Shown: positions 1-64,000 of the stretch, in pieces | How positions within the stretch are numbered: position 1 is the first letter of the stretch | How the letters are laid out: each line of letters starts with the position of its first letter | From: Flavobacterium sp. TR2 | GTDB taxonomy: Bacteria; Bacteroidota; Bacteroidia; Flavobacteriales; Flavobacteriaceae | NCBI RefSeq assembly: GCF_025252405.1 | Contig: NZ_CP104307.1 | Location: 62,001-126,000 of the forward strand | DNA length: 64,000 nucleotides | Direction of reading: 5' to 3' | The notes under the pieces: generated by a model | What the model was told of the DNA's origin: nothing | The model's input: the letters and a program-made list of their open reading frames with translations, nothing else | The model's database searches: none | Position numbers and translations under genes: made by a program

Positions 1-1
1 C

Positions 2-37
2 AAAAGGTCAGGTAATTTATTTTACTTGACCTTTTTC
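2..37. terminator. Hairpin terminator of a gene left of the window
   Basis: Arms at 2-15 and 22-35 pair over 14 positions with one G-T wobble, and a short T run follows. It most likely ends transcription of a gene lying upstream of the window. The rest of 38-209 shows no gene. Confidence 0.6.
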
Positions 38-209
38 TTTTTAAGAACTATCAGAACCAAAAATTAGCGTTTTATAAAACGGCTTTAAATTTTCCTTGTA
101 CAATTTCTTCAATCTCCAGCCATTATTTCAAAAAGAAATTCTCTTACAAAATAAAAACTTTCTTAAATTCGTTGAGAAATAATTAAATCACTAATCCCAA
201 ATTAGTTTT

Positions 210-710
210 ATGAAAAACCTACTATTAGCATCATTAATCATGATGACGTGCTCTATCTGGGCACAATCTGCAACTGGCTATTTTGATAAAGCCATGAAAA
301 AAGCTGAGGCCGGCAATACCAAAGGTGCAATTGCCGATTATACTAAAGCCATCAGTATGAATTCTAAATTTGTCGAAGCCTACCAAAACCGCGGTGTGGC
401 AAAACTCAAATTAAATGACTTAAAAGGAGCTCAAGCCGACTTCAGCAAAACGATAGAGCTAGACAGCATGAATGCTGATGCTTTTACTGGCAGAGCTAAT
501 GTTAACTACAAACTGCAAAACTATCAAGGAACAATTGATGACTGCACCTCTTCTTTAGGTTTAAATCCGAAAGATTATATTGCTTACAATTTAAGAGGTT
601 TGGCCTACAATAAAATCGGTGACAAAAAAAATTCATGCAAAGATTTTACAAAAGCAATCGAATTGGGAAGCCAGAGTGCAATAAAAAACAAAGCGACTTT
701 CTGTAAATAA
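210..710 (+). CDS. Secreted tetratricopeptide repeat protein
   Basis: A 166-residue protein that begins with a Sec-type signal peptide (residues 1-19, ending near IWAQS) and then carries about three TPR units (roughly 22-55, 56-89 and 90-123, with a partial fourth). The repeats show the usual A/G/Y spacing, for example AYQNRGVAKLKLNDLKGA. TPR proteins are protein-binding scaffolds; the partner here is unknown. It stands alone, with its own terminator 22 bp downstream, so it is probably monocistronic. The product is likely periplasmic. No catalytic motif is visible. Confidence 0.85.
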   Translation: MKNLLLASLIMMTCSIWAQSATGYFDKAMKKAEAGNTKGAIADYTKAISMNSKFVEAYQNRGVAKLKLNDLKGAQADFSKTIELDSMNADAFTGRANVNYKLQNYQGTIDDCTSSLGLNPKDYIAYNLRGLAYNKIGDKKNSCKDFTKAIELGSQSAIKNKATFCK

Positions 711-731
711 TCAAAATCTAAAAATCCAAAA

Positions 732-771
732 AACGGCCTGCATAATAAAATATGCAGGCCGTTCTTTTTAT
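732..771 (+). terminator. Rho-independent terminator after the TPR gene
   Basis: A perfect 13-bp stem (arms 732-744 and 751-763, core ACGGCCTGCATA) with a 6-nt loop is followed by CTTTTTAT. This is a strong intrinsic terminator and separates the TPR gene from the carotenoid operon. Confidence 0.9.
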
Positions 772-778
772 CAAAGTA

Positions 779-832
779 ATATATTTCTTAGAAAATATAT
801 ACCTGATTTTAGGTAAAAAATATATTTTAAAT
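779..832. promoter_or_regulatory. AT-rich palindromic region, possible operator of the CarH-like regulator
   Basis: Overlapping inverted repeats lie here: ATATATTT with AAAATATAT around 779-800, TACCT with AGGTA around a 6-nt spacer (800-815), and a repeat of the ATATATTTT arm at 821-828. They sit just upstream of the predicted promoter of the MerR/B12 regulator gene. MerR-type CarH proteins repress their own promoter, so this is a candidate binding region. The assignment is inference only. Confidence 0.3.
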
Positions 833-895
833 ACGTAAACCCCTAATTCTCTATCTTTTTAATGTAGTTTTAAGGTCGAATATAAGATTTTATTT

Positions 896-903
896 TACAT
901 TTG
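896..903 (+). promoter_or_regulatory. Predicted -7 element upstream of the CarH-like gene
   Basis: TACATTTG matches the Bacteroidota -7 consensus TAnnTTTG and lies 18 bp before the start codon at 922. No clear TTG -33 element is seen at the ideal spacing, which would fit a regulated promoter. Confidence 0.45.
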
Positions 904-921
904 TTGACTTAATCGCGAAAA

Positions 922-1821
922 ATGATAAACAATATAAAAACTGTTTTCAGCATTAAAGATCTTGAGAACTTATCTGGAATAAAAGCGCATACCATACGCA
1001 TCTGGGAAAAGAGATACAACATTCTTGAACCTATGCGAACCGATACAAATATTAGATTTTACAATCTCCAAAACCTGCAGAAACTTTTAAACATTACGTT
1101 ACTGCACGAATACGGCTATAAAATTTCTAAAATTGCAACTTATCCTGAAGAAAAAATACCACAGCTGGTACGTGAAATAATTTCTAGAAAAAACTCTCAA
1201 AACTACGCCATCACTTCCTTTAAAATGGCAATGATGAACTTTGACCAAGAGTTATTCTTCAATACATTCGATTGGCTTATTACCGAAAAAACGTTTAAAG
1301 AAGTTTTTAAAGAACATTTTCTGCCTCTATTAAAAGAGCTGGGATTGTTATGGCAGTCTGAAACGATCACTCCTGCAAATGAACATTTTATGAGTCATTT
1401 AATCAAGCAGAAAATATTGATTTATACTGAGAGTCTTCAAATTAGAAAGCCGGTTAAAACCGACCGAATTTTTGTTTTATCACTTCCGTTAAACGAAATT
1501 CACCAGATCGGATTGCTGTATCTGCAATACGAGATTCTTGATAAAGGCTACAAAACCATTTATCTTGGAGAAAGTATGCCAATCGAGAATTTACAGGATT
1601 TAACCAAACATTTTGAGAACATTACATTTATTTCTTTTATGACTGTTCAGCCGGATCGAAGCGTAATTAATCAATATGTAAAATCGATGGGACAGAAATT
1701 ATTGCACAATAACAATGAAATCTGGCTTATGGGTAAGATGGTGGAATACATAGACAGCAAAGTTTTAACCGACAGAATCCGCATTTTTGATTCGATGGAA
1801 GAAACTATTAATATGCTTTAA
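922..1821 (+). CDS. CarH-like MerR-family B12-dependent photoreceptor/repressor
   Basis: This 299-residue protein has an N-terminal MerR-type winged helix (about 8-78, with IRIWEKRYN typical of the recognition helix). A helical B12-capping domain (about 95-175) and a cobalamin-binding Rossmann domain (about 180-299) follow. Key residues of the CarH/LitR family are visible. The capping motif W-x9-E-H is at W144, E154 and H155, and the base-off cobalamin motif ExHxxG is at E192, H194 and G197. Later Rossmann motifs are less clear: the GG near 270 is replaced by GK. In CarH proteins, AdoCbl-bound tetramers repress carotenoid genes in the dark and light breaks them apart. The gene lies 39 bp upstream of crtI, so it probably controls this operon. 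Light sensing by this copy is inferred. Confidence 0.85.
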   Translation: MINNIKTVFSIKDLENLSGIKAHTIRIWEKRYNILEPMRTDTNIRFYNLQNLQKLLNITLLHEYGYKISKIATYPEEKIPQLVREIISRKNSQNYAITSFKMAMMNFDQELFFNTFDWLITEKTFKEVFKEHFLPLLKELGLLWQSETITPANEHFMSHLIKQKILIYTESLQIRKPVKTDRIFVLSLPLNEIHQIGLLYLQYEILDKGYKTIYLGESMPIENLQDLTKHFENITFISFMTVQPDRSVINQYVKSMGQKLLHNNNEIWLMGKMVEYIDSKVLTDRIRIFDSMEETINML

Positions 1822-1844
1822 GATATTTTTGTTTAAGTTTTTCT

Positions 1845-1861
1845 TATATTTGTTAAACAAA
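1845..1861 (+). promoter_or_regulatory. Internal -7 element and palindrome overlapping the crtI start
   Basis: TATATTTG at 1845-1852 fits the -7 consensus. It overlaps the perfect palindrome TTTGTT-A-AACAAA (1849-1861), which ends on the first base of the crtI ATG. If it is used, the transcript would be almost leaderless and a bound repressor would cover both promoter and start. It may equally be a chance AT-rich match inside an operon. Confidence 0.3.
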
Positions 1862-3327
1862 TGAGAAAAACTATCCAAATAATAGGCTCAGGCTTCTCTT
1901 CTTTGGCAGCCGCGTGTTATCTTGCCCAGCAAGGAAACAAGGTTACTATTTATGAAAAAAATGGTACAATTGGCGGGCGCGCAAGACAATTTAAAGAAGA
2001 TGGTTTTACTTTTGATATGGGCCCGAGCTGGTATTGGATGCCCGATGTTTTTGAACGCTTTTTTCAGGATTTCAACAAAAAACCTTCCGATTACTACGAA
2101 CTGATAAAATTAAATCCAGCCTATAGGGTTTATTTTGGAATTAATGATTTTGTCAGCATTTGTGACAACTTAGAGGAAATAAAACATTCTTTTGAGGTAA
2201 TTGAGAAAGGAAGTGGCCAAAAATTGCAAAACTTTATCGATCAAGCCAAAAGCAATTATGACATTGCAATTAAGAATCTGGTTTATCGTCCGGGGATTTC
2301 TCCTCTTGAGTTAATCACAAAAGAAACCGCATTAAAACTCAATCAGTTTTTTAATACTGTAAGCTCTGATATTAGAAAAAATTTCAAGAATGAAAGATTA
2401 GTCCAGATTCTCGAATTTCCGGTTTTATTTCTTGGAGCTAAGCCAACCAAAACGCCTTCGTTTTACAATTTTATGAATTATGCCGATTTCGGCTTAGGAA
2501 CTTGGCATCCAAAAACTGGAATGTTTGACGTTATTCGAGGAATCGAAAAATTGGCTCTAGAACTTGGCGTTACGATCAAAACCAATGCTTCAATTGATCA
2601 AATAATCGTTGAAAACAAAAACGCCACAGGAATTGTAATAAATGGAGAAATTATAAAAGCAGATATTGTTTTAAGCGGTGCCGACTATCAGCATTCTGAA
2701 ACATTACTCGAAAAAGAGCATCGAATGTATTCTGAAAAATATTGGGAAAGCAGAGTTTTTGCGCCTTCTTCTCTCCTATTTTTTGTTGGCTTCAATAAAA
2801 AAATAGAAAACATTTCGCATCACGCTTTGTTTTTTGATGTCGATTTCAATCAGCACGCGGCAGATATTTACGACAATCCAAAATGGCCTGACGCCCCTTT
2901 ATTCTACGCTAATTTTCCGTCCAAAACAGATGCAACTGCAGCGCCAGACGGCATGGAGTCTGGTTTTTTCTTAATTCCGCTTGCTCCCGGAATCGAAGAT
3001 ACTGAAGCATTGCGAGAAGAATATTTTGAAAAGATAATCACTCGTTTTGAAGAACTTACCCAACAAAAAATTAAAAATAGCATTATATTTAAGAGATCAT
3101 TCTGCAAAAATGACTTTGTAAATGACTATAACGCTTACAAAGGAAATGCTTACGGAATGGCCAATACCTTATTGCAAACGGCTTTTTTAAGGCCGAAAAT
3201 AAAAAGCAAAAAGGTCAAGAATCTATATTTCACAGGACAATTAACCGTTCCTGGCCCGGGTGTTCCGCCCGCATTAATTTCAGGAAAACTAGCCGCTGAA
3301 TTAATTCAAAAATCTTTTAGATCTTAA
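1861..3327 (+). CDS. crtI: Phytoene desaturase CrtI
   Basis: A 488-residue FAD-dependent phytoene desaturase that would convert phytoene to lycopene at the inner membrane. The N-terminus holds the dinucleotide-binding motif GSGFSSLAAACYLAQQG (about 9-25), followed by the acidic FAD-binding YEK and the GGRAR motif. The C-terminus has the CrtI signature NLYFTGQLTVPGPGVPPAL, the second FAD contact. The length is normal for the family. Stop codons lie upstream in frame, so the ATG at 1861 is the start. crtB follows after 3 bp, indicating translational coupling. The number of desaturation steps cannot be read from sequence; four is usual for this family in zeaxanthin producers. Confidence 0.95.
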   Translation: MRKTIQIIGSGFSSLAAACYLAQQGNKVTIYEKNGTIGGRARQFKEDGFTFDMGPSWYWMPDVFERFFQDFNKKPSDYYELIKLNPAYRVYFGINDFVSICDNLEEIKHSFEVIEKGSGQKLQNFIDQAKSNYDIAIKNLVYRPGISPLELITKETALKLNQFFNTVSSDIRKNFKNERLVQILEFPVLFLGAKPTKTPSFYNFMNYADFGLGTWHPKTGMFDVIRGIEKLALELGVTIKTNASIDQIIVENKNATGIVINGEIIKADIVLSGADYQHSETLLEKEHRMYSEKYWESRVFAPSSLLFFVGFNKKIENISHHALFFDVDFNQHAADIYDNPKWPDAPLFYANFPSKTDATAAPDGMESGFFLIPLAPGIEDTEALREEYFEKIITRFEELTQQKIKNSIIFKRSFCKNDFVNDYNAYKGNAYGMANTLLQTAFLRPKIKSKKVKNLYFTGQLTVPGPGVPPALISGKLAAELIQKSFRS

Positions 3328-3330
3328 AAA

Positions 3331-4170
3331 ATGAAATCACTATTCGACGCCGTTTCTTTCAAATGCAGCAAACTGGTAACCAAAAGTTACAGTACATCAT
3401 TTTCGCTTGCTGTTAAAATGCTTTCGCCAAGTATTCGAGATGCCATTTACAGCATTTACGGATTTGTTCGTTTTGCCGATGAAATTGTAGATTCTTTTCA
3501 TGATTACGAAAAGGAATATCTTATTGAAGATTTTGAAAAAGAATATTACAAAGCAGTGCAATTGGGCATCAGCTTAAATCCGATTTTAAATTCATTTCAG
3601 CACACTGTCAAAGAATACAACATCACAGACGATTTGGTTCAGGCATTTCTTAAAAGCATGAAAATGGATCTTATCAAATCCAATTATCAGACCCAAACTG
3701 AATATATAGACTACATTTACGGCTCTGCCGATGTTGTGGGCTTAATGTGCCTAAAGGTTTTTGTTTCTGGAAAAGAGCACAAATACGAACAGCTAAAACA
3801 TGAAGCCATGCGATTGGGCTCTGCCTTTCAGAAAGTGAATTTCTTGAGGGATTTAAAAGATGACAGCACGATCTTGAACCGAGCGTATTTTCCCGGTGTG
3901 AATCTGAATAACTTTAACGAAGATTCAAAAAACCAAATCATCAAAGAAATTGAAGAAGATTTCAGAATTGCTTATCAGGGAATTGTAAAATTGCCAATCG
4001 AAGCAAAATTTGGCGTTTATACTGCTTACGTTTATTATAAAAAATTACTCCAAAAGCTAAAAAACACTCCTTATTACGAAATTGGAAATTCTAGAATTCG
4101 GGTTTCCAATTATACTAAAGCGGGACTTTTAGCGCAGTCTTTTGTGACTTATAAATTGAAGCTGGTTTAA
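3331..4170 (+). CDS. crtB: Phytoene synthase CrtB
   Basis: A 279-residue squalene/phytoene synthase that condenses two geranylgeranyl diphosphates to phytoene, the first committed carotenoid step. Both aspartate-rich Mg-diphosphate motifs are present: DEIVD at 50-54 and D174-LKD-D178 in the FLRDLKDD segment. The length matches bacterial CrtB. It begins 3 bp after the crtI stop, so the two are cotranscribed. The gap to crtZ is 235 bp, long enough for a separate promoter, although I found no convincing one there. Confidence 0.95.
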   Translation: MKSLFDAVSFKCSKLVTKSYSTSFSLAVKMLSPSIRDAIYSIYGFVRFADEIVDSFHDYEKEYLIEDFEKEYYKAVQLGISLNPILNSFQHTVKEYNITDDLVQAFLKSMKMDLIKSNYQTQTEYIDYIYGSADVVGLMCLKVFVSGKEHKYEQLKHEAMRLGSAFQKVNFLRDLKDDSTILNRAYFPGVNLNNFNEDSKNQIIKEIEEDFRIAYQGIVKLPIEAKFGVYTAYVYYKKLLQKLKNTPYYEIGNSRIRVSNYTKAGLLAQSFVTYKLKLV

Positions 4171-4405
4171 TTTTAAACGCATAGAATCATAGCATACTAT
4201 GTCTACAAAAGACGTTTCATTTGCATGAGCAAACATAGCTATGTATTAGAAACTAGTTTCTTTCTATATTTTTTTGGGAATAATAAAAATCTATATTTCT
4301 AATTGTTTAAAAACAAAACAAAATCCTTTTGAGTCAACCTTTTATAATCTAAAGCTACACTCAAAAACAATAAATTGATAATTTTAAAACCTCAACATTT
4401 GTAAA
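4171..4405. other. Intergenic spacer between crtB and crtZ
   Basis: No gene is visible here. It holds small perfect palindromes such as AGAAACTAGTTTCT (around 4247-4260) and ACATAGCTATGT, which could be regulator sites or weak hairpins. No TAnnTTTG element with good spacing was found before crtZ. Confidence 0.4.
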
Positions 4406-4846
4406 ATGATTTCTTTTTTAATCTTTTTAGGCGTTTTTCTGTTCATGGAATGTGTTACTTGGCTAACTCATAAATACGTGATGCATGGTTTTATGTGGTA
4501 TTTTCATGCCGATCATCATCAGCCGAAATATGAAAACACTTTTGAGCGCAACGATATTTTCTTCGTCATTTTTGCCACTCCTAGCATTATCTTATTCTAT
4601 TTTGGCGTTGAAGGCGGGTTCAATTACTTGTTTTTCATTGCCTGTGGCATCACGCTTTACGGAGTTTGTTATTTTTTAATTCACGATGTCTTGATCCATC
4701 AGCGCTTTAAATGGTTTAAAAACACCAAAAACAAATACCTCATCGGACTCAGAAAAGCACATAAAATACATCATAAGCACCTTAACAAAGAAAAAGGAGA
4801 ATGTTTTGGAATGCTTTTCGTGCCGTTTAAATATTATAAGATGTAG
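4406..4846 (+). CDS. crtZ: Beta-carotene 3-hydroxylase CrtZ
   Basis: A 146-residue membrane di-iron hydroxylase that adds 3-hydroxyl groups to the beta-ionone rings, giving zeaxanthin. All four histidine clusters of the fatty acid hydroxylase/CrtZ family are present: H22-x4-H27, H34-x2-H37-H38, H93-x4-H98 and H119-x2-H122-H123. Three to four hydrophobic segments separate them. The length is usual for CrtZ. It needs a lycopene cyclase to supply its substrate and none is encoded in this window, so crtY or an equivalent must lie elsewhere. Confidence 0.93.
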   Translation: MISFLIFLGVFLFMECVTWLTHKYVMHGFMWYFHADHHQPKYENTFERNDIFFVIFATPSIILFYFGVEGGFNYLFFIACGITLYGVCYFLIHDVLIHQRFKWFKNTKNKYLIGLRKAHKIHHKHLNKEKGECFGMLFVPFKYYKM

Positions 4847-4907
4847 CTTAAAACATTAGACAGTGAAGTAATCCTTAACGCTCGCATATTTTAAGAACAA
4901 TTTGATT

Positions 4908-5378
4908 ATGAAATTACACAAGATAGTAACCATACAGCATATAAATGCAAGCGTAGAAGATTGCTGGGATTTCTTCTCGAGCCCTAAAAACCTTCAAACG
5001 ATTACGCTAGACGATATGAATTTCCAAATTCAAGATTACGATGGAAAACTAATGTATCATGGACAAATAATCACTTATACCTTAAAACCGCTTCTCGGAA
5101 TCAAAATTTCTTGGGTAACCGAAATTACGGCCTGCAAGGAAAATGAGTATTTTGTAGACATTCAGCGTTTTGGGCCTTATAAATTATGGCATCACAAACA
5201 CTTCTTTGAACCGGCGCCAGATGGAGGAACAAAAATGACAGACATTGTTCATTACGCTCTTCCGCTCGGAATTTTGGGAAGAATCATGAACCGCTTAATC
5301 GTAAAAAACAAACTCAAAAGCATTTTCGATTATAGATTTAATAAAATCGAAGAATTGTTTAATTCTAAAAAAGCTTAA
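4908..5378 (+). CDS. SRPBCC (START-like) ligand-binding protein in the carotenoid cluster
   Basis: A 156-residue single-domain protein of the SRPBCC/Bet v1 helix-grip fold, a hydrophobic-cavity family. The N-terminal pattern INASVEDCWDFFSSPKNLQTIT is typical, and the middle and C-terminal parts alternate short strands before a final amphipathic helix. I chose the ATG at 4908 over the TTG two codons upstream. It sits between crtZ and the photolyase on the same strand, so a role with carotenoids or membrane lipids is plausible, but no ligand can be named. Confidence 0.75.
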   Translation: MKLHKIVTIQHINASVEDCWDFFSSPKNLQTITLDDMNFQIQDYDGKLMYHGQIITYTLKPLLGIKISWVTEITACKENEYFVDIQRFGPYKLWHHKHFFEPAPDGGTKMTDIVHYALPLGILGRIMNRLIVKNKLKSIFDYRFNKIEELFNSKKA

Positions 5379-5394
5379 AAAATATAAACTCAAA

Positions 5395-5425
5395 AATTCA
5401 TGCCATCAATTCGTGAATTCGTGGC
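5395..5425. repeat. Octamer repeat AATTCGTG, solitary copy
   Basis: Two in-phase copies of AATTCGTG (5408-5423) followed by GC lie just before the photolyase gene. The same words form the arms of the inverted repeat at 56079-56179, so this is a dispersed intergenic word. Confidence 0.6.
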
Positions 5426-5440
5426 AGAAAACCAACAACA

Positions 5441-6736
5441 ATGACAAAACAAAAAGTTACCATTTTCTGGTTCAGACGTGATTTGCGTTTAGAAGACAAT
5501 GCAGGATTATTTCATGCGCTGCAAGCTGATTATCCTGTCGTGCCTCTTTTTATTTTTGATGATGATATTCTGGACCATCTTCCAAAAAATGACGCGAGAG
5601 TAACTTTCATTTACGATTCTCTTGAAAAGATAAATTCAGAATTGAGCCAAATTGATTCTTCCATTTTAATTAAAAAAGGAAAAACAAAAGAAGTTTGGAA
5701 GTCACTTGCAGAAGAATTTGACATTCAAAGCGTTTTCTTCAATAAAGATTACGAACCTTTTGCGATTAAACGAGACGCTGCAATAACTGCACTGCTAAAA
5801 GAAAATAGCATCAAATCGTTTTCTTTTAAGGATCATGTTATTTTTGAGGAAAAAGAAATTGCAAAAGCAGACGGACTTCCCTATACGGTTTACACTCCGT
5901 ACAAAAACAAATGGCTTGAAAAATATAATTTTTCTGGTTCGGCTCCAGAATACGATTCGATTCCATTTCAGTCCAATTTTGCCAAAAATAAATTTAACTT
6001 TCCCGATTTAGCTGCCATTGGTTTTGAAAGAAGTTCCATAAATGTTCAGCCTCATAACTTAACGCAGATTGCGAGTTACAAAGAAACCAGAGATTTTCCT
6101 GCGTTGGACAGCACTTCTTATCTTTCGCCTCATTTGCGTTTTGGAACGGTCAGCATTCGAAAACTGGTAAATTGGGCAAACCGAAAAAATCAGACTTTTT
6201 TAAGCGAATTAATCTGGAGAGAGTTTTTTATTCAGATTTTGTTCAGTTTTCCAAATTGTGTCAATCATAATTTCAAATCTAATTATGACGGCATCCAATG
6301 GAGAAATAACGAAGATGATTTTAAACGCTGGTGCTCCGGAACAACAGGTTACCCAATGGTTGATGCTGGAATGCGCCAGTTAAAAGAAACTGGTTATATG
6401 CACAATCGCGTTCGCATGGTGGTGGCGAGTTTTCTCTGCAAACATTTGCTCATCAATTGGCAGTGGGGCGAAGCTTATTTTGCCGAAAAGCTTTTGGATT
6501 TTGAATTGGCCTCAAACGTAGGAAATTGGCAATGGGCAGCAGGTACAGGCTGCGATGCCGCACCATACTTTAGAGTTTTCAATCCTGAAATCCAACAGCA
6601 AAAGTTTGACCCAAAAGGAGAATACATTCGCAAATGGATTCCCGAATTTGATCTTGGCTACAACGAACCAATGATCGATCATGCTTTTGCTAGAGATCGC
6701 GCAATTGCGACTTATAAGGCTGGGATTTTGAAATGA
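5441..6736 (+). CDS. phrB: Class I deoxyribodipyrimidine photolyase
   Basis: A 431-residue cryptochrome/photolyase family flavoprotein, predicted to use blue light to split cyclobutane pyrimidine dimers. The N-terminal antenna domain begins with the usual FWFRRDLRLEDN. The C-terminal FAD domain carries WREFF, MHNRVRM and the diagnostic segment GNWQWAAGTGCDAAPYFRVF, which includes tryptophans of the electron-transfer chain. The end, FDPKGEYIRKWIPE, matches class I CPD photolyases better than CRY-DASH proteins. Linkage to carotenoid genes and a light-sensing repressor suggests a light-induced protection regulon; shared regulation is inference. Confidence 0.92.
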   Translation: MTKQKVTIFWFRRDLRLEDNAGLFHALQADYPVVPLFIFDDDILDHLPKNDARVTFIYDSLEKINSELSQIDSSILIKKGKTKEVWKSLAEEFDIQSVFFNKDYEPFAIKRDAAITALLKENSIKSFSFKDHVIFEEKEIAKADGLPYTVYTPYKNKWLEKYNFSGSAPEYDSIPFQSNFAKNKFNFPDLAAIGFERSSINVQPHNLTQIASYKETRDFPALDSTSYLSPHLRFGTVSIRKLVNWANRKNQTFLSELIWREFFIQILFSFPNCVNHNFKSNYDGIQWRNNEDDFKRWCSGTTGYPMVDAGMRQLKETGYMHNRVRMVVASFLCKHLLINWQWGEAYFAEKLLDFELASNVGNWQWAAGTGCDAAPYFRVFNPEIQQQKFDPKGEYIRKWIPEFDLGYNEPMIDHAFARDRAIATYKAGILK

Positions 6737-6746
6737 TGTTGTTTTT

Positions 6747-6947
6747 GTTTCAGGTTTCAAGTTTCAAGTTTCAGGTTTCAGGTTTCAGGTTTCAGGTTTC
6801 AGGTTAAGTACTGCGTGTCCTCTCTTTGCGACCCTTCGACTCCGCTCAGGAAGACAAACTAGACAAAAAAAAACTTTGTCAAAGTTTTAAACTTTGACAA
6901 AGTTCTATGTTTAAAATTCGGTCAACGTGAAACTTGAAACCTGAAAC
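6747..6947. repeat. Heptamer-phased inverted repeat cassette enclosing dispersed repeats
   Basis: The left arm is eight in-phase 7-mers (GTTTCAG or GTTTCAA, 6747-6802). The right arm is three 7-mers of the complement (GTGAAAC, TTGAAAC, CTGAAAC, 6927-6947). Between them lie two other repeats: a CCTTCGACTCCGCTCAGG word and an ACTTTGTCAAAGT hairpin. The whole sits between the convergent photolyase and ABC1 genes and could act as a bidirectional hairpin. Confidence 0.75.
6833..6905. repeat. Bipartite dispersed repeat, copy 1
   Basis: CCTTCGACTCCGCTCAGG (6833-6850) is followed by a hairpin with arms AACTTTGTCAAAGTTT and AAACTTTGACAAAGTT (about 6871-6904). The same two-part order occurs at 45352-45432, and the first part alone, inverted, at 44771-44798. 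Confidence 0.7.
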
Positions 6948-6955
6948 AAAAAAAC

Positions 6956-8260
6956 CTAATACTTCAAATAATTATCCACCACAATTTTAGCTTTCAAATC
7001 GAACATTAAATTGTACAAACCAAAGAAAGTGCGGTTCATGTAAATAAAGTGCTTAGAACCTCTATTTCCGTTCATTTTTTTCAGATTTGTATCTTCTGAA
7101 AAGCGTTTTCCTAATTGCGCAATAGCGTTAAAGAACTCTTCATCGGCAAAATCGAAAGTTTCATTTTGAAAAGGTTTTGTAAAAAGCGACAACAAATCAT
7201 GAAACATCTCGGTAAAATATGCTACCTCAGCAGGAGTATCGTCTTGGCGAAGAATTTCCAATTCGAATAATTTCTCGTTGAAAAGCTTTTGGTCTGTAAT
7301 GACATTTTTATTGATCAATTCAAAATACGGTGTGTAAAAATCTTCTGGAATCTGTTTCATACAGCCAAAATCCAAAGCGATTAACTGATTTTGATCGTCA
7401 ACTAAAAAGTTTCCCGGATGCGGATCTGCGTGAACTTTTCGCAAAACATGAATTTGATACATATAGAAATCCCAAAGTGCCTGACCTAATTTATCGCCCG
7501 CTGTCTGATCGGTATTTTTTGCTGTAAACTCAGAAAGATGAATTCCCGTCATCCAATCCATCGTAATGATTTTCTCCGATGAAAACTCCGGATAGTAGTT
7601 CGGAAAATTGATGTTTTCGATTTTACTGCAAGCATCAACCACTTCCTGGCTTTGTTTTAATTCCAGCAAATAGTTGGTTTCTTCAATCAGCTTGTCTTCG
7701 ACTTCTTTAAAATATTTATCAGAATCTTTTCCTTGGAGATTAAACATTCTTATGGCAATTGGTTTTACCAAAGCCAAATCGGACGAAATACTGTTGGCAA
7801 CACCTGGATATTGAATTTTTACGGCAAGTTTTTTATCGCCTTTCTTCGCCAAATGCACTTGACCAATACTTGCCGCATTTACAGAATTTGGGTTAAATTC
7901 ATCAAAAATCTCGTACGGTGTTTTTCCAAAATTGCTCTTGAAAGTTTTTAAAACTAATGGAGCAGAAAGAGGTGGAACAGAAAACTGAGATAACGAAAAC
8001 TTTTCTACGTAGGCTTGCGGCAGAAAGTTCTTGTCCATGCTTAACATTTGAGCCACTTTTAAGGCGCTTCCTTTTAAGCTTTTTAGTCCATCATAAATAT
8101 CTTCGGCATTGTTCTCATTTAATTTATCACGGGTCAGATCTGGGTTAACAATTTTTTCGGCATAATGTTTTACATAGTTTACACCGATTTTAGCGCCTGT
8201 CTGAACCAATTTTCCTGCCCGCTCAATTTTTGAGGTCGGAATATAATCGATTGTTTTCAT
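6956..8260 (-). CDS. ABC1/UbiB-family atypical kinase
   Basis: A 434-residue AarF/UbiB-type protein-kinase-like ATPase; relatives support quinone biosynthesis or membrane lipid metabolism. Visible family motifs are the alanine-rich loop (NAASIGQVH), the lysine strand (KLAVKIQYPGV), the catalytic-loop region ADPHPGNF and the metal-binding DFG. The family's KxGQ motif reads KVAQ here (residues 68-71). It starts one base inside the stop codon of the upstream TetR-like gene, so the two are translationally coupled. No transmembrane helix is evident at the C-terminus. Confidence 0.88.
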   Translation of the reverse strand: MKTIDYIPTSKIERAGKLVQTGAKIGVNYVKHYAEKIVNPDLTRDKLNENNAEDIYDGLKSLKGSALKVAQMLSMDKNFLPQAYVEKFSLSQFSVPPLSAPLVLKTFKSNFGKTPYEIFDEFNPNSVNAASIGQVHLAKKGDKKLAVKIQYPGVANSISSDLALVKPIAIRMFNLQGKDSDKYFKEVEDKLIEETNYLLELKQSQEVVDACSKIENINFPNYYPEFSSEKIITMDWMTGIHLSEFTAKNTDQTAGDKLGQALWDFYMYQIHVLRKVHADPHPGNFLVDDQNQLIALDFGCMKQIPEDFYTPYFELINKNVITDQKLFNEKLFELEILRQDDTPAEVAYFTEMFHDLLSLFTKPFQNETFDFADEEFFNAIAQLGKRFSEDTNLKKMNGNRGSKHFIYMNRTFFGLYNLMFDLKAKIVVDNYLKY

Positions 8261-8919
8261 TATCTGCTGTATACTTTTTCTTTGAACAAAAATTTCCCAA
8301 AATCTATCAGATGATTCATTGGCGCAACATTCATCAATTCAAATGAGGCATTTACTGACTTCTCAATAAAAATATCTGTTTTTTCGAAAGCAGGAGATTC
8401 GTCTTCCATCCAGAATTTGATTGCCATCATGAGCTGTATCCATGAGGATTCCTGAATAGCTTTTTCCTGAAATTTTTGAAATTTTTCTTGTTCCAGTCTA
8501 TAATCATCTGTCAGGATTTCAGAAACATATTCTTTGAAACTGTTTCTAAGCGAAGTCAACTGAACTAAATTTTTAAGCGGATTTCTATCAATCTTTAGCG
8601 ATTGCAAGACATAACTTCTATTGGCAGTCAGGATTTCAAAGAAAGTAAAATAAAAACTTAGCATTTTGTTCTTCATATCATATTGCTGATATTCTTCATT
8701 CTTATGCAGCAGATTGACTGTATTTTCAAAAAACAGCCTGAATATTTCTTTTTCTAAACCTTCTAATGTTCCAAAAAAAGCATAAAACTCAGCTTCTGTA
8801 AAATCATTTTCTTTGGCAAAATGATAAACTGATTTTGGTTTTTGCCCTTTTTCCAGAACTTCTTCCATATATTTTGAAACGATATCATCTTTGGTAATTA
8901 CCTTTTTTTTAGTCGCCAT
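8260..8919 (-). CDS. TetR-family-like transcriptional regulator
   Basis: A 219-residue, mostly helical protein. Its N-terminal 60 residues fit a TetR helix-turn-helix, with an element running through KSVYHFAKENDFTEAEFYAF followed by the usual aromatic-rich segment. The rest is a variable ligand-binding domain with no recognisable ligand. It is the first gene of a two-gene operon with the ABC1 kinase, which it overlaps by one base. A perfect 9-bp inverted repeat lies 36 bp upstream of its start and may be its operator. The degree of match to TetR is moderate. Confidence 0.75.
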   Translation of the reverse strand: MATKKKVITKDDIVSKYMEEVLEKGQKPKSVYHFAKENDFTEAEFYAFFGTLEGLEKEIFRLFFENTVNLLHKNEEYQQYDMKNKMLSFYFTFFEILTANRSYVLQSLKIDRNPLKNLVQLTSLRNSFKEYVSEILTDDYRLEQEKFQKFQEKAIQESSWIQLMMAIKFWMEDESPAFEKTDIFIEKSVNASFELMNVAPMNHLIDFGKFLFKEKVYSR

Positions 8920-8955
8920 TTTATTAAAATTTAGAATTTGCCATAAAGGTAAACA

Positions 8956-8987
8956 TTGTTTAAGTACCTTTACTAATCCTTAAACAA
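8956..8987. promoter_or_regulatory. Inverted repeat in a divergent intergenic region, candidate operator
   Basis: TTGTTTAAG (8956-8964) and CTTAAACAA (8979-8987) are perfect inverted arms with a 14-bp spacer. They lie between the divergent TetR-like gene and the epimerase. TACCTTTA, close to the -7 consensus, occurs on both strands beside it (8965-8972 plus, 8944-8951 minus). TetR proteins typically bind such sites to control themselves and a neighbour. Confidence 0.5.
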
Positions 8988-9017
8988 GTTAGACTGTTAA
9001 ATATATTATAAACTATT

Positions 9018-9929
9018 ATGGCTCAAAATGTTCTATTAACAGGCGGAAGCGGTTTCATCGGAAAACATTTGACAGATGTCCTGATTGAAGCTGGATTTTC
9101 TGTATCTGTTTTGAGCCGTTCTGAGAGAAAAAATACGCAAAGAGTTACGTATTACAAATGGGACATCAAGAAGAATTATATTGATAAAAATGCGATTCTT
9201 AATGCTGATTACATTATTCACCTTGCCGGCGAAGGAATAGTCGAAAAAAGATGGACCAGAAGGCGCAAAAGAGCTATTATTGAAAGCCGCGTAAGACCGG
9301 TCGAAATGATCTATTCTATTTTAGAGAAAAACAATAAAAAACTGGAAGCTTTTGTTTCTGCTTCAGGCATCGGAATTTACGGCGCTATTACAAGCCATAA
9401 AATTTGCACCGAAAATTCTGCTCCTGCGAATGATTTTCTAGGCACAACCTGCCAGAAATGGGAAAGTGCCGCAGATAAAATCGGTTCTTTAAATATTCGA
9501 ACAGTCAAAATTAGGACTGGCATCGTTTTAGGCAAAAACGAAGGCTTTTTAAAAAAAATGATTCCTACATTTAAATCTGGTTTTGGCGCAGTTTTGGGCT
9601 CAGGCAAACAATATCTTCCTTGGATTCATATTGAAGATTTGTGCCAGATTTATTTAAAAAGTATAGAAGATACCAAACTAGAAGGTCCGTACAATGCTTG
9701 CATTACCGACAATACTACAAATGCGAGATTTTCTAAAACCATGGCCAAACTCTACGATTACACTATATGGCTTCCTAAAGTGCCGCCATTTGTCCTTAAA
9801 ATTCTACTTGGAAAAATGAGCGAAGCGGTCTTAACAGGACAGCGTGTTTCGTCTGAGAAAATTCAGAAAGCAGGTTTTGAATTTCAATTTACCGATTTAG
9901 AAAAGTCGCTTATAAATTGCATAAAGTAG
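9018..9929 (+). CDS. TIGR01777-type SDR epimerase (SDR39U1/YfcH-like)
   Basis: A 303-residue extended short-chain dehydrogenase/reductase-type protein. The nucleotide-binding motif TGGSGFIGKHL (about 8-18) starts the Rossmann fold. The family pattern continues with SASGIGIYG, the W-E-x-A segment, RTGIVLG and LPWIHIEDL, which are characteristic of the YfcH/SDR39U1 group. The substrate is unknown in all members. It is divergent from the TetR-like gene and may be its regulatory target. It converges on the yceI gene with only 3 bp between stop codons. Confidence 0.88.
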   Translation: MAQNVLLTGGSGFIGKHLTDVLIEAGFSVSVLSRSERKNTQRVTYYKWDIKKNYIDKNAILNADYIIHLAGEGIVEKRWTRRRKRAIIESRVRPVEMIYSILEKNNKKLEAFVSASGIGIYGAITSHKICTENSAPANDFLGTTCQKWESAADKIGSLNIRTVKIRTGIVLGKNEGFLKKMIPTFKSGFGAVLGSGKQYLPWIHIEDLCQIYLKSIEDTKLEGPYNACITDNTTNARFSKTMAKLYDYTIWLPKVPPFVLKILLGKMSEAVLTGQRVSSEKIQKAGFEFQFTDLEKSLINCIK

Positions 9930-9932
9930 TTT

Positions 9933-10499
9933 TTACTTCAAGGTAAGCATGGTCTCATCGCTGCGGATTATACCCGTCAATTCTGTATTGGCAGTTGTTG
10001 CAATTTTTGCCGCAATAGGAGTTGGAATATGAATATTAAAATCGGATACTACAATTGGAAAATCTGAAATGATCTGGATTCCTTCTGGAACTCTTTTAAT
10101 CAAAGCATTCACAGTAATCTCCTTCGATTTGCCGCGCAGGTTTAACTTTCCTTTTATCTGATATTCTTTTTCAACTTCATTAATATCTTTCAAATCAAAT
10201 TTTTCAATCTTACCTTTAAAAACTGCTTTAGGATAACGATTGCTTTCCATATAATTTTCATTGAAATGCTCTTGCATGAGATCTAATTTAAATCGGAAAT
10301 TTTTGACAATGACAGTACAGATAAAAGTACTTGTTTTAGGTTCTAAAAGTATGGCAACTTGTCTATTTACTGCTCTAATTTCCTCAAACATAGGAACAGA
10401 AGCCTCAAAGTTTATTGTTCCTGTATTGGTAAAAAACTTGTCTTGGGCAAGGACAGAAAAGGCGGTAAAAAGTAAAAATAGTAAGGTAGTTGTTTTCAT
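9933..10499 (-). CDS. YceI-family periplasmic lipid-binding-like protein
   Basis: A 188-residue protein with a Sec signal peptide (1-18, ending FSVLAQ), followed by a lipocalin-like YceI domain. The segment beginning FKGKIEKFD and the strand pair around GKLNLRGKSKEI are typical. YceI-like barrels bind long isoprenoid or fatty chains in the periplasm. The ligand here is unknown. It stands alone on the minus strand, with repeat-rich DNA behind its start. Confidence 0.85.
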   Translation of the reverse strand: MKTTTLLFLLFTAFSVLAQDKFFTNTGTINFEASVPMFEEIRAVNRQVAILLEPKTSTFICTVIVKNFRFKLDLMQEHFNENYMESNRYPKAVFKGKIEKFDLKDINEVEKEYQIKGKLNLRGKSKEITVNALIKRVPEGIQIISDFPIVVSDFNIHIPTPIAAKIATTANTELTGIIRSDETMLTLK

Positions 10500-11062
10500 A
10501 ATCGTCTACATTTAAACAATTATGTCATTCAATTTATTCTGACCAAGAGAAAATAAAAAATCAGATTCTGATTAATCTGAAAAATCGAACGGCAATACTC
10601 AGTGAAAAAATTCCGTAACCCAATAATTACACTTAAAGTTACGAAATTTCTCCATTGAAAGTTCTGCGAGTAATGCTAAAAATTTGTGAATTTTTGAACG
10701 AAAATGACATAAAAAAATAAAATGTCCCTACGCGACAAAATGTTGATGACGCATATTTTTTTTTCCACCAATGTGTAATCCCTACGGGATATCTATTTAT
10801 TACCCATTTTTGAAATGTTTCGCTGGAATTACATATCTACCAATGTGTAATCCCTACGGGATATTTACTCATTACACATTTTTGAAATGTTTCGCTGGAA
10901 TTACATATCTATCAGTGTGTAATCCCTACGGGATATTTTTTTACTAAATATGTCCTCTATCTCGACATTTTCATCATAATAATTCCGCTAGGAATTACAT
11001 ATTGGTAAACAAATGGCAAAATGTCCCGTACGGACTTTACCTTCGTTTTTATAACGAATACA
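10500..11062. repeat. Gene-free 563-bp region with 72-bp tandem repeats and mini-palindromes
   Basis: No gene is visible. From about 10768 to 10945 a unit repeats with a period of exactly 72 bp (landmarks at 10769, 10841 and 10913), a little over two copies. Each unit contains TGTGTAATCCCTACGGGATAT-type sequence with the mini-palindrome ATCCC-tac-GGGAT; the two full copies also contain ATGTTTCGCTGGAATTACAT. Around them are related mini-palindromes: GTCC-gtac-GGAC and AATTCC-gcta-GGAATT near 10980-11035. They resemble REP-like sequences. Confidence 0.75.
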
Positions 11063-11458
11063 TTAACCTTTAACTTCTGTGCAAATTTCAATCAAAAAAC
11101 CATTTAAATCTCGTGCGTATGCAACAATCTGTCCCCAAGGTTTTTCCATCGGTTCTGAGACTATAACAGCGCCAAAAGAAGTTGCTTTCTGCAAAACTTC
11201 AGGAACATTATCTGTTACAAAACCAATTTCTATGGCAAAAGGTTTGTCTTCTAAAGTGCTTTCGATAAAGCCATCAGGCAAACTTTTTGAGGCTAATTTT
11301 TTCGAAGCAAATGAAAGTGTTGTTTCTCCTGTAATTAACTCGCCATAATCTCCTTCTGGCGTGACAAATTTTCTCGAAAAACCAAATGCGTTTTCATAAA
11401 ACGAAATCGTTTCTTCGACATTTTCAACATATAAAATCGTATATCCAAACTTGACCAT
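11063..11458 (-). CDS. VOC-superfamily (glyoxalase/bleomycin-resistance-like) protein
   Basis: A 131-residue single-domain protein of the vicinal oxygen chelate fold. It begins FGYTILYVENVEETISFYENAFGF, the standard start of the first beta-alpha-beta-beta-beta module. The second module ends WGQIVAYARDLNGFLIEIC, with the usual DPxG-like turn (DLNG) and a metal-ligand glutamate near the end. Members are dioxygenases, isomerases or binding proteins; the substrate cannot be told. The thioesterase gene upstream on the same strand is 42 bp away, so they may share a transcript. Confidence 0.85.
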   Translation of the reverse strand: MVKFGYTILYVENVEETISFYENAFGFSRKFVTPEGDYGELITGETTLSFASKKLASKSLPDGFIESTLEDKPFAIEIGFVTDNVPEVLQKATSFGAVIVSEPMEKPWGQIVAYARDLNGFLIEICTEVKG

Positions 11459-11500
11459 AATTTCTAATATTTAATGTGCATCAAATAAATATAAGAAATT

Positions 11501-12049
11501 TTAGCTGATTTCTAAGAGGACATTATATTTTTCTAGGCTCGCTAAATCTTCGATCGAATTTATATTGGCCAATTTTTCGTGCTCTTCCACTTCTTTTCGA
11601 ACTTCAATATGTTTTATTGCTTTTCTAAAACGACGCACTTCTTCTAAGTTTGACAAGATTAATCCCGGAACCTGAACGCTTTTGCCTTCTTTATCTTTGG
11701 CAACCATTGTAAAATAAGACGAATTGCAATGTTTAATCACTCCGGTCTGAATATTTTCTGCTTCTACGCGAATGCCGACCACCATAGAACTTCTTCCCAC
11801 GTAATTCACAGAAGCTTTCATGGTCACCAACTCTCCAACTTCAATCGGTTTCAGAAAGTTTACCGTATCAACAGAAGCTGTTACGCAATAATTGCCGCTA
11901 AATTTGGATGCCGATGCAAAAGCAATCTGATCCAGTAATTGCAAAATATATCCTCCGTGAATTTTTCCGCTAAAGTTAGTATGCGATGGCAGCATCAATT
12001 CTGATATGCTAACTTTTGAAGAAGAAACGGGTTTAAAGTCTGTAGTCAT
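11501..12049 (-). CDS. Acyl-CoA thioesterase, hotdog fold
   Basis: A 182-residue hotdog-fold thioesterase that would hydrolyse acyl-CoA to free acid and CoA. The family signature is clear: HTNFSGKIHGGYILQLLDQIA at the start of the long helix, then VTASVDTVNFLKPI and GDLV-like strands. The C-terminal 40 residues form a charged helical tail beyond the core domain. The length fits YciA/ACOT-type enzymes with one hotdog domain. Chain-length preference is unknown. Confidence 0.87.
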   Translation of the reverse strand: MTTDFKPVSSSKVSISELMLPSHTNFSGKIHGGYILQLLDQIAFASASKFSGNYCVTASVDTVNFLKPIEVGELVTMKASVNYVGRSSMVVGIRVEAENIQTGVIKHCNSSYFTMVAKDKEGKSVQVPGLILSNLEEVRRFRKAIKHIEVRKEVEEHEKLANINSIEDLASLEKYNVLLEIS

Positions 12050-12093
12050 GTTTTTGTTTTTGGTATTTTTTTGATTAGCTGTATTCTATTATT

Positions 12094-13467
12094 TTAATTC
12101 AATAATTCATTTTCATCTGAATTTATTGCTCGTGCAATGATATTGTCTGGAAGCGATTTCTTTGCCTTTGCTCCCATTTTTTTCAACCTTTCTACACTCG
12201 AAATCAGGTTCCCCTTTCCATCAACCAATTTGTTCATGGCGCTTTCGTATTCCGTTTTGGTGTCTTTTATTTTATTCCCAATTCTGACTAAATCGGTTAC
12301 AAAACCTTCAAACTTGTCATAAAGAGCTCCAGCCTGCCTTGCTATTTCTAAGGCATTTTCCTGCTGTTTCTGATTGGTCCACATACTATCGATAGTTCTT
12401 AATGTAGCCAAAAGCGTACTTGGCGTTACAATGACAATATTTCGATCAAAAGCTTTGGTGTATAATGTTGGATCTTCGTTTAAGGCAACGGCAAAAGCGG
12501 GTTCCATCGGAATGAAAAGCAGGACAAAATCTGGGCTTTCCATTTGATACAAATCATGATAATTTTTGTTTCCTAACTGCTCCACGTGCCTTTTTATGGA
12601 AATAACGTGTTCCTTAAGAAATTCTATTTTTAAAAGCTCTGATTCTTCATTCACCCATTTTTCATAAGCCGACAAAGAAACTTTAGAATCGACAATCATT
12701 TTTTTACCGTCAGGAAGATTGATTACAACATCTGGCAAAACGCGATTTCCTTCGCTATTGGTAAAACTCTGCTGCACTTCGTATTCTCTTCCTTTCTCCA
12801 ATCCCGATTTTTCCAGAACACGTTCCAGAACCAATTCGCCCCAATTTCCCTGCATTTTGCTGTCGCCTTTTAGCGCTTTAGTCAGATTTAAGGTTTCCTT
12901 GCTCATTTGCGCGTTCATTTCGCTCAAACCAATAATCTGCTGCCTAAGTGCCGCATGATAATCGATGCTTTCTTTATGGGTTTGCTCTACTTTTTGTTCA
13001 AACACCTGAATTTTATCCTGCAAAGGCGTCAGGATATTTTTCATGTTTACGGTATTTTGTTCGGTAAATTTTGCCGATTTTTCTTCGAGGATTTTATTGG
13101 CTAGATTTTCAAATTCTTTGGTGAATTTTTCCTGAAGCTCATTGATTTCGCTTTTTTGCTCTTTATGGCGTTCCCATAAATTTTCAAAATCTACTTCTTT
13201 TTTAGAAAGCTGGATTGCCAAGCTGTCTTTCTCGGTTCGAATGTTTTCTTTCTCAGAAATATTGAACTGCAATTGTTTCTGAAAATTATTTTTTTCACTT
13301 TCAAATTGTTCTTTCAGCATTTGCAATTGCCCGTTTAATGCATTTAATCGTTCTTCAGAAATGGCTTTCTCTGACTGAAATTTGGATACAGAAAGCGTTC
13401 TGCCTACGTATATGCCTGCAAAAAGCGCCACAGCAAAACCTAATAAAAACGGTAAATAATCGGTCAT
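12094..13467 (-). CDS. rmuC: DNA recombination protein RmuC homologue
   Basis: A 457-residue RmuC-family protein. An N-terminal transmembrane segment (about 5-22) anchors it. A long coiled coil (about 25-200) follows, then the nuclease-like RmuC core (about 200-420) with MQGNWGELVLERVLE, LPDVVINLPDGKKMIVDSKVSL and the FIPMEPAFAVAL segment. In E. coli RmuC limits inversion events at repeats and is thought to be a nuclease. The length and order are normal. It is read away from its plus-strand neighbour, with 186 bp between the two starts. Confidence 0.92.
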   Translation of the reverse strand: MTDYLPFLLGFAVALFAGIYVGRTLSVSKFQSEKAISEERLNALNGQLQMLKEQFESEKNNFQKQLQFNISEKENIRTEKDSLAIQLSKKEVDFENLWERHKEQKSEINELQEKFTKEFENLANKILEEKSAKFTEQNTVNMKNILTPLQDKIQVFEQKVEQTHKESIDYHAALRQQIIGLSEMNAQMSKETLNLTKALKGDSKMQGNWGELVLERVLEKSGLEKGREYEVQQSFTNSEGNRVLPDVVINLPDGKKMIVDSKVSLSAYEKWVNEESELLKIEFLKEHVISIKRHVEQLGNKNYHDLYQMESPDFVLLFIPMEPAFAVALNEDPTLYTKAFDRNIVIVTPSTLLATLRTIDSMWTNQKQQENALEIARQAGALYDKFEGFVTDLVRIGNKIKDTKTEYESAMNKLVDGKGNLISSVERLKKMGAKAKKSLPDNIIARAINSDENELLN

Positions 13468-13653
13468 AACTAAGTTAATTTTACGTAAAAGTACTCAATA
13501 ATACGTAGTACTTAATTTTTAAAATAGAAATTTCACTAATTCATGCTCAATTCAAACTAAACCAACATTTTATTTTTTTCAAAAAAAATTTAGTCTCAAC
13601 GCAACCTTTTTTTTAAAACGCTATCTACAAGATATAAACCTATTAAAAAGATT

Positions 13654-14529
13654 ATGAAAAAATTAATGTTGGGCTTGTTTGTAGCCTTTGGATTTAGTGC
13701 CTGTTCCCTTAATGATGGAAATAACTATGTAGATTGCGGAGCTAATACAGTTGTAAATTTTACCGGTTTTCCTTTCTCATGCAATTATAGCGTAAAAACG
13801 CAACCAAACAATCCAGCAGCAGTTGCTATTGGATCTCAAGAAAAAATGGATGAGTATTTTACAAAACACCCTAACAGCTGTCCTGTAGCAAGCGACCCAA
13901 ATATTGATTTTTCAAAAGAATACTTGGTCGGAATTTTTGCTGGCGCTAAACCTACAAGCGGTTACGACATCGTGATTAGCTCTATCATAGAAAACAATTG
14001 CGAAATTGTTGTGAATTACTACGAAAAGGTTCCTGCTGAAGGAGAAAACGTAACTCAAGCTACTACTTATCCTTCTGATTTTGTTTTGATCCCGAAAACA
14101 TCAAAAGGAATGATTTTCAATAAAACAAAAGAAAGTCCTGACAATATGATTATTGGAAGTTTCAGTAATCTATGTACGGGTGGTGACTGCCAAAAATTCT
14201 ATCAGATCAACGATTACAATACGTTAAAATTCTTAAACGTTGCAGCAGGCCAATATGATTTTGGACAATACAGATATACGCCAACAATTAAGAGAGGCGA
14301 ATATACTGCATTCTTAAAAAATGTTCCTGCAGAGATTTTGGCTTTAAAAGGACAGACAAAAACGTATGGCGCGCCTGACGCTGCTGACCAAGGCGGAATT
14401 TATTTTGAACTTCGTCAAGGAGCAAACGTTACTAAAGTTTACATCGACAATAATGATACTGAAGATCAAAGCACCGAAATAAAACTTTTCAAAAAAGCGA
14501 TTCAGGAAAAAATTGTAAGCTTAAAATAG
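13654..14529 (+). CDS. PrcB-like lipoprotein
   Basis: A 291-residue lipoprotein: signal peptide with lipobox FSAC (Cys17). The middle region resembles the PrcB C-terminal domain, first defined in a spirochaete protease complex (YLVGIFAGAKPTSGYDIVISSI). The C-terminal half is unassigned beta-rich sequence. Several cysteines (for example NSCP, ENNCE, CTGGDC) could form disulfides in the periplasm. The next gene starts 7 bp downstream, so they form an operon. A role in protease assembly is only suggested by the domain. Confidence 0.7.
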   Translation: MKKLMLGLFVAFGFSACSLNDGNNYVDCGANTVVNFTGFPFSCNYSVKTQPNNPAAVAIGSQEKMDEYFTKHPNSCPVASDPNIDFSKEYLVGIFAGAKPTSGYDIVISSIIENNCEIVVNYYEKVPAEGENVTQATTYPSDFVLIPKTSKGMIFNKTKESPDNMIIGSFSNLCTGGDCQKFYQINDYNTLKFLNVAAGQYDFGQYRYTPTIKRGEYTAFLKNVPAEILALKGQTKTYGAPDAADQGGIYFELRQGANVTKVYIDNNDTEDQSTEIKLFKKAIQEKIVSLK

Positions 14530-14536
14530 TATAGTC

Positions 14537-14935
14537 ATGAAAAAACTCTTTTTATCTTTTGCTATCTGTTTTCTTTTTACTTCAATGATTTCTGTACATA
14601 ATTCTGGAGATGCTGCAAGATCAATTGTAAACACTTGGATTTGGCAAAAATCTATTGGAGGATCTGATAATCCTTACGTGGCAACACCACAGACAATCGG
14701 ATTTACTAAAAAAGTTGTTTTTACAGAAAACGGAAGGGTTATTACCTATAAAAACAATGTAGAAATTAGAAATAGCGCTTATCAAATAGAAAAAGGCAAA
14801 GAATCTGCTGATAATTCAGGACATGATCTCATTACATTTGAAGGCAAAACTTATGTAATAGAAAACCTTGACAATCAAAACCTAACAATTGTAAGCAACG
14901 GTCAAGACGGTACTCGAACTATTTTTAAAAGATAG
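14537..14935 (+). CDS. Secreted hypothetical protein, lipocalin-like size
   Basis: A 132-residue protein with a signal peptide (about 1-23) and no recognised family. The mature part begins with a segment (SIVNTWIWQKSIGG) like that seen in small secreted lipocalin-like domains of Bacteroidota, followed by short beta strands. It is cotranscribed with the PrcB-like lipoprotein gene, 7 bp upstream. The ECF sigma gene begins 51 bp after it, with its own predicted promoter. Confidence 0.65.
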   Translation: MKKLFLSFAICFLFTSMISVHNSGDAARSIVNTWIWQKSIGGSDNPYVATPQTIGFTKKVVFTENGRVITYKNNVEIRNSAYQIEKGKESADNSGHDLITFEGKTYVIENLDNQNLTIVSNGQDGTRTIFKR

Positions 14936-14963
14936 TTTGGTAAGCTATTTAAAACTATTTTTG
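14936..14963 (+). promoter_or_regulatory. Predicted promoter of the ECF sigma operon
   Basis: TTTG (14936-14939) and TATTTTTG (14956-14963) match the Bacteroidota -33 and -7 elements, with 16 bp between. It lies 23 bp upstream of the sigma factor start. Confidence 0.5.
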
Positions 14964-14986
14964 CAAAACCAAATTTAAACCATTTC

Positions 14987-15538
14987 TTGAAAGACGATTT
15001 AGAAAAATATATCAAACTGTGCATTAAAAATGACAGAGAGGGACAGCTGAAAATCTATCAGCTGTTCTCTCCTGTTCTGTATGGGATATGTTTGAAGTAT
15101 ATGAAGAATGAAGATGATGCGAAAGATGTTTTTCAGGAAGCCTTTGTAATTGCGTTTCAGAAAATAAGCCAATATAAATTTGAAGGAAGTTTTGAGGGCT
15201 GGCTGAAACGGATTTTTATAAACAAACTCATCGAAACTTTAAATAAAAAGAAAAAAGAGAGTTTCTTTTTAGATGTTTTTGATCCCGACACGGATTTTGT
15301 TGAAGAAGAGGAACTTGAAGCTATTCCGATAGAACAGGAAAAACTGCTGGAATACATTCGGGATTTGCCAGATCAATATCGAACGGTTTTTAACCTTTAT
15401 GTATTCGAAAAAATGAAGCACAGAGAAATTGCCGAACTATTAAAAATCTCCGAAGGGACATCGAAATCAAACCTAAATCGCGCCAAACATTTATTACAAA
15501 AGCGAATTTTGAGCATAAAAAATTTTAAAACAGCATGA
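14987..15538 (+). CDS. ECF-type RNA polymerase sigma factor
   Basis: A 183-residue sigma-70 family protein lacking regions 1 and 3. Region 2 runs from about 18 to 85 (YGICLKYMKNEDDAKDVFQEAFVIAF, then FEGWLKRIFINKLIETL). Region 4 lies at about 118-170 (LPDQYRTVFNLYVFEKMKHREIAELL, with ISEGTSKSNLNRAK as helix-turn-helix). The start is TTG at 14987, as no ATG lies in frame upstream before a stop. Its stop overlaps the next start (ATGA), coupling it to the membrane-spanning protein that probably acts as its anti-sigma factor. Confidence 0.9.
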   Translation: MKDDLEKYIKLCIKNDREGQLKIYQLFSPVLYGICLKYMKNEDDAKDVFQEAFVIAFQKISQYKFEGSFEGWLKRIFINKLIETLNKKKKESFFLDVFDPDTDFVEEEELEAIPIEQEKLLEYIRDLPDQYRTVFNLYVFEKMKHREIAELLKISEGTSKSNLNRAKHLLQKRILSIKNFKTA

Positions 15539-17196
15539 AGAAGCAAAAAATAGAAGATATTTTTTCATCAATGGAAGACTTCTCGAGTGTTCCGCCTCCT
15601 GAATTATGGAGTCAGATTGAAGAAAAATTAGACAAACCAAAAAAGAAGAAGAGAGTTGTTCTTTGGTGGTCGGCTGCTGCATGCTTATTATTAGGGTTGC
15701 TTCTGCCTTCAATTTTACATTTTACCGATTCGTCTCAAAATAATAACCTCAACAATGGCGGTTTAGAAAAAAATAGCAATAGCATTGTTCTTGACAAAAA
15801 CGCAAAAGATAATTCTAAAAGCAAGAATCTAGATCTAAATAAAAATACCGGCAAAAAAATTGATTCTTTGAATGAAAATGGCGTAAAAAATCAATTCAAT
15901 AATGAATCAGGAATTCAAGTTCATGAGACTTCTGTAGCTCAAGCAAATTCTAAGGGCAAAACCAATAAAAAAGATTCTCAATCTAATGCTGCTGTTCCTG
16001 CAAATGCTCCAAACCAATCTGTTGCATTTCAGAACCCTAGCGCGTCAGAGGAAAAATCTATTCTAAAATCTTCTAAAAAATCTGTTTTAGAAAACAACGC
16101 AAAATCTTCCAGCAAAGGAATTTCTGAAGAGCGAATTGCATTTGGAAAACAAAGCAAATTCAATTCTACAGCAAAAAAACAGCTTTCAAATTCTATTTTT
16201 GAAGAACAGCTTGGCGCAAAAAACAATAAAAACCTTGCCTTCAATAATCAGAATGCTGCTGCCCATAACAATCCTTTTGCAAGCAATGGATATAATTCTA
16301 ACAATTCATTTTCGGGTAAAAACGAAACGAAGCGAACTGATAAAGCTGTCATCATAAAAGACGATCTGAAAACTGCCAACAGTTTAAGCAAAACAGATTC
16401 TATGCAACTGGCAGAACTTCAGAATTTAGAAAAAGGAATTTTGGCTCCTGAAAAGGAAAAAGAAGAAAAAGAGAAAAAAGATAATCTGATCAATAAAAAC
16501 GAAAGATGGGCCGTTGCCGTATTTGCAGGTGTGGCAAGTTCTGAAAATACTAAAAACGATAAAACTTTAGGAAACGTAAACGATTCGAAACAGTCTAATT
16601 CTTATGGTGTAAAAACAAAATACAGCATTAACAAAAAATGGGCCGTAGGTTCTGGATTAAAAATTAGCGAATTAGGCCAGAGCGTTGCCAATGTATCGTA
16701 TGTAAGCGCCAAAAACAATGCTTTTTTTAATCCAGGAACTTTATATGCTGACAGCAATAGCAGTCCCGTTGCCACTGCAGACCCGACAAGCCAAGATTAT
16801 CTTTTGATTTCGAATAGTACCAAAGAAGCTATGAAAAACGAAAACGTGCAAACGGGTAAATTGGATCAGAATTTAAGATATGTAGAAATGCCTCTTGAGG
16901 TTTCTTATTCTGTTTTTAATAAAAATAAAGCTAGCATTAACTTAAATACTGGAGGTTTTGTGGGTAAATTAATTTCTAACAATGTAGCTCTAGACGGACA
17001 TTCTATTGGAGAGAATATAAATGCCAATGATTACGTTTATGGTTCTACTTTGAGCAGTACAGTTCAATATCGCGTGTACAAAAAAACCAATGTTTTTGTT
17101 GAGCCTGCTGTAAATTATTATATCAATCCGTTAAACAGCCAGTCTTTCAATCAGTTCCAATGGGGATTAAATTTTGGATTGAATGTTAATTTCTAA
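15535..17196 (+). CDS. Probable anti-sigma/outer-membrane beta-barrel fusion protein
   Basis: A 553-residue protein with an unusual three-part layout. Residues 1-40 are a cytoplasmic head with PPELWSQIEEKLD, resembling short anti-sigma heads in this phylum. One transmembrane helix lies at about 41-61. Residues 65-320 are a low-complexity linker rich in Asn, Ser and Lys. Residues 323-553 form alternating amphipathic strands ending in FNVN-F, like an outer-membrane beta-barrel. It overlaps the ECF sigma gene by four bases (ATGA). I infer that it spans the envelope and links an outer-membrane signal to the sigma factor; no ligand is apparent. Confidence 0.75.
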   Translation: MKKQKIEDIFSSMEDFSSVPPPELWSQIEEKLDKPKKKKRVVLWWSAAACLLLGLLLPSILHFTDSSQNNNLNNGGLEKNSNSIVLDKNAKDNSKSKNLDLNKNTGKKIDSLNENGVKNQFNNESGIQVHETSVAQANSKGKTNKKDSQSNAAVPANAPNQSVAFQNPSASEEKSILKSSKKSVLENNAKSSSKGISEERIAFGKQSKFNSTAKKQLSNSIFEEQLGAKNNKNLAFNNQNAAAHNNPFASNGYNSNNSFSGKNETKRTDKAVIIKDDLKTANSLSKTDSMQLAELQNLEKGILAPEKEKEEKEKKDNLINKNERWAVAVFAGVASSENTKNDKTLGNVNDSKQSNSYGVKTKYSINKKWAVGSGLKISELGQSVANVSYVSAKNNAFFNPGTLYADSNSSPVATADPTSQDYLLISNSTKEAMKNENVQTGKLDQNLRYVEMPLEVSYSVFNKNKASINLNTGGFVGKLISNNVALDGHSIGENINANDYVYGSTLSSTVQYRVYKKTNVFVEPAVNYYINPLNSQSFNQFQWGLNFGLNVNF

Positions 17197-17241
17197 AGCC
17201 AATTTTCAGTAATTTTCAGGCAATTTTTTAGAATAGAATTT

Positions 17242-17751
17242 ATGAGTTTTACTATTGGTTCGCCTGATTTATTGCTAAGCAAAGAAATCGCTTTTGATCA
17301 AGCAGGATTATTGCTAGCCTCTTTGCAAAAAGAAAACGAAAGCGAAGAATACAGCGCATATCGATTTATGCTCAACAATAAAAACATCTGTTATAGAGAA
17401 TCAAAAATCACCCCAACCAAAACAGGTCAGTTTGTTACTTTATGGAAAAGAAATCAAAAAGGCATAATTGAACCTTTTGATTATTCTGACACTATCGATT
17501 TTGTGATTGTAACGGTTCGAAAAGATCAAAATTGGGGACAGTTTGTTTTCCCAAAAAAAACATTATTGGAAAAAGGTATTTTTTCTACCCAAGCAAAAGA
17601 AGGAATCAGAGCGACAAGAGTTTATCCGCCTTGGGATGAAACCACAAGCAAACAAGCGCAGAAAACGCAGCGTTGGCAGTTGGATTATTTTTTCAACTTT
17701 TCAGATTCTGGTCATTTTGATTTAGAAAAATTCAAAAAGATATTTTCATAA
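17242..17751 (+). CDS. MepB-family protein
   Basis: A 169-residue protein resembling MepB, first named from the mepRAB locus of Staphylococcus aureus and of unknown biochemical function. Family features visible are YRFMLNNKNICYRESKITPTKTGQFVTLW near the middle, the FVFPK strand, and the C-terminal RWQLDYFF. It stands alone, 45 bp after the barrel protein gene, and ends in a strong terminator. There is no MepR or MepA homologue beside it here. Confidence 0.82.
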   Translation: MSFTIGSPDLLLSKEIAFDQAGLLLASLQKENESEEYSAYRFMLNNKNICYRESKITPTKTGQFVTLWKRNQKGIIEPFDYSDTIDFVIVTVRKDQNWGQFVFPKKTLLEKGIFSTQAKEGIRATRVYPPWDETTSKQAQKTQRWQLDYFFNFSDSGHFDLEKFKKIFS

Positions 17752-17752
17752 A

Positions 17753-17787
17753 AAAGGCAGTCTCAAAATGACTGCCTTTGTTTTTTT
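17753..17787 (+). terminator. Rho-independent terminator after mepB
   Basis: A perfect 10-bp stem (AAAGGCAGTC at 17753-17762 with GACTGCCTTT at 17770-17779) with a 7-nt loop is followed by seven T. The left arm begins two bases past the stop codon. Confidence 0.9.
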
Positions 17788-17896
17788 AAGCTTCATAGAA
17801 GCGAAATATTTATAGCAAATAATAAATGTTTACAGCATAAAGCTACATGGAAGCTACAAATATTTCACCCCTCAGGAGTTATAAAGAAAATCGTTA

Positions 17897-20800
17897 TTAT
17901 TTCTTAATAACTTTATCTTTAAAAATCACTTTATTGTTTTCTGTAACGGTATAGAAATAAACTCCAGAAACTAAATTGCCTACAGCAATAACTGCGGTAC
18001 TCACTTCAGATTCATTTTTAACGCTAATCGGGTTTCCAATCGCACGACCATTAAAATCGTATAATCTGATTTTTAAATCTCTTCCTTGCGTTGTTTTAAC
18101 ATCAAAATTCAAAACATCTGTTGCAGGGTTTGGATACGCTTTTACAAAATAATTGTTTTTTCCGAAATCTGGCGTAGAAAGAACACTTTTCAATTGAAAA
18201 CGAGCAATTACAGGTCCATGATCTGAAGTTGTTGTGGTGTAATTTGCAATATCATTTCTTGGATCGTAAACCGCTGTTGACTGATCTATGTATTGATCGA
18301 ACAATTCATTAGAAATCATAATATGATCTAAGAATCCGCCCGAAGTTAAAAAGCTGAAAGCACCAGCCTGGCTTATTTCTAAAGTAAGCGCTTTATAGTT
18401 GCTGGTATCTGTAACAAAGTTTTCGTAAGTTGATGGATTGTTGGTGCCAAAAACTGATTTTTTCACATCGTCGTTGTAATCTCCCAAAATAATTAAATTG
18501 TCATTTGGATAATGCGCATCTAAACTATCTTTAAAAACTTGCGTATCATACTTGCGTCTGGTATATGTTGTCATGTCAGAACCGCTGTTTGCACGGGCAT
18601 GAACGTCTATAACCTTAATTTCATTCTTAACTCCGTTAAGATTGGTTTCTAAAGTTACGATATAAGGCAAACGCCCTGAAGAGAAGAATCCTGAACTTGG
18701 ATGCACTGGTGGGTTACTTGCCGGAAGCGGATAATTTGCCAAAGTTTTAGTGCCTGCAACCAATTCGTCATAAAACTCTTTAAACATTACTCGAGTTTTT
18801 TTCAAAGTAGCAGTTTGAGTATTATAAATAACGACTAGCTTTTGAGGCGGAAAACTTGGGTCTGAATTCGGGTCCCATGAATATGACCATACTGGAGAAG
18901 TAGTCTTATTGAATGTTTTTCCGTTTACATTTAGCTTCAGAATTAAATCGTCTATAGCAGCGTCGCTAGAAACTTCTTGAACCACATAAACATCAGCATC
19001 CAATTTATTCATCACTTTTGCCACGTTTTCGATTTGAAGTGCATTGTCTGCAGGTCCATTACTAGGATTATCTGAACCAAAAAATTCTAAATTATAAGTA
19101 ACCACATCAAAAGTTTCTGATTTTGGCAGAGAAGATCCTGTCAAGGCTCCAGCTTGTTTGTTTAATGAACTTCCTGTTACTGTTAAAGAACCTGATATTT
19201 TAAATTGTTTTACTGTTGGCTCAAATTTCGCGTAAAGCGTTTTTCCCGCCAAAGCATCGGCAGCTGTAACTACGATACTTGATGAAAACGAAATATTATC
19301 TGCCGATATTTTGTATGATGCTGGAGCGGCAATTGTAATGTCTCCATAACCTTCTGCTTTAAAATTAAAAGATTGGGCATCTGAAATTGTATTTACATTG
19401 ACAACGCCAAAATCTAAAACAGGATTCAAATCTACATAACCCGCCTCGTCTGTTACAGCAAAATCATCAAATGACCATTCAGACGCAAAGTTTGTTCCTC
19501 CCTTTGTCGTTTCATAAACCCAAGCCAGATAAGTATGATCTGTTTTATAATCTGTCAATTTAATGTATTGAGATTGCACATAGCTTCCTGTGTTTGTCGG
19601 GAATTTACCGTCTATTTCTACCCATGTTGCCGTATTTGGATTACTTACGCCATCATAATTGGTTGAAACCATTAATTTTAAACCAGGCCCAGCATAAAAT
19701 TTACGAGAGTAAAAAGATAACAATGGGAAGTTGCCAAAATTATTCAAGCGCAATTTAGGCGAAATCAGCCAGTCTTTACTTGCTCCAGTATCCGAATATC
19801 CATTAACTAAAACGGCTCCAGTTCCAGAATTTACATTTCGAGCAACAGCAGTGTACCCCCATTTATTTAAAGGCCCTGCCTCATCATACTGTGTCCAGCC
19901 ACTGTTAGCTAAAACATTAGGATCGTCAAAATTCTGTTTAAAAGGATCAATTCCAATTCCAGCCAATGCCACTGTTTTTGTTACCGCTCCTGTAGATTCA
20001 TGTGTTATCTGCCCACTGAAACCAGAAACTGCATTTGGCGTAAATTTTACATATACTGTTGGAGTTACGTTAGAAGCAAAATCAGCAGGAAAAAATGTCA
20101 GTGATGAAGCAAAAGTGTTATTATCTCTAGAGATTGTAAAATTTGCCGAAGAAGTTAAAACCAAATTATCCGTAAGATCTGTAGCCTGAACCTGATAGCT
20201 TAAAGTTTTAAAGTCATGATTAGATTCTAAAATACCAAAATCTAAAGTAGAAGTCGTTGTAGAAATTTCAGGACTTGCCACACTCAAAGTTGCCGCATCA
20301 ACTTTACTAACTGCCGTTTGTTGATGTCCGAAAAGATCCTCTGATACAGAAAAAATAGAATATCCTGTATTTAAAGCTAATCCCGTAAAGCTTTTTTTAT
20401 ACTCCTGCGATTGATCTGTTATATCTAAGAAACCAGATTGCAAAGCTGCATTTCCTGCGGCGTCCTGGCCTGCCTTTATTTGTGTTGGCGTTGGCTCAGC
20501 ACTGCCGTTTGGCAGCAAAACATAATACGTTTTTCCTACCTCATCTATTTTATTAGTAAAGTCAAAACCTGAAGATAAAACATTGCTTACTTTCGGATAA
20601 CCTGCTTCAGTAATAGGCGCCTTATTATCACTTCTAATATCGATATTATCAATTGCAAAAGACTGGCGAGAACCACTTGATCCCGACATCAATCTTGCAA
20701 TCCATCTTATCTGAACTACAGTTTGATTATCGCAATCAGATGGCAATTTAACTATTTTCTTTGTTACACGATTATCTAATGGTTCGGTAACTGATCCAGT

Positions 20801-21325
20801 CTGCACGGTTTTACTATCATTAGAATATTCAGAACCTTGTACATTTATAAAAGGTCCGCTAGTTCCAACACGATATTGCAAAGCCATTTCCTGAAGACGA
20901 TTATTAGACGCTCCGTCATAAAGGTTTCGTATGATCATCGCATCATACATAACCCAAATATCCGTTTTTTCAAATGTTGAAAAAGCAAAACCTATTGAAA
21001 GATCAGCTGAAGTGGTATTTAAGAAACCTATTTTTCCATTGTAGTTGTGAATATTACCACTATTAATATTTGCCGTACTGTTAGCTATTAAAGCCTTATC
21101 ACCAGATAACGCTGTACTGTAACTTGATGTATTCTGAGTTGCGCTTACCAGCCAACCTTGAAAACCAGCTGGATAAGTAGTAGAATTTGCCGCTAATCCG
21201 TCAAACTTCTGAAGATAAGGTATACTTTGGGGAGTTGGATTTGACTGTGCAAAAAGATTCCCCGAAAAAAGACAAAAAAAACATAAAAGAGCCAAAAGAA
21301 GGCGCGAAAAGTAGAGTTTTTTCAT
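17897..21325 (-). CDS. Secreted endonuclease/exonuclease/phosphatase with T9SS sorting domain
   Basis: A 1142-residue exported protein. Residues 1-26 are a signal peptide. The N-terminal two thirds contain adhesion or jelly-roll-like modules with FDGLAANSTTYP and a second domain around FDDPNVLANSGWTQYD. The nuclease-like EEP domain lies at about 735-1045, with YNLEFFG, VVQEVS, GDYNDD and SDHGPV; these correspond to the catalytic Asn, Glu, Asp/Asn and Asp-His of DNase I-like enzymes. The C-terminus (about 1063-1142, AYPNPATDVLNF to FKDKVIKK) is a type A sorting domain for type IX secretion. Likely role: cell-surface or extracellular DNA or phosphodiester breakdown. Confidence 0.9.
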   Translation of the reverse strand: MKKLYFSRLLLALLCFFCLFSGNLFAQSNPTPQSIPYLQKFDGLAANSTTYPAGFQGWLVSATQNTSSYSTALSGDKALIANSTANINSGNIHNYNGKIGFLNTTSADLSIGFAFSTFEKTDIWVMYDAMIIRNLYDGASNNRLQEMALQYRVGTSGPFINVQGSEYSNDSKTVQTGSVTEPLDNRVTKKIVKLPSDCDNQTVVQIRWIARLMSGSSGSRQSFAIDNIDIRSDNKAPITEAGYPKVSNVLSSGFDFTNKIDEVGKTYYVLLPNGSAEPTPTQIKAGQDAAGNAALQSGFLDITDQSQEYKKSFTGLALNTGYSIFSVSEDLFGHQQTAVSKVDAATLSVASPEISTTTSTLDFGILESNHDFKTLSYQVQATDLTDNLVLTSSANFTISRDNNTFASSLTFFPADFASNVTPTVYVKFTPNAVSGFSGQITHESTGAVTKTVALAGIGIDPFKQNFDDPNVLANSGWTQYDEAGPLNKWGYTAVARNVNSGTGAVLVNGYSDTGASKDWLISPKLRLNNFGNFPLLSFYSRKFYAGPGLKLMVSTNYDGVSNPNTATWVEIDGKFPTNTGSYVQSQYIKLTDYKTDHTYLAWVYETTKGGTNFASEWSFDDFAVTDEAGYVDLNPVLDFGVVNVNTISDAQSFNFKAEGYGDITIAAPASYKISADNISFSSSIVVTAADALAGKTLYAKFEPTVKQFKISGSLTVTGSSLNKQAGALTGSSLPKSETFDVVTYNLEFFGSDNPSNGPADNALQIENVAKVMNKLDADVYVVQEVSSDAAIDDLILKLNVNGKTFNKTTSPVWSYSWDPNSDPSFPPQKLVVIYNTQTATLKKTRVMFKEFYDELVAGTKTLANYPLPASNPPVHPSSGFFSSGRLPYIVTLETNLNGVKNEIKVIDVHARANSGSDMTTYTRRKYDTQVFKDSLDAHYPNDNLIILGDYNDDVKKSVFGTNNPSTYENFVTDTSNYKALTLEISQAGAFSFLTSGGFLDHIMISNELFDQYIDQSTAVYDPRNDIANYTTTTSDHGPVIARFQLKSVLSTPDFGKNNYFVKAYPNPATDVLNFDVKTTQGRDLKIRLYDFNGRAIGNPISVKNESEVSTAVIAVGNLVSGVYFYTVTENNKVIFKDKVIKK

Positions 21326-21634
21326 ACGTTAAAGAATAGAGTTTTTAGAATTCAAATTTATTGCCTTTAAAGTTAAGCTAATATTACAAAACCATAAACT
21401 TAATGTTTAGTGTTTTATAAATATTTTTCACCAAAACTTATCAGAACACTAAATATAATAAAATAAAACCAACAAAAAACACTCAAAACAAAACATTATT
21501 CAAAACAATTAACATTGAAAGAACCCCCGAAAACGCTACGTTTCTTACAAATAATATGGGTTTTTAAAATAAAAAAAGCAGCAAACTTTCGCTTACTGCT
21601 TTTACTAATTCAAAATAATATTCTCTAAAAATTA
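21326..21634. other. 309-bp gene-free region between the nuclease and SDR genes
   Basis: No gene is seen. A 9-bp inverted repeat, TTTAGTGTT (21406-21414) with AACACTAAA (21445-21453), lies about 80 bp upstream of the nuclease start and could be a regulatory site. The right end carries the SDR terminator. No good TAnnTTTG promoter was found. Confidence 0.5.
21571..21604 (-). terminator. Terminator of the SDR gene
   Basis: AAAAGCAG (21574-21581) and CTGCTTTT (21596-21603) form an 8-bp stem. Read on the minus strand it ends in a run of T, from the seven A at 21571-21577. It lies 31 bp past the SDR stop codon. Confidence 0.7.
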
Positions 21635-22387
21635 TTAAACCGCGGTATAACCGCCATCGGCAATAATATAACTTCCCGTTGTAAATGATGATTTATCAGA
21701 ATTTAGAAAAACTACCAATTCCGCAACTTCTTCTGCTGTCCCTAATCGGTTCATTGCAGATTTTGCAGCAATTGCCTGCAGCCTTTCCTTATCGAGATTA
21801 TCTTTTAAAAGTGCTGTTTCAATATAACCTGGTCCAACAGCATTGCAACGAATATTTTTCTGCGCATATTCTACGGCAATATTTTTAGTCAGACCCACAA
21901 CGCCATGCTTGCTTGCGGTATAAGCGACGCTATTTGGCGCAGCAACTTGCCCGTGTATTGAAGCAATATTTACAATGCTTCCTCCGCCATTTTTCTCCAT
22001 TTGCTCCAATTGGTAGCGGCAAGCATAAAAAACACCGCTTAAATTTAATGCGATAACTCTATCCCAAGCTTCTGGTTCATATTCGCCAGTTGGTTTTGCC
22101 GGCCCTCCTATTCCTGCGTTGTTGCAGGCAATATCCAATCGGCCATATTTGGAAACGGCAACCTCAACCATATGCTTGTTGTCGGCTGCGCTAGACGAGT
22201 CTCCTTTTACAAAAAAAGCTTCTCCTCCTTTTTCCTTTATCATTTTTACGGTTTCTTCACCGTGTTCTACATTTATATCAGATACTACAACTTTTGCTCC
22301 TTCTCGAGCGTAGGCTTCTGCCACCGCGCGTCCGATTCCCGAACCGCCGCCTGAAACAAAAGCTACTTTATTTTCTAAAAGTGCCAT
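21635..22387 (-). CDS. Short-chain dehydrogenase/reductase
   Basis: A 250-residue classical SDR, an NAD(P)H-dependent oxidoreductase. The cofactor motif VSGGGSGIGRAVAEAY is at about 11-26 and the NNAG motif lies near 90. The catalytic triad is Ser in NIASIHG followed by Tyr-x3-Lys in YTASKHG. The C-terminal VVFLNSDKSSFTTGSYIIADGGY is also standard. The Asp after the second strand (VVVSDIN) suggests NAD preference. The substrate cannot be deduced; many such genes are annotated glucose 1-dehydrogenase or 3-oxoacyl reductase by similarity only. Confidence 0.92.
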   Translation of the reverse strand: MALLENKVAFVSGGGSGIGRAVAEAYAREGAKVVVSDINVEHGEETVKMIKEKGGEAFFVKGDSSSAADNKHMVEVAVSKYGRLDIACNNAGIGGPAKPTGEYEPEAWDRVIALNLSGVFYACRYQLEQMEKNGGGSIVNIASIHGQVAAPNSVAYTASKHGVVGLTKNIAVEYAQKNIRCNAVGPGYIETALLKDNLDKERLQAIAAKSAMNRLGTAEEVAELVVFLNSDKSSFTTGSYIIADGGYTAV

Positions 22388-22541
22388 TTTATATATGTTT
22401 TTAATTGATTCCTCTAATTTACGAAGATATCAACCGATAGAAAAACTTTAAAAAGAGTTTAAAACAACATTAACGCTAACCGCTAATGTTATGTTATTTG
22501 ACATTAAATTGGCCCAATTTTGATCAAAATTCCGTATTGTC

Positions 22542-22916
22542 TTATTTTTCTCCATCCAGTTTCATGTTTCCGCGATTCTTATGATTATCTGGATGTGAAT
22601 TTGGATATCGATTTGGAGTTATATCAGAATTACGGTCTTTATTCTCTACTGTTTTATTTGCCTCTTCTTCTGTTTCAACTCCACGATTTGCATTTGGATT
22701 ATCAGGATTTATTTGATGAAGCGTTGCATTAATATCTTCATTTTCATTTCGAGCCCTTTCCACAATCTTTTTATCACCGTCTGCATCTGTGACTAACTCT
22801 TTGTTGAGTTTTGCGTCTTTTAATTCTTTATCGTGCGAAACGTTTTTTCCTTTAGATTCATCACTATTTTTCTGCGTTCCGTTTATCTTTTTTGTTCCTA
22901 AATCATTTGTTTCCAT
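22542..22916 (-). CDS. Hydrophilic hypothetical protein
   Basis: A 124-residue protein made almost entirely of Asn, Asp, Lys, Glu and Gly, without signal peptide, membrane segment or hydrophobic core. It is therefore probably disordered. The composition resembles stress-related hydrophilic proteins seen near general-stress genes in flavobacteria, but I recognise no family. The reading frame is convincing because it is open, uses the local codon style and has an ATG with free sequence upstream. It is divergent from a small membrane protein gene. Confidence 0.6.
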   Translation of the reverse strand: METNDLGTKKINGTQKNSDESKGKNVSHDKELKDAKLNKELVTDADGDKKIVERARNENEDINATLHQINPDNPNANRGVETEEEANKTVENKDRNSDITPNRYPNSHPDNHKNRGNMKLDGEK

Positions 22917-23063
22917 AGCATTATTCTTTTTTACGATTACTTTATAATATTACGAATTGTAAATGCGAAAAGATTATGAATTTTTATTGCCTTTCTTTTA
23001 TAATTGCCATCTGCTTTTTTATTTATTACCTTTATTCAAAGCAACTTAACAACCTCAATTATT

Positions 23064-23270
23064 ATGAATTTCTTCAAAATCAAAACCAGTTGGTCTAATT
23101 CTGAATTTATCTTGATCAAACTTTGCATGGCTTCCGCTTATATTTTAATTGGAAGTTACTTTCATGATTTTTTCGAAAACTATTACTCGATTTTAATTGC
23201 CATTTTTATTGTTACCGCTATCTGGTTTGTCTATCAATGGCTTAAAAAAATGAAAACGCAAAAGCAGTAA
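23064..23270 (+). CDS. Small two-helix membrane protein
   Basis: A 68-residue protein starting at the ATG at 23064. The longer open frame upstream looks like leader sequence. It has two hydrophobic segments (about 17-33 and 40-57) and ends in a basic tail (KKMKTQKQ). No family is recognised. The rluE-like gene follows 47 bp downstream with its own predicted promoter. The call rests on the start context and the membrane topology, so it is moderate. Confidence 0.5.
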   Translation: MNFFKIKTSWSNSEFILIKLCMASAYILIGSYFHDFFENYYSILIAIFIVTAIWFVYQWLKKMKTQKQ

Positions 23271-23271
23271 A

Positions 23272-23304
23272 TTGGTCTTAATTTTAGGAAAGGAACTATC
23301 TTTG
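23272..23304 (+). promoter_or_regulatory. Predicted promoter of the rluE-like gene
   Basis: TTG (23272-23274) and TATCTTTG (23297-23304) are separated by 22 bp, within the Flavobacterium range. The start codon is at 23318. Confidence 0.55.
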
Positions 23305-23317
23305 CAAAAAATTAAAA

Positions 23318-23896
23318 ATGCACCGACACTTCATTCTTTTTAAACCTTACGGCTATTTGAGCCAATTTATTTATGAATTAAAAAGAAAGAAAAAGCTTTT
23401 GGGCGAATTGCACAATTTTCCAGAAGGCACAATGGCAATTGGAAGATTGGATGAAGATTCTGAAGGTTTGCTTTTGCTGACAACCGATGGAAGAGTCAGC
23501 GAACAAATTAGAAGCAAAAAAGTCGATAAAGAATATTACGTTCAGGTTGATGGCGTAATAACTCCTGAAGCGATTGAACAGTTGCAAAAAGGTGTCGAGA
23601 TTGGTTTTGACGGAGGAAAATACAAAACCAAACCCTGCTCTGCTTTTATTGTCACTGAGGTTCCAGATTTTGGCCCAAGAGCAAAAAAAATAAGAGACGA
23701 ACGTCATGGTCCAACTTCTTGGGCTTCTATCACTATAAATGAAGGAAAGTTTCGTCAGGTTAGGAAAATGACTGCCGCAGTTGGTTTTCCTACGCTGCGT
23801 CTCGTGCGTGTTCGAATAGGAAATGTATATTTGCAAAACCTAAAAGCGGGTGAAGTTTTGGAAGTATCCGATTTTCAATTAGATAATTTTCAGTAA
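23318..23896 (+). CDS. rluE: 23S rRNA pseudouridine synthase, RluE-like
   Basis: A 192-residue member of the RsuA/RluB/E/F group, which isomerises uridine in rRNA. The catalytic motif GRLDEDSEGLLLLTTDG holds the nucleophilic Asp. Other family elements are FKPYGYLSQF at the start, KEYYVQVDG, and EGKFRQVRKMTAAVGFPTLRLVRVRIG. It lacks an N-terminal S4 RNA-binding domain, as RluE does, and the FKPYGYLSQF start also fits RluE, which modifies U2457 in E. coli. trmL follows 39 bp downstream, so two RNA-modifying enzymes are paired. Confidence 0.85.
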   Translation: MHRHFILFKPYGYLSQFIYELKRKKKLLGELHNFPEGTMAIGRLDEDSEGLLLLTTDGRVSEQIRSKKVDKEYYVQVDGVITPEAIEQLQKGVEIGFDGGKYKTKPCSAFIVTEVPDFGPRAKKIRDERHGPTSWASITINEGKFRQVRKMTAAVGFPTLRLVRVRIGNVYLQNLKAGEVLEVSDFQLDNFQ

Positions 23897-23898
23897 CC

Positions 23899-23933
23899 CA
23901 TAATCCATAACTCACAATTCATAACTAAAATAA
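23899..23933. repeat. Heptamer array filling the rluE-trmL spacer
   Basis: Five consecutive 7-mers in exact phase: CATAATC, CATAACT, CACAATT, CATAACT, AAAATAA. They occupy nearly the whole spacer between the rluE stop and the trmL start. Confidence 0.65.
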
Positions 23934-23935
23934 AG

Positions 23936-24394
23936 ATGCTAAACGTAGTTCTTGTAGAACCAGAAATACCAAATAACACCGGAAATATAGGCAGATTGTG
24001 CGTAGGCACAGAAAGCCGTCTCCATTTAATTCATCCTTTCGGATTTGTTATTAATGACAAAAATCTAAAACGTTCCGGACTGGATTACTGGGTTCATCTT
24101 GATGTTACGGAATATCAAAATGTAGAGGAATGGATTGCGCAGATTCCAGATCATTCTCGCGTTTTTTTAATGAGTTCGCATTCTGATAAATCCTATTTAG
24201 AAAATGAATTTCAAGATGGCGACTGGCTGGTTTTCGGAAAAGAAAGCGTTGGTTTGAGTGCCGCATTTATGGCAAGATTCGAAAATCATTTAACTATTCC
24301 GATGTCTCCGCTTATTCGCAGTTTCAATATTGCCAACTCGGTTGCTTTTGTGGTTGGTGAAGCCAAGAGACAAATTGGATTGAAGAAAGTTTAA
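23936..24394 (+). CDS. trmL: tRNA (cytidine(34)-2'-O)-methyltransferase
   Basis: A 152-residue SPOUT-family enzyme that methylates the 2'-hydroxyl of the wobble base of certain tRNA-Leu species using S-adenosylmethionine. The three SPOUT motifs are visible: EPEIPNNTGNIGRLC at the start, LVFGKESVGL near 100, and IPMSPLIRSFNIANSVAFVVGEA at the end, which forms the trefoil knot. The length equals that of E. coli TrmL. It follows the rluE-like gene on the same strand. Confidence 0.93.
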   Translation: MLNVVLVEPEIPNNTGNIGRLCVGTESRLHLIHPFGFVINDKNLKRSGLDYWVHLDVTEYQNVEEWIAQIPDHSRVFLMSSHSDKSYLENEFQDGDWLVFGKESVGLSAAFMARFENHLTIPMSPLIRSFNIANSVAFVVGEAKRQIGLKKV

Positions 24395-24413
24395 TCGTTT
24401 AACTGTTTAATCG
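24390..24413. repeat. Octamer array after trmL
   Basis: Three in-phase 8-mers, TTTAATCG, TTTAACTG and TTTAATCG, overlap the trmL stop codon. TTTAATCG also occurs in the octamer array at 53991-54022. Confidence 0.6.
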
Positions 24414-24442
24414 AAAAAGCTTCTTCTGAAAACGGGACTTCT

Positions 24443-24517
24443 AGCCCTGATGGAAGCGGCATCCTTTTGTGGCGGGGTTCGCCACAAAAGATATAGCGGA
24501 CAGCAGGATTTGCTCCT
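24443..24517 (+). ncRNA. 75-nt structured element, copy 1 (possible conserved RNA)
   Basis: This 75-bp stretch recurs at 58252-58326 with 7 differences. It contains a perfect 11-bp stem, CTTTTGTGGCG (24464-24474) with CGCCACAAAAG (24480-24490), closed by GGGTT, and a downstream AGGA/TCCT mini-stem. In the other copy one C-G pair of the stem is a T-A pair, a compensatory change. It lies between trmL and the convergent btuD gene. There is no T run, so it is not an ordinary terminator. Strand is assigned from copy 2, which follows a plus-strand gene. It may belong to a known flavobacterial RNA motif such as flavo-1; I cannot confirm that. Confidence 0.6.
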
Positions 24518-24524
24518 AACAAAA

Positions 24525-25301
24525 CTAATTCACAATAAACTTCCCTTTTTCAGCATCAAAAATAATATGTTCGTCTTTGAACAAATTGCTGAAACTTCCA
24601 TTCGAAATTAAATTGCACGGCTGATCTTGCACTATATTTTCTGGCGTCATCATAATCATTTCGTCACTTAACTGAATAGCCAGATCGATATCGTGTGTGG
24701 AAAACAATATAGATTTTTGAGTTTCTTGTGTCAGTTTCTTTAATAATTTAAACAAGGAAACTTTATGCAGCAAATCAAGATGCGTCGTCGGTTCGTCTAA
24801 AATAATTAACGGTGTATCTTGAGCTAGAGCCCTTGCTATTAAAACTTTCTGCAATTGCCCATCGCTAATTTGAAAATGTTTTTTTGAGGCTAAGTGCTCG
24901 ATTTGCGTCAATTGCATTGCTTTCTCAACTTTTAAAACATCTTCATCAGACAATTTATCGACCCAATTGGTGTAAGGCTGTCGGCCCAAAGCGACTAATT
25001 CGAAAACAGAGAGATTGCTTGGCGGGAGCTTTTCGGTTAAAACCAAACTAAGATTTTGCGCCAATTCTAGAGGCTGATAATCTGAAATCTTTCTTTCGTT
25101 CAAATAAACATTTCCTGATAAAGGTTTCTGAATCCCAGTAAGCGTTCGCAATAATGTAGACTTCCCTATTCCGTTTGCGCCTATTAAAGTAATTAGTTTT
25201 CCAGCCTCAAGGTTAAGATTAAGATTCTCAGCAATAGTCGTAACTCCCTTCTTGGATTGGTATCCAATATTTAGATTAGAAGTTGATAGGATGTTTTTCA
25301 T
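24525..25301 (-). CDS. btuD: ABC transporter ATPase, probable vitamin B12 importer BtuD
   Basis: A 258-residue ATP-binding subunit of a FecCD/BtuCD-type importer. Motifs: Walker A GANGIGKST (about 38-46), signature ISDGQLQKVLIARA (the usual LSGGQ reads ISDGQ), Walker B LIILDEPTTHLD and switch histidine STHDID. Specificity for B12 rather than siderophore is inferred from the surrounding cobalamin genes. It would be the third gene of a minus-strand btuF-btuC-btuD operon, but a GxxExxY cassette of about 600 bp now separates it from btuC. Confidence 0.85.
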   Translation of the reverse strand: MKNILSTSNLNIGYQSKKGVTTIAENLNLNLEAGKLITLIGANGIGKSTLLRTLTGIQKPLSGNVYLNERKISDYQPLELAQNLSLVLTEKLPPSNLSVFELVALGRQPYTNWVDKLSDEDVLKVEKAMQLTQIEHLASKKHFQISDGQLQKVLIARALAQDTPLIILDEPTTHLDLLHKVSLFKLLKKLTQETQKSILFSTHDIDLAIQLSDEMIMMTPENIVQDQPCNLISNGSFSNLFKDEHIIFDAEKGKFIVN

Positions 25302-25311
25302 TTCGAGTTAA

Positions 25312-25909
25312 TTTTTTAAACACATAGAAACATAGATTTGTATTTTACTGAAAGTTGATTTTAAAATTTACTTGTAAATTAACACATAGCTTTTGAACTT
25401 AGAACTTTGGCAGCAATTTGAAATATTCATTTACAAATGTTTTTTGGCCTTCTTTAAAAATATTAAAGCAATTAAAATTAATTAAAATGCCCTTAGGAGC
25501 TCTTAAAAGTTTCATATACGTCATAAGCTGCGCTTCATACAATGGATTTAATTCTGATACAGCTTTCAATTCTACAACTAGGCAATTTTCAATAAAGAGA
25601 TCACATTTTAAATTCGTATTCAATTCTTTATTTCTGTAAACCAGTGGCACCTTTATTTCTATCAGAAAATTTATTTTACGATGACTCAATTCTTCTTTCA
25701 AACATTCGTGATAGACACTTTCCAACAATCCTCTTCCAATAGTTTTGTGCACCTCTATACACGCCCCAATTACATTAAAACTTCTGAGTTACAATTATCT
25801 TAATTTAGTCGAGAAACAAGTTGATTTTTCACAAAGTCTATGTTTATTTTAAAAAAAGTGAAACGCCTTTAACCGGCTTTTAAAACTATGTTTCTATGTG
25901 TTTAAAAAA
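25312..25909. mobile_element. Inverted-repeat-bounded cassette carrying a GxxExxY gene
   Basis: A perfect 24-bp inverted repeat bounds this 598-bp segment. The left arm is 25312-25335 (it ends ACATAGAAACATAG) and the right arm 25886-25909 (it begins CTATGTTTCTATGT). The arm contains an 8-bp word (ACATAGAA) repeated. The only gene inside is the GxxExxY protein. The segment splits btuC from btuD in a transporter operon that is normally contiguous, as an insertion would. No target-site duplication is evident. Confidence 0.65.
25399..25752 (-). CDS. GxxExxY protein, N-terminally shortened and possibly frameshifted
   Basis: A 117-residue protein of the GxxExxY family, a small PD-(D/E)XK nuclease-like fold of unknown function. 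The name-giving motif is GLLESVY (8-14); D51 and E61-L-K63 fit the nuclease core. The frame opens at a GTG, yet family-like sequence (NVIGACIEV) continues upstream without an ATG up to a stop. Before that, a plus-one frame reads IIVTQKF, so one extra T in the TTTT at about 25776-25779 may have broken the gene. It is probably a damaged or short form. It lies inside an inverted-repeat cassette. Confidence 0.7.
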   Translation of the reverse strand: MHKTIGRGLLESVYHECLKEELSHRKINFLIEIKVPLVYRNKELNTNLKCDLFIENCLVVELKAVSELNPLYEAQLMTYMKLLRAPKGILINFNCFNIFKEGQKTFVNEYFKLLPKF

Positions 25910-25940
25910 CTAAGATACGCTTTATTTTGTAGGTTTTAAC

Positions 25941-26966
25941 TTAAAAATTTCTTTTTCTGACTAAAAGCCAAATAACAACTGGTGCGCCAATTATAGATGT
26001 AACTGCATTTATGGGAAGTGTGACATCAAAGCCTGGCATTTGTGAAACGATATCACAAAACAGCATTATTATCGAACCGAAAAATAAAGTGCTCCAAAAT
26101 AAAATGGTATGATTACTCGTCTGGAAAGTCAATTTTGCAATATGAGGCACCGCTAAACCTACGAATGCAATTGGACCTGCAAATGCTGTAATGGCTCCAG
26201 ATAAAATACTGGTTGCAAATATGATGACTAACCTTGCCTGTTTAAAATTCAAACCCATACTTTTTGCATAGTTTTCTCCAAGAAGCAAAGCATTCAGCGG
26301 TTTGATGCTTTTGGCGCTTAAAAGCAATCCGATGGTAACACAGAAAGTTAAAACTCCGATGGTTGTCCAAGAAAGATTTCCGAGGTTTCCCATGGACCAG
26401 AAAGTAAATTTCTGAAGCTGTTCTGCCGTACTAAAATAAGTCAGAACACTTACGATTGCAGTGGTGAAACTTCCAAACATCAATCCTACGATCAAAATAG
26501 CCATTGTGTCTCGCAATCTTTGCGAAACAACTAAGACCAAGAAAAGAACCAGCGTGCTTCCTAAAGTAGAAGCCAAAACGATTCCGTAAGACGATAACGC
26601 AATTACGCTTAAAAAAGAAGGCAGAAATCCTGCTCCCAAAATCACAAAAGCAACGCCAAGACTTGCGCCAGAACTTAACCCTAAAACGTAAGGCCCTGCA
26701 AGCGGGTTTCGAAACAAAGTCTGCATCAAAAGTCCGCTCATTGAAAGTCCTGTTCCGACCAAAACAGCTGTAATAGCTTTTGGCAAACGATAATTAATGA
26801 TAATATATTCCCAAGTCGATTTTGTTGCCTGACTCCCTGTTAGACTTGCTACAACATCTTTTAACGGAATTGTAACTGATCCTAAACTAATGCTGGCAAA
26901 AAACATTATAAAAAGTCCCAAAGTCAATACGACAAATAAAATGGTATTTCTTTTTTTATTCGCCAA
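25941..26966 (-). CDS. btuC: FecCD-family permease, probable BtuC
   Basis: A 341-residue, highly hydrophobic permease with about ten membrane helices. The FecCD family signatures are clear: RLPKAITAVLVGTGLSMSGLLMQTLFRNPLAGPYVLG near the N-terminus and GPIAFVGLAVPHIAKL in the ATPase-contact region. Two copies would form the translocation pore of the importer. It starts 2 bp after the btuF stop, so the pair is an operon. Assignment to B12 comes from context; siderophore permeases look the same. Confidence 0.87.
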   Translation of the reverse strand: MANKKRNTILFVVLTLGLFIMFFASISLGSVTIPLKDVVASLTGSQATKSTWEYIIINYRLPKAITAVLVGTGLSMSGLLMQTLFRNPLAGPYVLGLSSGASLGVAFVILGAGFLPSFLSVIALSSYGIVLASTLGSTLVLFLVLVVSQRLRDTMAILIVGLMFGSFTTAIVSVLTYFSTAEQLQKFTFWSMGNLGNLSWTTIGVLTFCVTIGLLLSAKSIKPLNALLLGENYAKSMGLNFKQARLVIIFATSILSGAITAFAGPIAFVGLAVPHIAKLTFQTSNHTILFWSTLFFGSIIMLFCDIVSQMPGFDVTLPINAVTSIIGAPVVIWLLVRKRNF

Positions 26967-26967
26967 T

Positions 26968-28110
26968 TTAATTCAGTTTTGATGCAAAAGTAAATTCGTA
27001 GCCCGCCAATAAATCTGGGTGAAAAATCTTGATATAATCTTTTAAAACCAAATCGGGACGGCTCGGAGCCAGTTCATAATAAACCGTTCCACCTGTTGCT
27101 CCCATCTTTCCTTCAAAGTTGTAAACTGTTTTATTTTTGAAAGCATCAAATTCTGCATAATGCGGATTTGCTTTTTGCAATTCATCCAAACTTTTAAACG
27201 ATCCCGAAGCGATCCATACATTTGCCGTTTTCGCTTTATCCAACACTTTTTCAAAAGACAGGCCTTCGCTTCCTGTTCCTTTTAGATCGGCCCATAAATA
27301 ATTAGATTTTGCGTCTTCCATAAACTGCGCCACCCAGCTGTTTCCTTTGGCAACGTACCAAACATCTTCATACATAGAGCCATACAATACTTTTGAAGTT
27401 GCAGGTTTATCGGCAACGAGTTTTTTTGCCTGATTGTAGCTTTCTACGATTTTATCAAAAAGTTCTTTTGCTTTATCTTCTTTTCCGAACAAAGCCCCGT
27501 AAAGCTTAATCCATTCGGCTTTTCCTAGCGGAGACTGCTCCATCCAATCGCCTTGAATCAAAACCTTTAAACCGCTTTTCTTAAGATTATCCAACATCGG
27601 ATTGTTATTATCAACACCAAAAGTTACGATCAAATCTGGCGATAATTCTATTAATTGTTCGATGTTCAATTTTTCATTTTGTCCAACATTTTTCACCGAA
27701 CCTTTATCAATTAAAGCTCTTGTTTTTTCTGAAGAAATATAATCGGTGTGCGGAAATCCGACCAATTTATTCTCAACTTCCAACATTTCTAGAAAAGGAA
27801 TATTTGTTGTTGAAGTTACCACAACACTTTCTAACGGAACTTTTATAGCTGGATATTTTTTTAAACTGTCTGGAATTTGCGCATCTTTTTCCTCTAAAAT
27901 GTAAGTGAATTTCTCCTTAGCATTTGGCCACGGATTTACCACATTTACAATTGAATAGCCCTCGTTTTTTACAATTGAAAGTCCCGACGCAAATTCGATG
28001 CTTTCTTTGTCAGCCGTAGATTTTACAACATCTTGCGCTTCATTCTTCTTACATCCAATTACTATAAAAAGTAAAAAAACGACTGGTAATTTATGGAAAA
28101 AATATTTCAT
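26968..28110 (-). CDS. btuF: Periplasmic substrate-binding lipoprotein, probable BtuF
   Basis: A 380-residue class III periplasmic binding protein. The signal peptide ends in a lipobox (FIVIGC, Cys20), so it is lipid-anchored. The two-lobe fold is suggested by SVVVTSTTNIPFLEMLEVENKLVGFP, LSPDLIVTFG and the long linking helix near GKEDKAKELFDKIVE. As the first gene of the operon it would deliver corrinoid to BtuC. The ligand is inferred from neighbours. It is divergent from the CWC protein gene. Confidence 0.85.
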   Translation of the reverse strand: MKYFFHKLPVVFLLFIVIGCKKNEAQDVVKSTADKESIEFASGLSIVKNEGYSIVNVVNPWPNAKEKFTYILEEKDAQIPDSLKKYPAIKVPLESVVVTSTTNIPFLEMLEVENKLVGFPHTDYISSEKTRALIDKGSVKNVGQNEKLNIEQLIELSPDLIVTFGVDNNNPMLDNLKKSGLKVLIQGDWMEQSPLGKAEWIKLYGALFGKEDKAKELFDKIVESYNQAKKLVADKPATSKVLYGSMYEDVWYVAKGNSWVAQFMEDAKSNYLWADLKGTGSEGLSFEKVLDKAKTANVWIASGSFKSLDELQKANPHYAEFDAFKNKTVYNFEGKMGATGGTVYYELAPSRPDLVLKDYIKIFHPDLLAGYEFTFASKLN

Positions 28111-28131
28111 ATTTTATGTTTTGTGTGGGCA

Positions 28132-28139
28132 CAAAGGTA
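28132..28139 (-). promoter_or_regulatory. Predicted -7 element of the btuF operon
   Basis: On the minus strand this reads TACCTTTG, matching TAnnTTTG, 21 bp upstream of the btuF start. No clear -33 TTG was found at the right distance. No riboswitch is visible in this 94-bp intergenic region. Confidence 0.45.
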
Positions 28140-28204
28140 AATCAATTTCTATTTTTTTTGTTTACCTTTATTCGTACAAATTTAAACAAATAGCCATTTA
28201 TTTG

Positions 28205-28567
28205 ATGAATGTCACAAGAACAAAAATCTGCTCCAGTTGTCAGGCCGCTTTTTCATGCGGCGACACTTCACCCGAAAATAAGTGCTGGTGTAATGATTAT
28301 CCGCCTATTTTCAATCTTTCAGAAGGAGGCGACTGCCTTTGCCCTATGTGTTTTAAGGAAGCCTGCGAAGATAAAATTGACGCTTATATCGAAACTGTTA
28401 CTCCTAAAAAAGCACTTAAAAATAAGGCTATGCTATTGCCCAAAACCGATCATTTAATTGAAGGCATTGATTATTACATCGAAAATGGCAATTATGTCTT
28501 TAAAGCTTGGTTTCACCTAAAAAGAGGAACCTGCTGCGGAAATAACTGCCGACATTGCCCTTATTAA
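28205..28567 (+). CDS. Cysteine-rich CWC / DUF5522 protein
   Basis: A 120-residue protein with two cysteine clusters. The N-terminal CWC-type part has CSSCQAAFSCG, CWCND and CLCPMCF, likely a metal-binding fold. The C-terminal part ends RGTCCGNNCRHCPY, the DUF5522 signature. I start it at the ATG at 28205; the longer open frame upstream runs into the btuF promoter. The function is unknown. It lies at the head of the plus-strand cobalamin gene group, so it may travel with corrinoid metabolism, but that is only an association. Confidence 0.75.
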   Translation: MNVTRTKICSSCQAAFSCGDTSPENKCWCNDYPPIFNLSEGGDCLCPMCFKEACEDKIDAYIETVTPKKALKNKAMLLPKTDHLIEGIDYYIENGNYVFKAWFHLKRGTCCGNNCRHCPY

Positions 28568-28995
28568 TTGTTAATTATAAATTGTTAATTGTTAGTTATG
28601 AAAAATAACATTGTTAGAAATAAAAGCTTTGATTTTGCAATAAGGATTGTCAAACTTTATCAATATTTAAATACTAGTAAAAAAGAATTTATCCTTGCTA
28701 AACAACTTTTAAGATCTGGCACTTGTGTTGGTGCAATGATTCGAGAAGCTGAGCATGCTGAAAGTAAAAGTGATTTTATTCATAAATTTGCAATTGCTCA
28801 AAAGGAAGCTAATGAAACTGTCTATTGGCTCGAATTATTAAAAGCCACTGATTATCTCAGCGAAAAAGAATTCGAAAACATTTATGACGATGCAATTACA
28901 ATACTAAAATTAATAACCAGTATACTTAAAACTTCCAAAAATCAATTAGACGCAAAAAAATTAACAACTAACAATTAATAATTAACCATTACACA
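28564..28995. mobile_element. Heptamer-array-bounded cassette with a four-helix-bundle gene
   Basis: The left border is five in-phase 7-mers (TTAATTG, TTAATTA, TAAATTG, TTAATTG, TTAGTTA; 28564-28598) ending on the ATG of the enclosed gene. The right border is five 7-mers of the complementary type (TTAACAA, CTAACAA, TTAATAA, TTAACCA, TTACACA; 28961-28995). It covers the gene's last codons and reaches to two bases before the cobU ATG. A 13-bp perfect inverted core lies at 28585-28597 and 28966-28978. It looks like an insertion between the CWC gene and cobU. Confidence 0.6.
28598..28978 (+). CDS. Four helix bundle protein (S23/IVP-like)
   Basis: A 126-residue all-helical protein of the family first seen as the open frame in 23S rRNA intervening sequences. 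Typical segments are FDFAIRIVKLYQYL, LRSGTCVGAMIREAEHAESKSDFIHKFAIAQKEANETVYWLELL, and a final LKLITSILKTSK. Relatives (Avd-like) bind nucleic acid or accompany reverse transcriptases, but no such partner is present here. I prefer the ATG at 28598 over the TTG at 28589. The gene is tightly enclosed by heptamer arrays, and its last codons belong to the right array. Confidence 0.8.
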   Translation: MKNNIVRNKSFDFAIRIVKLYQYLNTSKKEFILAKQLLRSGTCVGAMIREAEHAESKSDFIHKFAIAQKEANETVYWLELLKATDYLSEKEFENIYDDAITILKLITSILKTSKNQLDAKKLTTNN

Positions 28996-28997
28996 AA

Positions 28998-29507
28998 ATG
29001 ATTTACCTAATAACAGGCGGTGAACGTTCTGGAAAAAGCGGATACGCACAAAAACTTGCTTTAGAACTTTCCAACTCTCCTTTATATGTAGCAACCGCCC
29101 GAAAATGGGATGCTGATTTTCAAAATCGAATTGACCGCCATCAGCAGGAAAGAGACGAACATTGGACAAATATTGAAAAAGAGAAATACTTAAGCGAAAT
29201 TGATTTTTCTGGAAAAACAGCTTTGATAGATTGCGTAACGTTATGGCTTACTAATTTTTTTATCGATACTAAAAATGATGTGGCTTTGAGCCTGGAAGAA
29301 GCCCAAAAAGAGTTTCTCGCTATTGCTAAACACGAAAATGCCAATATCATTATTGTAACAAATGAAATTGGTATGGGCGTTCATGCAGAAACGCACATCG
29401 GGAGAAAGTTTGTAGAACTTCAAGGCTGGATGAATCAGTTTCTTGCTGCAAACGCAGATCAAGTTGTATTAATGGTTTCTGGAATTCCAGTTAAAATAAA
29501 AGGTTAA
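28998..29507 (+). CDS. cobU: Adenosylcobinamide kinase / guanylyltransferase CobU
   Basis: A 169-residue enzyme that phosphorylates adenosylcobinamide and transfers GMP to it, making adenosylcobinamide-GDP for CobS. The P-loop GGERSGKSG lies at 7-15. The guanylylated-histidine region RHQQERDEHWTNIE is at about 48-61, and the conserved TNEIGMGVH follows. Length and order match CobU/CobP. It is the first recognisable cobalamin synthesis gene of the plus-strand set and is followed by the bluB-cobT fusion. Confidence 0.95.
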   Translation: MIYLITGGERSGKSGYAQKLALELSNSPLYVATARKWDADFQNRIDRHQQERDEHWTNIEKEKYLSEIDFSGKTALIDCVTLWLTNFFIDTKNDVALSLEEAQKEFLAIAKHENANIIIVTNEIGMGVHAETHIGRKFVELQGWMNQFLAANADQVVLMVSGIPVKIKG

Positions 29508-29519
29508 ATCTCAATACAG

Positions 29520-29655
29520 AAATTCCAAATTCCAATAAATTGAAACGAAATTCCAGTTTTTAAATTCCAAATTCCAAAGCTATGCTTTACCTTTACTAGA
29601 ATCTTTCCGTTTTCATATTTTGAAATTGGAATTTAAAATTTGGAATTTAAAGAAA
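29520..29655. repeat. Heptamer-phased inverted repeat between cobU and bluB-cobT
   Basis: The left array is eight 7-bp slots in exact register (29520-29575); five read AAATTCC. The right array is five slots (TGAAATT, GGAATTT, AAAATTT, GGAATTT, AAAGAAA; 29621-29655) ending on the first base of the next ATG. The arms are complementary, so the spacer can fold on itself. The approximately 45 bp between them hold no gene. Confidence 0.7.
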
Positions 29656-31334
29656 TGAGTAATTTAGACGATATATTAAAATCCCGCCGCGACACAAGAC
29701 ATTTTACAGCCGATGAAGTTCCTGATGAAGTAATTCAGAAAGCATTACAGGCAGGGCATTGGGCTCCATCTGTTGGGCTGACCGATGCGACAAGATATTA
29801 TCTCATTAAATCTAATGAGGTTAAAACGTCTATTAAAAAGCTTTTTTTAGATTACAATAAAAAAGCCGAAGCACTTACAGACAATCTCGAACAGAAAGAA
29901 CTTTACAGATCGCTTAAACTAGAAGCAATTGAAGAAGCTCCGATCGGGCTCATCATTGCTTATGACCGTTCTGTTTTAAATCAGTTTACAATTGGAACAA
30001 TCGGCAGTAATGAAGCGGTAAAATTCAGCTCGGTTTGTGCGGCACAGAATATCTGGCTCTCGTTGACAGAACAAGGTTATGGAATGGGCTGGGTTTCGAT
30101 TCTGAACTATTACCAGTTTAAAAAAATACTTGATTTACCCGAAAATATCGAACCGCTTGGCTATTTCTGCATCGGAAAACCAGCAACAAACTATAACAAT
30201 CAGCCAATGCTGCAGCAATTGCATTGGAAACAAAAATCGGAAGCTCCCATTTGCACCGAAATCAATGAAATTCATCAAATAAATATTCCCGCTTTTAAAT
30301 TGAGATCAGAAAATTCTACTGAAAACAAATCTGATTTCAGCACCCTTTTACAAGACAAAATAGATTCGAAAACTAAACCTGTTGGTTCTTTGGGAACTTT
30401 AGAATCTTTGGCTTTCCAAATGGCAACGGTTTTTGGAACTTTGAATCCGAAAATCGTAAAACCAAATATTGTAGTTTTTGCTGCCGATCACGGAATCGCA
30501 AATCATGGCGTAAGCGACTATCCGCAAGATGTTACGAGACAAATGGTCAATAATTTTCTGGATGGCGGTGCGGCTATAAACGTTTTTTGCAATCAGAATA
30601 ATATTGAATTGTCTATTGTCGATTCTGGCGTTAATTATGATTTTCCGACTAATGCAAAATTAATCGATGCAAAAATTGCCAAAGGAACCCAATCATTTCT
30701 TCATGTTTCAGCTATGAGCGAATCTGAAGTCCAACTGTGTTTTGAGAAAGGAAAATCGATTGTTGAAAATATCGCAAAGTCTGGTTCAAATTGCATTGGG
30801 TTTGGCGAAATGGGCATAGGAAATACTTCTACTGCGTCTGTTTTAATGAGTATTTTAACAGGTTTCCCTATTGAAGATTGTGTCGGAAAAGGAACTGGAG
30901 TCGAAAATGAAAAATTGCTCTTAAAACAAAATTTGCTCAAGAAGGCAATCGAAAGTTATTCCGGTCAAGCCAAATTGATGTCGCAACTCTCTTATTTTGG
31001 GGGTTTTGAAATCCTTCAAATGGCTGGCGGTATGCTCACTGCTTTTGAAAATAAAATGCTAATTCTGGTTGACGGTTTCATTTGTACTGTAGCGTATTTG
31101 GTTGCTTCAAAAATAAACCCAAATATCAAACAAAATGCTGTTTTCTGCCATTGTTCTGCTGAAAAAGCACATTCTGAATTATTAAATTATTTGGAAGCAA
31201 AACCTATTTTAAATCTGGATTTACGTTTGGGAGAAGGCACTGGCTGCGCTGTCGCTTTTCCTATTTTAAAATCGGCTGAAGCTTTTTTAAATGAAATGGC
31301 TAGTTTTGAAAGCGCGGGAGTAAGTAGGAAATAA
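29655..31334 (+). CDS. BluB-CobT fusion: dimethylbenzimidazole synthase plus phosphoribosyltransferase
   Basis: A 559-residue two-domain enzyme. Residues about 1-205 are a BluB-type flavin-destructase (SRRDTRHFTADEVPDEVI, AGHWAPSVGLTDATR, GYGMGWVSIL), which makes 5,6-dimethylbenzimidazole from FMNH2. Residues about 220-559 are CobT: KTKPVGSLGTLESLA, FAADHGIANHGVSDYP, VGKGTGVENE and LRLGEGTGCAVAFPIL with the catalytic Glu. CobT joins the base to ribose phosphate to give alpha-ribazole phosphate. Fusion would channel the lower ligand. I chose the ATG at 29655 over the TTG at 29640, which lies in the repeat. Both active sites look intact. Confidence 0.92.
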   Translation: MSNLDDILKSRRDTRHFTADEVPDEVIQKALQAGHWAPSVGLTDATRYYLIKSNEVKTSIKKLFLDYNKKAEALTDNLEQKELYRSLKLEAIEEAPIGLIIAYDRSVLNQFTIGTIGSNEAVKFSSVCAAQNIWLSLTEQGYGMGWVSILNYYQFKKILDLPENIEPLGYFCIGKPATNYNNQPMLQQLHWKQKSEAPICTEINEIHQINIPAFKLRSENSTENKSDFSTLLQDKIDSKTKPVGSLGTLESLAFQMATVFGTLNPKIVKPNIVVFAADHGIANHGVSDYPQDVTRQMVNNFLDGGAAINVFCNQNNIELSIVDSGVNYDFPTNAKLIDAKIAKGTQSFLHVSAMSESEVQLCFEKGKSIVENIAKSGSNCIGFGEMGIGNTSTASVLMSILTGFPIEDCVGKGTGVENEKLLLKQNLLKKAIESYSGQAKLMSQLSYFGGFEILQMAGGMLTAFENKMLILVDGFICTVAYLVASKINPNIKQNAVFCHCSAEKAHSELLNYLEAKPILNLDLRLGEGTGCAVAFPILKSAEAFLNEMASFESAGVSRK

Positions 31335-31392
31335 CTTTCTTTTTAGATTTAAAGTTTATAACTTTGAATTTCTAATTTGAAGTTATTTTTAA

Positions 31393-31824
31393 ATGCTATA
31401 TATGCCTTTTACTAAAATTTACATTCACTGTGTCTGGAGCACCAAAAACAGATTTCCGTTTTTAAATTCAATCGAACTTCGCCGAAAAGTATGGCAACAC
31501 ATACAAGAAAATGCTTTAAAAAAAGAAATCTATCTTGATTTCATCAGTGGGTATTCAGATCATTGTCATTGTTTAATTTCATTAGGGAATGATCAAAATA
31601 TTCAAAAAACAATACAGCTTTTAAAAGGAGAATCTTCATATTGGATTAATAAAAATCAATTAACAAAAAATAAATTCGAATGGCAGGATGAATATTTTGC
31701 CGTTTCAGTTTCAGAATCTATAGTAGATAAAGTTCGAGATTATATTAAAAATCAAGAAGAACATCACAAAAAGAAAACATTTCAAGAAGAGTATGAAGAA
31801 TTTATGATCAAATTTAAGTTCTAA
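31393..31824 (+). CDS. Y1 (HUH) transposase, IS200/REP-associated type
   Basis: A 143-residue single-strand transposase of the Y1 HUH class. The metal-binding H57-C-H59 lies in SDHCHCLISL and the likely nucleophile Tyr117 in VRDYIKNQEEHHKK. The family start IYIHCVWSTKNRFPFL and the WQDEYFAVSVS segment are also typical. The size fits IS200-type TnpA and REP-associated tyrosine transposases. No partner TnpB is present. Three copies of a structured repeat follow directly, and their outer parts repeat the last bases of this gene. It separates cobT from cobS. Confidence 0.87.
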   Translation: MLYMPFTKIYIHCVWSTKNRFPFLNSIELRRKVWQHIQENALKKEIYLDFISGYSDHCHCLISLGNDQNIQKTIQLLKGESSYWINKNQLTKNKFEWQDEYFAVSVSESIVDKVRDYIKNQEEHHKKKTFQEEYEEFMIKFKF

Positions 31825-32452
31825 CATTCTTAAAAAAAATTTGGCTAAAGCCTTTCTAAAACTCCATAAATAAACCAACATCTAAAGATGTTGGCAATTC
31901 ATCAAAAAAATATTTTTTCTAAAATTTCACTTTTGAATTACCTCCAGATTTATCTGGAGGTTATAAATTTGCCTCAAAGAGGGCTTTAGCCAAATAATCA
32001 TAATCCAACTGAATATGATCTATTTACAATCAAATTTAAGTTCAAAACACTGTTAAAAAAAAAGAAAATCGGCTAAAGCCTTTCTAAATCTCCATAAATA
32101 AACCAACATCTAAAGATGTTGGCAATTCATCAAAAAACATTTTTTTAATTTTAATTTTGAATTGCCTCCAGATTTATCTGGAGGTTATAAATTTGCCTCA
32201 AAGAGGGCTTTAGCCAAATAATCATAATCCAACTGAATATGATCTATTTACAATCAAATTTAAGTTCAAAACACTATTAAAAAAATTTAGCTAAAGCCTT
32301 TCTGAATCTCCATAAATAAACCAACATCTAAAGATGTTGGAAATTCATCAAAAAAACATTTTTTTTAATTTTACTTTTGAATTGCCTCCAGATTTATCTG
32401 GAGGTTATAAATTTGCTCCTAAAGAAGGCTTTAGCCAAATAATCATAATCAA
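31825..32452 (+). repeat. Three tandem copies of a structured three-hairpin element
   Basis: No gene lies in these 628 bp. Three copies occur at 31843-31991, 32071-32215 and 32289-32436 (start-to-start 228 and 218 bp). Each has an outer stem GGCTAAAGCC with GGCTTTAGCC, an inner palindrome CCAACATCTAAAGATGTTGG (31875, 32103, 32321), and a second inner palindrome CCTCCAGATTTATCTGGAGG (31941, 32165, 32385). Copies 1 and 2 are followed by about 60-80 bp containing ATCAAATTTAAGTTC, which is also the 3' end of the transposase gene. The array ends just before the cobS ATG. Confidence 0.88.
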
Positions 32453-33238
32453 ATGAAAAAAGAACTTCACATTTTCTTCACCTGTCTAATGTTTTACACT
32501 AGAATTCCATGCCCCAAAAACATTACACATCATCCAGATTATTTAAACAAAGCAACGAGATATTTTCCTTTTATTGGATGGATTGTTGGGAGTATTTCAT
32601 TTCTGGCTTTTTATTTTTTCTCATTTTTTCTATCTGCTGAAATTGCTGTAATACTGGCAATCATTACTTCTATTTTAACAACAGGAGCCTTTCATGAAGA
32701 CGGCTTTGCGGATGTCTGCGATGGTTTTGGCGGAGGCTGGACCAAAGAAAAAATCTTAATGATTATGAAAGACAGTGCCATTGGTGCTTATGGAGCAATT
32801 GGATTGGTTTTGCTTTTTTTATTGAAGTTCAAACTGCTTTCAGAATCTGTTTTACTTTTTGAAAAAGATTATTTTTTCATTTTCTTATTGTTTATATCTG
32901 CACATTCTCTGAGCCGTTTAGGAGCAATCAGCATTATTTTCACACATGAATATTCTCGTGATGATGCTTCCAGTAAAAGCAAACCGATTGCAAAACAATA
33001 TACTTGGAAAGAAGTTTTTGGTTCTTTCTTTTTTGGTTTATTTCCGCTGATTGTATTTTCTTATTTCGATTTGAAATTTCTTTTAATACTAATTCCCGTT
33101 TTTGCAGCACGATATTTTTTAGCCCGATATTTTCAAAAATGGATTGACGGCTACACTGGAGATTGCCTTGGAGCAACACAGCAGGTTTGTGAAGTGGTAT
33201 TTTACTTAAGCATTTTATTTTTATGGAAATTTATCTAG
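32453..33238 (+). CDS. cobS: Adenosylcobinamide-GDP ribazoletransferase CobS
   Basis: A 261-residue polytopic membrane enzyme that joins adenosylcobinamide-GDP with alpha-ribazole (or its phosphate) to form the finished coenzyme. The metal/diphosphate motif GAFHEDGFADVCDGFGGG is intact at about 79-96. PFIGWIVG near the start and DGYTGDCLGATQQVCE near the end are also family features. About six to seven hydrophobic helices are visible. Its last 16 bases overlap cobC. The triplicated repeat lies directly upstream, so expression may depend on read-through from cobT. Confidence 0.95.
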   Translation: MKKELHIFFTCLMFYTRIPCPKNITHHPDYLNKATRYFPFIGWIVGSISFLAFYFFSFFLSAEIAVILAIITSILTTGAFHEDGFADVCDGFGGGWTKEKILMIMKDSAIGAYGAIGLVLLFLLKFKLLSESVLLFEKDYFFIFLLFISAHSLSRLGAISIIFTHEYSRDDASSKSKPIAKQYTWKEVFGSFFFGLFPLIVFSYFDLKFLLILIPVFAARYFLARYFQKWIDGYTGDCLGATQQVCEVVFYLSILFLWKFI

Positions 33239-33756
33239 TTCGCCATACCGAAACAGTCTGCGAAAAAGGAATTTGTTACGGACAATCAGATGTTGATATT
33301 ATAACTCCGTTTGATGAAATTTTTGATGGCATTATTTCTAAACTTCCCTCAGAAGCACTTATTTTCTCGAGTCCCTTACAGCGCTGTGTTATTTTAGCAA
33401 AACACATTCAAAAAAATATAGAAGCCATTTCTTATCAGGAAGACGAGCGCTTACAAGAAATGAATTTTGGCGATTGGGAATTGAAAAGCTGGAACGAAAT
33501 TCCGCCTGAAGAACTCAATCCTTGGATGGAAGATTTTGTCAATATCAAAGTTTCAAACGGAGAATCTTTTGTCGAACTGCATGAAAGAGTAGGTCACTTT
33601 TTATCTGATAAAATTTCAAAAATAAAGCAGCCGATTATTATTGTGGCTCATGCCGGAATCATCAGAAGCATTCTGTGCCATCAAAGTTCACTGCCTTTAA
33701 AGGATGCCTTCAACAATAAAGTTGATTTCGGAGAAGTTATAAAAATCGATTTTTAA
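33223..33756 (+). CDS. cobC: Histidine phosphatase, alpha-ribazole phosphatase CobC
   Basis: A 177-residue member of the histidine phosphatase superfamily. The catalytic VRHTET motif is at 5-10, followed by CYGQSDV typical of CobC. The second histidine is in VAHAGIIRS near 140. CobC removes the 5' phosphate from alpha-ribazole phosphate or adenosylcobalamin phosphate. The 16-bp overlap with cobS and the shared strand make this assignment more secure than sequence alone. Confidence 0.9.
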   Translation: MEIYLVRHTETVCEKGICYGQSDVDIITPFDEIFDGIISKLPSEALIFSSPLQRCVILAKHIQKNIEAISYQEDERLQEMNFGDWELKSWNEIPPEELNPWMEDFVNIKVSNGESFVELHERVGHFLSDKISKIKQPIIIVAHAGIIRSILCHQSSLPLKDAFNNKVDFGEVIKIDF

Positions 33757-33795
33757 TGCAAATAATTTATAATTTTTCATGAAACGCAAAACAAA

Positions 33796-33828
33796 TTTGA
33801 ATAATCAATATTTTTAACTTTATCTTTG
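33796..33828 (+). promoter_or_regulatory. Promoter of the btuB riboswitch transcript
   Basis: TTTG (33796-33799) and TATCTTTG (33821-33828) are separated by 21 bp, matching the Bacteroidota consensus. Transcription would begin near 33835, directly ahead of the cobalamin riboswitch. Confidence 0.65.
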
Positions 33829-33837
33829 CAGCAAATT

Positions 33838-34014
33838 AAGGTTGTGTTTTTAATTTAAAAATACATTAAAAGGGAATCAAGTAAATTCTTGAGCTGTACC
33901 CGCAACTGTAAGCTAAGTTCTAAAAAGAATGCTTGCTGTTAACTACAAACCACTGTCGTGCACCGCGCGATGGGAAGGTAAACAGCAAGACGCGAGCCAG
34001 GAGACCTGCCTTTG
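33838..34014 (+). ncRNA. Cobalamin riboswitch
   Basis: The leader shows the conserved cobalamin aptamer. A P3-side segment GGGAATC is followed by GAGCTGTACCCGCAACTGTA (33891-33910). Further on come CCACTGTCGTGCACC, TGGGAAGG and the B12 box AGCCAGGAGACCTGCC (33995-34010). It sits between the promoter at 33796 and the btuB start at 34055. In known cases AdoCbl or related corrinoids bound here shut off expression of downstream uptake genes. The B12 box is followed by a short variable stretch (34011-34054) where the expression platform should lie. Confidence 0.95.
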
Positions 34015-34054
34015 TAACAATTATCGACCTCTCGGGAAAAAGAGTGAAGAAATT

Positions 34055-35908
34055 ATGACTTTAAAACGACTTTTTGCTTTTTGTTTATTTGTAATGTGCC
34101 AGATTATTTCGGCGCAGAGCGATTCTATTACCAGTTTGAAAGAGGTATTGGTTTCAGACAAAAACTTAAAAAAATATTCAGTTTCACAGTCTGTTTTAAA
34201 ATTAAATGATTCTGTTGTCAATAAAAACGAAGCTCTTCTAACCGATCTTCTAAACTTTAATTCTACAATATATTTTAAAGAATATGGTCGCGGAATGCTT
34301 TCTACAGTTTCTTTTAGAGGCACTACTTCTTCTCAAACAGCCGTAATCTGGAACGGAATCAATATTAATTCACAAATGAATGGAAGCACCGATTTTAATA
34401 CCATTTCGGGCGCAGATTACAACTCAATAAGTGTAAAAGCAGGCGGCGGAAGCGTCATTTACGGAAGCGGAGCAGTTGGAGGAACTGTGCATTTAAACAA
34501 CGATTTGTTATTCTTTAATCGATTTGAGAATAATTTAAGACTAGATTACGGAAGCTTTAATACGATTGGAATTAATTATAAAACTTCTATTTCTAACAAA
34601 AAATGGAGTGCTCAAATCGGATTGTCAAAAAACAGTTCGACAAACGATTATAAATATTTAAATCGATATACTTGGAGAGGCGAACAGAGGTGGAATCAGA
34701 ACGGGCAATACGATATTGTTACTTTGAGCGCTAATGCCGGTTACAAATTCAACAAAAATCATATTTTAAAACTTTACAGCCAGACTTCAAACACCGACCG
34801 CAATACTTCTTTGGTTACAGAATCTGAAACGAAAAGCAAATACATAAATGGGTTTAACAGAAACTTATTGGAATACGATGGAAGTTTCGGAAAAGTGAAA
34901 ACCAACTTCAAAACTGCTTACATTTTTGAAAACTATCAATATTTTGCTGATAACTCTTTAAAATTTTACACGTACGGAAAAACCGAAAACTTAATTACAA
35001 AGTTAGATGTTGATTATCATTTATTTAAAGAAACACATCTTAACGGAATTGTAGATTACAGCAGAACAAATGGTTACGGAACAAGCTTTGGCAGTCATAT
35101 TCGCGAAATAAGTTCTGCTTCTTTGTTGGTTACGCAAGATTTTGGCGCTAATTGGAAAAATGAATTCGGAGTTAGAAAAGAAATTACAGATAATTACAAA
35201 TCGCCCGTTTTATTCAATTTAGGATCTTCTTATAAATTTAACGATTGGTACAATCTAAAACTGAATGTTTCTAGAAATTTTAGAATTCCAACTTACAACG
35301 ATTTGTATTGGGACGAAGGAGGAAACCCAAATTTAAAACCCGAAAGTTCTTATCAGGGCGAAATTGGCAACGTTTTTACATTCAAAAATTGGTCTTGGAC
35401 GCAGAATTTTTATTATATGAAAATTACAGATATGCTGCAATGGGTTCCAGGCGCAAACGGCATTTGGACTCCACAAAATCAAGACAAAGTAAATAGTTAT
35501 GGTACAGAAACCATGTTAGGCTGGAAAAAAAGTTATGGCAAAAACAATTTTGCTTTAAATGCCACTTATGCCTATACCGTTTCGCAGGATGAAAAAACGA
35601 AAAATCAGATTTTCTTTGTTCCATTTAATAAAGCAACAGGAGCTGTTTCGTATTCTCGAAATAAAATAAATGCTTATTATCAAATTCTTTATAACGGTTT
35701 TGTTTACACGAGAGCCGATAACAATCCTGATGAAATCATTAATGATTATACCGTTTCAAACATCGGAATCGATTATGATCTTAAGTTTTTAGATTCTTTC
35801 AAAGTAGGCTTTCAAGTTTTAAACCTTTTCAATAAGGATTACGAAAGTCTAGAAAACAGACCAATGCCTGGTCGTAATTTCAATATGTATTTAACCTTAA
35901 AATTTTAA
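34055..35908 (+). CDS. btuB: TonB-dependent outer-membrane cobalamin receptor BtuB
   Basis: A 617-residue TonB-dependent receptor. The signal peptide (1-21, ending IISAQS) is followed by a TonB-box-like LKEVLVSD. The plug domain contains SVSFRGTTSSQTAVIWNGININSQMNGSTDF and GGGSVIYGSGAVGGTVHL. The 22-strand barrel ends in the aromatic MYLTLKF. A longer frame opens at 33929, but it lies inside the riboswitch, so I place the start at the ATG 34055 with its signal peptide. Control by the riboswitch, and the BtuG-like gene 3 bp downstream, support B12 as ligand. Confidence 0.94.
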   Translation: MTLKRLFAFCLFVMCQIISAQSDSITSLKEVLVSDKNLKKYSVSQSVLKLNDSVVNKNEALLTDLLNFNSTIYFKEYGRGMLSTVSFRGTTSSQTAVIWNGININSQMNGSTDFNTISGADYNSISVKAGGGSVIYGSGAVGGTVHLNNDLLFFNRFENNLRLDYGSFNTIGINYKTSISNKKWSAQIGLSKNSSTNDYKYLNRYTWRGEQRWNQNGQYDIVTLSANAGYKFNKNHILKLYSQTSNTDRNTSLVTESETKSKYINGFNRNLLEYDGSFGKVKTNFKTAYIFENYQYFADNSLKFYTYGKTENLITKLDVDYHLFKETHLNGIVDYSRTNGYGTSFGSHIREISSASLLVTQDFGANWKNEFGVRKEITDNYKSPVLFNLGSSYKFNDWYNLKLNVSRNFRIPTYNDLYWDEGGNPNLKPESSYQGEIGNVFTFKNWSWTQNFYYMKITDMLQWVPGANGIWTPQNQDKVNSYGTETMLGWKKSYGKNNFALNATYAYTVSQDEKTKNQIFFVPFNKATGAVSYSRNKINAYYQILYNGFVYTRADNNPDEIINDYTVSNIGIDYDLKFLDSFKVGFQVLNLFNKDYESLENRPMPGRNFNMYLTLKF

Positions 35909-35911
35909 TAT

Positions 35912-36940
35912 ATGAAGTTCAGTAAATTACTTTTAATAGCGTTAAGCATCTCGTTATTTGCTTCTTGTTCAAGTGATGACAACGATGGCCCGAAAGGTGC
36001 TTACGACAATGGTTTTTTTATTTTAAATGAAGGAAGCACAGATGCTGGAACAGTATCATTTTCCAGCAATGATTTTAGCATTTTTACAAAAGACGCCTAT
36101 AAAACAGAAAATGGTTCTGACGTGCTTGGAAGATTTGCTCAAAACATATTTTTTAGCGGAGATAGAGCGTACATAATCGCTGGTGGATCAAACGTAATAA
36201 ATATTGTAAACCGTTATTCTTTTAAGTTAATCGCTAAAGTTGACAGCGGATTGGCTAACCCAAGATATGGTGTTGTAAAAGACGGAAAAGCGTATGTGAC
36301 AAATGCAAATTCTTATGATTCTGTTACAGACGATTATATAGCTGTAATCAATTTGGCGACAAATCTTGTTGAATCAAAAATTGCATTAAACACCACTGGA
36401 AATAGAATTGTGGAAGAAAGCGGAAAATTATACATTACAGATCCTATGGGCAGCGACAAGCTTTCAATTTACAATATCAACACAAAGACTTTAGAAAATC
36501 CAATAACAATTGGTTCTGGTTCAGATTCTATTGAAGAAGAAAATGGAACTCTTTTTATCTTACGCCCATCTTATACGGAAAGCAGCCAAATTATAAAAGT
36601 AAAAATCGCTGACAAATCAGTTTCTAAAATCGAAATTCCACAATCTCAAGGAGTAGCTGGATATTTGGATATAGAAGACAACAAAGTATTTTACACCGTA
36701 GGAAATGCTGTATATTCTATCAGCCCATCTGCTACAACAGCTGCTGCTAGTCCAATTTTTGAAGCTTCTTCAAACATAGGCTATTTATATGGATTTGCAG
36801 TAAATGACAACCGTATTTTCCTTTCAGACGGCGGAAACTTTAAAACAGACAGCAAAGCATACATTTATAACTTGAGCGGAAGCTTATTAAAAGAATTAAC
36901 TGTCGGTGTAGGTCCAAACGGATTCTACTTTAACGATTAA
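35912..36940 (+). CDS. BtuG-like surface B12-binding beta-propeller lipoprotein
   Basis: A 342-residue lipoprotein. The signal peptide ends FASC (Cys19), and the residues after the cysteine, SSDDND, resemble the flavobacterial export signal that sends lipoproteins to the cell surface. The rest is repetitive beta sequence of the YncE/DUF5074 propeller type, for example NIVNRYSFKLIAKVDSGLANPRYGVV and VAVINLATN-like blade repeats. In Bacteroides the propeller lipoprotein BtuG partners BtuB and binds B12 very tightly; this gene sits 3 bp after btuB. Homology to BtuG is inferred from fold and position. Confidence 0.78.
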   Translation: MKFSKLLLIALSISLFASCSSDDNDGPKGAYDNGFFILNEGSTDAGTVSFSSNDFSIFTKDAYKTENGSDVLGRFAQNIFFSGDRAYIIAGGSNVINIVNRYSFKLIAKVDSGLANPRYGVVKDGKAYVTNANSYDSVTDDYIAVINLATNLVESKIALNTTGNRIVEESGKLYITDPMGSDKLSIYNINTKTLENPITIGSGSDSIEEENGTLFILRPSYTESSQIIKVKIADKSVSKIEIPQSQGVAGYLDIEDNKVFYTVGNAVYSISPSATTAAASPIFEASSNIGYLYGFAVNDNRIFLSDGGNFKTDSKAYIYNLSGSLLKELTVGVGPNGFYFND

Positions 36941-36976
36941 TTTTATCCTTAGAATTAGTTTTTGTTTTTTTTATGG

Positions 36977-37007
36977 AAAAGGCTTTCAGAGATGAAAGCC
37001 TTTTCTA
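36977..37007. terminator. Bidirectional terminator after the btuB operon
   Basis: AAAAGGCTTTCA (36977-36988) and TGAAAGCCTTTT (36993-37004) form a perfect 12-bp stem with a GAGA loop, between convergent genes. Confidence 0.9.
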
Positions 37008-37018
37008 TTTATTAGATT

Positions 37019-38476
37019 TTATTTTTTTGGAGCATTCTGAAAATACATTCCGTGTCTTAATCCGTTTATGATTTTCGAATCTGTTAAATACGGATGTTCT
37101 GGTTCAGAATCATTAAGAATTCTTTTCGCAGTAGATCCTGTAATTTTTGAAATAGCCAGATTAAGCAAAGGCTCAGATGTTTCTCCTAAAACACCATAAG
37201 TATCCAAATACTCTCTTTGCACATAAGTAGGCTGCAAACCTTGTGCATAGTCTCCGAAACCAGCAGAATTTGATATTTTAAAAACCAAAGGCTGCATAGC
37301 ATATTTATGATTTGGATTGATTCCTTTTTTTGTAAATAATGTCTCCGAATCATAAATTGTATACGATCCAACATTTTTACCTGTTGTAGTCTCTCCAATT
37401 TGAACCACATTAATATACGGCTTTAATCCGTTAATGACTAACTCGCTCGCAGATGCTGTACTTGCAGTTGTAATAATATAGACTGTGCTTAAATTTAAGC
37501 TGTTTAGCGCTTTGCCATCAATATTATTCACAAACCTGTAATTCAAACTTTCTAAATCGTCAGCAGTCATATCTTTCATCCATTTCGCATTAAACTGAGT
37601 TTTGGCAAAAACCTGATTGTCAAATTGCCCTGTTATCATACTAGAAAGCCTGATTGCTGAAGTTACCGCTCCTCCTCCATTGTATCGAAGATCTAAAACC
37701 AAGTCTGTAATTCCTTGTGTTTTTAATTCTCCAAATGCTTGATTTAATTTATCGTCATAACCCGAATAAAAACCATTATACATTAAATAGCCAATTTTAC
37801 GCCCTCCAGAAGTAATGACTTTATTAATGAAAATAGGATTTTCTTCTAAAACCGTTTTAGTCAAATCAACCGACCTTCCGTTCAAAACATAACTGCTTCC
37901 ATTATAATCTGCTAAGTTTAGCGTATAACTGTCCTTATTGAACAATAAATCTTGGTAGTTTGAAACCGTAAGTTTTGTTCCATTTACACTCGTAAACAAA
38001 TCGCCTCGCTTAATTGCTTTTGTAGACGCATCTGAATTGGGTATAATATATCGTACAAAACCTACCACATCATTTGATCCTGAAGACACGCGGCTCAGTC
38101 TAAAATCGACACCATTATTTTTTGTGACACCGCTTAACTCCTGTTCTAGAACAGTATAATCGTCAACAATCCAGCTGAAGCGATCAACCGCATCACCGTT
38201 TGGATATTTACTTTCTGGCCTATACAATAAATCTTCAAACAAATCTTCGGGATGCGAATACCCTTTTAAAAACTGATTAAAATCGGGCTGCAAATTGCGT
38301 CCATCGGCTAAATTTGGCACATCTTGCTGCCATAAGTAAACTTCGTTTAATCCTCTCCAAATAAAATTGTTGACCTGCAAGTCTGCTGGAGCTGCAACAT
38401 CATCCTGATCTTCACAAGATTGCAAAGAAAATGCGAATAAAAAGAGAAAAAGAACACTCTTTAAAGTTGTTTTCAT
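37019..38476 (-). CDS. S41-family (C-terminal processing type) peptidase lipoprotein
   Basis: A 485-residue lipoprotein protease. The signal peptide ends in a lipobox (LQSC, about Cys20) followed by acidic EDQDD, so it may be surface exposed. A PDZ-like region (about 105-190) precedes the tail-specific protease core. That core has TDLVLDLRYNGGGAVTSAIRL and the catalytic serine segment STASASELVINGLKP; the general-base lysine is probably in TTGKNVGS. S41 enzymes cleave unfolded or C-terminal tails. It is monocistronic and divergent from the ECF sigma gene. Confidence 0.9.
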   Translation of the reverse strand: MKTTLKSVLFLFLFAFSLQSCEDQDDVAAPADLQVNNFIWRGLNEVYLWQQDVPNLADGRNLQPDFNQFLKGYSHPEDLFEDLLYRPESKYPNGDAVDRFSWIVDDYTVLEQELSGVTKNNGVDFRLSRVSSGSNDVVGFVRYIIPNSDASTKAIKRGDLFTSVNGTKLTVSNYQDLLFNKDSYTLNLADYNGSSYVLNGRSVDLTKTVLEENPIFINKVITSGGRKIGYLMYNGFYSGYDDKLNQAFGELKTQGITDLVLDLRYNGGGAVTSAIRLSSMITGQFDNQVFAKTQFNAKWMKDMTADDLESLNYRFVNNIDGKALNSLNLSTVYIITTASTASASELVINGLKPYINVVQIGETTTGKNVGSYTIYDSETLFTKKGINPNHKYAMQPLVFKISNSAGFGDYAQGLQPTYVQREYLDTYGVLGETSEPLLNLAISKITGSTAKRILNDSEPEHPYLTDSKIINGLRHGMYFQNAPKK

Positions 38477-38646
38477 ATCAAGTAGGTTATCTATATTCTG
38501 AATAAACGTAAAAGTAGTATCTTTAGTTTTAGCTTCATCATTAAAAGCAGTATTTTTTTACATAAAAAAGTTTTTTATTTTTTGCTGTAACAAATATAAT
38601 TGTGCCTCGTCTTGAATATATAAGCTAACGATTAACCATCATATTA

Positions 38647-39156
38647 ATGAACCAAGTTGTATTTATAGAATTAATAAATCCTTTTAAAGACAAAGTTTTT
38701 CGTCTGGCAAAAAGATTGCTTACCAGCACTGAAGAAGCAGAAGATGCAACTCAGGAAGTGATGGTAAAATTATGGAACAAAAAAGACAATCTAGAAAGCT
38801 ACAATAGTGTTGAAGCATTGGCTATGACCATGACAAAAAATTACTGCCTTGACCAATTAAAATCGAAAAGAGCCAGTAACCTTCAGATTGTCCACAATAA
38901 TTTTACCGATCGGCAGCCGCAATTGGACAAAAAATTAGAAGACCAAGACAGTTTAGAATGGGTTGAAAAAATTATAAACGAGATGCCAGAACAGATGCAG
39001 CTATTAATTCAGCTTCGGGATGTAGAACAATATGAATTTGAAGAAATAGCCAAAATCGTAAATATGAACGAAACCGCAATACGAGTGGCACTTTCGAGAG
39101 CAAGAAAAAAAATTAGAGAATCAATGACAAATACACACCTTTATGGAACTAAATAA
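38647..39156 (+). CDS. ECF-type sigma factor
   Basis: A 169-residue sigma-70 family protein. Region 2 spans about 8-75 (VFRLAKRLLTSTEEAEDATQEVMVKLW and AMTMTKNYCLDQLKS). Region 4 spans about 110-160 (MPEQMQLLIQLRDVEQYEFEEIAKIVNM, then ETAIRVALSRARKKIRE). It overlaps the following membrane gene by 14 bp and heads a four-gene set with two DUF4252 genes. This is a common flavobacterial arrangement in which the membrane protein is the presumed anti-sigma factor. Confidence 0.93.
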   Translation: MNQVVFIELINPFKDKVFRLAKRLLTSTEEAEDATQEVMVKLWNKKDNLESYNSVEALAMTMTKNYCLDQLKSKRASNLQIVHNNFTDRQPQLDKKLEDQDSLEWVEKIINEMPEQMQLLIQLRDVEQYEFEEIAKIVNMNETAIRVALSRARKKIRESMTNTHLYGTK

Positions 39157-39604
39157 AATAGAAGATATATTAGAAAAATACTTTCAGGGAGAAACTTCTA
39201 TTGCCGAAGAAAATCAATTAAAAGAATATTTTTCTTCATCAAATGTTGCGCAGCATTTGGAGCAGTACAAACCTATGTTTGGATATTTCTCTCAAGCAAA
39301 AGAACAGAAATCGACGTATGAAATTCCACTAGAAACTAAGAAACGAAATGTAGCGTGGTTATCGATTGCAGCTTCTGCTGTTGTTTTGCTGGGAATCGGA
39401 ACTTACTTTTTTGTTAGCGAAAAAAACGACACTACTGCAGTAGCTTCGCAAACCGAATTAGGAACTTACGATGATCCCGAAGAAGCTTTAAAAGCAACTC
39501 AAAAGGCTTTGGCTTTATTATCAAACAATGTTAATGTAGGTATTGAAAGTGTACACTACATTAAAGAATACGAACAATCAAAAAACAAAATTTTTAAACA
39601 GTAA
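39143..39604 (+). CDS. Putative membrane anti-sigma factor
   Basis: A 153-residue protein with a cytoplasmic N-terminal half that is helical and acidic (IEDILEKYFQGETSIAEENQLKEYF, about 5-29). One transmembrane helix follows (about 71-89, LSIAASAVVLLGIGTYFF) and then a short periplasmic tail. This matches membrane anti-sigma factors of ECF systems in size and topology. The 14-bp overlap with the sigma gene supports the pairing. Sequence similarity to characterised anti-sigma domains is weak. Confidence 0.72.
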   Translation: MELNKIEDILEKYFQGETSIAEENQLKEYFSSSNVAQHLEQYKPMFGYFSQAKEQKSTYEIPLETKKRNVAWLSIAASAVVLLGIGTYFFVSEKNDTTAVASQTELGTYDDPEEALKATQKALALLSNNVNVGIESVHYIKEYEQSKNKIFKQ

Positions 39605-39622
39605 TTAAACAAAAAAATAATC

Positions 39623-40198
39623 ATGAAATCAACGATTCACGAATACCAAAAAAACAATAAACTAAGCATGAGTAAAAATTTCATTATAACTTTAGTCTTC
39701 GCATTAGTTTCCACCACTTTTTATGCACAAAGTGCCTTTGACAAATTTGATGGTCAGGATGATGTAACCTCTGTAATTGTAAACAAAAAAATGTTTGATT
39801 TAATGAGCAAAGTAAAAACTGATACTTCTGACAAGGAGACGCAGCAATATATTGCACTAATCAAAAAGCTGGATTACTTAAAAGTATTTACCACTAAAAA
39901 TCCAAAAATCGAAGCAGACATGAAAGCTACTGCCGATAGATATGTGAAAACTGCCGGTTTAGAAGAATTAATGCGAGTAAACGATGGCGGAAAAAACGTT
40001 AGAATTATGGTAAAATCTGGCGCTACAGACACACAGATAAAAGAACTTTTAATGTATGTGGACGGTGCAAAAAATGATGAAACCGTTTTACTATCTCTAA
40101 CTGGGAACTTTGACTTAAACGAGATTTCAGTATTAACAGACAAAATGCAGCTTCCTGGCGGTACAGACTTAAAGAAAGCTTCTAAAGGCAAAAAATAA
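39623..40198 (+). CDS. DUF4252 protein, secreted
   Basis: A 191-residue DUF4252 protein. A signal peptide runs from the second methionine (MSKNFIITLVFALVSTTFYAQS), so translation may start at 39623 or 39668. The domain shows the VNKKMFDLMSKV start, the DYLKVFTT strand and NDETVLLSLTGNFDLNEISVLTDKM near the end. The function is unknown. It is third in the sigma/anti-sigma operon and 1 bp from a second DUF4252 gene, so it may be a target or sensor of that pathway. Confidence 0.85.
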   Translation: MKSTIHEYQKNNKLSMSKNFIITLVFALVSTTFYAQSAFDKFDGQDDVTSVIVNKKMFDLMSKVKTDTSDKETQQYIALIKKLDYLKVFTTKNPKIEADMKATADRYVKTAGLEELMRVNDGGKNVRIMVKSGATDTQIKELLMYVDGAKNDETVLLSLTGNFDLNEISVLTDKMQLPGGTDLKKASKGKK

Positions 40199-40199
40199 A

Positions 40200-40739
40200 A
40201 TGAGAACAAGTATCTTCATCTTAGCACTTACAGCTCTCATATCTTTGGGGAGCTGTAATTCTGAACCATCATTGCAAAAATATTTTGTTGAGAATTCGGA
40301 GAAAAAAGACTTTATAGCTTTGGATATTTCACCAAACATTTTGAATGTTGACAAAGCAAAATTATCAGCCGAACAGAATGAAGCTTTAAATTCGTTTGAC
40401 AAAATGAACATTTTGGCTTTTAAAGCTAATCAAAATAATCAAACAGAGTTTGAAGCAGAAAGAAACAAAGTAAAAACCATATTAAAAGATCCTAAATATC
40501 AAGAATTGATGAAGTTTGGGTCTGGAAAAGAAGGCGCATCTGTAAGCTACGTTGGAAGCGACGACAACATTAAAGAGTTTGTCATTTTTGCCAACAGAAA
40601 AGAAAATGGTTTTGCAGTAGTTCGTGTGTTAGGCGAAGATATGAACCCAAATAATATTATGACGTTAATGTCTGTTTTGCAAAACTCAAAAATAGATATG
40701 GAGCAGTTAAAACCTTTAGAACAATTGCTTAAAAAATAA
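40200..40739 (+). CDS. DUF4252 lipoprotein
   Basis: A 179-residue paralogue of the preceding protein. The signal peptide ends in a lipobox (LGSC, Cys19), so this copy is lipid-anchored while its neighbour is not. The FIALDISPNIL start and ENGFAVVRVLGEDMNPNNIMTLMSVLQ end follow the DUF4252 pattern. A pair of one soluble and one lipidated DUF4252 protein behind a sigma factor suggests an envelope-stress circuit; this is inference. Confidence 0.83.
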   Translation: MRTSIFILALTALISLGSCNSEPSLQKYFVENSEKKDFIALDISPNILNVDKAKLSAEQNEALNSFDKMNILAFKANQNNQTEFEAERNKVKTILKDPKYQELMKFGSGKEGASVSYVGSDDNIKEFVIFANRKENGFAVVRVLGEDMNPNNIMTLMSVLQNSKIDMEQLKPLEQLLKK

Positions 40740-40760
40740 AATCATCTTACTTATAAAATT

Positions 40761-40790
40761 AAGAAAGCTCCATAATTGGAGCTTTTTCTT
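40761..40790. terminator. Bidirectional terminator between DUF4252 and carB
   Basis: AAAGCTCC (40764-40771) and GGAGCTTT (40778-40785) form an 8-bp stem with a 6-nt loop, followed by T-rich sequence. It serves the plus-strand operon and possibly carB on the minus strand. Confidence 0.8.
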
Positions 40791-40808
40791 TTATAATAGA
40801 ATCTGAGA

Positions 40809-43664
40809 TTATTTACTCAAATACATTTTTCTTCTAGAGTACAATTCGTAGAATTGATCGTCTTTTAAGTCATCAATAAACAAGATGCTTTCTCCTGTAG
40901 ATTTCATTTCTGGCCCTAACGCTTTGTTTACGTTCGGGAATTTACTGAAAGAGAAAACGGGCTGTTTGATTGCATAACCTTTCAATTGCGGGTTGAAATC
41001 AAAATCAGTTACTTTATTGTGCCCCAACATTACTTTTGTTGCGTAGTTTACATAAGGCTCTCCGTAAGCTTTTGCAATAAACGGAACCGTTCTTGAAGCT
41101 CTTGGATTTGCTTCGATGATATAAACTGTATCGTCTTTAATTGCAAACTGGATATTGATCAAACCAACCGTTTTTAAAGCTCTAGCAATTTTATGCGTGT
41201 GGTCTTTAATCTGCTGCATTACAAATTCTCCTAAGTTGAAAGGAGGCAATGTTGCGTTACTATCTCCAGAGTGAACTCCACAAGGCTCAATGTGCTCCAT
41301 AATTCCGATGATGTAAACATTTCCATCAGCATCACAAATTGCATCAGCTTCTGCTTCGATAGCTCCAGCCAAATAGTGGTCCAGCAATAATTTGTTTCCT
41401 GGAATTGCTTTCAACAAATCGATAACGTGCTCTTCAAGCTCTTTTTTGTTGATTACAATTTTCATTCCCTGACCCCCTAATACGTAAGAAGGACGAATTA
41501 AAAGTGGAAAATCTAAAGTATCAGCTAATTTTGAAGCTTCATCTGCTGTTTCTGCAATTCCAAATCTTGGGAAAGGAATATGCAATTCAGTCAACAAGTC
41601 AGAGAAACGTCCTCTATCTTCAGCTAAGTCAAGCGCATCAAAACTAGTTCCGATGATTTTCACTCCGTATTTAGAAAGCTTGTCTGCAAGTTTAAGAGCA
41701 GTCTGACCTCCAAGCTGAACAATAACTCCTTCTGGTTTTTCGTGCTGGATGATATCGTAAATATGCTCCCAGAAAACTGGCTCGAAGTATAATTTATCAG
41801 CAGTGTCAAAATCTGTAGAAACTGTCTCAGGATTACAGTTAATCATGATCGTTTCGTAACCGCATTCTTTAGCCGCTAGAACTCCGTGCACACAAGAATA
41901 ATCAAACTCAATCCCTTGCCCAATTCTATTTGGCCCAGAACCTAAAACAATTACTTTCTTTCTATCAGTAAGGATACTTTCGTTATCTACGTAACGCTCT
42001 CCGTTTGCTTTTTCGATTTCTGCCTCAAAAGTTGAATAGTAATAAGGTGTTTTAGCTTTAAACTCAGCCGCACACGTATCAACCAGTTTAAACACACGGT
42101 TGATGTTCATGTCCATACGTAAAGTGTGCACTTCACTTTCCAAACAACTCATCATGTGAGCTAATTGTCTATCTGCAAAACCTTTTTGTTTCGCCTCAAG
42201 CAACAATTCTTTAGGAAGATTTGAAACTTTGTAGTTTGAAATTTCTTTTTCTAAAGTATAAAGCTCTTCGTATTGTTTCAAGAACCACATATCGATTCTT
42301 GTAATTTCGTGAATAGTGCTCAACGGAATTCCCATTGCGATTGCATCATAGATTACGAAAACACGATCCCAACTTGCATAAGTTAGTTTCTCGATAATCT
42401 GTTCGTAATTTTTATATCCTTTTCCGTCAGCGCCTAAACCATTTCTCTTAATTTCTAGTGATTGGGTTGCTTTATGAAGCGCTTCCTGGAAAGAACGCCC
42501 GATTCCCATAACCTCACCTACAGATTTCATCTGAAGGCCTAAAGTTCTATCTGAACCTTCAAATTTGTCGAAGTTCCAACGAGGTATTTTTACGATTACA
42601 TAATCTAAAGTTGGTTCGAAAAGAGCCGAAGTAGATTTTGTAATTTGGTTTTGCAACTCATCTAAATTGTACCCTAAAGCTAGTTTAGAAGCGATTTTCG
42701 CAATTGGATATCCAGTTGCTTTTGATGCTAAAGCAGAAGAACGAGACACACGAGGATTGATCTCAATTGCTACGATATCTTCTTTTTCGTCTGGAGAAAC
42801 TGCGAATTGTACGTTACATCCTCCTGCAAAATTTCCGATGCTTCTCATCATTAAGATAGCGTAGTCACGTAATTTTTGGAAAGTTGTATCAGATAAAGTC
42901 ATCGCTGGCGCAACTGTAATCGAGTCTCCGGTGTGGATTCCCATTGGATCCATGTTTTCGATAGAACAGATAATTACAACGTTGTCATTTTTATCTCTTA
43001 AAAGCTCCAACTCGTACTCTTTCCACCCCATTAAAGCTTTGTCAATCAAAACTTCGTGAATTGGAGAAGCCTCAAGTCCGCGGGTTAAAAGCTCATCAAA
43101 ATCTTCTTTTTTATAAACTACCGCTGCTCCAGTTCCTCCAAGCGTAAACGAAGGGCGAATTACAAGCGGAAAACCAAACTCTTGAGCAATTTCTTTTCCT
43201 TCCAAGTAAGAAGTAGCCGTTTTTGCTGGTGCAGTTGGCACATTAATTTTTTCTAAAAGCTGCTTAAACTGCTCTCTGTCTTCAGTAATATTAATTGCAT
43301 TTACATCAACACCGATTAATCTTACTCCGAAATCCTGCCAGATTCCTTTTTCCTCAGCTTCCAAACACAAGTTCAAAGCAGTTTGTCCTCCCATTGTTGG
43401 TAAAACTGCATCAATTTGCGGATGTTCCTTAAGAATTTCAATAATCGATTTTGTCGTTAAAGGTTTCAAATAAATATGATCGGCCATAGATGGGTCGGTC
43501 ATAATCGTCGCTGGATTCGAGTTAATCAAGATAACCTCAATTCCTTCTTCACGAATCGAACGTGCAGATTGAGATCCCGCATAATCGAATTCGCAAGCTT
43601 GGCCAATAACAATAGGTCCTGAACCTATTATTAAAACTGATTTTATTGATGTGTCTTTAGGCAT
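40809..43664 (-). CDS. carB: Carbamoyl-phosphate synthase large chain, without the C-terminal allosteric domain
   Basis: A 951-residue enzyme that makes carbamoyl phosphate for pyrimidine and arginine synthesis. Both ATP-grasp halves are present: the first begins IGSGPIVIGQACEFDYAG, the second VLGSGPNRIGQGIEFDYSC. Each carries RPSF/RPSYVLGG-type ATP-binding loops and ends NPRxSRS/T. The protein stops soon after GPEMKSTGESILFIDDL. E. coli CarB continues for about 130 more residues as the MGS-like regulatory domain. So allosteric control by UMP, ornithine or IMP is probably lost or different here. No carA lies nearby. Confidence 0.95.
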   Translation of the reverse strand: MPKDTSIKSVLIIGSGPIVIGQACEFDYAGSQSARSIREEGIEVILINSNPATIMTDPSMADHIYLKPLTTKSIIEILKEHPQIDAVLPTMGGQTALNLCLEAEEKGIWQDFGVRLIGVDVNAINITEDREQFKQLLEKINVPTAPAKTATSYLEGKEIAQEFGFPLVIRPSFTLGGTGAAVVYKKEDFDELLTRGLEASPIHEVLIDKALMGWKEYELELLRDKNDNVVIICSIENMDPMGIHTGDSITVAPAMTLSDTTFQKLRDYAILMMRSIGNFAGGCNVQFAVSPDEKEDIVAIEINPRVSRSSALASKATGYPIAKIASKLALGYNLDELQNQITKSTSALFEPTLDYVIVKIPRWNFDKFEGSDRTLGLQMKSVGEVMGIGRSFQEALHKATQSLEIKRNGLGADGKGYKNYEQIIEKLTYASWDRVFVIYDAIAMGIPLSTIHEITRIDMWFLKQYEELYTLEKEISNYKVSNLPKELLLEAKQKGFADRQLAHMMSCLESEVHTLRMDMNINRVFKLVDTCAAEFKAKTPYYYSTFEAEIEKANGERYVDNESILTDRKKVIVLGSGPNRIGQGIEFDYSCVHGVLAAKECGYETIMINCNPETVSTDFDTADKLYFEPVFWEHIYDIIQHEKPEGVIVQLGGQTALKLADKLSKYGVKIIGTSFDALDLAEDRGRFSDLLTELHIPFPRFGIAETADEASKLADTLDFPLLIRPSYVLGGQGMKIVINKKELEEHVIDLLKAIPGNKLLLDHYLAGAIEAEADAICDADGNVYIIGIMEHIEPCGVHSGDSNATLPPFNLGEFVMQQIKDHTHKIARALKTVGLINIQFAIKDDTVYIIEANPRASRTVPFIAKAYGEPYVNYATKVMLGHNKVTDFDFNPQLKGYAIKQPVFSFSKFPNVNKALGPEMKSTGESILFIDDLKDDQFYELYSRRKMYLSK

Positions 43665-43752
43665 TTTGTATGTATTGTGTAGTTATTTACGATTTAAAAC
43701 CTCTCTAGTGCATTATAAACTAGAAAGTTGGAAAAATTTTTACCGAAAAGGT

Positions 43753-43787
43753 ATAAAAAAAGGCGATACTAAAAAAGTAATCGCCTT
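43753..43787 (-). terminator. Terminator of rpmH
   Basis: AAGGCGATACT (43760-43770) and AGTAATCGCCTT (43776-43787) pair with one bulged base. On the minus strand the stem is followed by a T run (A at 43755-43761). It lies 20 bp past the rpmH stop. Confidence 0.75.
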
Positions 43788-43806
43788 ATGTATGTTTATA
43801 CAAACA

Positions 43807-43968
43807 TTATTTTTTGTGTCTAGGCTCGCTAGAAACAGTTAATTTATGTCTTCCTTTTGCTCTTCTACGCGCTAGAACTTTTCTTCCATTCGCAGAAGCC
43901 ATTCTGTCCATAAATCCGTGCTTATTTCTTCTTTTTCTTTTCGATGGTTGAAATGTTCTTTTGCTCAT
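43807..43968 (-). CDS. rpmH: 50S ribosomal protein L34
   Basis: A 53-residue, very basic protein, [20 protein letters not shown] through [22 protein letters not shown], the universal L34 sequence, with a short Flavobacterium-type tail ([10 protein letters not shown]). It is short enough to be missed by length cut-offs. It has its own promoter (44044-44073) and terminator, and lies upstream of carB on the same strand. No dnaA or rnpA is visible beside it, so the classical rpmH-rnpA origin context is absent. Confidence 0.97.
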
Positions 43969-44043
43969 TGCTTTGTATCTTTAAAAATGGTATCTATTAA
44001 CTCGTTTATTTGGTTTTGGATATCGTTGTTCAAAAACCGAGTG

Positions 44044-44073
44044 CAAATATACAAAGACTTTTTTTTCTGGCAA
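44044..44073 (-). promoter_or_regulatory. Promoter of rpmH
   Basis: On the minus strand TTG (44073-44071), a 19-bp gap and TATATTTG (44051-44044) match the consensus exactly. The leader before the rpmH start is about 70 nt. Confidence 0.75.
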
Positions 44074-44107
44074 GTACTTTTATAAAAATATTTTTAATTC
44101 CTTTTAC

Positions 44108-44115
44108 TATCTTTG
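44108..44115 (+). promoter_or_regulatory. Predicted -7 element of the TPR-like membrane protein gene
   Basis: TATCTTTG, 22 bp upstream of the start at 44138. It is divergent from the rpmH promoter. No TTG is seen at the usual distance. Confidence 0.5.
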
Positions 44116-44137
44116 CAATCACAAATTTACATTAATT

Positions 44138-44653
44138 ATGTTTCACAAAAATATTAAACTTATTTTGGCCGGACTTCTAGTAGTGGCGGGCATCTGGCAA
44201 TTTACAGAAAGTAATATCGGAAATGGAATCTTTCTTATATTATTGACTGCAATTCCGATTTTTCTTTATTTCAAAAACGAATTTATCCTTTTAGCCTTCC
44301 TTAAATTAAGAAAACAAGACTTCGAAGGCGCAAATAAATGGTTATCATATATCAAAAATCCAGAAGGTGCATTAGTAAGAAAACAACAAGGATACTTAAA
44401 TTACCTACAAGGCATCATGTTATCTCAAACTAATATCAACCAAGCAGAGAAACATTTCAAAAAAGCAATCGAACTTGGGCTATCAATGGATATGGATTTA
44501 GCTGTTGCTAAATTAAACCTTGCAGGAGTAGCAATGTCACGCAGAAGAAAACTTGAAGCGACTAATTTATTAAACGAAGCTAAAAAATTAGACAAACAAG
44601 GTATGCTGAAAGAGCAAATCTCTATGATGAAAGAACAGATGAAAAAAATCTAA
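44138..44653 (+). CDS. Membrane protein with two N-terminal helices and TPR-like tail
   Basis: A 171-residue protein with two hydrophobic segments (about 5-23 and 28-46; the first resembles DUF2892 in sequence and position). A cytoplasmic helical region follows with TPR-like periodicity (GANKWLSYIKNPEGALVRKQQGYLNYLQGIML and AEKHFKKAIELGLSMDMDLAVAKLNLAGVAM). The family is widespread in flavobacteria but has no known function. It has its own promoter and terminator, and is divergent from rpmH. Confidence 0.78.
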   Translation: MFHKNIKLILAGLLVVAGIWQFTESNIGNGIFLILLTAIPIFLYFKNEFILLAFLKLRKQDFEGANKWLSYIKNPEGALVRKQQGYLNYLQGIMLSQTNINQAEKHFKKAIELGLSMDMDLAVAKLNLAGVAMSRRRKLEATNLLNEAKKLDKQGMLKEQISMMKEQMKKI

Positions 44654-44679
44654 AGATTTTTTTAAATTCCAAAATATTT

Positions 44680-44727
44680 AAAATCCCAAATTGCATCCCG
44701 AAGTGTCAGGAGAGTTTGGGATTTTTT
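44680..44727 (+). terminator. Terminator after the TPR-like membrane protein gene
   Basis: AAAATCCCAAA (44680-44690) and TTTGGGATTTT (44715-44725) form an 11-bp stem around a 24-nt loop, with a T run at the end. Confidence 0.7.
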
Positions 44728-44770
44728 AATTGTAGACATTGAGTTTATATTTTTTCTCATTTTATGTCTT

Positions 44771-44798
44771 CCCGAGTGGAGTCGAAGGACCTCATGTC
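44771..44798 (-). repeat. Dispersed CCTTCGACTCC repeat, inverted solitary copy
   Basis: Read on the minus strand this gives CCTTCGACTCCACTCGGG, nearly the same as the words at 6833 and 45352. It lacks the second (ACTTTG hairpin) part. Confidence 0.6.
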
Positions 44799-44806
44799 TA
44801 ATATAT

Positions 44807-45313
44807 TCAATCGGCCAAAGTATCAACAACAAATTCGGAAGGAATTGGCATAATTACCATTTTTTTTATTTCTTTTAAATCCACTTTTTTATTCGTTTTA
44901 ATAAATTGATGATTAATTCTCAATTTATCTAATGATTTTCCAAATAGCCAAAATCGATTTGGTCCATTATGACCATGAATCTTAAGTTTTCTAAACTGAT
45001 TTCCGCTCCTTAACAAAAAAGCATTAGTTTGCCCATCCTCAACTTTACTGTTTTCAAAACTTTCCTCCTTAGGAAAGGATAAAGTATCCAATATATTTTG
45101 AATCCTTTCCTTTTCCTCTTTATTTAAAATTGTAAAAAAACTTTCTTCTTTATTATATCCAGAAACATCTACATAATAAAGTGTGTCCGATGAATTAAAC
45201 TTTAGATAATACGTTTCATGAATGTTCCATTTAAAAAAAGTAAAATCAAAATCTTTCTTGGGAAATTTGCATCCAACCAAAATTAACACCAAAACAATTA
45301 CACTAACTCTCAT
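44807..45313 (-). CDS. Hypothetical lipoprotein
   Basis: A 168-residue protein with a short signal peptide and lipobox (ILVGC, Cys15), so it is a lipoprotein. The mature part has no recognised domain. It is rich in lysine and aromatic residues, and KEEKERIQNILDTL appears as a helix in the middle. It is flanked on both sides by dispersed intergenic repeats. The long open frame with a lipobox at the expected position is the main support. Confidence 0.68.
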   Translation of the reverse strand: MRVSVIVLVLILVGCKFPKKDFDFTFFKWNIHETYYLKFNSSDTLYYVDVSGYNKEESFFTILNKEEKERIQNILDTLSFPKEESFENSKVEDGQTNAFLLRSGNQFRKLKIHGHNGPNRFWLFGKSLDKLRINHQFIKTNKKVDLKEIKKMVIMPIPSEFVVDTLAD

Positions 45314-45351
45314 ATTTTTTCTTGAATTACTTTATGGAGCTACTTAGCGCA

Positions 45352-45432
45352 TCCTTCGACTTCGCTCAGGAGGACAAGCTTTCTGGTTACTTTACGCAAA
45401 CCTTTGCCAAAGTTTCAAACTTTGGCAAAGGT
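45352..45432 (+). repeat. Bipartite dispersed repeat, copy 2
   Basis: CCTTCGACTTCGCTCAGG (45352-45369) is followed at about 45400-45431 by a hairpin, CCTTTGCCAAAGT with ACTTTGGCAAAGG. The parts are the same and in the same order as at 6833-6905, with the hairpin sequence changed but the pairing kept. Confidence 0.7.
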
Positions 45433-45447
45433 TCTGAATTTGGAATT

Positions 45448-46104
45448 TTACTCCAAAATTATCGAAGGCAAATTCTCATTCAGCCATTTATACTTATTGA
45501 GAATCATAATATGCGTTCCTCCTTTTACCAAAATGCATTTATCAATGTATTTAATCGGGAATACTTCGTCTTGATCTCCGTGAATATGCACTACATTTTC
45601 GTCAATTTTATCTCTATCCCATAAGATTACGCTTTCTACAGCCCATTGCAGATAGCCCAAATCGCGAACAGATAGAAATTTCTCATATAATTTTATTCTC
45701 TTATTGACTTTTTCGCCAAAAGAAAACTTGGCAAGCTTTTCAATATTAAGAATCAGCTGCATTGGGATAAGTTTATAAGCTTTTGTTCTCTTCCCTATTT
45801 TCATTCTTCTAGGAAATTCCAGATTGCTTCGAACGCTCGAAATAATAATTACTTTACGCGCTTTGATATGTTTCGAAATTTCCTGCACTAAGATTCCGCC
45901 AAAGGAAACCCCAATTAAAACAGGATTTTCGTGTTGGATATTTTTGCTAATTCGAAGTGCATAATCTGATAAGGATTCTTTCGGATTTGGAATTTCCCAT
46001 TCTAAAAGATGCGTTTCAAAAATATTTTCATCCAATTTTATTCTTTCAAAAATAGATGAACTCGCTGCCAAACCCGGCATAAAATAAACTGGAATCTTAC
46101 TCAT
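45448..46104 (-). CDS. Alpha/beta hydrolase
   Basis: A 218-residue alpha/beta-hydrolase-fold protein. The nucleophile elbow is GVSFGG (Ser in VLIGVSFGGILVQEI), and HGDQDEVFPI carries a probable acid region. The C-terminal GGTHIMIL supplies the catalytic histidine. No lid domain is evident and there is no signal peptide, so it acts in the cytoplasm. The substrate is unknown. It is monocistronic, with the bipartite repeat immediately beyond its stop. Confidence 0.85.
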   Translation of the reverse strand: MSKIPVYFMPGLAASSSIFERIKLDENIFETHLLEWEIPNPKESLSDYALRISKNIQHENPVLIGVSFGGILVQEISKHIKARKVIIISSVRSNLEFPRRMKIGKRTKAYKLIPMQLILNIEKLAKFSFGEKVNKRIKLYEKFLSVRDLGYLQWAVESVILWDRDKIDENVVHIHGDQDEVFPIKYIDKCILVKGGTHIMILNKYKWLNENLPSIILE

Positions 46105-46284
46105 AATATTAAAATGAAATTACCATTAGGATATTTATTCTAAAAAATAAAGTTACTTTTTTTAATATCATGATAATCAAATTTTAGACCTATTTATTGC
46201 ATTTGGCTTAAAAAAACAAACTTCAAAACAATAACTTAAAGTTTATAGCTGCAAAAAATAATTTAATATTGAAAATCAAATGAT

Positions 46285-46292
46285 TACCTTTG
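46285..46292 (+). promoter_or_regulatory. Predicted -7 element of the small acetyltransferase gene
   Basis: TACCTTTG matches the consensus. It would give a leader of about 100 nt before the start at 46397. No other feature was seen in the 292-bp gap 46105-46396. Confidence 0.45.
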
Positions 46293-46396
46293 CATTTCGA
46301 AATATTTTTTGATTTTAGCTCTTATAAAGAATTTTCTTTCAATACTATTTCGAGTCCCAAATTCACTATTTACCAATAACCTAACAAGAAATTACT

Positions 46397-46699
46397 ATGG
46401 AAACTTCTGTAACTATGGAAATCAAAGACAACACATTTGCACGCCAATTCGAAACTATTATTCCTGAAGGAATGATAGCAGTTGAATATCAATTTCAAGA
46501 AAAAAAGATTTTTTTAACCAAAATCAACAAGCCTGATTCATACGAGAACGAAGAAACGATCAACACTTTACTTAAAAATATACTAGACTTAAGTTCTGAA
46601 AAAAATTACAGAGTAGTTCCAATTCATCCAAAGATTGTTTCGTTTTTCAAAAAAAATCCTAGATATAAAGAATTGCTTCCTCCTGGAATTAGAATCTAA
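46397..46699 (+). CDS. Small GNAT-type acetyltransferase (YjdJ-like)
   Basis: A 100-residue protein of the compact GCN5-related N-acetyltransferase group (YjdJ/PF14542 type). It has NTFARQFETIIPEGMIAVEYQFQEKKIFLTKI as the first strands and the final VVPIHPKIVSFFKKNPRYKELLP, where family members have a conserved Pro and aromatic acetyl-CoA contact. The substrate is unknown. Its stop codon overlaps by four bases the end of the convergent DASS transporter gene. Confidence 0.75.
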   Translation: METSVTMEIKDNTFARQFETIIPEGMIAVEYQFQEKKIFLTKINKPDSYENEETINTLLKNILDLSSEKNYRVVPIHPKIVSFFKKNPRYKELLPPGIRI

Positions 46700-48126
46700 A
46701 AATATCCAATAACTCGGAGCCATAATCCTCCTATTGTCATATATATTAAGAGCATAACCAAACCCGTTATAAGCCCTTTGACCCACCAACTCTTTAGGTC
46801 AACGTAACCGCTCCCAAAGAATACGGGCGCTGGACCGTGGCCATAATGGGTTAAAGTTCCGTAAAGAGATCCGACAAAACCAAGCATAAAAGCTAGCAAT
46901 AATCCCGGAATTCCGAGCGAAACGCCAACACCAAGTAAGGCCGCATACATTGCTGCAACGTGTGCGGTTGCACTTGCGAAAAGATAATGGCTAAAGAAAT
47001 AGACTAAGACAATAATCGGAAAAGCCATCTGCCAGCTTAGTCCGCCAATTTCTGCTTTTACCAAATCGCTAAACCACGCGATAAAACCTAACTCATTGAG
47101 CGAACTGGCCATCATTACTAAAACAGAAAACCAAACAATAGTATCCCAAGCTCCTTTTTCGGCTTTTACATCATCCCAAGTCAGCACAGAAGTTAGAAGC
47201 AAAATCACTAATCCTATAAAGGCTGTTGTGGTGGCGTCAATAGAAAACAAATCTCCTGTCATCCAAAGAAAAAGCAAAATAAAAAATGTCAGCAGCATCA
47301 TCCATTCATCTCTTGTTATTGCCCCCATTTCTTTCAGTTTCTGAGTTGCAATCTGCGGAGCATCGCCAGTTTTTTTTAGTTCTGGAGGATAAATTTTATA
47401 CAAAACAAACGGAATTACAATAAAAGCGCACAACCCAGGAACAATTGCTGCCGCTGCCCATGACATCCAACTTATTTTTATTCCTAAATTAAGCGCAAAT
47501 TTCTGGCACATTGGGTTACTTGCCGTTCCTGTCAAAAACATTGAAGAAGCAATCAAGTTCATATTATAACTATTCAAAGTCAAATAAGCTCCTAATTTTC
47601 TATGCGTTTCAGGTTTGTCTGGCATTGAGCCGAAACTCATAGACATAGATTTCATAATAGGATAAACAATTCCTCCTCCTCTAGCGGTATTGCTTGGAAC
47701 GGCTGGCGCCAAGACTAAATCTGCCAATCCTAAGCCATAGGCAAGCCCCAAAGAACTTTTCCCAAATATTTTTATGAATAGAAAAGCAATTCTATTTCCC
47801 AAACCTGTTTTTATAAACCCTCTTGCTATAAAAAACGAAATTCCGATAAGCCAGATTACTTTATCTCCAAATCCTTTCAATGCTAATGTGATCGATTTTC
47901 CAGGATCTCCAGGAGCCAATACCTGAGACATGGCTGTCAAGGCAATTGCAATCATACACATCGTTCCCATCGGAGCTGCTTTTAAGATGATTCCTAAAAT
48001 GGTAGCTACGAAAATGGCAAATAAATGCCAAGCTTCTGTCACAACGCCTTCTGGAGCTGGAACAAACCATATGGCAACTAAAACTGCCAGCGTAATTAAA
48101 GTCTGAGGAATTTTTACTTCTTTCAT
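46696..48126 (-). CDS. DASS-family anion transporter, copy A
   Basis: A 476-residue permease with about 12 membrane helices of the divalent anion:sodium symporter (SLC13/CitT) family. The substrate motif SNT is in VPSNTARGGGIVYPIMKSM, and the second repeat has FASATAHVAAMYAALL. The closest recognisable group is the dicarboxylate/2-oxoglutarate translocators, but the exact substrate and coupling ion are unknown. It is cotranscribed with the porin gene 20 bp upstream. The neighbouring DASS gene at 49533 is a close paralogue. Confidence 0.88.
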   Translation of the reverse strand: MKEVKIPQTLITLAVLVAIWFVPAPEGVVTEAWHLFAIFVATILGIILKAAPMGTMCMIAIALTAMSQVLAPGDPGKSITLALKGFGDKVIWLIGISFFIARGFIKTGLGNRIAFLFIKIFGKSSLGLAYGLGLADLVLAPAVPSNTARGGGIVYPIMKSMSMSFGSMPDKPETHRKLGAYLTLNSYNMNLIASSMFLTGTASNPMCQKFALNLGIKISWMSWAAAAIVPGLCAFIVIPFVLYKIYPPELKKTGDAPQIATQKLKEMGAITRDEWMMLLTFFILLFLWMTGDLFSIDATTTAFIGLVILLLTSVLTWDDVKAEKGAWDTIVWFSVLVMMASSLNELGFIAWFSDLVKAEIGGLSWQMAFPIIVLVYFFSHYLFASATAHVAAMYAALLGVGVSLGIPGLLLAFMLGFVGSLYGTLTHYGHGPAPVFFGSGYVDLKSWWVKGLITGLVMLLIYMTIGGLWLRVIGYF

Positions 48127-48146
48127 AAAAACAAAAATTAAGTGAA

Positions 48147-49310
48147 TTAAATTCTGAGCTGTAACTGAATTAAAAATAAATCGTTATCATAGGTCGTTGT
48201 ACCTGGAATACTTTTATCGAATCTGTCAATTTCGAATCCCATTTCGATACGGCCTGTATACGATTTCCCGAATTCTAAACTAACCATTGGCGTGTAAGTG
48301 GTACGCACGTTTGAATTGATTTTATAGCTTGGGTCGAAAGTTTCGTAACGACATGACAATTCAAGCGCTGTAAGTTTTTGATAATTTACGGTGTATCTAA
48401 AGTTTGGCAAGAAATAGATACCGCGCATTTGATAATCGGCAACATTATCTGTTCTTCCATCGGCTGGCAAAGAATAATATAAGTTATGATTTGTTCCCTG
48501 CTTATATTCTATCTGCAAATCAAAACTAAACTTATCGGTTAATTTAAAATCACCGGTAACATCTGCTCCAATTGCAAAAACATCTTCTTTAAAAACTTTA
48601 CCAAAACCTCCGTTTAGACCTAAATTAATTTTATGTTCTTTTGACAATCCCAAAACCCATCTCGAAGAATATTGTTTTCCGTTGTCTTTGTCCATTTCTA
48701 CATTTTTTCCATTTCCATTTAAAATTGAAACGGCATAATTTACTGGGATTTTTCCAATATCAAAAGCTCCTGTTGCCGATGCTCCAATTTGGAAACTGGT
48801 CCATCCGTTTTTACCGAATTCATAATATTGATTCGAAAAATCGAAAGACTTAATAATATCTACCGGAACAAGCTCTTCAATACCAAAGGCTGGACGAAAT
48901 TGTCCTCCTGTTAAAGCAATATATTTATTGAAAGTATATTTTCCGTAGGCATTCTCCAGAACTTTCCCCTTTGTATCCGATTTAAAATCTGCTAAATTAA
49001 CCAGTATTACAATTTCTGTGGTTTCGCTTAATTTGGTATTTAATCCGACACGCATTCTTTTAATATCAAAGGAACTTTGCGTAGCATCTCCTGTTGAGTG
49101 CTGAGTTCCCAAGACATCTACATTATCTCCAAAACTCTCTAAATATCTCGCCTGAAGCAGTCCTTTCAACTGAAACTGCGGATACTTTACTTCTTCATTC
49201 TCTTTTTTATCCGCTTTATCAGCTCCCTGATTCAAGTCACCTTGGGCGTGTAAAAAAGTTGGCGTTATAAAAAACAGGAAAAAAAATGGCATTAGTAGAC
49301 TTTTACTCAT
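48147..49310 (-). CDS. OprO/OprP-like porin, copy A
   Basis: A 387-residue outer-membrane porin with a signal peptide (1-22, ending FLHAQG). The sequence consists of amphipathic strands typical of the phosphate-selective porin O/P family, for example FQLKGLLQARYLESFGDN, FGKNGWTSFQIGASATGAFDIG and SLEFGKSYTGRIEMGFEID, and ends in IQLQLRI. It would admit an anion across the outer membrane for the DASS transporter encoded 20 bp downstream. Phosphate specificity should not be assumed. Confidence 0.85.
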   Translation of the reverse strand: MSKSLLMPFFFLFFITPTFLHAQGDLNQGADKADKKENEEVKYPQFQLKGLLQARYLESFGDNVDVLGTQHSTGDATQSSFDIKRMRVGLNTKLSETTEIVILVNLADFKSDTKGKVLENAYGKYTFNKYIALTGGQFRPAFGIEELVPVDIIKSFDFSNQYYEFGKNGWTSFQIGASATGAFDIGKIPVNYAVSILNGNGKNVEMDKDNGKQYSSRWVLGLSKEHKINLGLNGGFGKVFKEDVFAIGADVTGDFKLTDKFSFDLQIEYKQGTNHNLYYSLPADGRTDNVADYQMRGIYFLPNFRYTVNYQKLTALELSCRYETFDPSYKINSNVRTTYTPMVSLEFGKSYTGRIEMGFEIDRFDKSIPGTTTYDNDLFLIQLQLRI

Positions 49311-49484
49311 AGGCTTAAAATAAATGGAAATATTAATGCTTACAGAGCGATTTAAAGAAATTGCTCTTAATTCTTAAAACCAAAAAATTAACTGCTTATA
49401 GTCAATGCGAAATGGAAACACTAAAGTAACAAAAAAAGATATTTTATGTAAAAAAAATTGCATTAAAATACTGTTACTAAAATA

Positions 49485-49516
49485 AAAAAGCACAAGTTTG
49501 AACTTGTGCTTTTAAA
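49485..49516 (-). terminator. Terminator of the copy B DASS gene
   Basis: AAAAGCACAAGTT (49486-49498) and AACTTGTGCTTTT (49501-49513) form a perfect 13-bp arm pair. It separates the two duplicated units on the minus strand. Confidence 0.85.
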
Positions 49517-49532
49517 AACATCTTTTATTTTT

Positions 49533-50966
49533 TTAATTGACAAAACCTAAAATTTTCAGCCATAAACCTCCAATAGTCAGATAAATGAGTAACATTACAA
49601 GTCCTGTAATCAATCCTTTTATCCACCAATTTTTCAAATCTACATATCCGCTTCCAAAATAAACTGGCGCTGGTCCGTGCCCATAATGCGTTAATGTTCC
49701 GTAAAGCGATCCTACAAATCCTAACATAAAAGCCAGAAATAACCCTGGAACTCCAAGAGATACCCCAACTGCCAGCAAGGCAGCATACATAGCAGCAACG
49801 TGAGCGGTTGCACTTGCAAAAATATAATGGCTGAAAAAATATACTGCAATGATAATTATAAAAGCTATTTCCCAGCTCATCCCAATCATATGCTGTTTCA
49901 CGATCTCGCTAAACCAGCTTATAAATCCTAATTTATCCAAAGAACTTGCCATCATTACCAAAACCGCAAACCATACTACGGTATCCCAAGCTCCTTTTTC
50001 TCCTTTTACATCTTCCCAAGTTAAAACAGAAGTTAGCAATAAAACTACCAAACCTATGAATGCCGTTGTTGTAGCATCTATCGAAAACAGATCTCCAGTC
50101 ATCCAAAGAAATAGTAAAATAGCAAAAGTTAAAAGCATCAGCCATTCATTTTTTGAAATCGCTCCCATTTCTTTCAGTTTTTGCGCCGCTACCTTTGGAG
50201 CATCGCCTGTATTTTTCAGTTCAGGCGGATAAATTTTGTAAAGCAAAAATGGTATTACAAAAAAAGCAGCCATACCCGGAACTAATGCCGCAAGCGCCCA
50301 TGATGTCCAACTAATCTTAATACCTAAATTCTCTGCAAATTTTTGACACATCGGATTACTGGCTGTCCCCGTTAAAAACATTGATGAAGCAATTAGATTG
50401 ACATTATAGCTACTTAATGTGAGAAACGATCCCAATTTTCTATGCGTTTCAGGCTTGTCTGGGTCTGAACCAAAATTGATAGACATTGATTTCATAATCG
50501 GGTAAATTATTCCTCCACCCCTTGCCGTATTACTTGGCACGACAGGTGCTAAAACTAGATCTGCCAACCCTAAACCGTAAGCTAAGCCGAGTGAACTTTT
50601 TCCAAATATTTTTATGAATAAAAAAGCAATTCTAGTTCCAAGTCCTGTTTTAATAAAACCTCTGGCAATAAAAAACGATATTCCGATGAGCCAAATTACT
50701 TTATTCCCAAAACCTCCTAGAGCCAACGTAATTGAATCTCCAGCACTTTCTGGCGCCAAAACCTGCGTAAAAGCAGTAACCGCAACCGCAATCATGCACA
50801 TGGTACCCATTGGTGCGGCTTTTAAAATAATCCCAAGTATTGTTGAGATAAAAATAACAAATAGGTGCCAAGCCTCTGGCGAAAGCCCATCTGGTACGGG
50901 CACAAACCAAATAGCTAAACCAAAAACAAGTGTAATTAATGAGTTTTTAATATTTATTTCTTTCAT
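49533..50966 (-). CDS. DASS-family anion transporter, copy B
   Basis: A 477-residue permease very similar to the product of 46696-48126 along its whole length. It shares VPSNTARGGGIIYPIMKSM, FASATAHVAAMYAALL and GSLYGTLTHYGHGPAPVYFG with only scattered changes. The same family statements apply: sodium-coupled uptake of a divalent anion, substrate unknown. It follows the copy B porin by 25 bp and ends at a terminator. Divergence is greater toward the cytoplasmic loops, as expected for old duplicates under selection. Confidence 0.88.
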   Translation of the reverse strand: MKEINIKNSLITLVFGLAIWFVPVPDGLSPEAWHLFVIFISTILGIILKAAPMGTMCMIAVAVTAFTQVLAPESAGDSITLALGGFGNKVIWLIGISFFIARGFIKTGLGTRIAFLFIKIFGKSSLGLAYGLGLADLVLAPVVPSNTARGGGIIYPIMKSMSINFGSDPDKPETHRKLGSFLTLSSYNVNLIASSMFLTGTASNPMCQKFAENLGIKISWTSWALAALVPGMAAFFVIPFLLYKIYPPELKNTGDAPKVAAQKLKEMGAISKNEWLMLLTFAILLFLWMTGDLFSIDATTTAFIGLVVLLLTSVLTWEDVKGEKGAWDTVVWFAVLVMMASSLDKLGFISWFSEIVKQHMIGMSWEIAFIIIIAVYFFSHYIFASATAHVAAMYAALLAVGVSLGVPGLFLAFMLGFVGSLYGTLTHYGHGPAPVYFGSGYVDLKNWWIKGLITGLVMLLIYLTIGGLWLKILGFVN

Positions 50967-50991
50967 GATGCTGTAATTAAATCGCTATATT

Positions 50992-52146
50992 TTAAAAAAA
51001 TCGCCCTTGAAATTGTATAATGAACAAGTTGCTATCGTATGCTGTAGTATTTGGAATGTTCTGTTTGTAATTATCAAACTGCACCCCCATCTCAATTCTG
51101 CCCGTATACCCTTTTCCAAATTCTAAACTGGCCATTGGCGTGTAAGTTTGCCTTGCATTGGAATCAATTTTAAAATTCCTGTCAAAATATTCATATCGGC
51201 AAGAGAACTCAATCGCTGTCAAATTTTTATGTTTTAACTCATATCTCAAATTGGGCAAAAAATAAGCGCCTCTCATCTGATAATCGTCTAGATTTTTAGT
51301 TCTTGAAGCTATTGGAAGAGAATAATATAAAAAGTGATTTGTTCCTTGTTTTGCTTCAAGTTGGGTTTGAAGCAGTAATTTATCTGCCAATTTAAAATCA
51401 GCTGTGAAATCGAGCCCAACAGCAAATACTTTATGGTTAAACACCTCACCAGTTCCGCCATTTATTCCTAAATTAATGTTGTGTTTTTTGTCTAACCCAA
51501 AGCCAAGGCGTGAAGAGTATTGCTTGCCATTATCTTTATCAGACACTTGGTCTTTCCCGTTTCCGTTTACAGCAGAAACTGCATATGTTACTGGGACTTT
51601 ACCTAACCCAAAGGCACCAAAAACTGAAGCCCCAATTTGAAAACTTGTCCAGCCATTATTTCCAAATTCCGCATATTGGTTTGAGTAATCAAATGATTTT
51701 AAAATATCGGCCGGATTCAGTTCTTCAATTCCGAATGCTGGTCTGAACTGACCTACCAGAAAACCAATTTTTTCATTAAAAACATATCTTACAAAAGCAT
51801 TTTCTAAAACTTTTCCTTTGGGGTCAGATTTGAAATCGGCCAAATTCATTAAAACAACAACATCAAGATGATCGACTAATTTTGCTGTAACCCCTAAGCG
51901 CATTCTTTTAATATCAAATGTATTTTCTACCGCATTTCCATCTGAATGATGAAGCCCTGTTGCAGCATCAATCCCATCCGTAAAACCGTTTAAATAGCGC
52001 GCCTGAAAAAGCCCCTGAAATTTAAATTGTGGATATTTTACTTCTTCCTGCGACTTAGAATCTGCAGTTTGCCCAATAGACAAAAGAGGTAACAACAAAA
52101 GAAGGAAATAAAACCTAAAACCAAAAAAAACATACTTTTGACTCAT
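50992..52146 (-). CDS. OprO/OprP-like porin, copy B
   Basis: A 384-residue porin paralogous to the product of 48147-49310. It has the same signal-peptide position (ends SIGQTA) and the same strand pattern (FKFQGLFQARYLNGFTDG, FGNNGWTSFQIGASVFGAFGLG, SLEFGKGYTGRIEMG), ending in FQGRFF. The porins have diverged more than the transporters, mainly in outer loops. Retention of both porin-transporter pairs suggests different substrates or expression conditions. Confidence 0.85.
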   Translation of the reverse strand: MSQKYVFFGFRFYFLLLLLPLLSIGQTADSKSQEEVKYPQFKFQGLFQARYLNGFTDGIDAATGLHHSDGNAVENTFDIKRMRLGVTAKLVDHLDVVVLMNLADFKSDPKGKVLENAFVRYVFNEKIGFLVGQFRPAFGIEELNPADILKSFDYSNQYAEFGNNGWTSFQIGASVFGAFGLGKVPVTYAVSAVNGNGKDQVSDKDNGKQYSSRLGFGLDKKHNINLGINGGTGEVFNHKVFAVGLDFTADFKLADKLLLQTQLEAKQGTNHFLYYSLPIASRTKNLDDYQMRGAYFLPNLRYELKHKNLTAIEFSCRYEYFDRNFKIDSNARQTYTPMASLEFGKGYTGRIEMGVQFDNYKQNIPNTTAYDSNLFIIQFQGRFF

Positions 52147-52291
52147 AACTATAAAATTAAATTTACAAAAATTACAATCTTTGAAAGATTATTCTTACTG
52201 TAAATTTAATTCGATGCATTTATTAAAAACCTGATATAAATCATGTTTTGTAATTTTACGAATCTTTATTTTTTCAGCCATTCTTACAAAC

Positions 52292-52323
52292 AAAAAAAAG
52301 CATAAGAATTAACTTATGCTTTT
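52292..52323 (-). terminator. Terminator of the ABC-F gene
   Basis: AAAAGCATAAG (52296-52306) and CTTATGCTTTT (52313-52323) form an 11-bp stem. On the minus strand it ends in a T run. It lies 25 bp past the ABC-F stop. Confidence 0.85.
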
Positions 52324-52347
52324 TTTTTAATCTAGAAGTATTTTAAC

Positions 52348-53982
52348 TTATTTTTCTATCTCTCTCATCGAGTCCATTTTTTTATGCGCTAAGAAACCGG
52401 CAACATCTTCAAAATGTTCTTTTACGCGTTTATTTCCGAACTCGAACACCTTAGTTGCTAATCCATCAAGGAAATCACGATCGTGAGAAACCAAGATCAA
52501 AGTTCCGTCAAAATCTCTCAAAGCATCTTTTATAATATCTTTGGTTTTCATATCAAGGTGGTTCGAAGGCTCATCCAAAATCAACAGGTTAACAGGCTCC
52601 AATAGCAATTTGATCATTGCCAGACGCGTTTTTTCTCCTCCTGAAAGCACTTTTACTTTTTTGGTAATATCATCTCCTTGGAACATGAAAGCTCCTAAGA
52701 TATTTTTGATTTGCGTTCTGATATCACCAACCGCAATACTGTCAATTGTTTCAAAAATAGTTGCATTTTCATCTAACAGAGCCGCTTGATTTTGAGCAAA
52801 ATACCCAATTTGCGCATTATGCCCGATTTCTACGCTTCCTGAGTCAACGCCAATTTCTTTCATAATGGCTTTAATCATTGTCGATTTTCCTTCACCATTT
52901 TTTCCAACAAAAGCCACTTTCTGTCCGCGCTCGATTACAATGTTTGCATCTTTAAACACCACATGATCTCCGTAAGCTTTTGACATTTCTTTTACAATAA
53001 CCGGATATTGTCCAGAACGTGCCGCAGGCGGGAATTTTAACCTCAAAGCTGATGTATCTACTTCGTCAACCTGAACGATTTCTAGTTTTTCCAACATTTT
53101 CACGCGAGACTGAACGGCATCTGTTTTAGAGAATGTTCCTTTAAAACGCTCAATAAAAGCACGATTTTCTGCAATCATTTTCTGCTGCTCATCATATGCT
53201 TTCTGCTGATGGATTCTGCGGTCTTTTCTTAATTCTAAGTAATGAGTGTATTTTGCTTTGTAATCGTAAATTCTTCCCATAGTAACTTCGATAGTTCTAT
53301 TTGTAATATTATCTACAAACGCTCTATCGTGCGAAATCACCACAACCGCTTTTGCCTGATTCAACAAGAAATCTTCTAACCACTGAATACTTTCGATATC
53401 CATGTGGTTGGTTGGCTCATCCAGCAATATCAAATCTGGTTTTTGCAAAAGGATTTTTGCTAATTCGATACGCATTCTCCATCCTCCTGAAAACTCCGAA
53501 GTCTGACGTGTAAAATCTTCTCTTTCAAAACCTAAACCGATTAAAATTTTCTCAACTTCGGCTTCGTAATTTATTTCTTCAATAGCATAAAATTTCTCGC
53601 TTAAGTCAGAAACTCTTTCGATCAATTTCATGTATTCGTCACTTTCATAATCAGTACGAACGGTCAGCTGCTCATTGATATCGTCGATTTCAGCTTTCAT
53701 TTTAAAAATGTCGCTGAAAGCTTTTGACGCTTCTTCCATAACAGTCGCACCGTCTGCGGTAAGCAAATGCTGAGGCAGGTAAGCAATTACAGCTTCTTTT
53801 GGTGCCGAAACATTTCCTGTAGAAGGTTTATTTACACCCGCAATTATTTTTAAAAGTGTCGATTTTCCCGCACCATTTTTACCCATAAGGGCAATTTTAT
53901 CATTTTCATTAATAGCAAAAGAAACATCGCTAAAAAGTGTAGTTCCGCCAAACTGAACCGAAATATCGTTAACTGTAATCAT
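52348..53982 (-). CDS. ABC-F family translation-associated ATPase
   Basis: A 544-residue ABC-F protein with two nucleotide-binding domains and no membrane part. Walker A motifs are GKNGAGKST and GKNGEGKST. Signatures are FSGGWRMRIELA and LSGGEKTRLAM. Walker B motifs are LILLDEPTNHMD and LLILDEPSNHLD. The P-site linker between the domains is the helical segment with RKDRRIHQQKAYDEQQKM. Layout and length resemble the YbiT group. Such proteins act on ribosomes; a resistance role is not indicated. Confidence 0.93.
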   Translation of the reverse strand: MITVNDISVQFGGTTLFSDVSFAINENDKIALMGKNGAGKSTLLKIIAGVNKPSTGNVSAPKEAVIAYLPQHLLTADGATVMEEASKAFSDIFKMKAEIDDINEQLTVRTDYESDEYMKLIERVSDLSEKFYAIEEINYEAEVEKILIGLGFEREDFTRQTSEFSGGWRMRIELAKILLQKPDLILLDEPTNHMDIESIQWLEDFLLNQAKAVVVISHDRAFVDNITNRTIEVTMGRIYDYKAKYTHYLELRKDRRIHQQKAYDEQQKMIAENRAFIERFKGTFSKTDAVQSRVKMLEKLEIVQVDEVDTSALRLKFPPAARSGQYPVIVKEMSKAYGDHVVFKDANIVIERGQKVAFVGKNGEGKSTMIKAIMKEIGVDSGSVEIGHNAQIGYFAQNQAALLDENATIFETIDSIAVGDIRTQIKNILGAFMFQGDDITKKVKVLSGGEKTRLAMIKLLLEPVNLLILDEPSNHLDMKTKDIIKDALRDFDGTLILVSHDRDFLDGLATKVFEFGNKRVKEHFEDVAGFLAHKKMDSMREIEK

Positions 53983-53990
53983 TTGTCTTT

Positions 53991-54106
53991 GTTAATTTGT
54001 TTAATCGGTTAATCGTTTATTTGACCACCCATTTTTTTTCGTGCTGCAAAGATAGATTAATTAGATAATTAGGCAATTTGAAAATTAGATAATTATGAAA
54101 ATGTGT
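53991..54106. repeat. Two octamer arrays upstream of ABC-F and of the PepSY-like gene
   Basis: The first array (53991-54022) has four 8-mers in phase: GTTAATTT, GTTTAATC, GGTTAATC, GTTTATTT. The second (54059-54106) has six: AATTAGAT, AATTAGGC, AATTTGAA, AATTAGAT, AATTATGA, AAATGTGT. The ABC-F promoter lies at their junction and its -33 element is inside the second array. Confidence 0.7.
54047..54076 (-). promoter_or_regulatory. Promoter of the ABC-F gene
   Basis: On the minus strand TTG (54076-54074), a 19-bp gap and TATCTTTG (54054-54047) match the consensus. The leader is about 60 nt. Confidence 0.7.
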
Positions 54107-54225
54107 CCATTAGGCAAATTATTAATTAAATAATGCTTTAACAATAAAGAACGAAACCTAAATGGTTTTTTCCTATTTTGAAATTTTCGCCTTACCTTGT
54201 ATAAGAATTTATAAATCAGTAAAAT

Positions 54226-54669
54226 ATGAAAGCGAAACTAGAACTGACCGTTTGCCTAATTGCAGGATTACTATTTGGGTTTTCTGCAAACGCACAAAAA
54301 ACTGTAATTAAAAAAGAAGCTCTACCAGCAAACGCACAAACATTCTTAAAAACACATTTTGGATCTAAAAAACCGAGCTATATACTGGAAGACAAAGAAA
54401 TTCTTTCTACAGAATACAAAGTTCAGTTTGACAATAAAATTGAAATTGAATTTGACAAAAAAGGAAACTGGAAAGAAGTGGATGCTAAAACTGGAAAAAT
54501 TCCAAAATCTATTATTCCGAAAAAAATTGCATCTTATATAAAAACTAATTTCCCTAAAGAAGATGTAACCAAAATAGAACTTGGAAGTTCTGGCTACGAA
54601 ACTAAATTGAGCAACGGTTTAGAATTGAAATTCAACCTAAAAGGAGATTTTATTAAAATTGATAAATAG
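54226..54669 (+). CDS. Secreted PepSY-like protein
   Basis: A 147-residue periplasmic protein with a signal peptide (1-23, ending GFSANAQ). Two PepSY-like (DUF2874) repeats follow: about 28-87 (LPANAQTFLKTHFGSKKPSYILED to FDKKGNWKEVD) and 91-147 (IPKKIASYIKTNFPKEDVTKIELG to FNLKGDFIKID). Such proteins resemble the BLIP fold and are thought to bind proteins or inhibit proteases. It is monocistronic, surrounded by octamer arrays on both sides and followed by a terminator. Confidence 0.85.
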   Translation: MKAKLELTVCLIAGLLFGFSANAQKTVIKKEALPANAQTFLKTHFGSKKPSYILEDKEILSTEYKVQFDNKIEIEFDKKGNWKEVDAKTGKIPKSIIPKKIASYIKTNFPKEDVTKIELGSSGYETKLSNGLELKFNLKGDFIKIDK

Positions 54670-54673
54670 GTTC

Positions 54674-54801
54674 AATTAGAAAATATGCTAATTGGAAAAT
54701 TAGAAAATTCTCTAAAACCTTAAAATAACAAAACCCGACAGTTTTTTAACACCTGTCGGGTTTGCAAAAAATTATCTAATTGACTAATTTTCTAATCATC
54801 T
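54674..54801. repeat. Octamer-phased inverted repeat around a terminator
   Basis: The left array has five 8-mers (AATTAGAA, AATATGCT, AATTGGAA, AATTAGAA, AATTCTCT; 54674-54713). The right array has four (AATTATCT, AATTGACT, AATTTTCT, AATCATCT; 54770-54801), of complementary type. Between them is the terminator at 54731-54763. Confidence 0.75.
54731..54763. terminator. Bidirectional terminator between the PepSY-like and GlmU-like genes
   Basis: AAACCCGACAG (54731-54741) and CTGTCGGGTTT (54753-54763) form a perfect 11-bp stem with an 11-nt loop, between convergent genes. Confidence 0.85.
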
Positions 54802-54809
54802 CATTAAAG

Positions 54810-55985
54810 TTAGTCTTTTCTCCATTTTTTAGTTTCTTCAAAAATATGTTCCATAATTGCTACTTCAGTTGCATCGAATTCTATATTTCTTCGGCTCATC
54901 ACTAATCTTGCTGTTTCAAAAGCCTTTTTAGTTACATAAGTCGTAAATCCTGCCGCACCACCCCAAGAAAAACTTGGAACAAAGTTGCGAGGAAATCCGC
55001 TTCCAAAAATATTAGCGCTTACACCAACTACAGTACCCGTATTAAACATTGTGTTGATTCCGCATTTACTGTGATCTCCCATCATTAAACCGCAAAACTG
55101 AAGTCCCGTTTTAGCAAAGCCTTCTGTTTCATAGCTCCATAATTTCACTTCTTCGTAGTTATTTTTCAGATTCGAATTATTAGAATCTGCGCCAATATTG
55201 CACCATTCACCTAATACAGAATCTCCTAAAAATCCTTCGTGACCTTTATTTGAATTGGCAAAAAGTACTGAGTTCTTCACTTCTCCTCCTATTCTTGATC
55301 CAGGCCCAACCGTTGTAGCGCCATAAACCTTAGCCGACATTTTTACCATTGCATTTTCGCATAAAGCAAATGGTCCGCGAATTACGGTTCCTTCCATAAT
55401 TTCAGCATTCTTACCTATATATATAGGACCGGTCGATGCATTTAAAGTCACAAACTCTAGTTTTGCCCCTTCTTCGATAAAAATATTCTCTGGCGAAATT
55501 ACATTGACACTTTTAGGAATTGGCTGAGATGTACGGTCTTCGGTCAGATATTTAAAATCCTGACGAATCGCAGCATCATTTTTAGAGAAAATATCCCAAG
55601 TATGTTCAATAGTAATACAATCTTCGTTGTAATGAATAATTTCGTAAGAATCAAAATCGACTTCTTCCTGATTTTCGTTCGCAAAAAATGCAATTACGTC
55701 TTCTCCTTTAAAAATTGCCTGATTTTCTGTCAAATTAGAAACCATCTCAGCAAGCGTATCATTTGGCAAATATGCTGCGTTGATCATTATATTTTCCTCC
55801 ATTTCAACCATCGGAAATTTTTCAGACAAATATTCTTCAGTTATCGTAGTGATGGTAGAACCAAGATATTTTTCCCATTTCTGGCGAATTGTCATAATTC
55901 CTACCAAAATATCAGCTACTGGCCGTGTAAAAGTAAAGGGTAATAAAGCATTCCGAACGGGACCGTCGAAAAGAATGTAGTTCAT
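54810..55985 (-). CDS. GlmU-like putative sugar nucleotidyltransferase
   Basis: A 391-residue protein related to GlmU-type enzymes. It begins with the family-specific NYILFDGPVRNALLPFTFTRPVADIL, in a degenerate nucleotidyltransferase half (about 1-180). A left-handed beta-helix half follows (about 185-360, with IYIGKNAEIMEGTVIRGPFALCENAMVKM and GGEVKNSVLFANSNKGHEGFLGDSVLGEWCNIG). The classical LxxGxGTRMxxxxPK loop of active uridylyltransferases is absent, so the N-terminal activity is uncertain. The group is common in Bacteroidota and uncharacterised. Confidence 0.85.
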   Translation of the reverse strand: MNYILFDGPVRNALLPFTFTRPVADILVGIMTIRQKWEKYLGSTITTITEEYLSEKFPMVEMEENIMINAAYLPNDTLAEMVSNLTENQAIFKGEDVIAFFANENQEEVDFDSYEIIHYNEDCITIEHTWDIFSKNDAAIRQDFKYLTEDRTSQPIPKSVNVISPENIFIEEGAKLEFVTLNASTGPIYIGKNAEIMEGTVIRGPFALCENAMVKMSAKVYGATTVGPGSRIGGEVKNSVLFANSNKGHEGFLGDSVLGEWCNIGADSNNSNLKNNYEEVKLWSYETEGFAKTGLQFCGLMMGDHSKCGINTMFNTGTVVGVSANIFGSGFPRNFVPSFSWGGAAGFTTYVTKKAFETARLVMSRRNIEFDATEVAIMEHIFEETKKWRKD

Positions 55986-56078
55986 AAATAATTGAGTGTT
56001 TGTTAAAATTTGATTTGGTTACCTGGCTTCAAAGTTACAAATATTTATGTTTTACATTAAGCAAGTTTATATGTAAAT

Positions 56079-56179
56079 AGCCACGAATTCACGAATTGAT
56101 ACAAATTACATCATACTACTGATTTCACAAATACTTTAAACATAAGCTTTACAAAAGAATAATTCGTGAATTCGTGGCT
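56079..56179. repeat. Perfect 19-bp inverted repeat built of octamers
   Basis: AGCCACGAATTCACGAATT (56079-56097) and its exact complement (56161-56179) flank 63 bp without a gene. Each arm holds two 8-mers (CACGAATT or AATTCGTG). The word also occurs at 5408-5423 upstream of the photolyase. Confidence 0.85.
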
Positions 56180-56196
56180 AATAAAAAAACAAAAAA

Positions 56197-56222
56197 AAAC
56201 CTTCCAGAATTGGAAGGCTTTT
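56197..56222 (-). terminator. Terminator of rpmE2
   Basis: CCTTCCA (56200-56206) and TGGAAGG (56211-56217) form a short stem. On the minus strand it is followed by at least nine T. It lies 20-25 bp past the rpmE2 stop. Confidence 0.85.
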
Positions 56223-56241
56223 GTATAATTTAAAACAGCTA

Positions 56242-56496
56242 TTATTTTTTAGCGTGTTTAGCATATTTAGTTTTGAATTTATCAATACGTCCTGCAGTAT
56301 CGATAAGTTTAGATTTACCAGTATAAAAAGGGTGAGATGTTCTAGAAATCTCCATTTTTACAACTGGATACTCAACTCCGTCAACTTCAATTGTTTCTTT
56401 TGTATCTGCAGTAGATTTAGTGATAAAAACCTCATCATTCGACATGTCTTTAAATGCAACTAATCTGTAATTTTCTGGGTGAATTCCTTTTTTCAT
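56242..56496 (-). CDS. rpmE2: 50S ribosomal protein L31, type B
   Basis: An 84-residue ribosomal protein. [50 protein letters not shown] and the absence of the CxxC zinc cysteines identify the zinc-free type B L31. In bacteria with both types, type B replaces type A under zinc limitation; in Flavobacterium it is often the only copy. It has its own promoter and terminator, and a leader of about 110 nt in which I recognise no known ribosomal leader motif. Confidence 0.96.
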
Positions 56497-56612
56497 CTTT
56501 TCTTTTATTTATTGTTTGGAGTATCTTTATTTTGAAGCTTTTTCATGGTTAGAAAAAGGTGTAAACAAATAACACTCTTTTTTGTTTAAAAATTTAATTA
56601 TTTTTGAGTGTG

Positions 56613-56641
56613 CAAATTTACAATTCTTTTTTAATAAACAA
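56613..56641 (-). promoter_or_regulatory. Promoter of rpmE2
   Basis: On the minus strand TTG (56641-56639), an 18-bp gap and TAAATTTG (56620-56613) match the consensus. Confidence 0.7.
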
Positions 56642-56710
56642 ACAGTTAGCCTACTTTTTTTTAGTTTATTTCGAAAAGCTTTTTTTATATCCGATTATAG
56701 TGGGAATTAC

Positions 56711-56718
56711 TATATTTG
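56711..56718 (+). promoter_or_regulatory. Predicted -7 element of the DUF4199-GT2 operon
   Basis: TATATTTG, 26 bp before the start at 56745. The -33 region is T-rich without a clear TTG. Confidence 0.45.
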
Positions 56719-56744
56719 TGGATTAATTTTAAACATAGCGAAAT

Positions 56745-57275
56745 ATGATTAATGAAGTTATAAAAAAGAATGGAGTTACGTATGGTGTAATGATCGGAAT
56801 TGCATCGGCTTTGGTTACCGCTACAATCTATGCTGTTGATTTAAACTTATTTACAGCTTGGTGGATGGGAATACTAGGAATCGTAATAAGTCTTACAATT
56901 AGTATCATCCTACTTTCTAAAACTAAGAAAGATTTAAACGGTGTTTTTCCTTTTAAAGATGCTTTTACTACTTATTTTATAGCTGCAGTAATTGGTATTT
57001 TAATCTCTACAACTTTCAACATTGTATTATTTAATGTAATTGATCCGGGCGCAAAAGACACTTTGAGCGAAATTATGATCAAATATACTGTTGGTATGAT
57101 GCAGAAATTTGGCACGCCAGCCTCTGCAATTAACGAAGCTGTTGCTAAAATGAAAGAAAGCAATCCGTATTCTACTTTTGAATTATTAAAAGGATCTGTT
57201 TTTGCTATGGTTATAAGCGCAATTTTCGGATTAATTTTCGCCGCATTTTTTAAAAGCAAATCTACACAAGAATAA
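56745..57275 (+). CDS. DUF4199 membrane protein
   Basis: A 176-residue protein with four hydrophobic helices (about 12-32, 36-55, 70-92 and 143-165), typical of DUF4199. The conserved short segment TKKDLNGVFPFKDAFTTYF lies after the second helix. The function is unknown. The GT2 glycosyltransferase gene starts 8 bp downstream, so the two are cotranscribed; this DUF4199-GT2 pairing suggests a role near glycan or polyprenyl-phosphate-sugar assembly at the inner membrane. Confidence 0.85.
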   Translation: MINEVIKKNGVTYGVMIGIASALVTATIYAVDLNLFTAWWMGILGIVISLTISIILLSKTKKDLNGVFPFKDAFTTYFIAAVIGILISTTFNIVLFNVIDPGAKDTLSEIMIKYTVGMMQKFGTPASAINEAVAKMKESNPYSTFELLKGSVFAMVISAIFGLIFAAFFKSKSTQE

Positions 57276-57283
57276 AAATATAA

Positions 57284-58240
57284 ATGAATTTATCTATACT
57301 TATACCGCTTCTAAACGAGGAGGAATCACTTAAAGAACTCTATACTTGGATCATTAAAGTGATGCAGTCTAACAATTACTCTTATGAAATCATTTTTGTA
57401 GATGATGGCAGTACAGATAATTCTTGGCAGATTATTGAAGGTTTCTCTAACGAAAACCCAAATGTAAAAGGGATTCGTTTCATGAAAAATTTTGGAAAAT
57501 CTCAGGCTTTACACGCTGGTTTTGCAAAAGCTAAAGGCGATGTTATTATCACAATGGATGCTGACTTGCAAGATAGCCCAGATGAAATTCCTGAATTGTA
57601 CGAAATGATTACGGCTCAGAAATACGATCTAGTTTCTGGCTGGAAAAAGAAGCGCTACGATTCTGTTGTGGCAAAAAATCTTCCGTCAAAATTGTTTAAC
57701 TGGGCGGCTAGAAAAACTTCTGGCGTTGAGCTGAATGATTTCAACTGCGGATTGAAAGCTTACAAAAATGTTGTGGTAAAAAACATTGAAGTTTCTGGAG
57801 AAATGCACCGCTATATTCCTGTTTTGGCTAAAAATGCAGGATTCGGAAAAATTGGCGAAAAAGTAGTCATTCACCAAGCTAGAAAATATGGTGAAACTAA
57901 ATTTGGAATGGAACGTTTTATAAACGGTTTCCTAGATTTGATTACCATTTGGTTTTTATCAAGATTCGGAAAAAGACCAATGCACTTATTTGGCGCTATG
58001 GGCTCTTTAATGTTTATTATCGGCTTTTTAGCGGCTGGATATATTGGAATTTCAAAACTATACCATATGTATACCGGAATGAAATATAGCCTGGTTACAA
58101 ACAATCCGTGGTTTTATATTGCCTTAACTACAATGGTTCTTGGAACTCAGCTATTCTTAGCAGGATTCTTGGGCGAAATTATTTTAAGAACAAAAAATAA
58201 TGAAGCTCGATATAAAGTAGCCCGAGAGGTTAATTTTTAA
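57284..58240 (+). CDS. GT2 glycosyltransferase, polyprenyl-phosphate type
   Basis: A 318-residue membrane glycosyltransferase of family 2, close to DPM1/GtrB enzymes that load a hexose onto undecaprenyl phosphate. The GT-A domain shows LSILIPLLNEEESLKELY, VDDGSTDNS, and the metal-binding MDADLQDSPDEIPEL. Two C-terminal helices (about 233-255 and 271-296, including FLGEIILRTKNN) anchor it. It probably supplies sugar for surface polysaccharide or glycoproteins. The acceptor is inferred from the family. Confidence 0.9.
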   Translation: MNLSILIPLLNEEESLKELYTWIIKVMQSNNYSYEIIFVDDGSTDNSWQIIEGFSNENPNVKGIRFMKNFGKSQALHAGFAKAKGDVIITMDADLQDSPDEIPELYEMITAQKYDLVSGWKKKRYDSVVAKNLPSKLFNWAARKTSGVELNDFNCGLKAYKNVVVKNIEVSGEMHRYIPVLAKNAGFGKIGEKVVIHQARKYGETKFGMERFINGFLDLITIWFLSRFGKRPMHLFGAMGSLMFIIGFLAAGYIGISKLYHMYTGMKYSLVTNNPWFYIALTTMVLGTQLFLAGFLGEIILRTKNNEARYKVAREVNF

Positions 58241-58251
58241 CGGAAAGCCCT

Positions 58252-58326
58252 AGCCCTGATGGGAACGGCATCCTTTTGTGGTGGGGTTCACCACAAAAGA
58301 TATAGTGTACAGCAGGATTAGCTCCT
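58252..58326 (+). ncRNA. 75-nt structured element, copy 2 (possible conserved RNA)
   Basis: It matches copy 1 (24443-24517) at 68 of 75 positions. The 11-bp stem is CTTTTGTGGTG (58273-58283) with CACCACAAAAG (58289-58299), where both sides of one pair have changed relative to copy 1, so pairing is kept. The loop GGGTT is identical. It starts 11 bp after the glycosyltransferase stop and ends 43 bp before the phosphohexomutase start. It could be a small RNA, a 3' UTR element or a leader of the mutase gene. Confidence 0.62.
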
Positions 58327-58369
58327 GAAAAAAAACTTATCTTTAATTAAAATTTTAAAAAGACATTAC

Positions 58370-60097
58370 ATGAATATCGCACCAAATATATTAAACGCCG
58401 TAAATGAATGGCTAACACCAACATTTGATCAGGAAACGCAAGCCGCTGTTAAGGAATTAATGACTACTTCGCCAAAAGAACTTGAAGAGAGTTTTTACAA
58501 AAACTTAGAGTTTGGAACTGGTGGAATGCGCGGTGTAATGGGCGTTGGAGATAACAGAATCAACAAATATACGCTTGGGAAAAACACTCAGGGATTATCT
58601 GATTACTTGCATAAGGTTTTTCCAAACGAACCATTGAAAGTTGTTATTGCTTATGACTGCCGTCATAACAGTAATACGCTGGCAAAAGTGGTAGCCGATG
58701 TTTTCTCTGCAAACGGAATTCAGGTTTATTTGTTTTCTGATTTGAGACCAACTCCAGAATTATCTTTTGCTCTTAAATATTTAAAATGCCAATGCGGAAT
58801 TGTTTTAACGGCTTCTCACAATCCGCCAGAGTACAACGGTTATAAAGTATATTGGCAAGATGGAGGACAGATTGTTCCTCCGCAAGACAAAGAAATTGTC
58901 AATGTGATTGAAAGTTTAGGTTATGACAAAATCAAATTTAACGCAAACGAAAGTTTGATTCAGTATATTGACACAGAACTTGACAAGGCATTTATAAAAT
59001 CGTCTATCGAAAATGCAAGTTTTAGTACTCCAGCTGAAGCCAAAGACAATCTTCACATTGTTTTCACTTCATTGCACGGAACTTCTATAAAATCAATTCC
59101 AGATGTTTTAGCTCAAGCTGGATATAAAAATGTTCATATTGTTCCTGAACAGGCTATACCAGATGGAGACTTCCCAACTGTAAAATCTCCAAATCCAGAA
59201 GAACCAGAAGCTTTAACTATGGCTTTGGCTCTGGCAGACAAAACAGATTCTGACATTGTAGTAGGAACAGATCCTGACTGCGACCGTTTAGGAGTTGCTG
59301 TTCGCAACAATGACGGCAAAATGATTTTGTTGAACGGAAACCAAACGATGGTTTTAATGACTTCTTTCCTATTGAAACAATGGAAAAAAGCAGGCAAACT
59401 TAATGGAAAACAGTTCGTTGGTTCAACAATCGTTTCAACTCCAATGATGATGGAATTGGCGACAAGTTATGGAGTTGAGTGTAAAGTTGGTCTGACTGGC
59501 TTTAAATGGATCGCAAAAATGATCAAAGATTTTCCTGAACTTGAATTTATTGGAGGTGGCGAAGAAAGTTTCGGATTTATGGTTGGTGATGCCGTTAGAG
59601 ACAAAGATGCTGTTGCCGCTACTTTATTGATTTGCGAGGTTGCCGCTCAAGCCAAAGCAGCAGGAAGCTCTGTTTACAAAGAACTTTTACAGCTTTATGT
59701 TGAAAATGGTTTTTACAAAGAATTCTTAGTTTCTTTAACAAAAAAAGGAATGGAAGGTTTACAGGAAATCAACCAAATGATGATTGATTTGCGCGAGAAT
59801 CCTCTGAAAGAAATTAACGGACAAAGAGTTATAATGGTCGAAGATTACCAATCGTCTATTGCTTTAAATTTATTAGACGGTTCAGAATCAACTATGGATA
59901 TTCCGAAATCGAATGTATTGATTTATTACACAGAAGACGGATCTAAAATTTGTGCAAGACCAAGCGGAACTGAGCCTAAGATTAAATTCTACATTAGTGT
60001 AAATGCTGAAATCGAATCAGTTTCAGATTTTGATGAAGCAGAAAGTTTCTTAGACCAGAAAATTCAGAATATCATTGCAGATATGCAATTGAAATAA
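58370..60097 (+). CDS. Phospho-sugar mutase (phosphoglucomutase/phosphomannomutase)
   Basis: A 575-residue alpha-D-phosphohexomutase that moves phosphate between C1 and C6 of glucose or mannose. The phosphoserine loop is TASHNPPEYNGYKVYW (about 144-159), the metal-binding loop GTDPDCDRLG, the sugar-binding loop GGGEESFGFM and the phosphate-binding loop RPSGTEPKIKFYI. The four-domain length is that of the large bacterial PGM/PMM group. Its product feeds nucleotide sugars such as those used by the neighbouring glycosyltransferase. Confidence 0.94.
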   Translation: MNIAPNILNAVNEWLTPTFDQETQAAVKELMTTSPKELEESFYKNLEFGTGGMRGVMGVGDNRINKYTLGKNTQGLSDYLHKVFPNEPLKVVIAYDCRHNSNTLAKVVADVFSANGIQVYLFSDLRPTPELSFALKYLKCQCGIVLTASHNPPEYNGYKVYWQDGGQIVPPQDKEIVNVIESLGYDKIKFNANESLIQYIDTELDKAFIKSSIENASFSTPAEAKDNLHIVFTSLHGTSIKSIPDVLAQAGYKNVHIVPEQAIPDGDFPTVKSPNPEEPEALTMALALADKTDSDIVVGTDPDCDRLGVAVRNNDGKMILLNGNQTMVLMTSFLLKQWKKAGKLNGKQFVGSTIVSTPMMMELATSYGVECKVGLTGFKWIAKMIKDFPELEFIGGGEESFGFMVGDAVRDKDAVAATLLICEVAAQAKAAGSSVYKELLQLYVENGFYKEFLVSLTKKGMEGLQEINQMMIDLRENPLKEINGQRVIMVEDYQSSIALNLLDGSESTMDIPKSNVLIYYTEDGSKICARPSGTEPKIKFYISVNAEIESVSDFDEAESFLDQKIQNIIADMQLK

Positions 60098-60132
60098 TAA
60101 CAATGAGTGACAAACTCTTCATATTGCAATTT

Positions 60133-60216
60133 TGCAGACAATGTCTGCACAATTGATTAAGTTCAATTTTTACAACTCTGATTTACATTTTGAACAAATG
60201 CAAATCAGAGTTTTTT
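60133..60216 (+). terminator. Palindrome and terminator after the mutase gene
   Basis: TGCAGACA-A-TGTCTGCA (60133-60149) is a small perfect palindrome. Further on, AACTCTGATTT and AAATCAGAGTT (60174-60184 and 60202-60212), extended inward by CATTT/AAATG, form a strong stem before six T. The rest of 60098-60367 shows no gene. Confidence 0.8.
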
Positions 60217-60367
60217 AATAAAAAAAAGCAAAAAGAAATTGAAACCACACCAATTAAATTAATTTTGTGCAGTAAAAATTTTCCAGAACAAATTTAATTA
60301 CAACAAAAAAATATTGCTATGACTTAAAAGAGCATTAGCAAAGCAGAAAAATAATATTCAAAAATAA

Positions 60368-62197
60368 ATGAGTAATTTCAAAAAAATAGTTCCTTTTATA
60401 TACCCATATAAGAAGTATGCGTTCTTAAATATCTTTTTCAATATTTTGTATGCGCTTTTCAGCACACTTTCGTTTGTTGCTTTAATACCGATGCTTCAGG
60501 TATTATTTGACAAAACCAAAGAAAACAATGTAAAGCCCGTATACAATGGCCTTTTGCACATTAAAGAATATGGGGAAAACTATTTAAGCTATTATATCAC
60601 CACCTCAAAAGGAACTCATGAATCTGGCTATGTATTGTCTGTCATGGTGGCCATAATCATCTCAATCTTTTTATTGAAAAATTTAGCTGATTATTTGGCT
60701 ATGTTTTTCATCAATTTTTTGAGAAATGGCGTTTTAAAGGATATGCGAAATGCATTGTACAAAAAAACATTAGAACTTCCATTGGCTTTTTATTCTGAAA
60801 AAAGAAAAGGAGATGTAATTTCTAGAATTTCAGCAGACGTAAACGAGGTTCAAAACTCCTTCTTAGCAATCCTAGAGCTTATTGTAAAAGAACCTTTAAC
60901 GATTGTTTTTACCATAGCTACGATGCTTATTATCAGTGCCAAACTGACTTTATTCGTCTTCATTTTTATTCCTGTTTCTGGATACATCATTTCATTAATC
61001 GGAAAACAGCTTAAAAAACAATCTAGCAAAGCCCAAGAAGAACAAGGAAAGTTTCTTTCTACAATCGAGGAAACAATTGGCGGATTAAAAGTGGTAAAAG
61101 GATACAATTCTGAAAACTATTTTAATAAAGTTTTTCAAGATTCTACAGAACGCTTTTTTACTTTATCAAATAGCATTGGCAACCGTCAGAACTTGGCTTC
61201 TCCTGCCAGTGAATTTATGGGAATTACAGTTATTGCCATTTTGCTTTGGTATGGAGGCCAGATGGTTTTGATTGATAAAACTTTAGAAGGTGCTGCATTT
61301 ATCGCGTATATGGGATTAGCTTATAATATTCTAACTCCTGCAAAAGCCATTTCTAAAGCTTCTTACGGAGTAAAAAGAGGAAATGCCGCAGCAGAACGTG
61401 TTCTTGAAATTTTAGAACAAGAAAACACTATTGTTTCTAAAGAAAATGCAATCGAAAAAACAACTTTTGATGACAACATCACGGTTCAAAATATAAACTT
61501 TAAATATGAGGAAGAAACTGTTTTAAAAGATTTTTCTCTTAAAATTAAAAAAGGACAAACCGTTGCGCTTGTTGGACAATCTGGAAGCGGTAAAAGTACG
61601 ATTGCAAATTTATTGACTCGTTTCTACGATGTTAATGATGGATCTATTTCTATTGACGGCATCAATATTAAAGACATGAACCTGCAATCGCTTCGCAGCT
61701 TGATGGGGCTAGTAACACAAGACAGTATTTTATTTAATGACACTATTAAAGCAAATATCGCTTTAGGAAAATTAGACGCTACTGACGACGAAATTATCGA
61801 AGCGCTAAAAATTGCAAACGCATATGAATTCGTAAAAGATCTTCCGCAAGGAATCTACACCAATATCGGAGACAGCGGAAACAAACTTTCAGGCGGACAA
61901 AAACAGCGACTATCTATCGCTCGTGCCGTTCTTAAAAACCCGCCGATTATGATCTTAGACGAAGCAACATCGGCATTGGATACTGAAAGCGAAAAATTTG
62001 TGCAGGTGGCACTTGAAAATATGATGCAGAACAGAACTTCAATTGTGATTGCACACCGTCTCTCAACAATTCAAAAAGCAGATGTGATTGTGGTAATGCA
62101 AAAAGGAAAAATCGTTGAGCAAGGAACCCACGACGAATTGATTGCAAAAAACGGAACGTACAATAAGCTGGTAACGATGCAGTCTTTCGAATCGTAA
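60368..62197 (+). CDS. ABC exporter, MsbA-like (lipid/multidrug type)
   Basis: A 609-residue half-transporter with the membrane domain first. Six helices lie within about 15-330, with a longer than usual loop between helices 1 and 2 (about 50-85), common in Bacteroidota MsbA-like proteins. The ATPase domain has Walker A VGQSGSGKST, Q-loop GLVTQDSILFNDTI, signature KLSGGQKQRLSIARA, Walker B IMILDEATSALD and H-loop IAHRLS. It would work as a homodimer, possibly flipping lipid A precursors, but the substrate is not certain. It is monocistronic. Confidence 0.9.
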   Translation: MSNFKKIVPFIYPYKKYAFLNIFFNILYALFSTLSFVALIPMLQVLFDKTKENNVKPVYNGLLHIKEYGENYLSYYITTSKGTHESGYVLSVMVAIIISIFLLKNLADYLAMFFINFLRNGVLKDMRNALYKKTLELPLAFYSEKRKGDVISRISADVNEVQNSFLAILELIVKEPLTIVFTIATMLIISAKLTLFVFIFIPVSGYIISLIGKQLKKQSSKAQEEQGKFLSTIEETIGGLKVVKGYNSENYFNKVFQDSTERFFTLSNSIGNRQNLASPASEFMGITVIAILLWYGGQMVLIDKTLEGAAFIAYMGLAYNILTPAKAISKASYGVKRGNAAAERVLEILEQENTIVSKENAIEKTTFDDNITVQNINFKYEEETVLKDFSLKIKKGQTVALVGQSGSGKSTIANLLTRFYDVNDGSISIDGINIKDMNLQSLRSLMGLVTQDSILFNDTIKANIALGKLDATDDEIIEALKIANAYEFVKDLPQGIYTNIGDSGNKLSGGQKQRLSIARAVLKNPPIMILDEATSALDTESEKFVQVALENMMQNRTSIVIAHRLSTIQKADVIVVMQKGKIVEQGTHDELIAKNGTYNKLVTMQSFES

Positions 62198-62218
62198 GCT
62201 TTTCACATAAAAATAATC

Positions 62219-62280
62219 TAACACAGATTAAGGAAATATTAAAACTCAGTTTAATTTCTTTAATCTGTGTTTATTTTTAT
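62219..62280 (+). terminator. Terminator-like inverted repeat after the ABC exporter
   Basis: ACACAGATTAAGGAAAT (62221-62237) and ATTTCTTTAATCTGTGT (62254-62270) pair over 17 positions with one wobble, with a 16-nt loop and a T-rich tail. ACAGATT also appears in the cassette at 63023-63447. Confidence 0.7.
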
Positions 62281-62323
62281 AACTTTAGGATAGTTAAAGA
62301 TTGAAATTTAATTCTTTCAGAAA

Positions 62324-63025
62324 ATGTATCTTAACAACCCCAACATAAAACTTCCTGACGATCCCGATACTATTGTTTGGAAGTATCTAGACCTATCTAA
62401 ATTTCTTGATTTATTGCTTTCGAAAAAACTTTTCATGTCACGTTCAGACAAGTTTGAAGACCAATACGAAGGAACTTTTAGCGAACCTACGTATGAAGAG
62501 ATTAAAAAACTTGCCGTAGACAATCCTGAGTTTTTAAATTATTACAAAACGCATCGCGAAAAAGTAGCGATCAGCAGCTGGCACATCAACGAATATGAAT
62601 CTTTTGCCATGTGGCAGATTTTTACCAAAAATAATGAAGGTCTAGCTATTCAATCCACAATTAAAAGACTGCAAAAAGCTGTAAAACCCGAAAACAATTT
62701 TGACCAGTACATTGGCGAAGTAAAATACATTGACTACAAAAAAGAATACATTCCGTTTGATGATTTATTCTTTCCATTTTTATTTAAAAGAAAAAGTTTC
62801 CAATACGAAAGAGAAGTCCGAATCTTGAGTGACACTTCAAAAAGCGATATCAAATTAAACGACGGGTTAAAAATCAATGTAGACATCAATCAATTGATCG
62901 AGAAGATATACATCCATCCGAAATCTGAAAACTGGTACAAAAAACTGGTAATTGAGTTGGTAGAACGCCTAGGTTTTGGTTTCGAAATTGAAAAATCGGA
63001 TCTGGAAAGTGACATATTGATTTGA
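62324..63025 (+). CDS. DUF2971 protein
   Basis: A 233-residue protein of the DUF2971 family. Typical features are YLDLSKFLDLLLSKKLFMSRSDKFEDQYEGTF near the start, ISSWHINEYESFAMWQIFTKNNEGLAI in the middle and EREVRIL at about 166-172. The family is sometimes found near phage-defence genes, but nothing of that kind is adjacent here and no catalytic function is known. The stop codon coincides with the first word of an octamer array. Confidence 0.82.
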   Translation: MYLNNPNIKLPDDPDTIVWKYLDLSKFLDLLLSKKLFMSRSDKFEDQYEGTFSEPTYEEIKKLAVDNPEFLNYYKTHREKVAISSWHINEYESFAMWQIFTKNNEGLAIQSTIKRLQKAVKPENNFDQYIGEVKYIDYKKEYIPFDDLFFPFLFKRKSFQYEREVRILSDTSKSDIKLNDGLKINVDINQLIEKIYIHPKSENWYKKLVIELVERLGFGFEIEKSDLESDILI

Positions 63026-63447
63026 AGGTGCTAAGGTTCTGAGGAGCTAAGTTTTTTTTAACCACAGATTTAATTTTTCAGTTACTGATGATGTTCCGCA
63101 GGAACATTTCATTGGTAGAAAAATTAAATAGTTACGGTTATTTTTCGTTCCGTTGGAACGTTTGATTTTGATACATTTTTTTTACAATGCAGCGCATTTA
63201 AACGTTCCGGAACGTAAATTGGCTGGCATGATTTTTTTCTACCGACTAGACATTTCTACGGAATGACGAGTCGGCTTATAAAAATGAAAAACGCTTTTTC
63301 ATTAATGAAAACCATTTAAAAAAGAGAGGCTGTTTCTACTTAATGAAACAGCCTCTCTTTTTATAAAAATCTTTCTCCTCAAAATCTGTGGCGAAAAAAC
63401 TTAGAATCTTAGCCTCCGAGAACCTTAACAACTTAAACTCTTAGATC
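63023..63447. repeat. Octamer-bounded 425-bp cassette with nested palindromes
   Basis: The left array has four 8-mers (TGAAGGTG, CTAAGGTT, CTGAGGAG, CTAAGTTT; 63023-63054). The right array has six (CTTAGAAT, CTTAGCCT, CCGAGAAC, CTTAACAA, CTTAAACT, CTTAGATC; 63400-63447). The arms are imperfectly complementary and also include CCACAGATTT/AAATCTGTGG. Inside are three palindromes: ATGTTCC-gca-GGAACAT (63091-63107), CGTTCC-gtt-GGAACG (63146-63160) and ACGTTCCGGAACGT (63202-63215). No gene is present. The arrays overlap the stop codons of both convergent genes. Confidence 0.75.
63319..63362. terminator. Strong bidirectional terminator
   Basis: AAAGAGAGGCTGTTTC with GAAACAGCCTCTCTTT form a 16-bp stem with T and A runs on either side, between convergent genes and inside the octamer cassette. 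Confidence 0.85.
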
Positions 63448-64000
63448 GGTTTATAGTTCTTCACTTCCCATTTTTTTGAAGCCAAATCTATATAATTATA
63501 GTGCAACACATCATTTTTATCAAATTGCCCATTTTGGTTGGTATCTTCGATAGTTCTAAAATACAAACGATTTTTAGACTCGATTAAGCTCCAATCTACC
63601 AGCTCTTGAAGGTCTGCAGAAACTTTGGTGAAATTTTCTCCGCTAATGTCACTTAAATATAAAGTTTTGATATCGCTAGTGTCTATTTTACCATCTTTAT
63701 TGGTATCTGAATCCGTCAGCGTGTAAACCATCACATTATTATGCGTTCTGTCGGCAACTGTTTTCAAATAAGTAGCCGTTAAAATCAAAACTGGCTTATC
63801 TGACAAAGGTCGGATAGAATCTGAATCAACTTTTTGGAATTTTAAATTCTGAAGATATCCTGTAATTTCATATTCGCCTAAATTAGAAATCGTAAAACTC
63901 ACATCATTTACGCTTGAAGAACCAAAACGCGCTTTAGAACCCCTTTCATAAACTCTTAAGTCTCCAACTGGATGAATTAAATAATCAGTTCCTTCCAACT
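63441..64000 (-). CDS. C-terminal part of a hypothetical protein (runs off the window)
   Basis: At least 185 residues of a protein whose start lies beyond the right edge; the frame is open to the last base. Two Asp-rich loops, DSDTNKDGKIDTSDI and EDTNQNGQFDKND, look like EF-hand or dockerin-type calcium sites. Between them are beta-rich segments such as KPVLILTATYLK. I recognise no named family. It may be a secreted or surface protein, but the N-terminus is needed to tell. Confidence 0.7.
   Translation of the reverse strand, partial: LEGTDYLIHPVGDLRVYERGSKARFGSSSVNDVSFTISNLGEYEITGYLQNLKFQKVDSDSIRPLSDKPVLILTATYLKTVADRTHNNVMVYTLTDSDTNKDGKIDTSDIKTLYLSDISGENFTKVSADLQELVDWSLIESKNRLYFRTIEDTNQNGQFDKNDVLHYNYIDLASKKWEVKNYKPI

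Follow-up and report, generated by a model that had tools for sequence, protein, structure and literature searches.

Intergenic arrays of 7- and 8-nt words and their inverted pairing around some IVP genes

The window is a stretch of 64,000 nucleotides (C1:62001-126000 of a 5.1-Mb genome; GC of the window 34%) in which an IVP gene of 126 aa (28598..28978, + strand) is intercalated between two arrays of heptamers. Its product matches PF05635 (23S_rRNA_IVP) with 98 bits and TIGR02436 (four helix bundle) with 103.6 bits. The 5' arm, built of TTAATTG/TTAATTA words (28564..28598, + strand; P=0.000), ends on the A of the IVP start codon. The 3' arm, TTAACAA/CTAACAA/TTAATAA words inverted with respect to the 5' arm (28961..28995, + strand; P=0.004), encodes the C-terminus of the protein. 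The P values of single arrays are drawn from 1000 dinucleotide shuffles of the ~400-bp surroundings, in which a match at any lag from 5 to 12 and at any place counts. A gene-less pair occupies a convergent junction, where a GTTTCAG/GTTTCAA arm of 8.4 copies (6747..6805, + strand; P=0.000) is followed by a CTGAAAC/TTGAAAC partner arm (6919..6950, - strand).

The remaining arrays are all given on the + strand. CATAACT-type heptamers (23899..23933; P=0.080 alone) stand between a stop and a start codon, and a degenerate 5' arm of AAATTCC heptamers (29520..29575; P=0.091) has an inverted partner of GGAATTT words, seen by eye (29625..29648). The octamers consist of a weak array of three copies only of TTTAATCG across a stop codon (24390..24413; P=0.052), GTTTAATC-type words (53991..54022; P=0.064 alone) whose sequence is the same in 6/6 genomes at this junction, and AATTAGNN words (54059..54106; P=0.004). 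AATTAGNN words also form the 5' arm round an intrinsic-terminator-like hairpin (54674..54713; P=0.289 alone), with TAATTNNC octamers as the inverted partner (54769..54804). The last array, of CTTAGNNN octamers (63400..63447; P=0.142 alone), belongs to a family that recurs in 864 kb with 20 matches, compared with 1 for the reversed control. A role of the words in placing stops in all frames was dropped by reasoning only, AAATTCC-like words containing no stop.

Ten of these arrays had been listed in an initial annotation of the DNA, and all are present where it placed them. It had also described complementary partner arrays and contacts with start or stop codons. Inverted pairs are indeed seen, for example 28564/28961 and 6747/6919, and such codons are touched at a start (28564-28598), over a stop (24390-24413) and between both (23899-23933). 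Against local shuffles the listed arrays divide, 4/10 being significant alone and 6/10 not; beyond those 4, three further listed arrays occupy junctions where relatives retain arrays.

The period is a property of the genome and not of single sites. Spacers were sampled from 41 stretches (864 kb, the window among them), giving 471 spacers of 95 kb in total, and a spacer with at least 16/20 matches at a given lag was counted as holding a strong array, with 30 shuffles as controls. Strong arrays occur in 28 spacers at lag 7 (shuffle mean 1.4, maximum 6) and in 14 at lag 8 (mean 1.5, maximum 3), and multiples of both lags likewise show them. At lag 6 the count is 0 of the 471 spacers, and at lags 9 and 10 it is 3 each, compared with shuffle means of 0.9 and 1.0. 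Lag 11 displays a small excess of its own, 6 spacers against a mean of 0.9 and a maximum of 3. Coding DNA (3215 pieces, 643 kb) contains 2 strong arrays at lag 7 and 1 at lag 8. The intergenic tandem 7-nt units thus lie above chance, as in heptameric simple sequence repeats. The common length of 7 or 8 that the initial annotation read from a few spacers is therefore genome-wide and specific, and the excess over shuffles across lags 5-12 on which it staked this reading is found at 7 and 8. Altogether 66 array-bearing spacers are present in about one sixth of the genome, making up 16/71 of convergent, 41/321 of co-directional and 9/79 of divergent spacers. Chance regularity of AT-rich spacers, to which the six listed arrays that are not significant alone might be ascribed, is refuted by the surplus that lags 7 and 8 show across the genome; GC-rich words exist too (GGGAATC x3 in 52/299 genomes, reversed control in 2), and this reading is given practically no probability.

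Many words belong to recurrent families, contrary to the initial annotation, which took the words to differ completely between sites. GTTTCAG pairs with at most one mismatch, GTTTCAGGTTTCAG, number 179 in the genome and the reversed pattern 3, and CAAAGNNN, CTAAGNNN and further words recur as well; the genome count of AATTAGNN, 13 against 6, is not clearly above its reversed control. Among the matches listed, the stretches at 28564, 28961 and 29520 are found at many other places in the genus, and the GTTTCAG word is common to many relatives named Flavobacterium. A single stretch, L041, holds the same array five times. The order of the two arms is fixed for GTTTCAG, which precedes CTGAAAC in 18/18 pairings at 17 sites among the matches listed, and mixed for CAAAG arrays (16 outside-in, 12 opposite).

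Dispersed intergenic palindromes are familiar from REP/BIME elements with their RAYT transposases. A dispersal of this type, driven by RAYT or another transposase and proceeding independently of IVP, could draw on the REP-like sequence found between the two GTTTCAG arms, at about 6824-6900, and at further places in the genome. The REP-like parts are free of the 7/8 period by eye, and REP/BIME is a single palindrome, whereas the arrays here are short tandem words with another partner gene; such a dispersal is considered very improbable.

The IVP genes provide the partner. The genome holds 6 PF05635 (S23/IVP, four-helix bundle) genes, including the one in the window, all of them situated between protein-coding ORFs and not inside an rRNA gene. 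By eye, 6/6 lie between inverted arms of 7/8-nt words that differ from locus to locus, with L191 weak. Inverted flanks were scored as the inverted repeat between two 160-bp flanks with a cut of at least 14; 4/6 loci pass, and L193 and L194 do not; the loci that miss the cut include the window's own copy, at 10.5. A Bacteroidota set was assembled from the own genome, the genus and an even phylum draw, with 61 usable of 63 loci (2 too short), each genome other than the own one contributing a single locus at most. The cut is reached by 31/61 loci (own 4/6, genus 16/27, phylum draw 11/28) and missed by 30/61, compared with 2.8% of 3660 cross-paired flanks and 1/98 of neighbour-gene controls; L190 passes via AT-rich sequence, not via words. 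At least one flank carries a lag-7/8 array (at least 15/20 matches) at 4/6 own, 19/27 genus and 17/28 phylum-draw loci. IVP genes themselves are widespread, being found in 60/61 genomes drawn from the genus and 116/148 drawn from the phylum.

IVP genes of several phyla lie between such arms. The other-phyla set covers Planctomycetota, Acidobacteria, Cyanobacteria, Deltaproteobacteria, Gammaproteobacteria and others, with 22 usable of 30 loci (8 too short), in genomes picked for holding GTTTCAG x3. Inverted flanks are scored at 16/22 loci (cross-paired 1.3%), a lag-7 array is present in 59% of flanks (shuffles 0.1%), and an array is found in at least one flank at 20/22 loci. Among the genomes picked for GTTTCAG x3, 27/29 contain an IVP gene, compared with 46/99 in an Acidobacteriota draw, the phyla of the two samples being unmatched.

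Where both arms of a locus are called, they agree in period. Arrays are called in both flanks at 39/83 IVP loci, and the period is identical in 39/39; 32 of these match better inverted than direct, and 7 do not. The matched word order that a selected hairpin would show was looked for between arms and not found (0/39 loci at P<=0.05), although the arms of one IVP element, L189/L247, are nearly identical. When the IVP flanks of the Bacteroidota set are read outside-in, in-phase recurrence at lag 7 is seen for AAG, AGT and TAG and is absent for CTT, ACT and CTA; at lag 8 it is seen for AAG and AGG and is absent for CTT and CCT. CTA does recur at lag 8, within CTAAG words, and at lag 7 GTA is found in phase in both orientations, as GTA and as TAC. 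AG is contained in 45/60 arm consensus words and CT in 17/60.

Orthologous junctions reveal how the arrays change. Relatives are syntenic across the window, with 44-48/58 junctions conserved in six of them, and arrays were called at 15/20 matches or more, with one call per junction. A lag-8 array is present in 6/6 genomes at junction 53982..54225, in 5/6 at 54669..54809 and in 1/8 at 24394..24524. A lag-7 array is present in 7/8 genomes at 23896..23935, in 3/7 at 6736..6955, where the other genomes hold other palindromes, and in 2/9 at 29507..29639, where the own array is not called. At 23896..23935 the heptamers stand ahead of a start codon, and their words vary between genomes, as do copy numbers by eye; the array of G008 is much longer. 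At the junction of the window's IVP gene, 5/20 orthologous junctions read contain the gene, the own copy counted. Among the gene-less orthologues, L172, L177 and L179 still carry an inverted heptamer pair by eye, and in L183, L185, L186 and L187 the spacer is bare and 20-37 bp long. Words and copy number drift between orthologous junctions, and the alignment of junctions between relatives, proposed in the initial annotation, finds arrays that vary in presence, in word and, by eye, in copy number.

A rival idea is that the arrays are 3'-end or intercistronic RNA hairpins selected by the host for termination, mRNA stability or start-codon accessibility, with the IVP gene as an occasional passenger. 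Arrays are commonest in convergent spacers (16/71), some abut start codons and some enclose a terminator-like hairpin, as such hairpins would; they are also found in divergent spacers, their arms have words in common and not word order, and spacers can be unrelated between relatives whose flanking genes are very similar. Host-selected hairpins are regarded as improbable.

One junction, L192, permits word and protein to be compared at a single site. Twelve loci were read there, of 61 matched genomes. In the own genome, G059, G010, G044 and G060 the junction contains one IVP gene with arms of the AGTCGAA type, with 92% identity to the own sequence throughout in G059 and 74-81% in G010, G044 and G060. 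A different IVP gene, in arms of GTTTCAG, the word of 6747-6805, is located there in G053, G054 and G015, and the two genes share 70% nucleotide identity over 169 bp. In G049, G006, G042 and G052 the junction is occupied by a gene-less heptamer pair of 87-88 bp. The flanks of these last seven genomes are 90-96% identical to the own ones. At this junction, different IVP alleles come with different words.

On a tree of 83 IVP proteins, 60 of them labelled with arm period, the period changes 6 times, compared with 18.0 in shuffled labels (minimum 11 of 300), and the 30 closest protein pairs are all of equal period, compared with 52% of other pairs. Outside the host's family 34 loci give a weak period signal (4 changes against 5.6 shuffled, P=0.03). 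Between families, the protein-word correlation, whether alignment- or profile-based, is no stronger than for reverse-complemented words, and therefore no claim of word specificity between families is made. Because the period signal outside the host's family is weak and word similarity there is not specific for orientation, co-inheritance may account for the link between protein and word, within the genus in particular. The initial annotation had attributed the shared length to a common process and not to repeat families. A protein is implicated, since the period tracks the IVP tree (6 changes against 18.0); the denial of repeat families does not hold, since words recur. A 7/8-bp footprint of the candidate IVP protein may be the common cause.

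A prediction set beforehand was that GGGAATC of Xanthomonas flanks an IVP gene. The draw comprised 299 genomes from the order of G228, which we take to be Xanthomonadales in GTDB and which includes a Wenzhouxiangella record. The draw has 52 array-positive and 247 array-negative genomes, of which the IVP counts cover 45 and 35; IVP genes are found in 37/45 and 11/35 respectively (Fisher 7e-6, kinship ignored). Twenty IVP loci, hand-picked, non-random and all from array-positive genomes, were then read. In its strict form the prediction holds at 14/20, with tandem GGGANTN before and NANTCCC after the IVP gene; GGGANTN/NANTCCC in the wrong orientation is found at none of the 20 loci on either side, and an upstream GGGANTN pair arises in 4/1000 shuffled sequences. 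By eye, L408 and L420 have the same GGGANTN-type words. L404 and L419 carry inverted GGGACCG/GGGACCC words, and L421 and L422 GAGGAAC-type words; at these four loci the IVP-side word therefore differs from the GGGAATC that the genome also carries. The genes flanking most of the 20 loci are presumably accB and accC, so the loci represent largely one ancestral site and are not independent. The described heptamer GGGAATC is thus located in the expected order and at IVP genes, and the window's words differ from it.

Most arrays are gene-less. Of 120 exact GTTTCAG x3 loci, 5 have an IVP gene no more than 400 bp away, which is above the roughly 0.2% per locus expected by chance and rules out that every array adjoins an IVP gene. 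The own genome has 6 IVP genes in all, and 66 spacers with arrays in the sixth of it that was sampled. The number of IVP genes fails to predict array density, G010 having 6 IVPs and arrays in 0/53 spacers, and G162 13 IVPs and 1/62. Arrays are present in 1/197 spacers of four IVP-lacking genomes and in 28/451 of eight bearers, a comparison that leaves out the own genome and ignores kinship and GC; GC is high in two of the four genomes that lack IVP.

Neutral slippage, in which 7-8 nt would be the step that the polymerase takes most easily, combined with template switching at hairpins that copies one arm onto its partner, would make the arrays a mutational by-product that IVP genes tolerate. 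As far as the available parts of PMC4679880 and PMC4692102 go, most genomes in an earlier survey have more heptamers than long simple repeats of any other unit length, and an explanation by polymerase contact is offered for them. Copy number also varies between orthologous junctions by eye. Two IVP elements, L189 (own) and L247 (G006), are nearly identical to each other, and L247 has an extra T in both arms relative to L189, as expected of arm-to-arm copying, elements and not sites being compared here. Slippage leaves unexplained the polarity, the recurrence of one word at dozens of unlinked sites, the clustering of arrays around a single gene family and their near absence in four IVP-lacking genomes, and it is judged unlikely.

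Heptameric simple repeats, such as the STRR of cyanobacteria, are among the closest known systems. Further described heptamers are GGGAATC of Xanthomonas and GGGGA(C/T)T of Nostoc (PMC4692102, in part) and TAACTGA of Beggiatoaceae, cyanobacteria and Bacteroidetes (PMC4679880, in part). In the parts available, they resemble the present arrays in being intergenic and degenerate, with a 7-nt unit, many sites and the same place with changing length; no partner gene or function is given there, and here the IVP gene is the candidate partner. A single inverted set is described in the main genome of PMC4679880, in the part available, and the main texts of both papers contain 0 occurrences of 'four helix' and of '23S rRNA' or '23S'. 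Another close system is the intervening sequence (IVS) of 23S rRNA, in which an S23 ORF lies between complementary ends and RNase III performs the excision in several bacteria, according to the available part of PMC4990558. The window element likewise encodes an S23/IVP ORF (28598-28978). Complementary borders able to form a stem reach the cut of 14 at 31/61 and 16/22 loci, and the window copy, at 10.5, stays below it. The 23S rRNA IVS is situated in an rRNA gene, whereas the elements here lie in spacers between protein genes, their stems are arrays of 7/8-nt words, and gene-less copies are abundant. What is new is that some inverted array pairs surround IVP genes; no paper joining IVP or four-helix-bundle genes to heptamer arrays was found in a literature search covering mostly titles outside subscription.

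The arrays are probably the arms of IVS-like intergenic elements, standing either around an IVP gene or gene-less. In such an element two inverted arrays of 7/8-nt words, with a preferred outside-to-inside polarity, would bracket an IVP (S23, four-helix-bundle) gene, and the gene-less arrays would be elements after gene loss or non-autonomous copies. The IVP protein, a candidate homopentamer, is hypothesized to read the repeated word on RNA or DNA. A ring protein that reads the word would hold the period constant under drift of single letters and tie the word to a protein clade; transcripts may fold via the arms and then be cut like rRNA IVSs. The analogy behind this putative word reader is the ring-shaped protein TRAP, which reads NAG triplets set at intervals. 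IVP would similarly be a ring oligomer reading regularly spaced short words, although the word spacing of TRAP is unlike that of the arrays here, and we know of no homology between the two. Avd of diversity-generating retroelements is also a four-helix bundle, related in fold family. Against the Avd models the own IVP L189 scores 22.9 bits (NCBIfam cut-off 80) and 29.5 bits (Pfam bAvd cut-off 40), below both cut-offs; no Avd match is listed for the window copy in the profile search.

A wider reading is held tentatively, with somewhat less than even confidence: IVP/S23 proteins may be word readers, with one 7- or 8-nt word for each clade, inverted arrays with or without the gene multi-phylum selfish elements, and the known heptamer repeats their footprints. 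If true, the heptamers of Xanthomonas, cyanobacteria, Beggiatoaceae and Bacteroidetes would be footprints of one protein family, and gene-less arrays would be IVP targets in trans or non-autonomous copies. Heptamer repeats, long noticed but unexplained, gain a candidate partner protein, and the link offers a reason for the 7/8 period and for the phase kept under letter drift. S23/four-helix-bundle is a very common family, and the heptamer-IVP tie provides a testable explanation for the repeats and the protein family alike.

The Xanthomonas S23p is a homopentamer in the available part of PMC4990558, and the solved IVP relatives 2gsc (Xanthomonas S23p) and 2rld contain 5 chains each. The arms have a median of 4.5 copies (n=78), arms under about 3.9 copies being uncallable; a five-word arm fitting a pentamer is only suggestive. 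Inverted arms enclose genes other than IVP as well, namely GxxExxY (PF13366), at 13/16 usable loci compared with 15% of cross-paired flanks (16 usable of 30, the other 14 being too short or failing a crude ORF test). None of the GxxExxY flanks has a lag-7 or lag-8 array, and the word spacing in them is about 9-12 by eye.

The window carries a GxxExxY gene (PF13366/TIGR04256), called as an ORF at 25399-25752 on the minus strand with a GTG start, in which the model match begins at ORF position 14-15. An inverted repeat of ~31 bp containing ACACATAGAAACATAG brackets the gene, and the region with this repeat included extends over 25310-25911. At other junctions in relatives, palindromes having the same ends as this inverted repeat stand without a gene. 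Among the GxxExxY loci drawn from the genus (L292-L321), the genes are enclosed by inverted arms, within which CGCAAAG-type words recur at a spacing, judged by eye, of about 9-12 bp. At these loci GxxExxY is a second gene family having word-array-like arms.

The IVP elements, in which a PF05635 S23/four-helix-bundle gene lies between inverted arms of 7- or 8-nt words, are near-identical in the TR2 stretch L189 and in L247 of genome G006. They differ by one T, extra in both arms of one genome, as if one arm copied the other.

The gene-less GTTTCAG pair (arms at 6747-6805 and 6919-6950) encloses, at 6824-6900, a REP-like sequence, CTTCGACTCCGCTCAGGA, together with a AAACTTTGTCAAAGTTT palindrome, and pieces similar to these occur at many sites in the genome. 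Elsewhere in TR2, one AAAGGCGC-type octamer array occurs five times within about 1 kb (L041, 11347-12395). Across 471 spacers of this genome (95 kb, 41 stretches), lag 11 shows a small array excess, with 6 spacers versus a shuffle mean of 0.9. Longer tandem repeats in the window comprise a 224-bp unit in three copies (31800-32457), mostly between two ORFs, and a 72-bp repeat in 2.5 copies (10767-10943).
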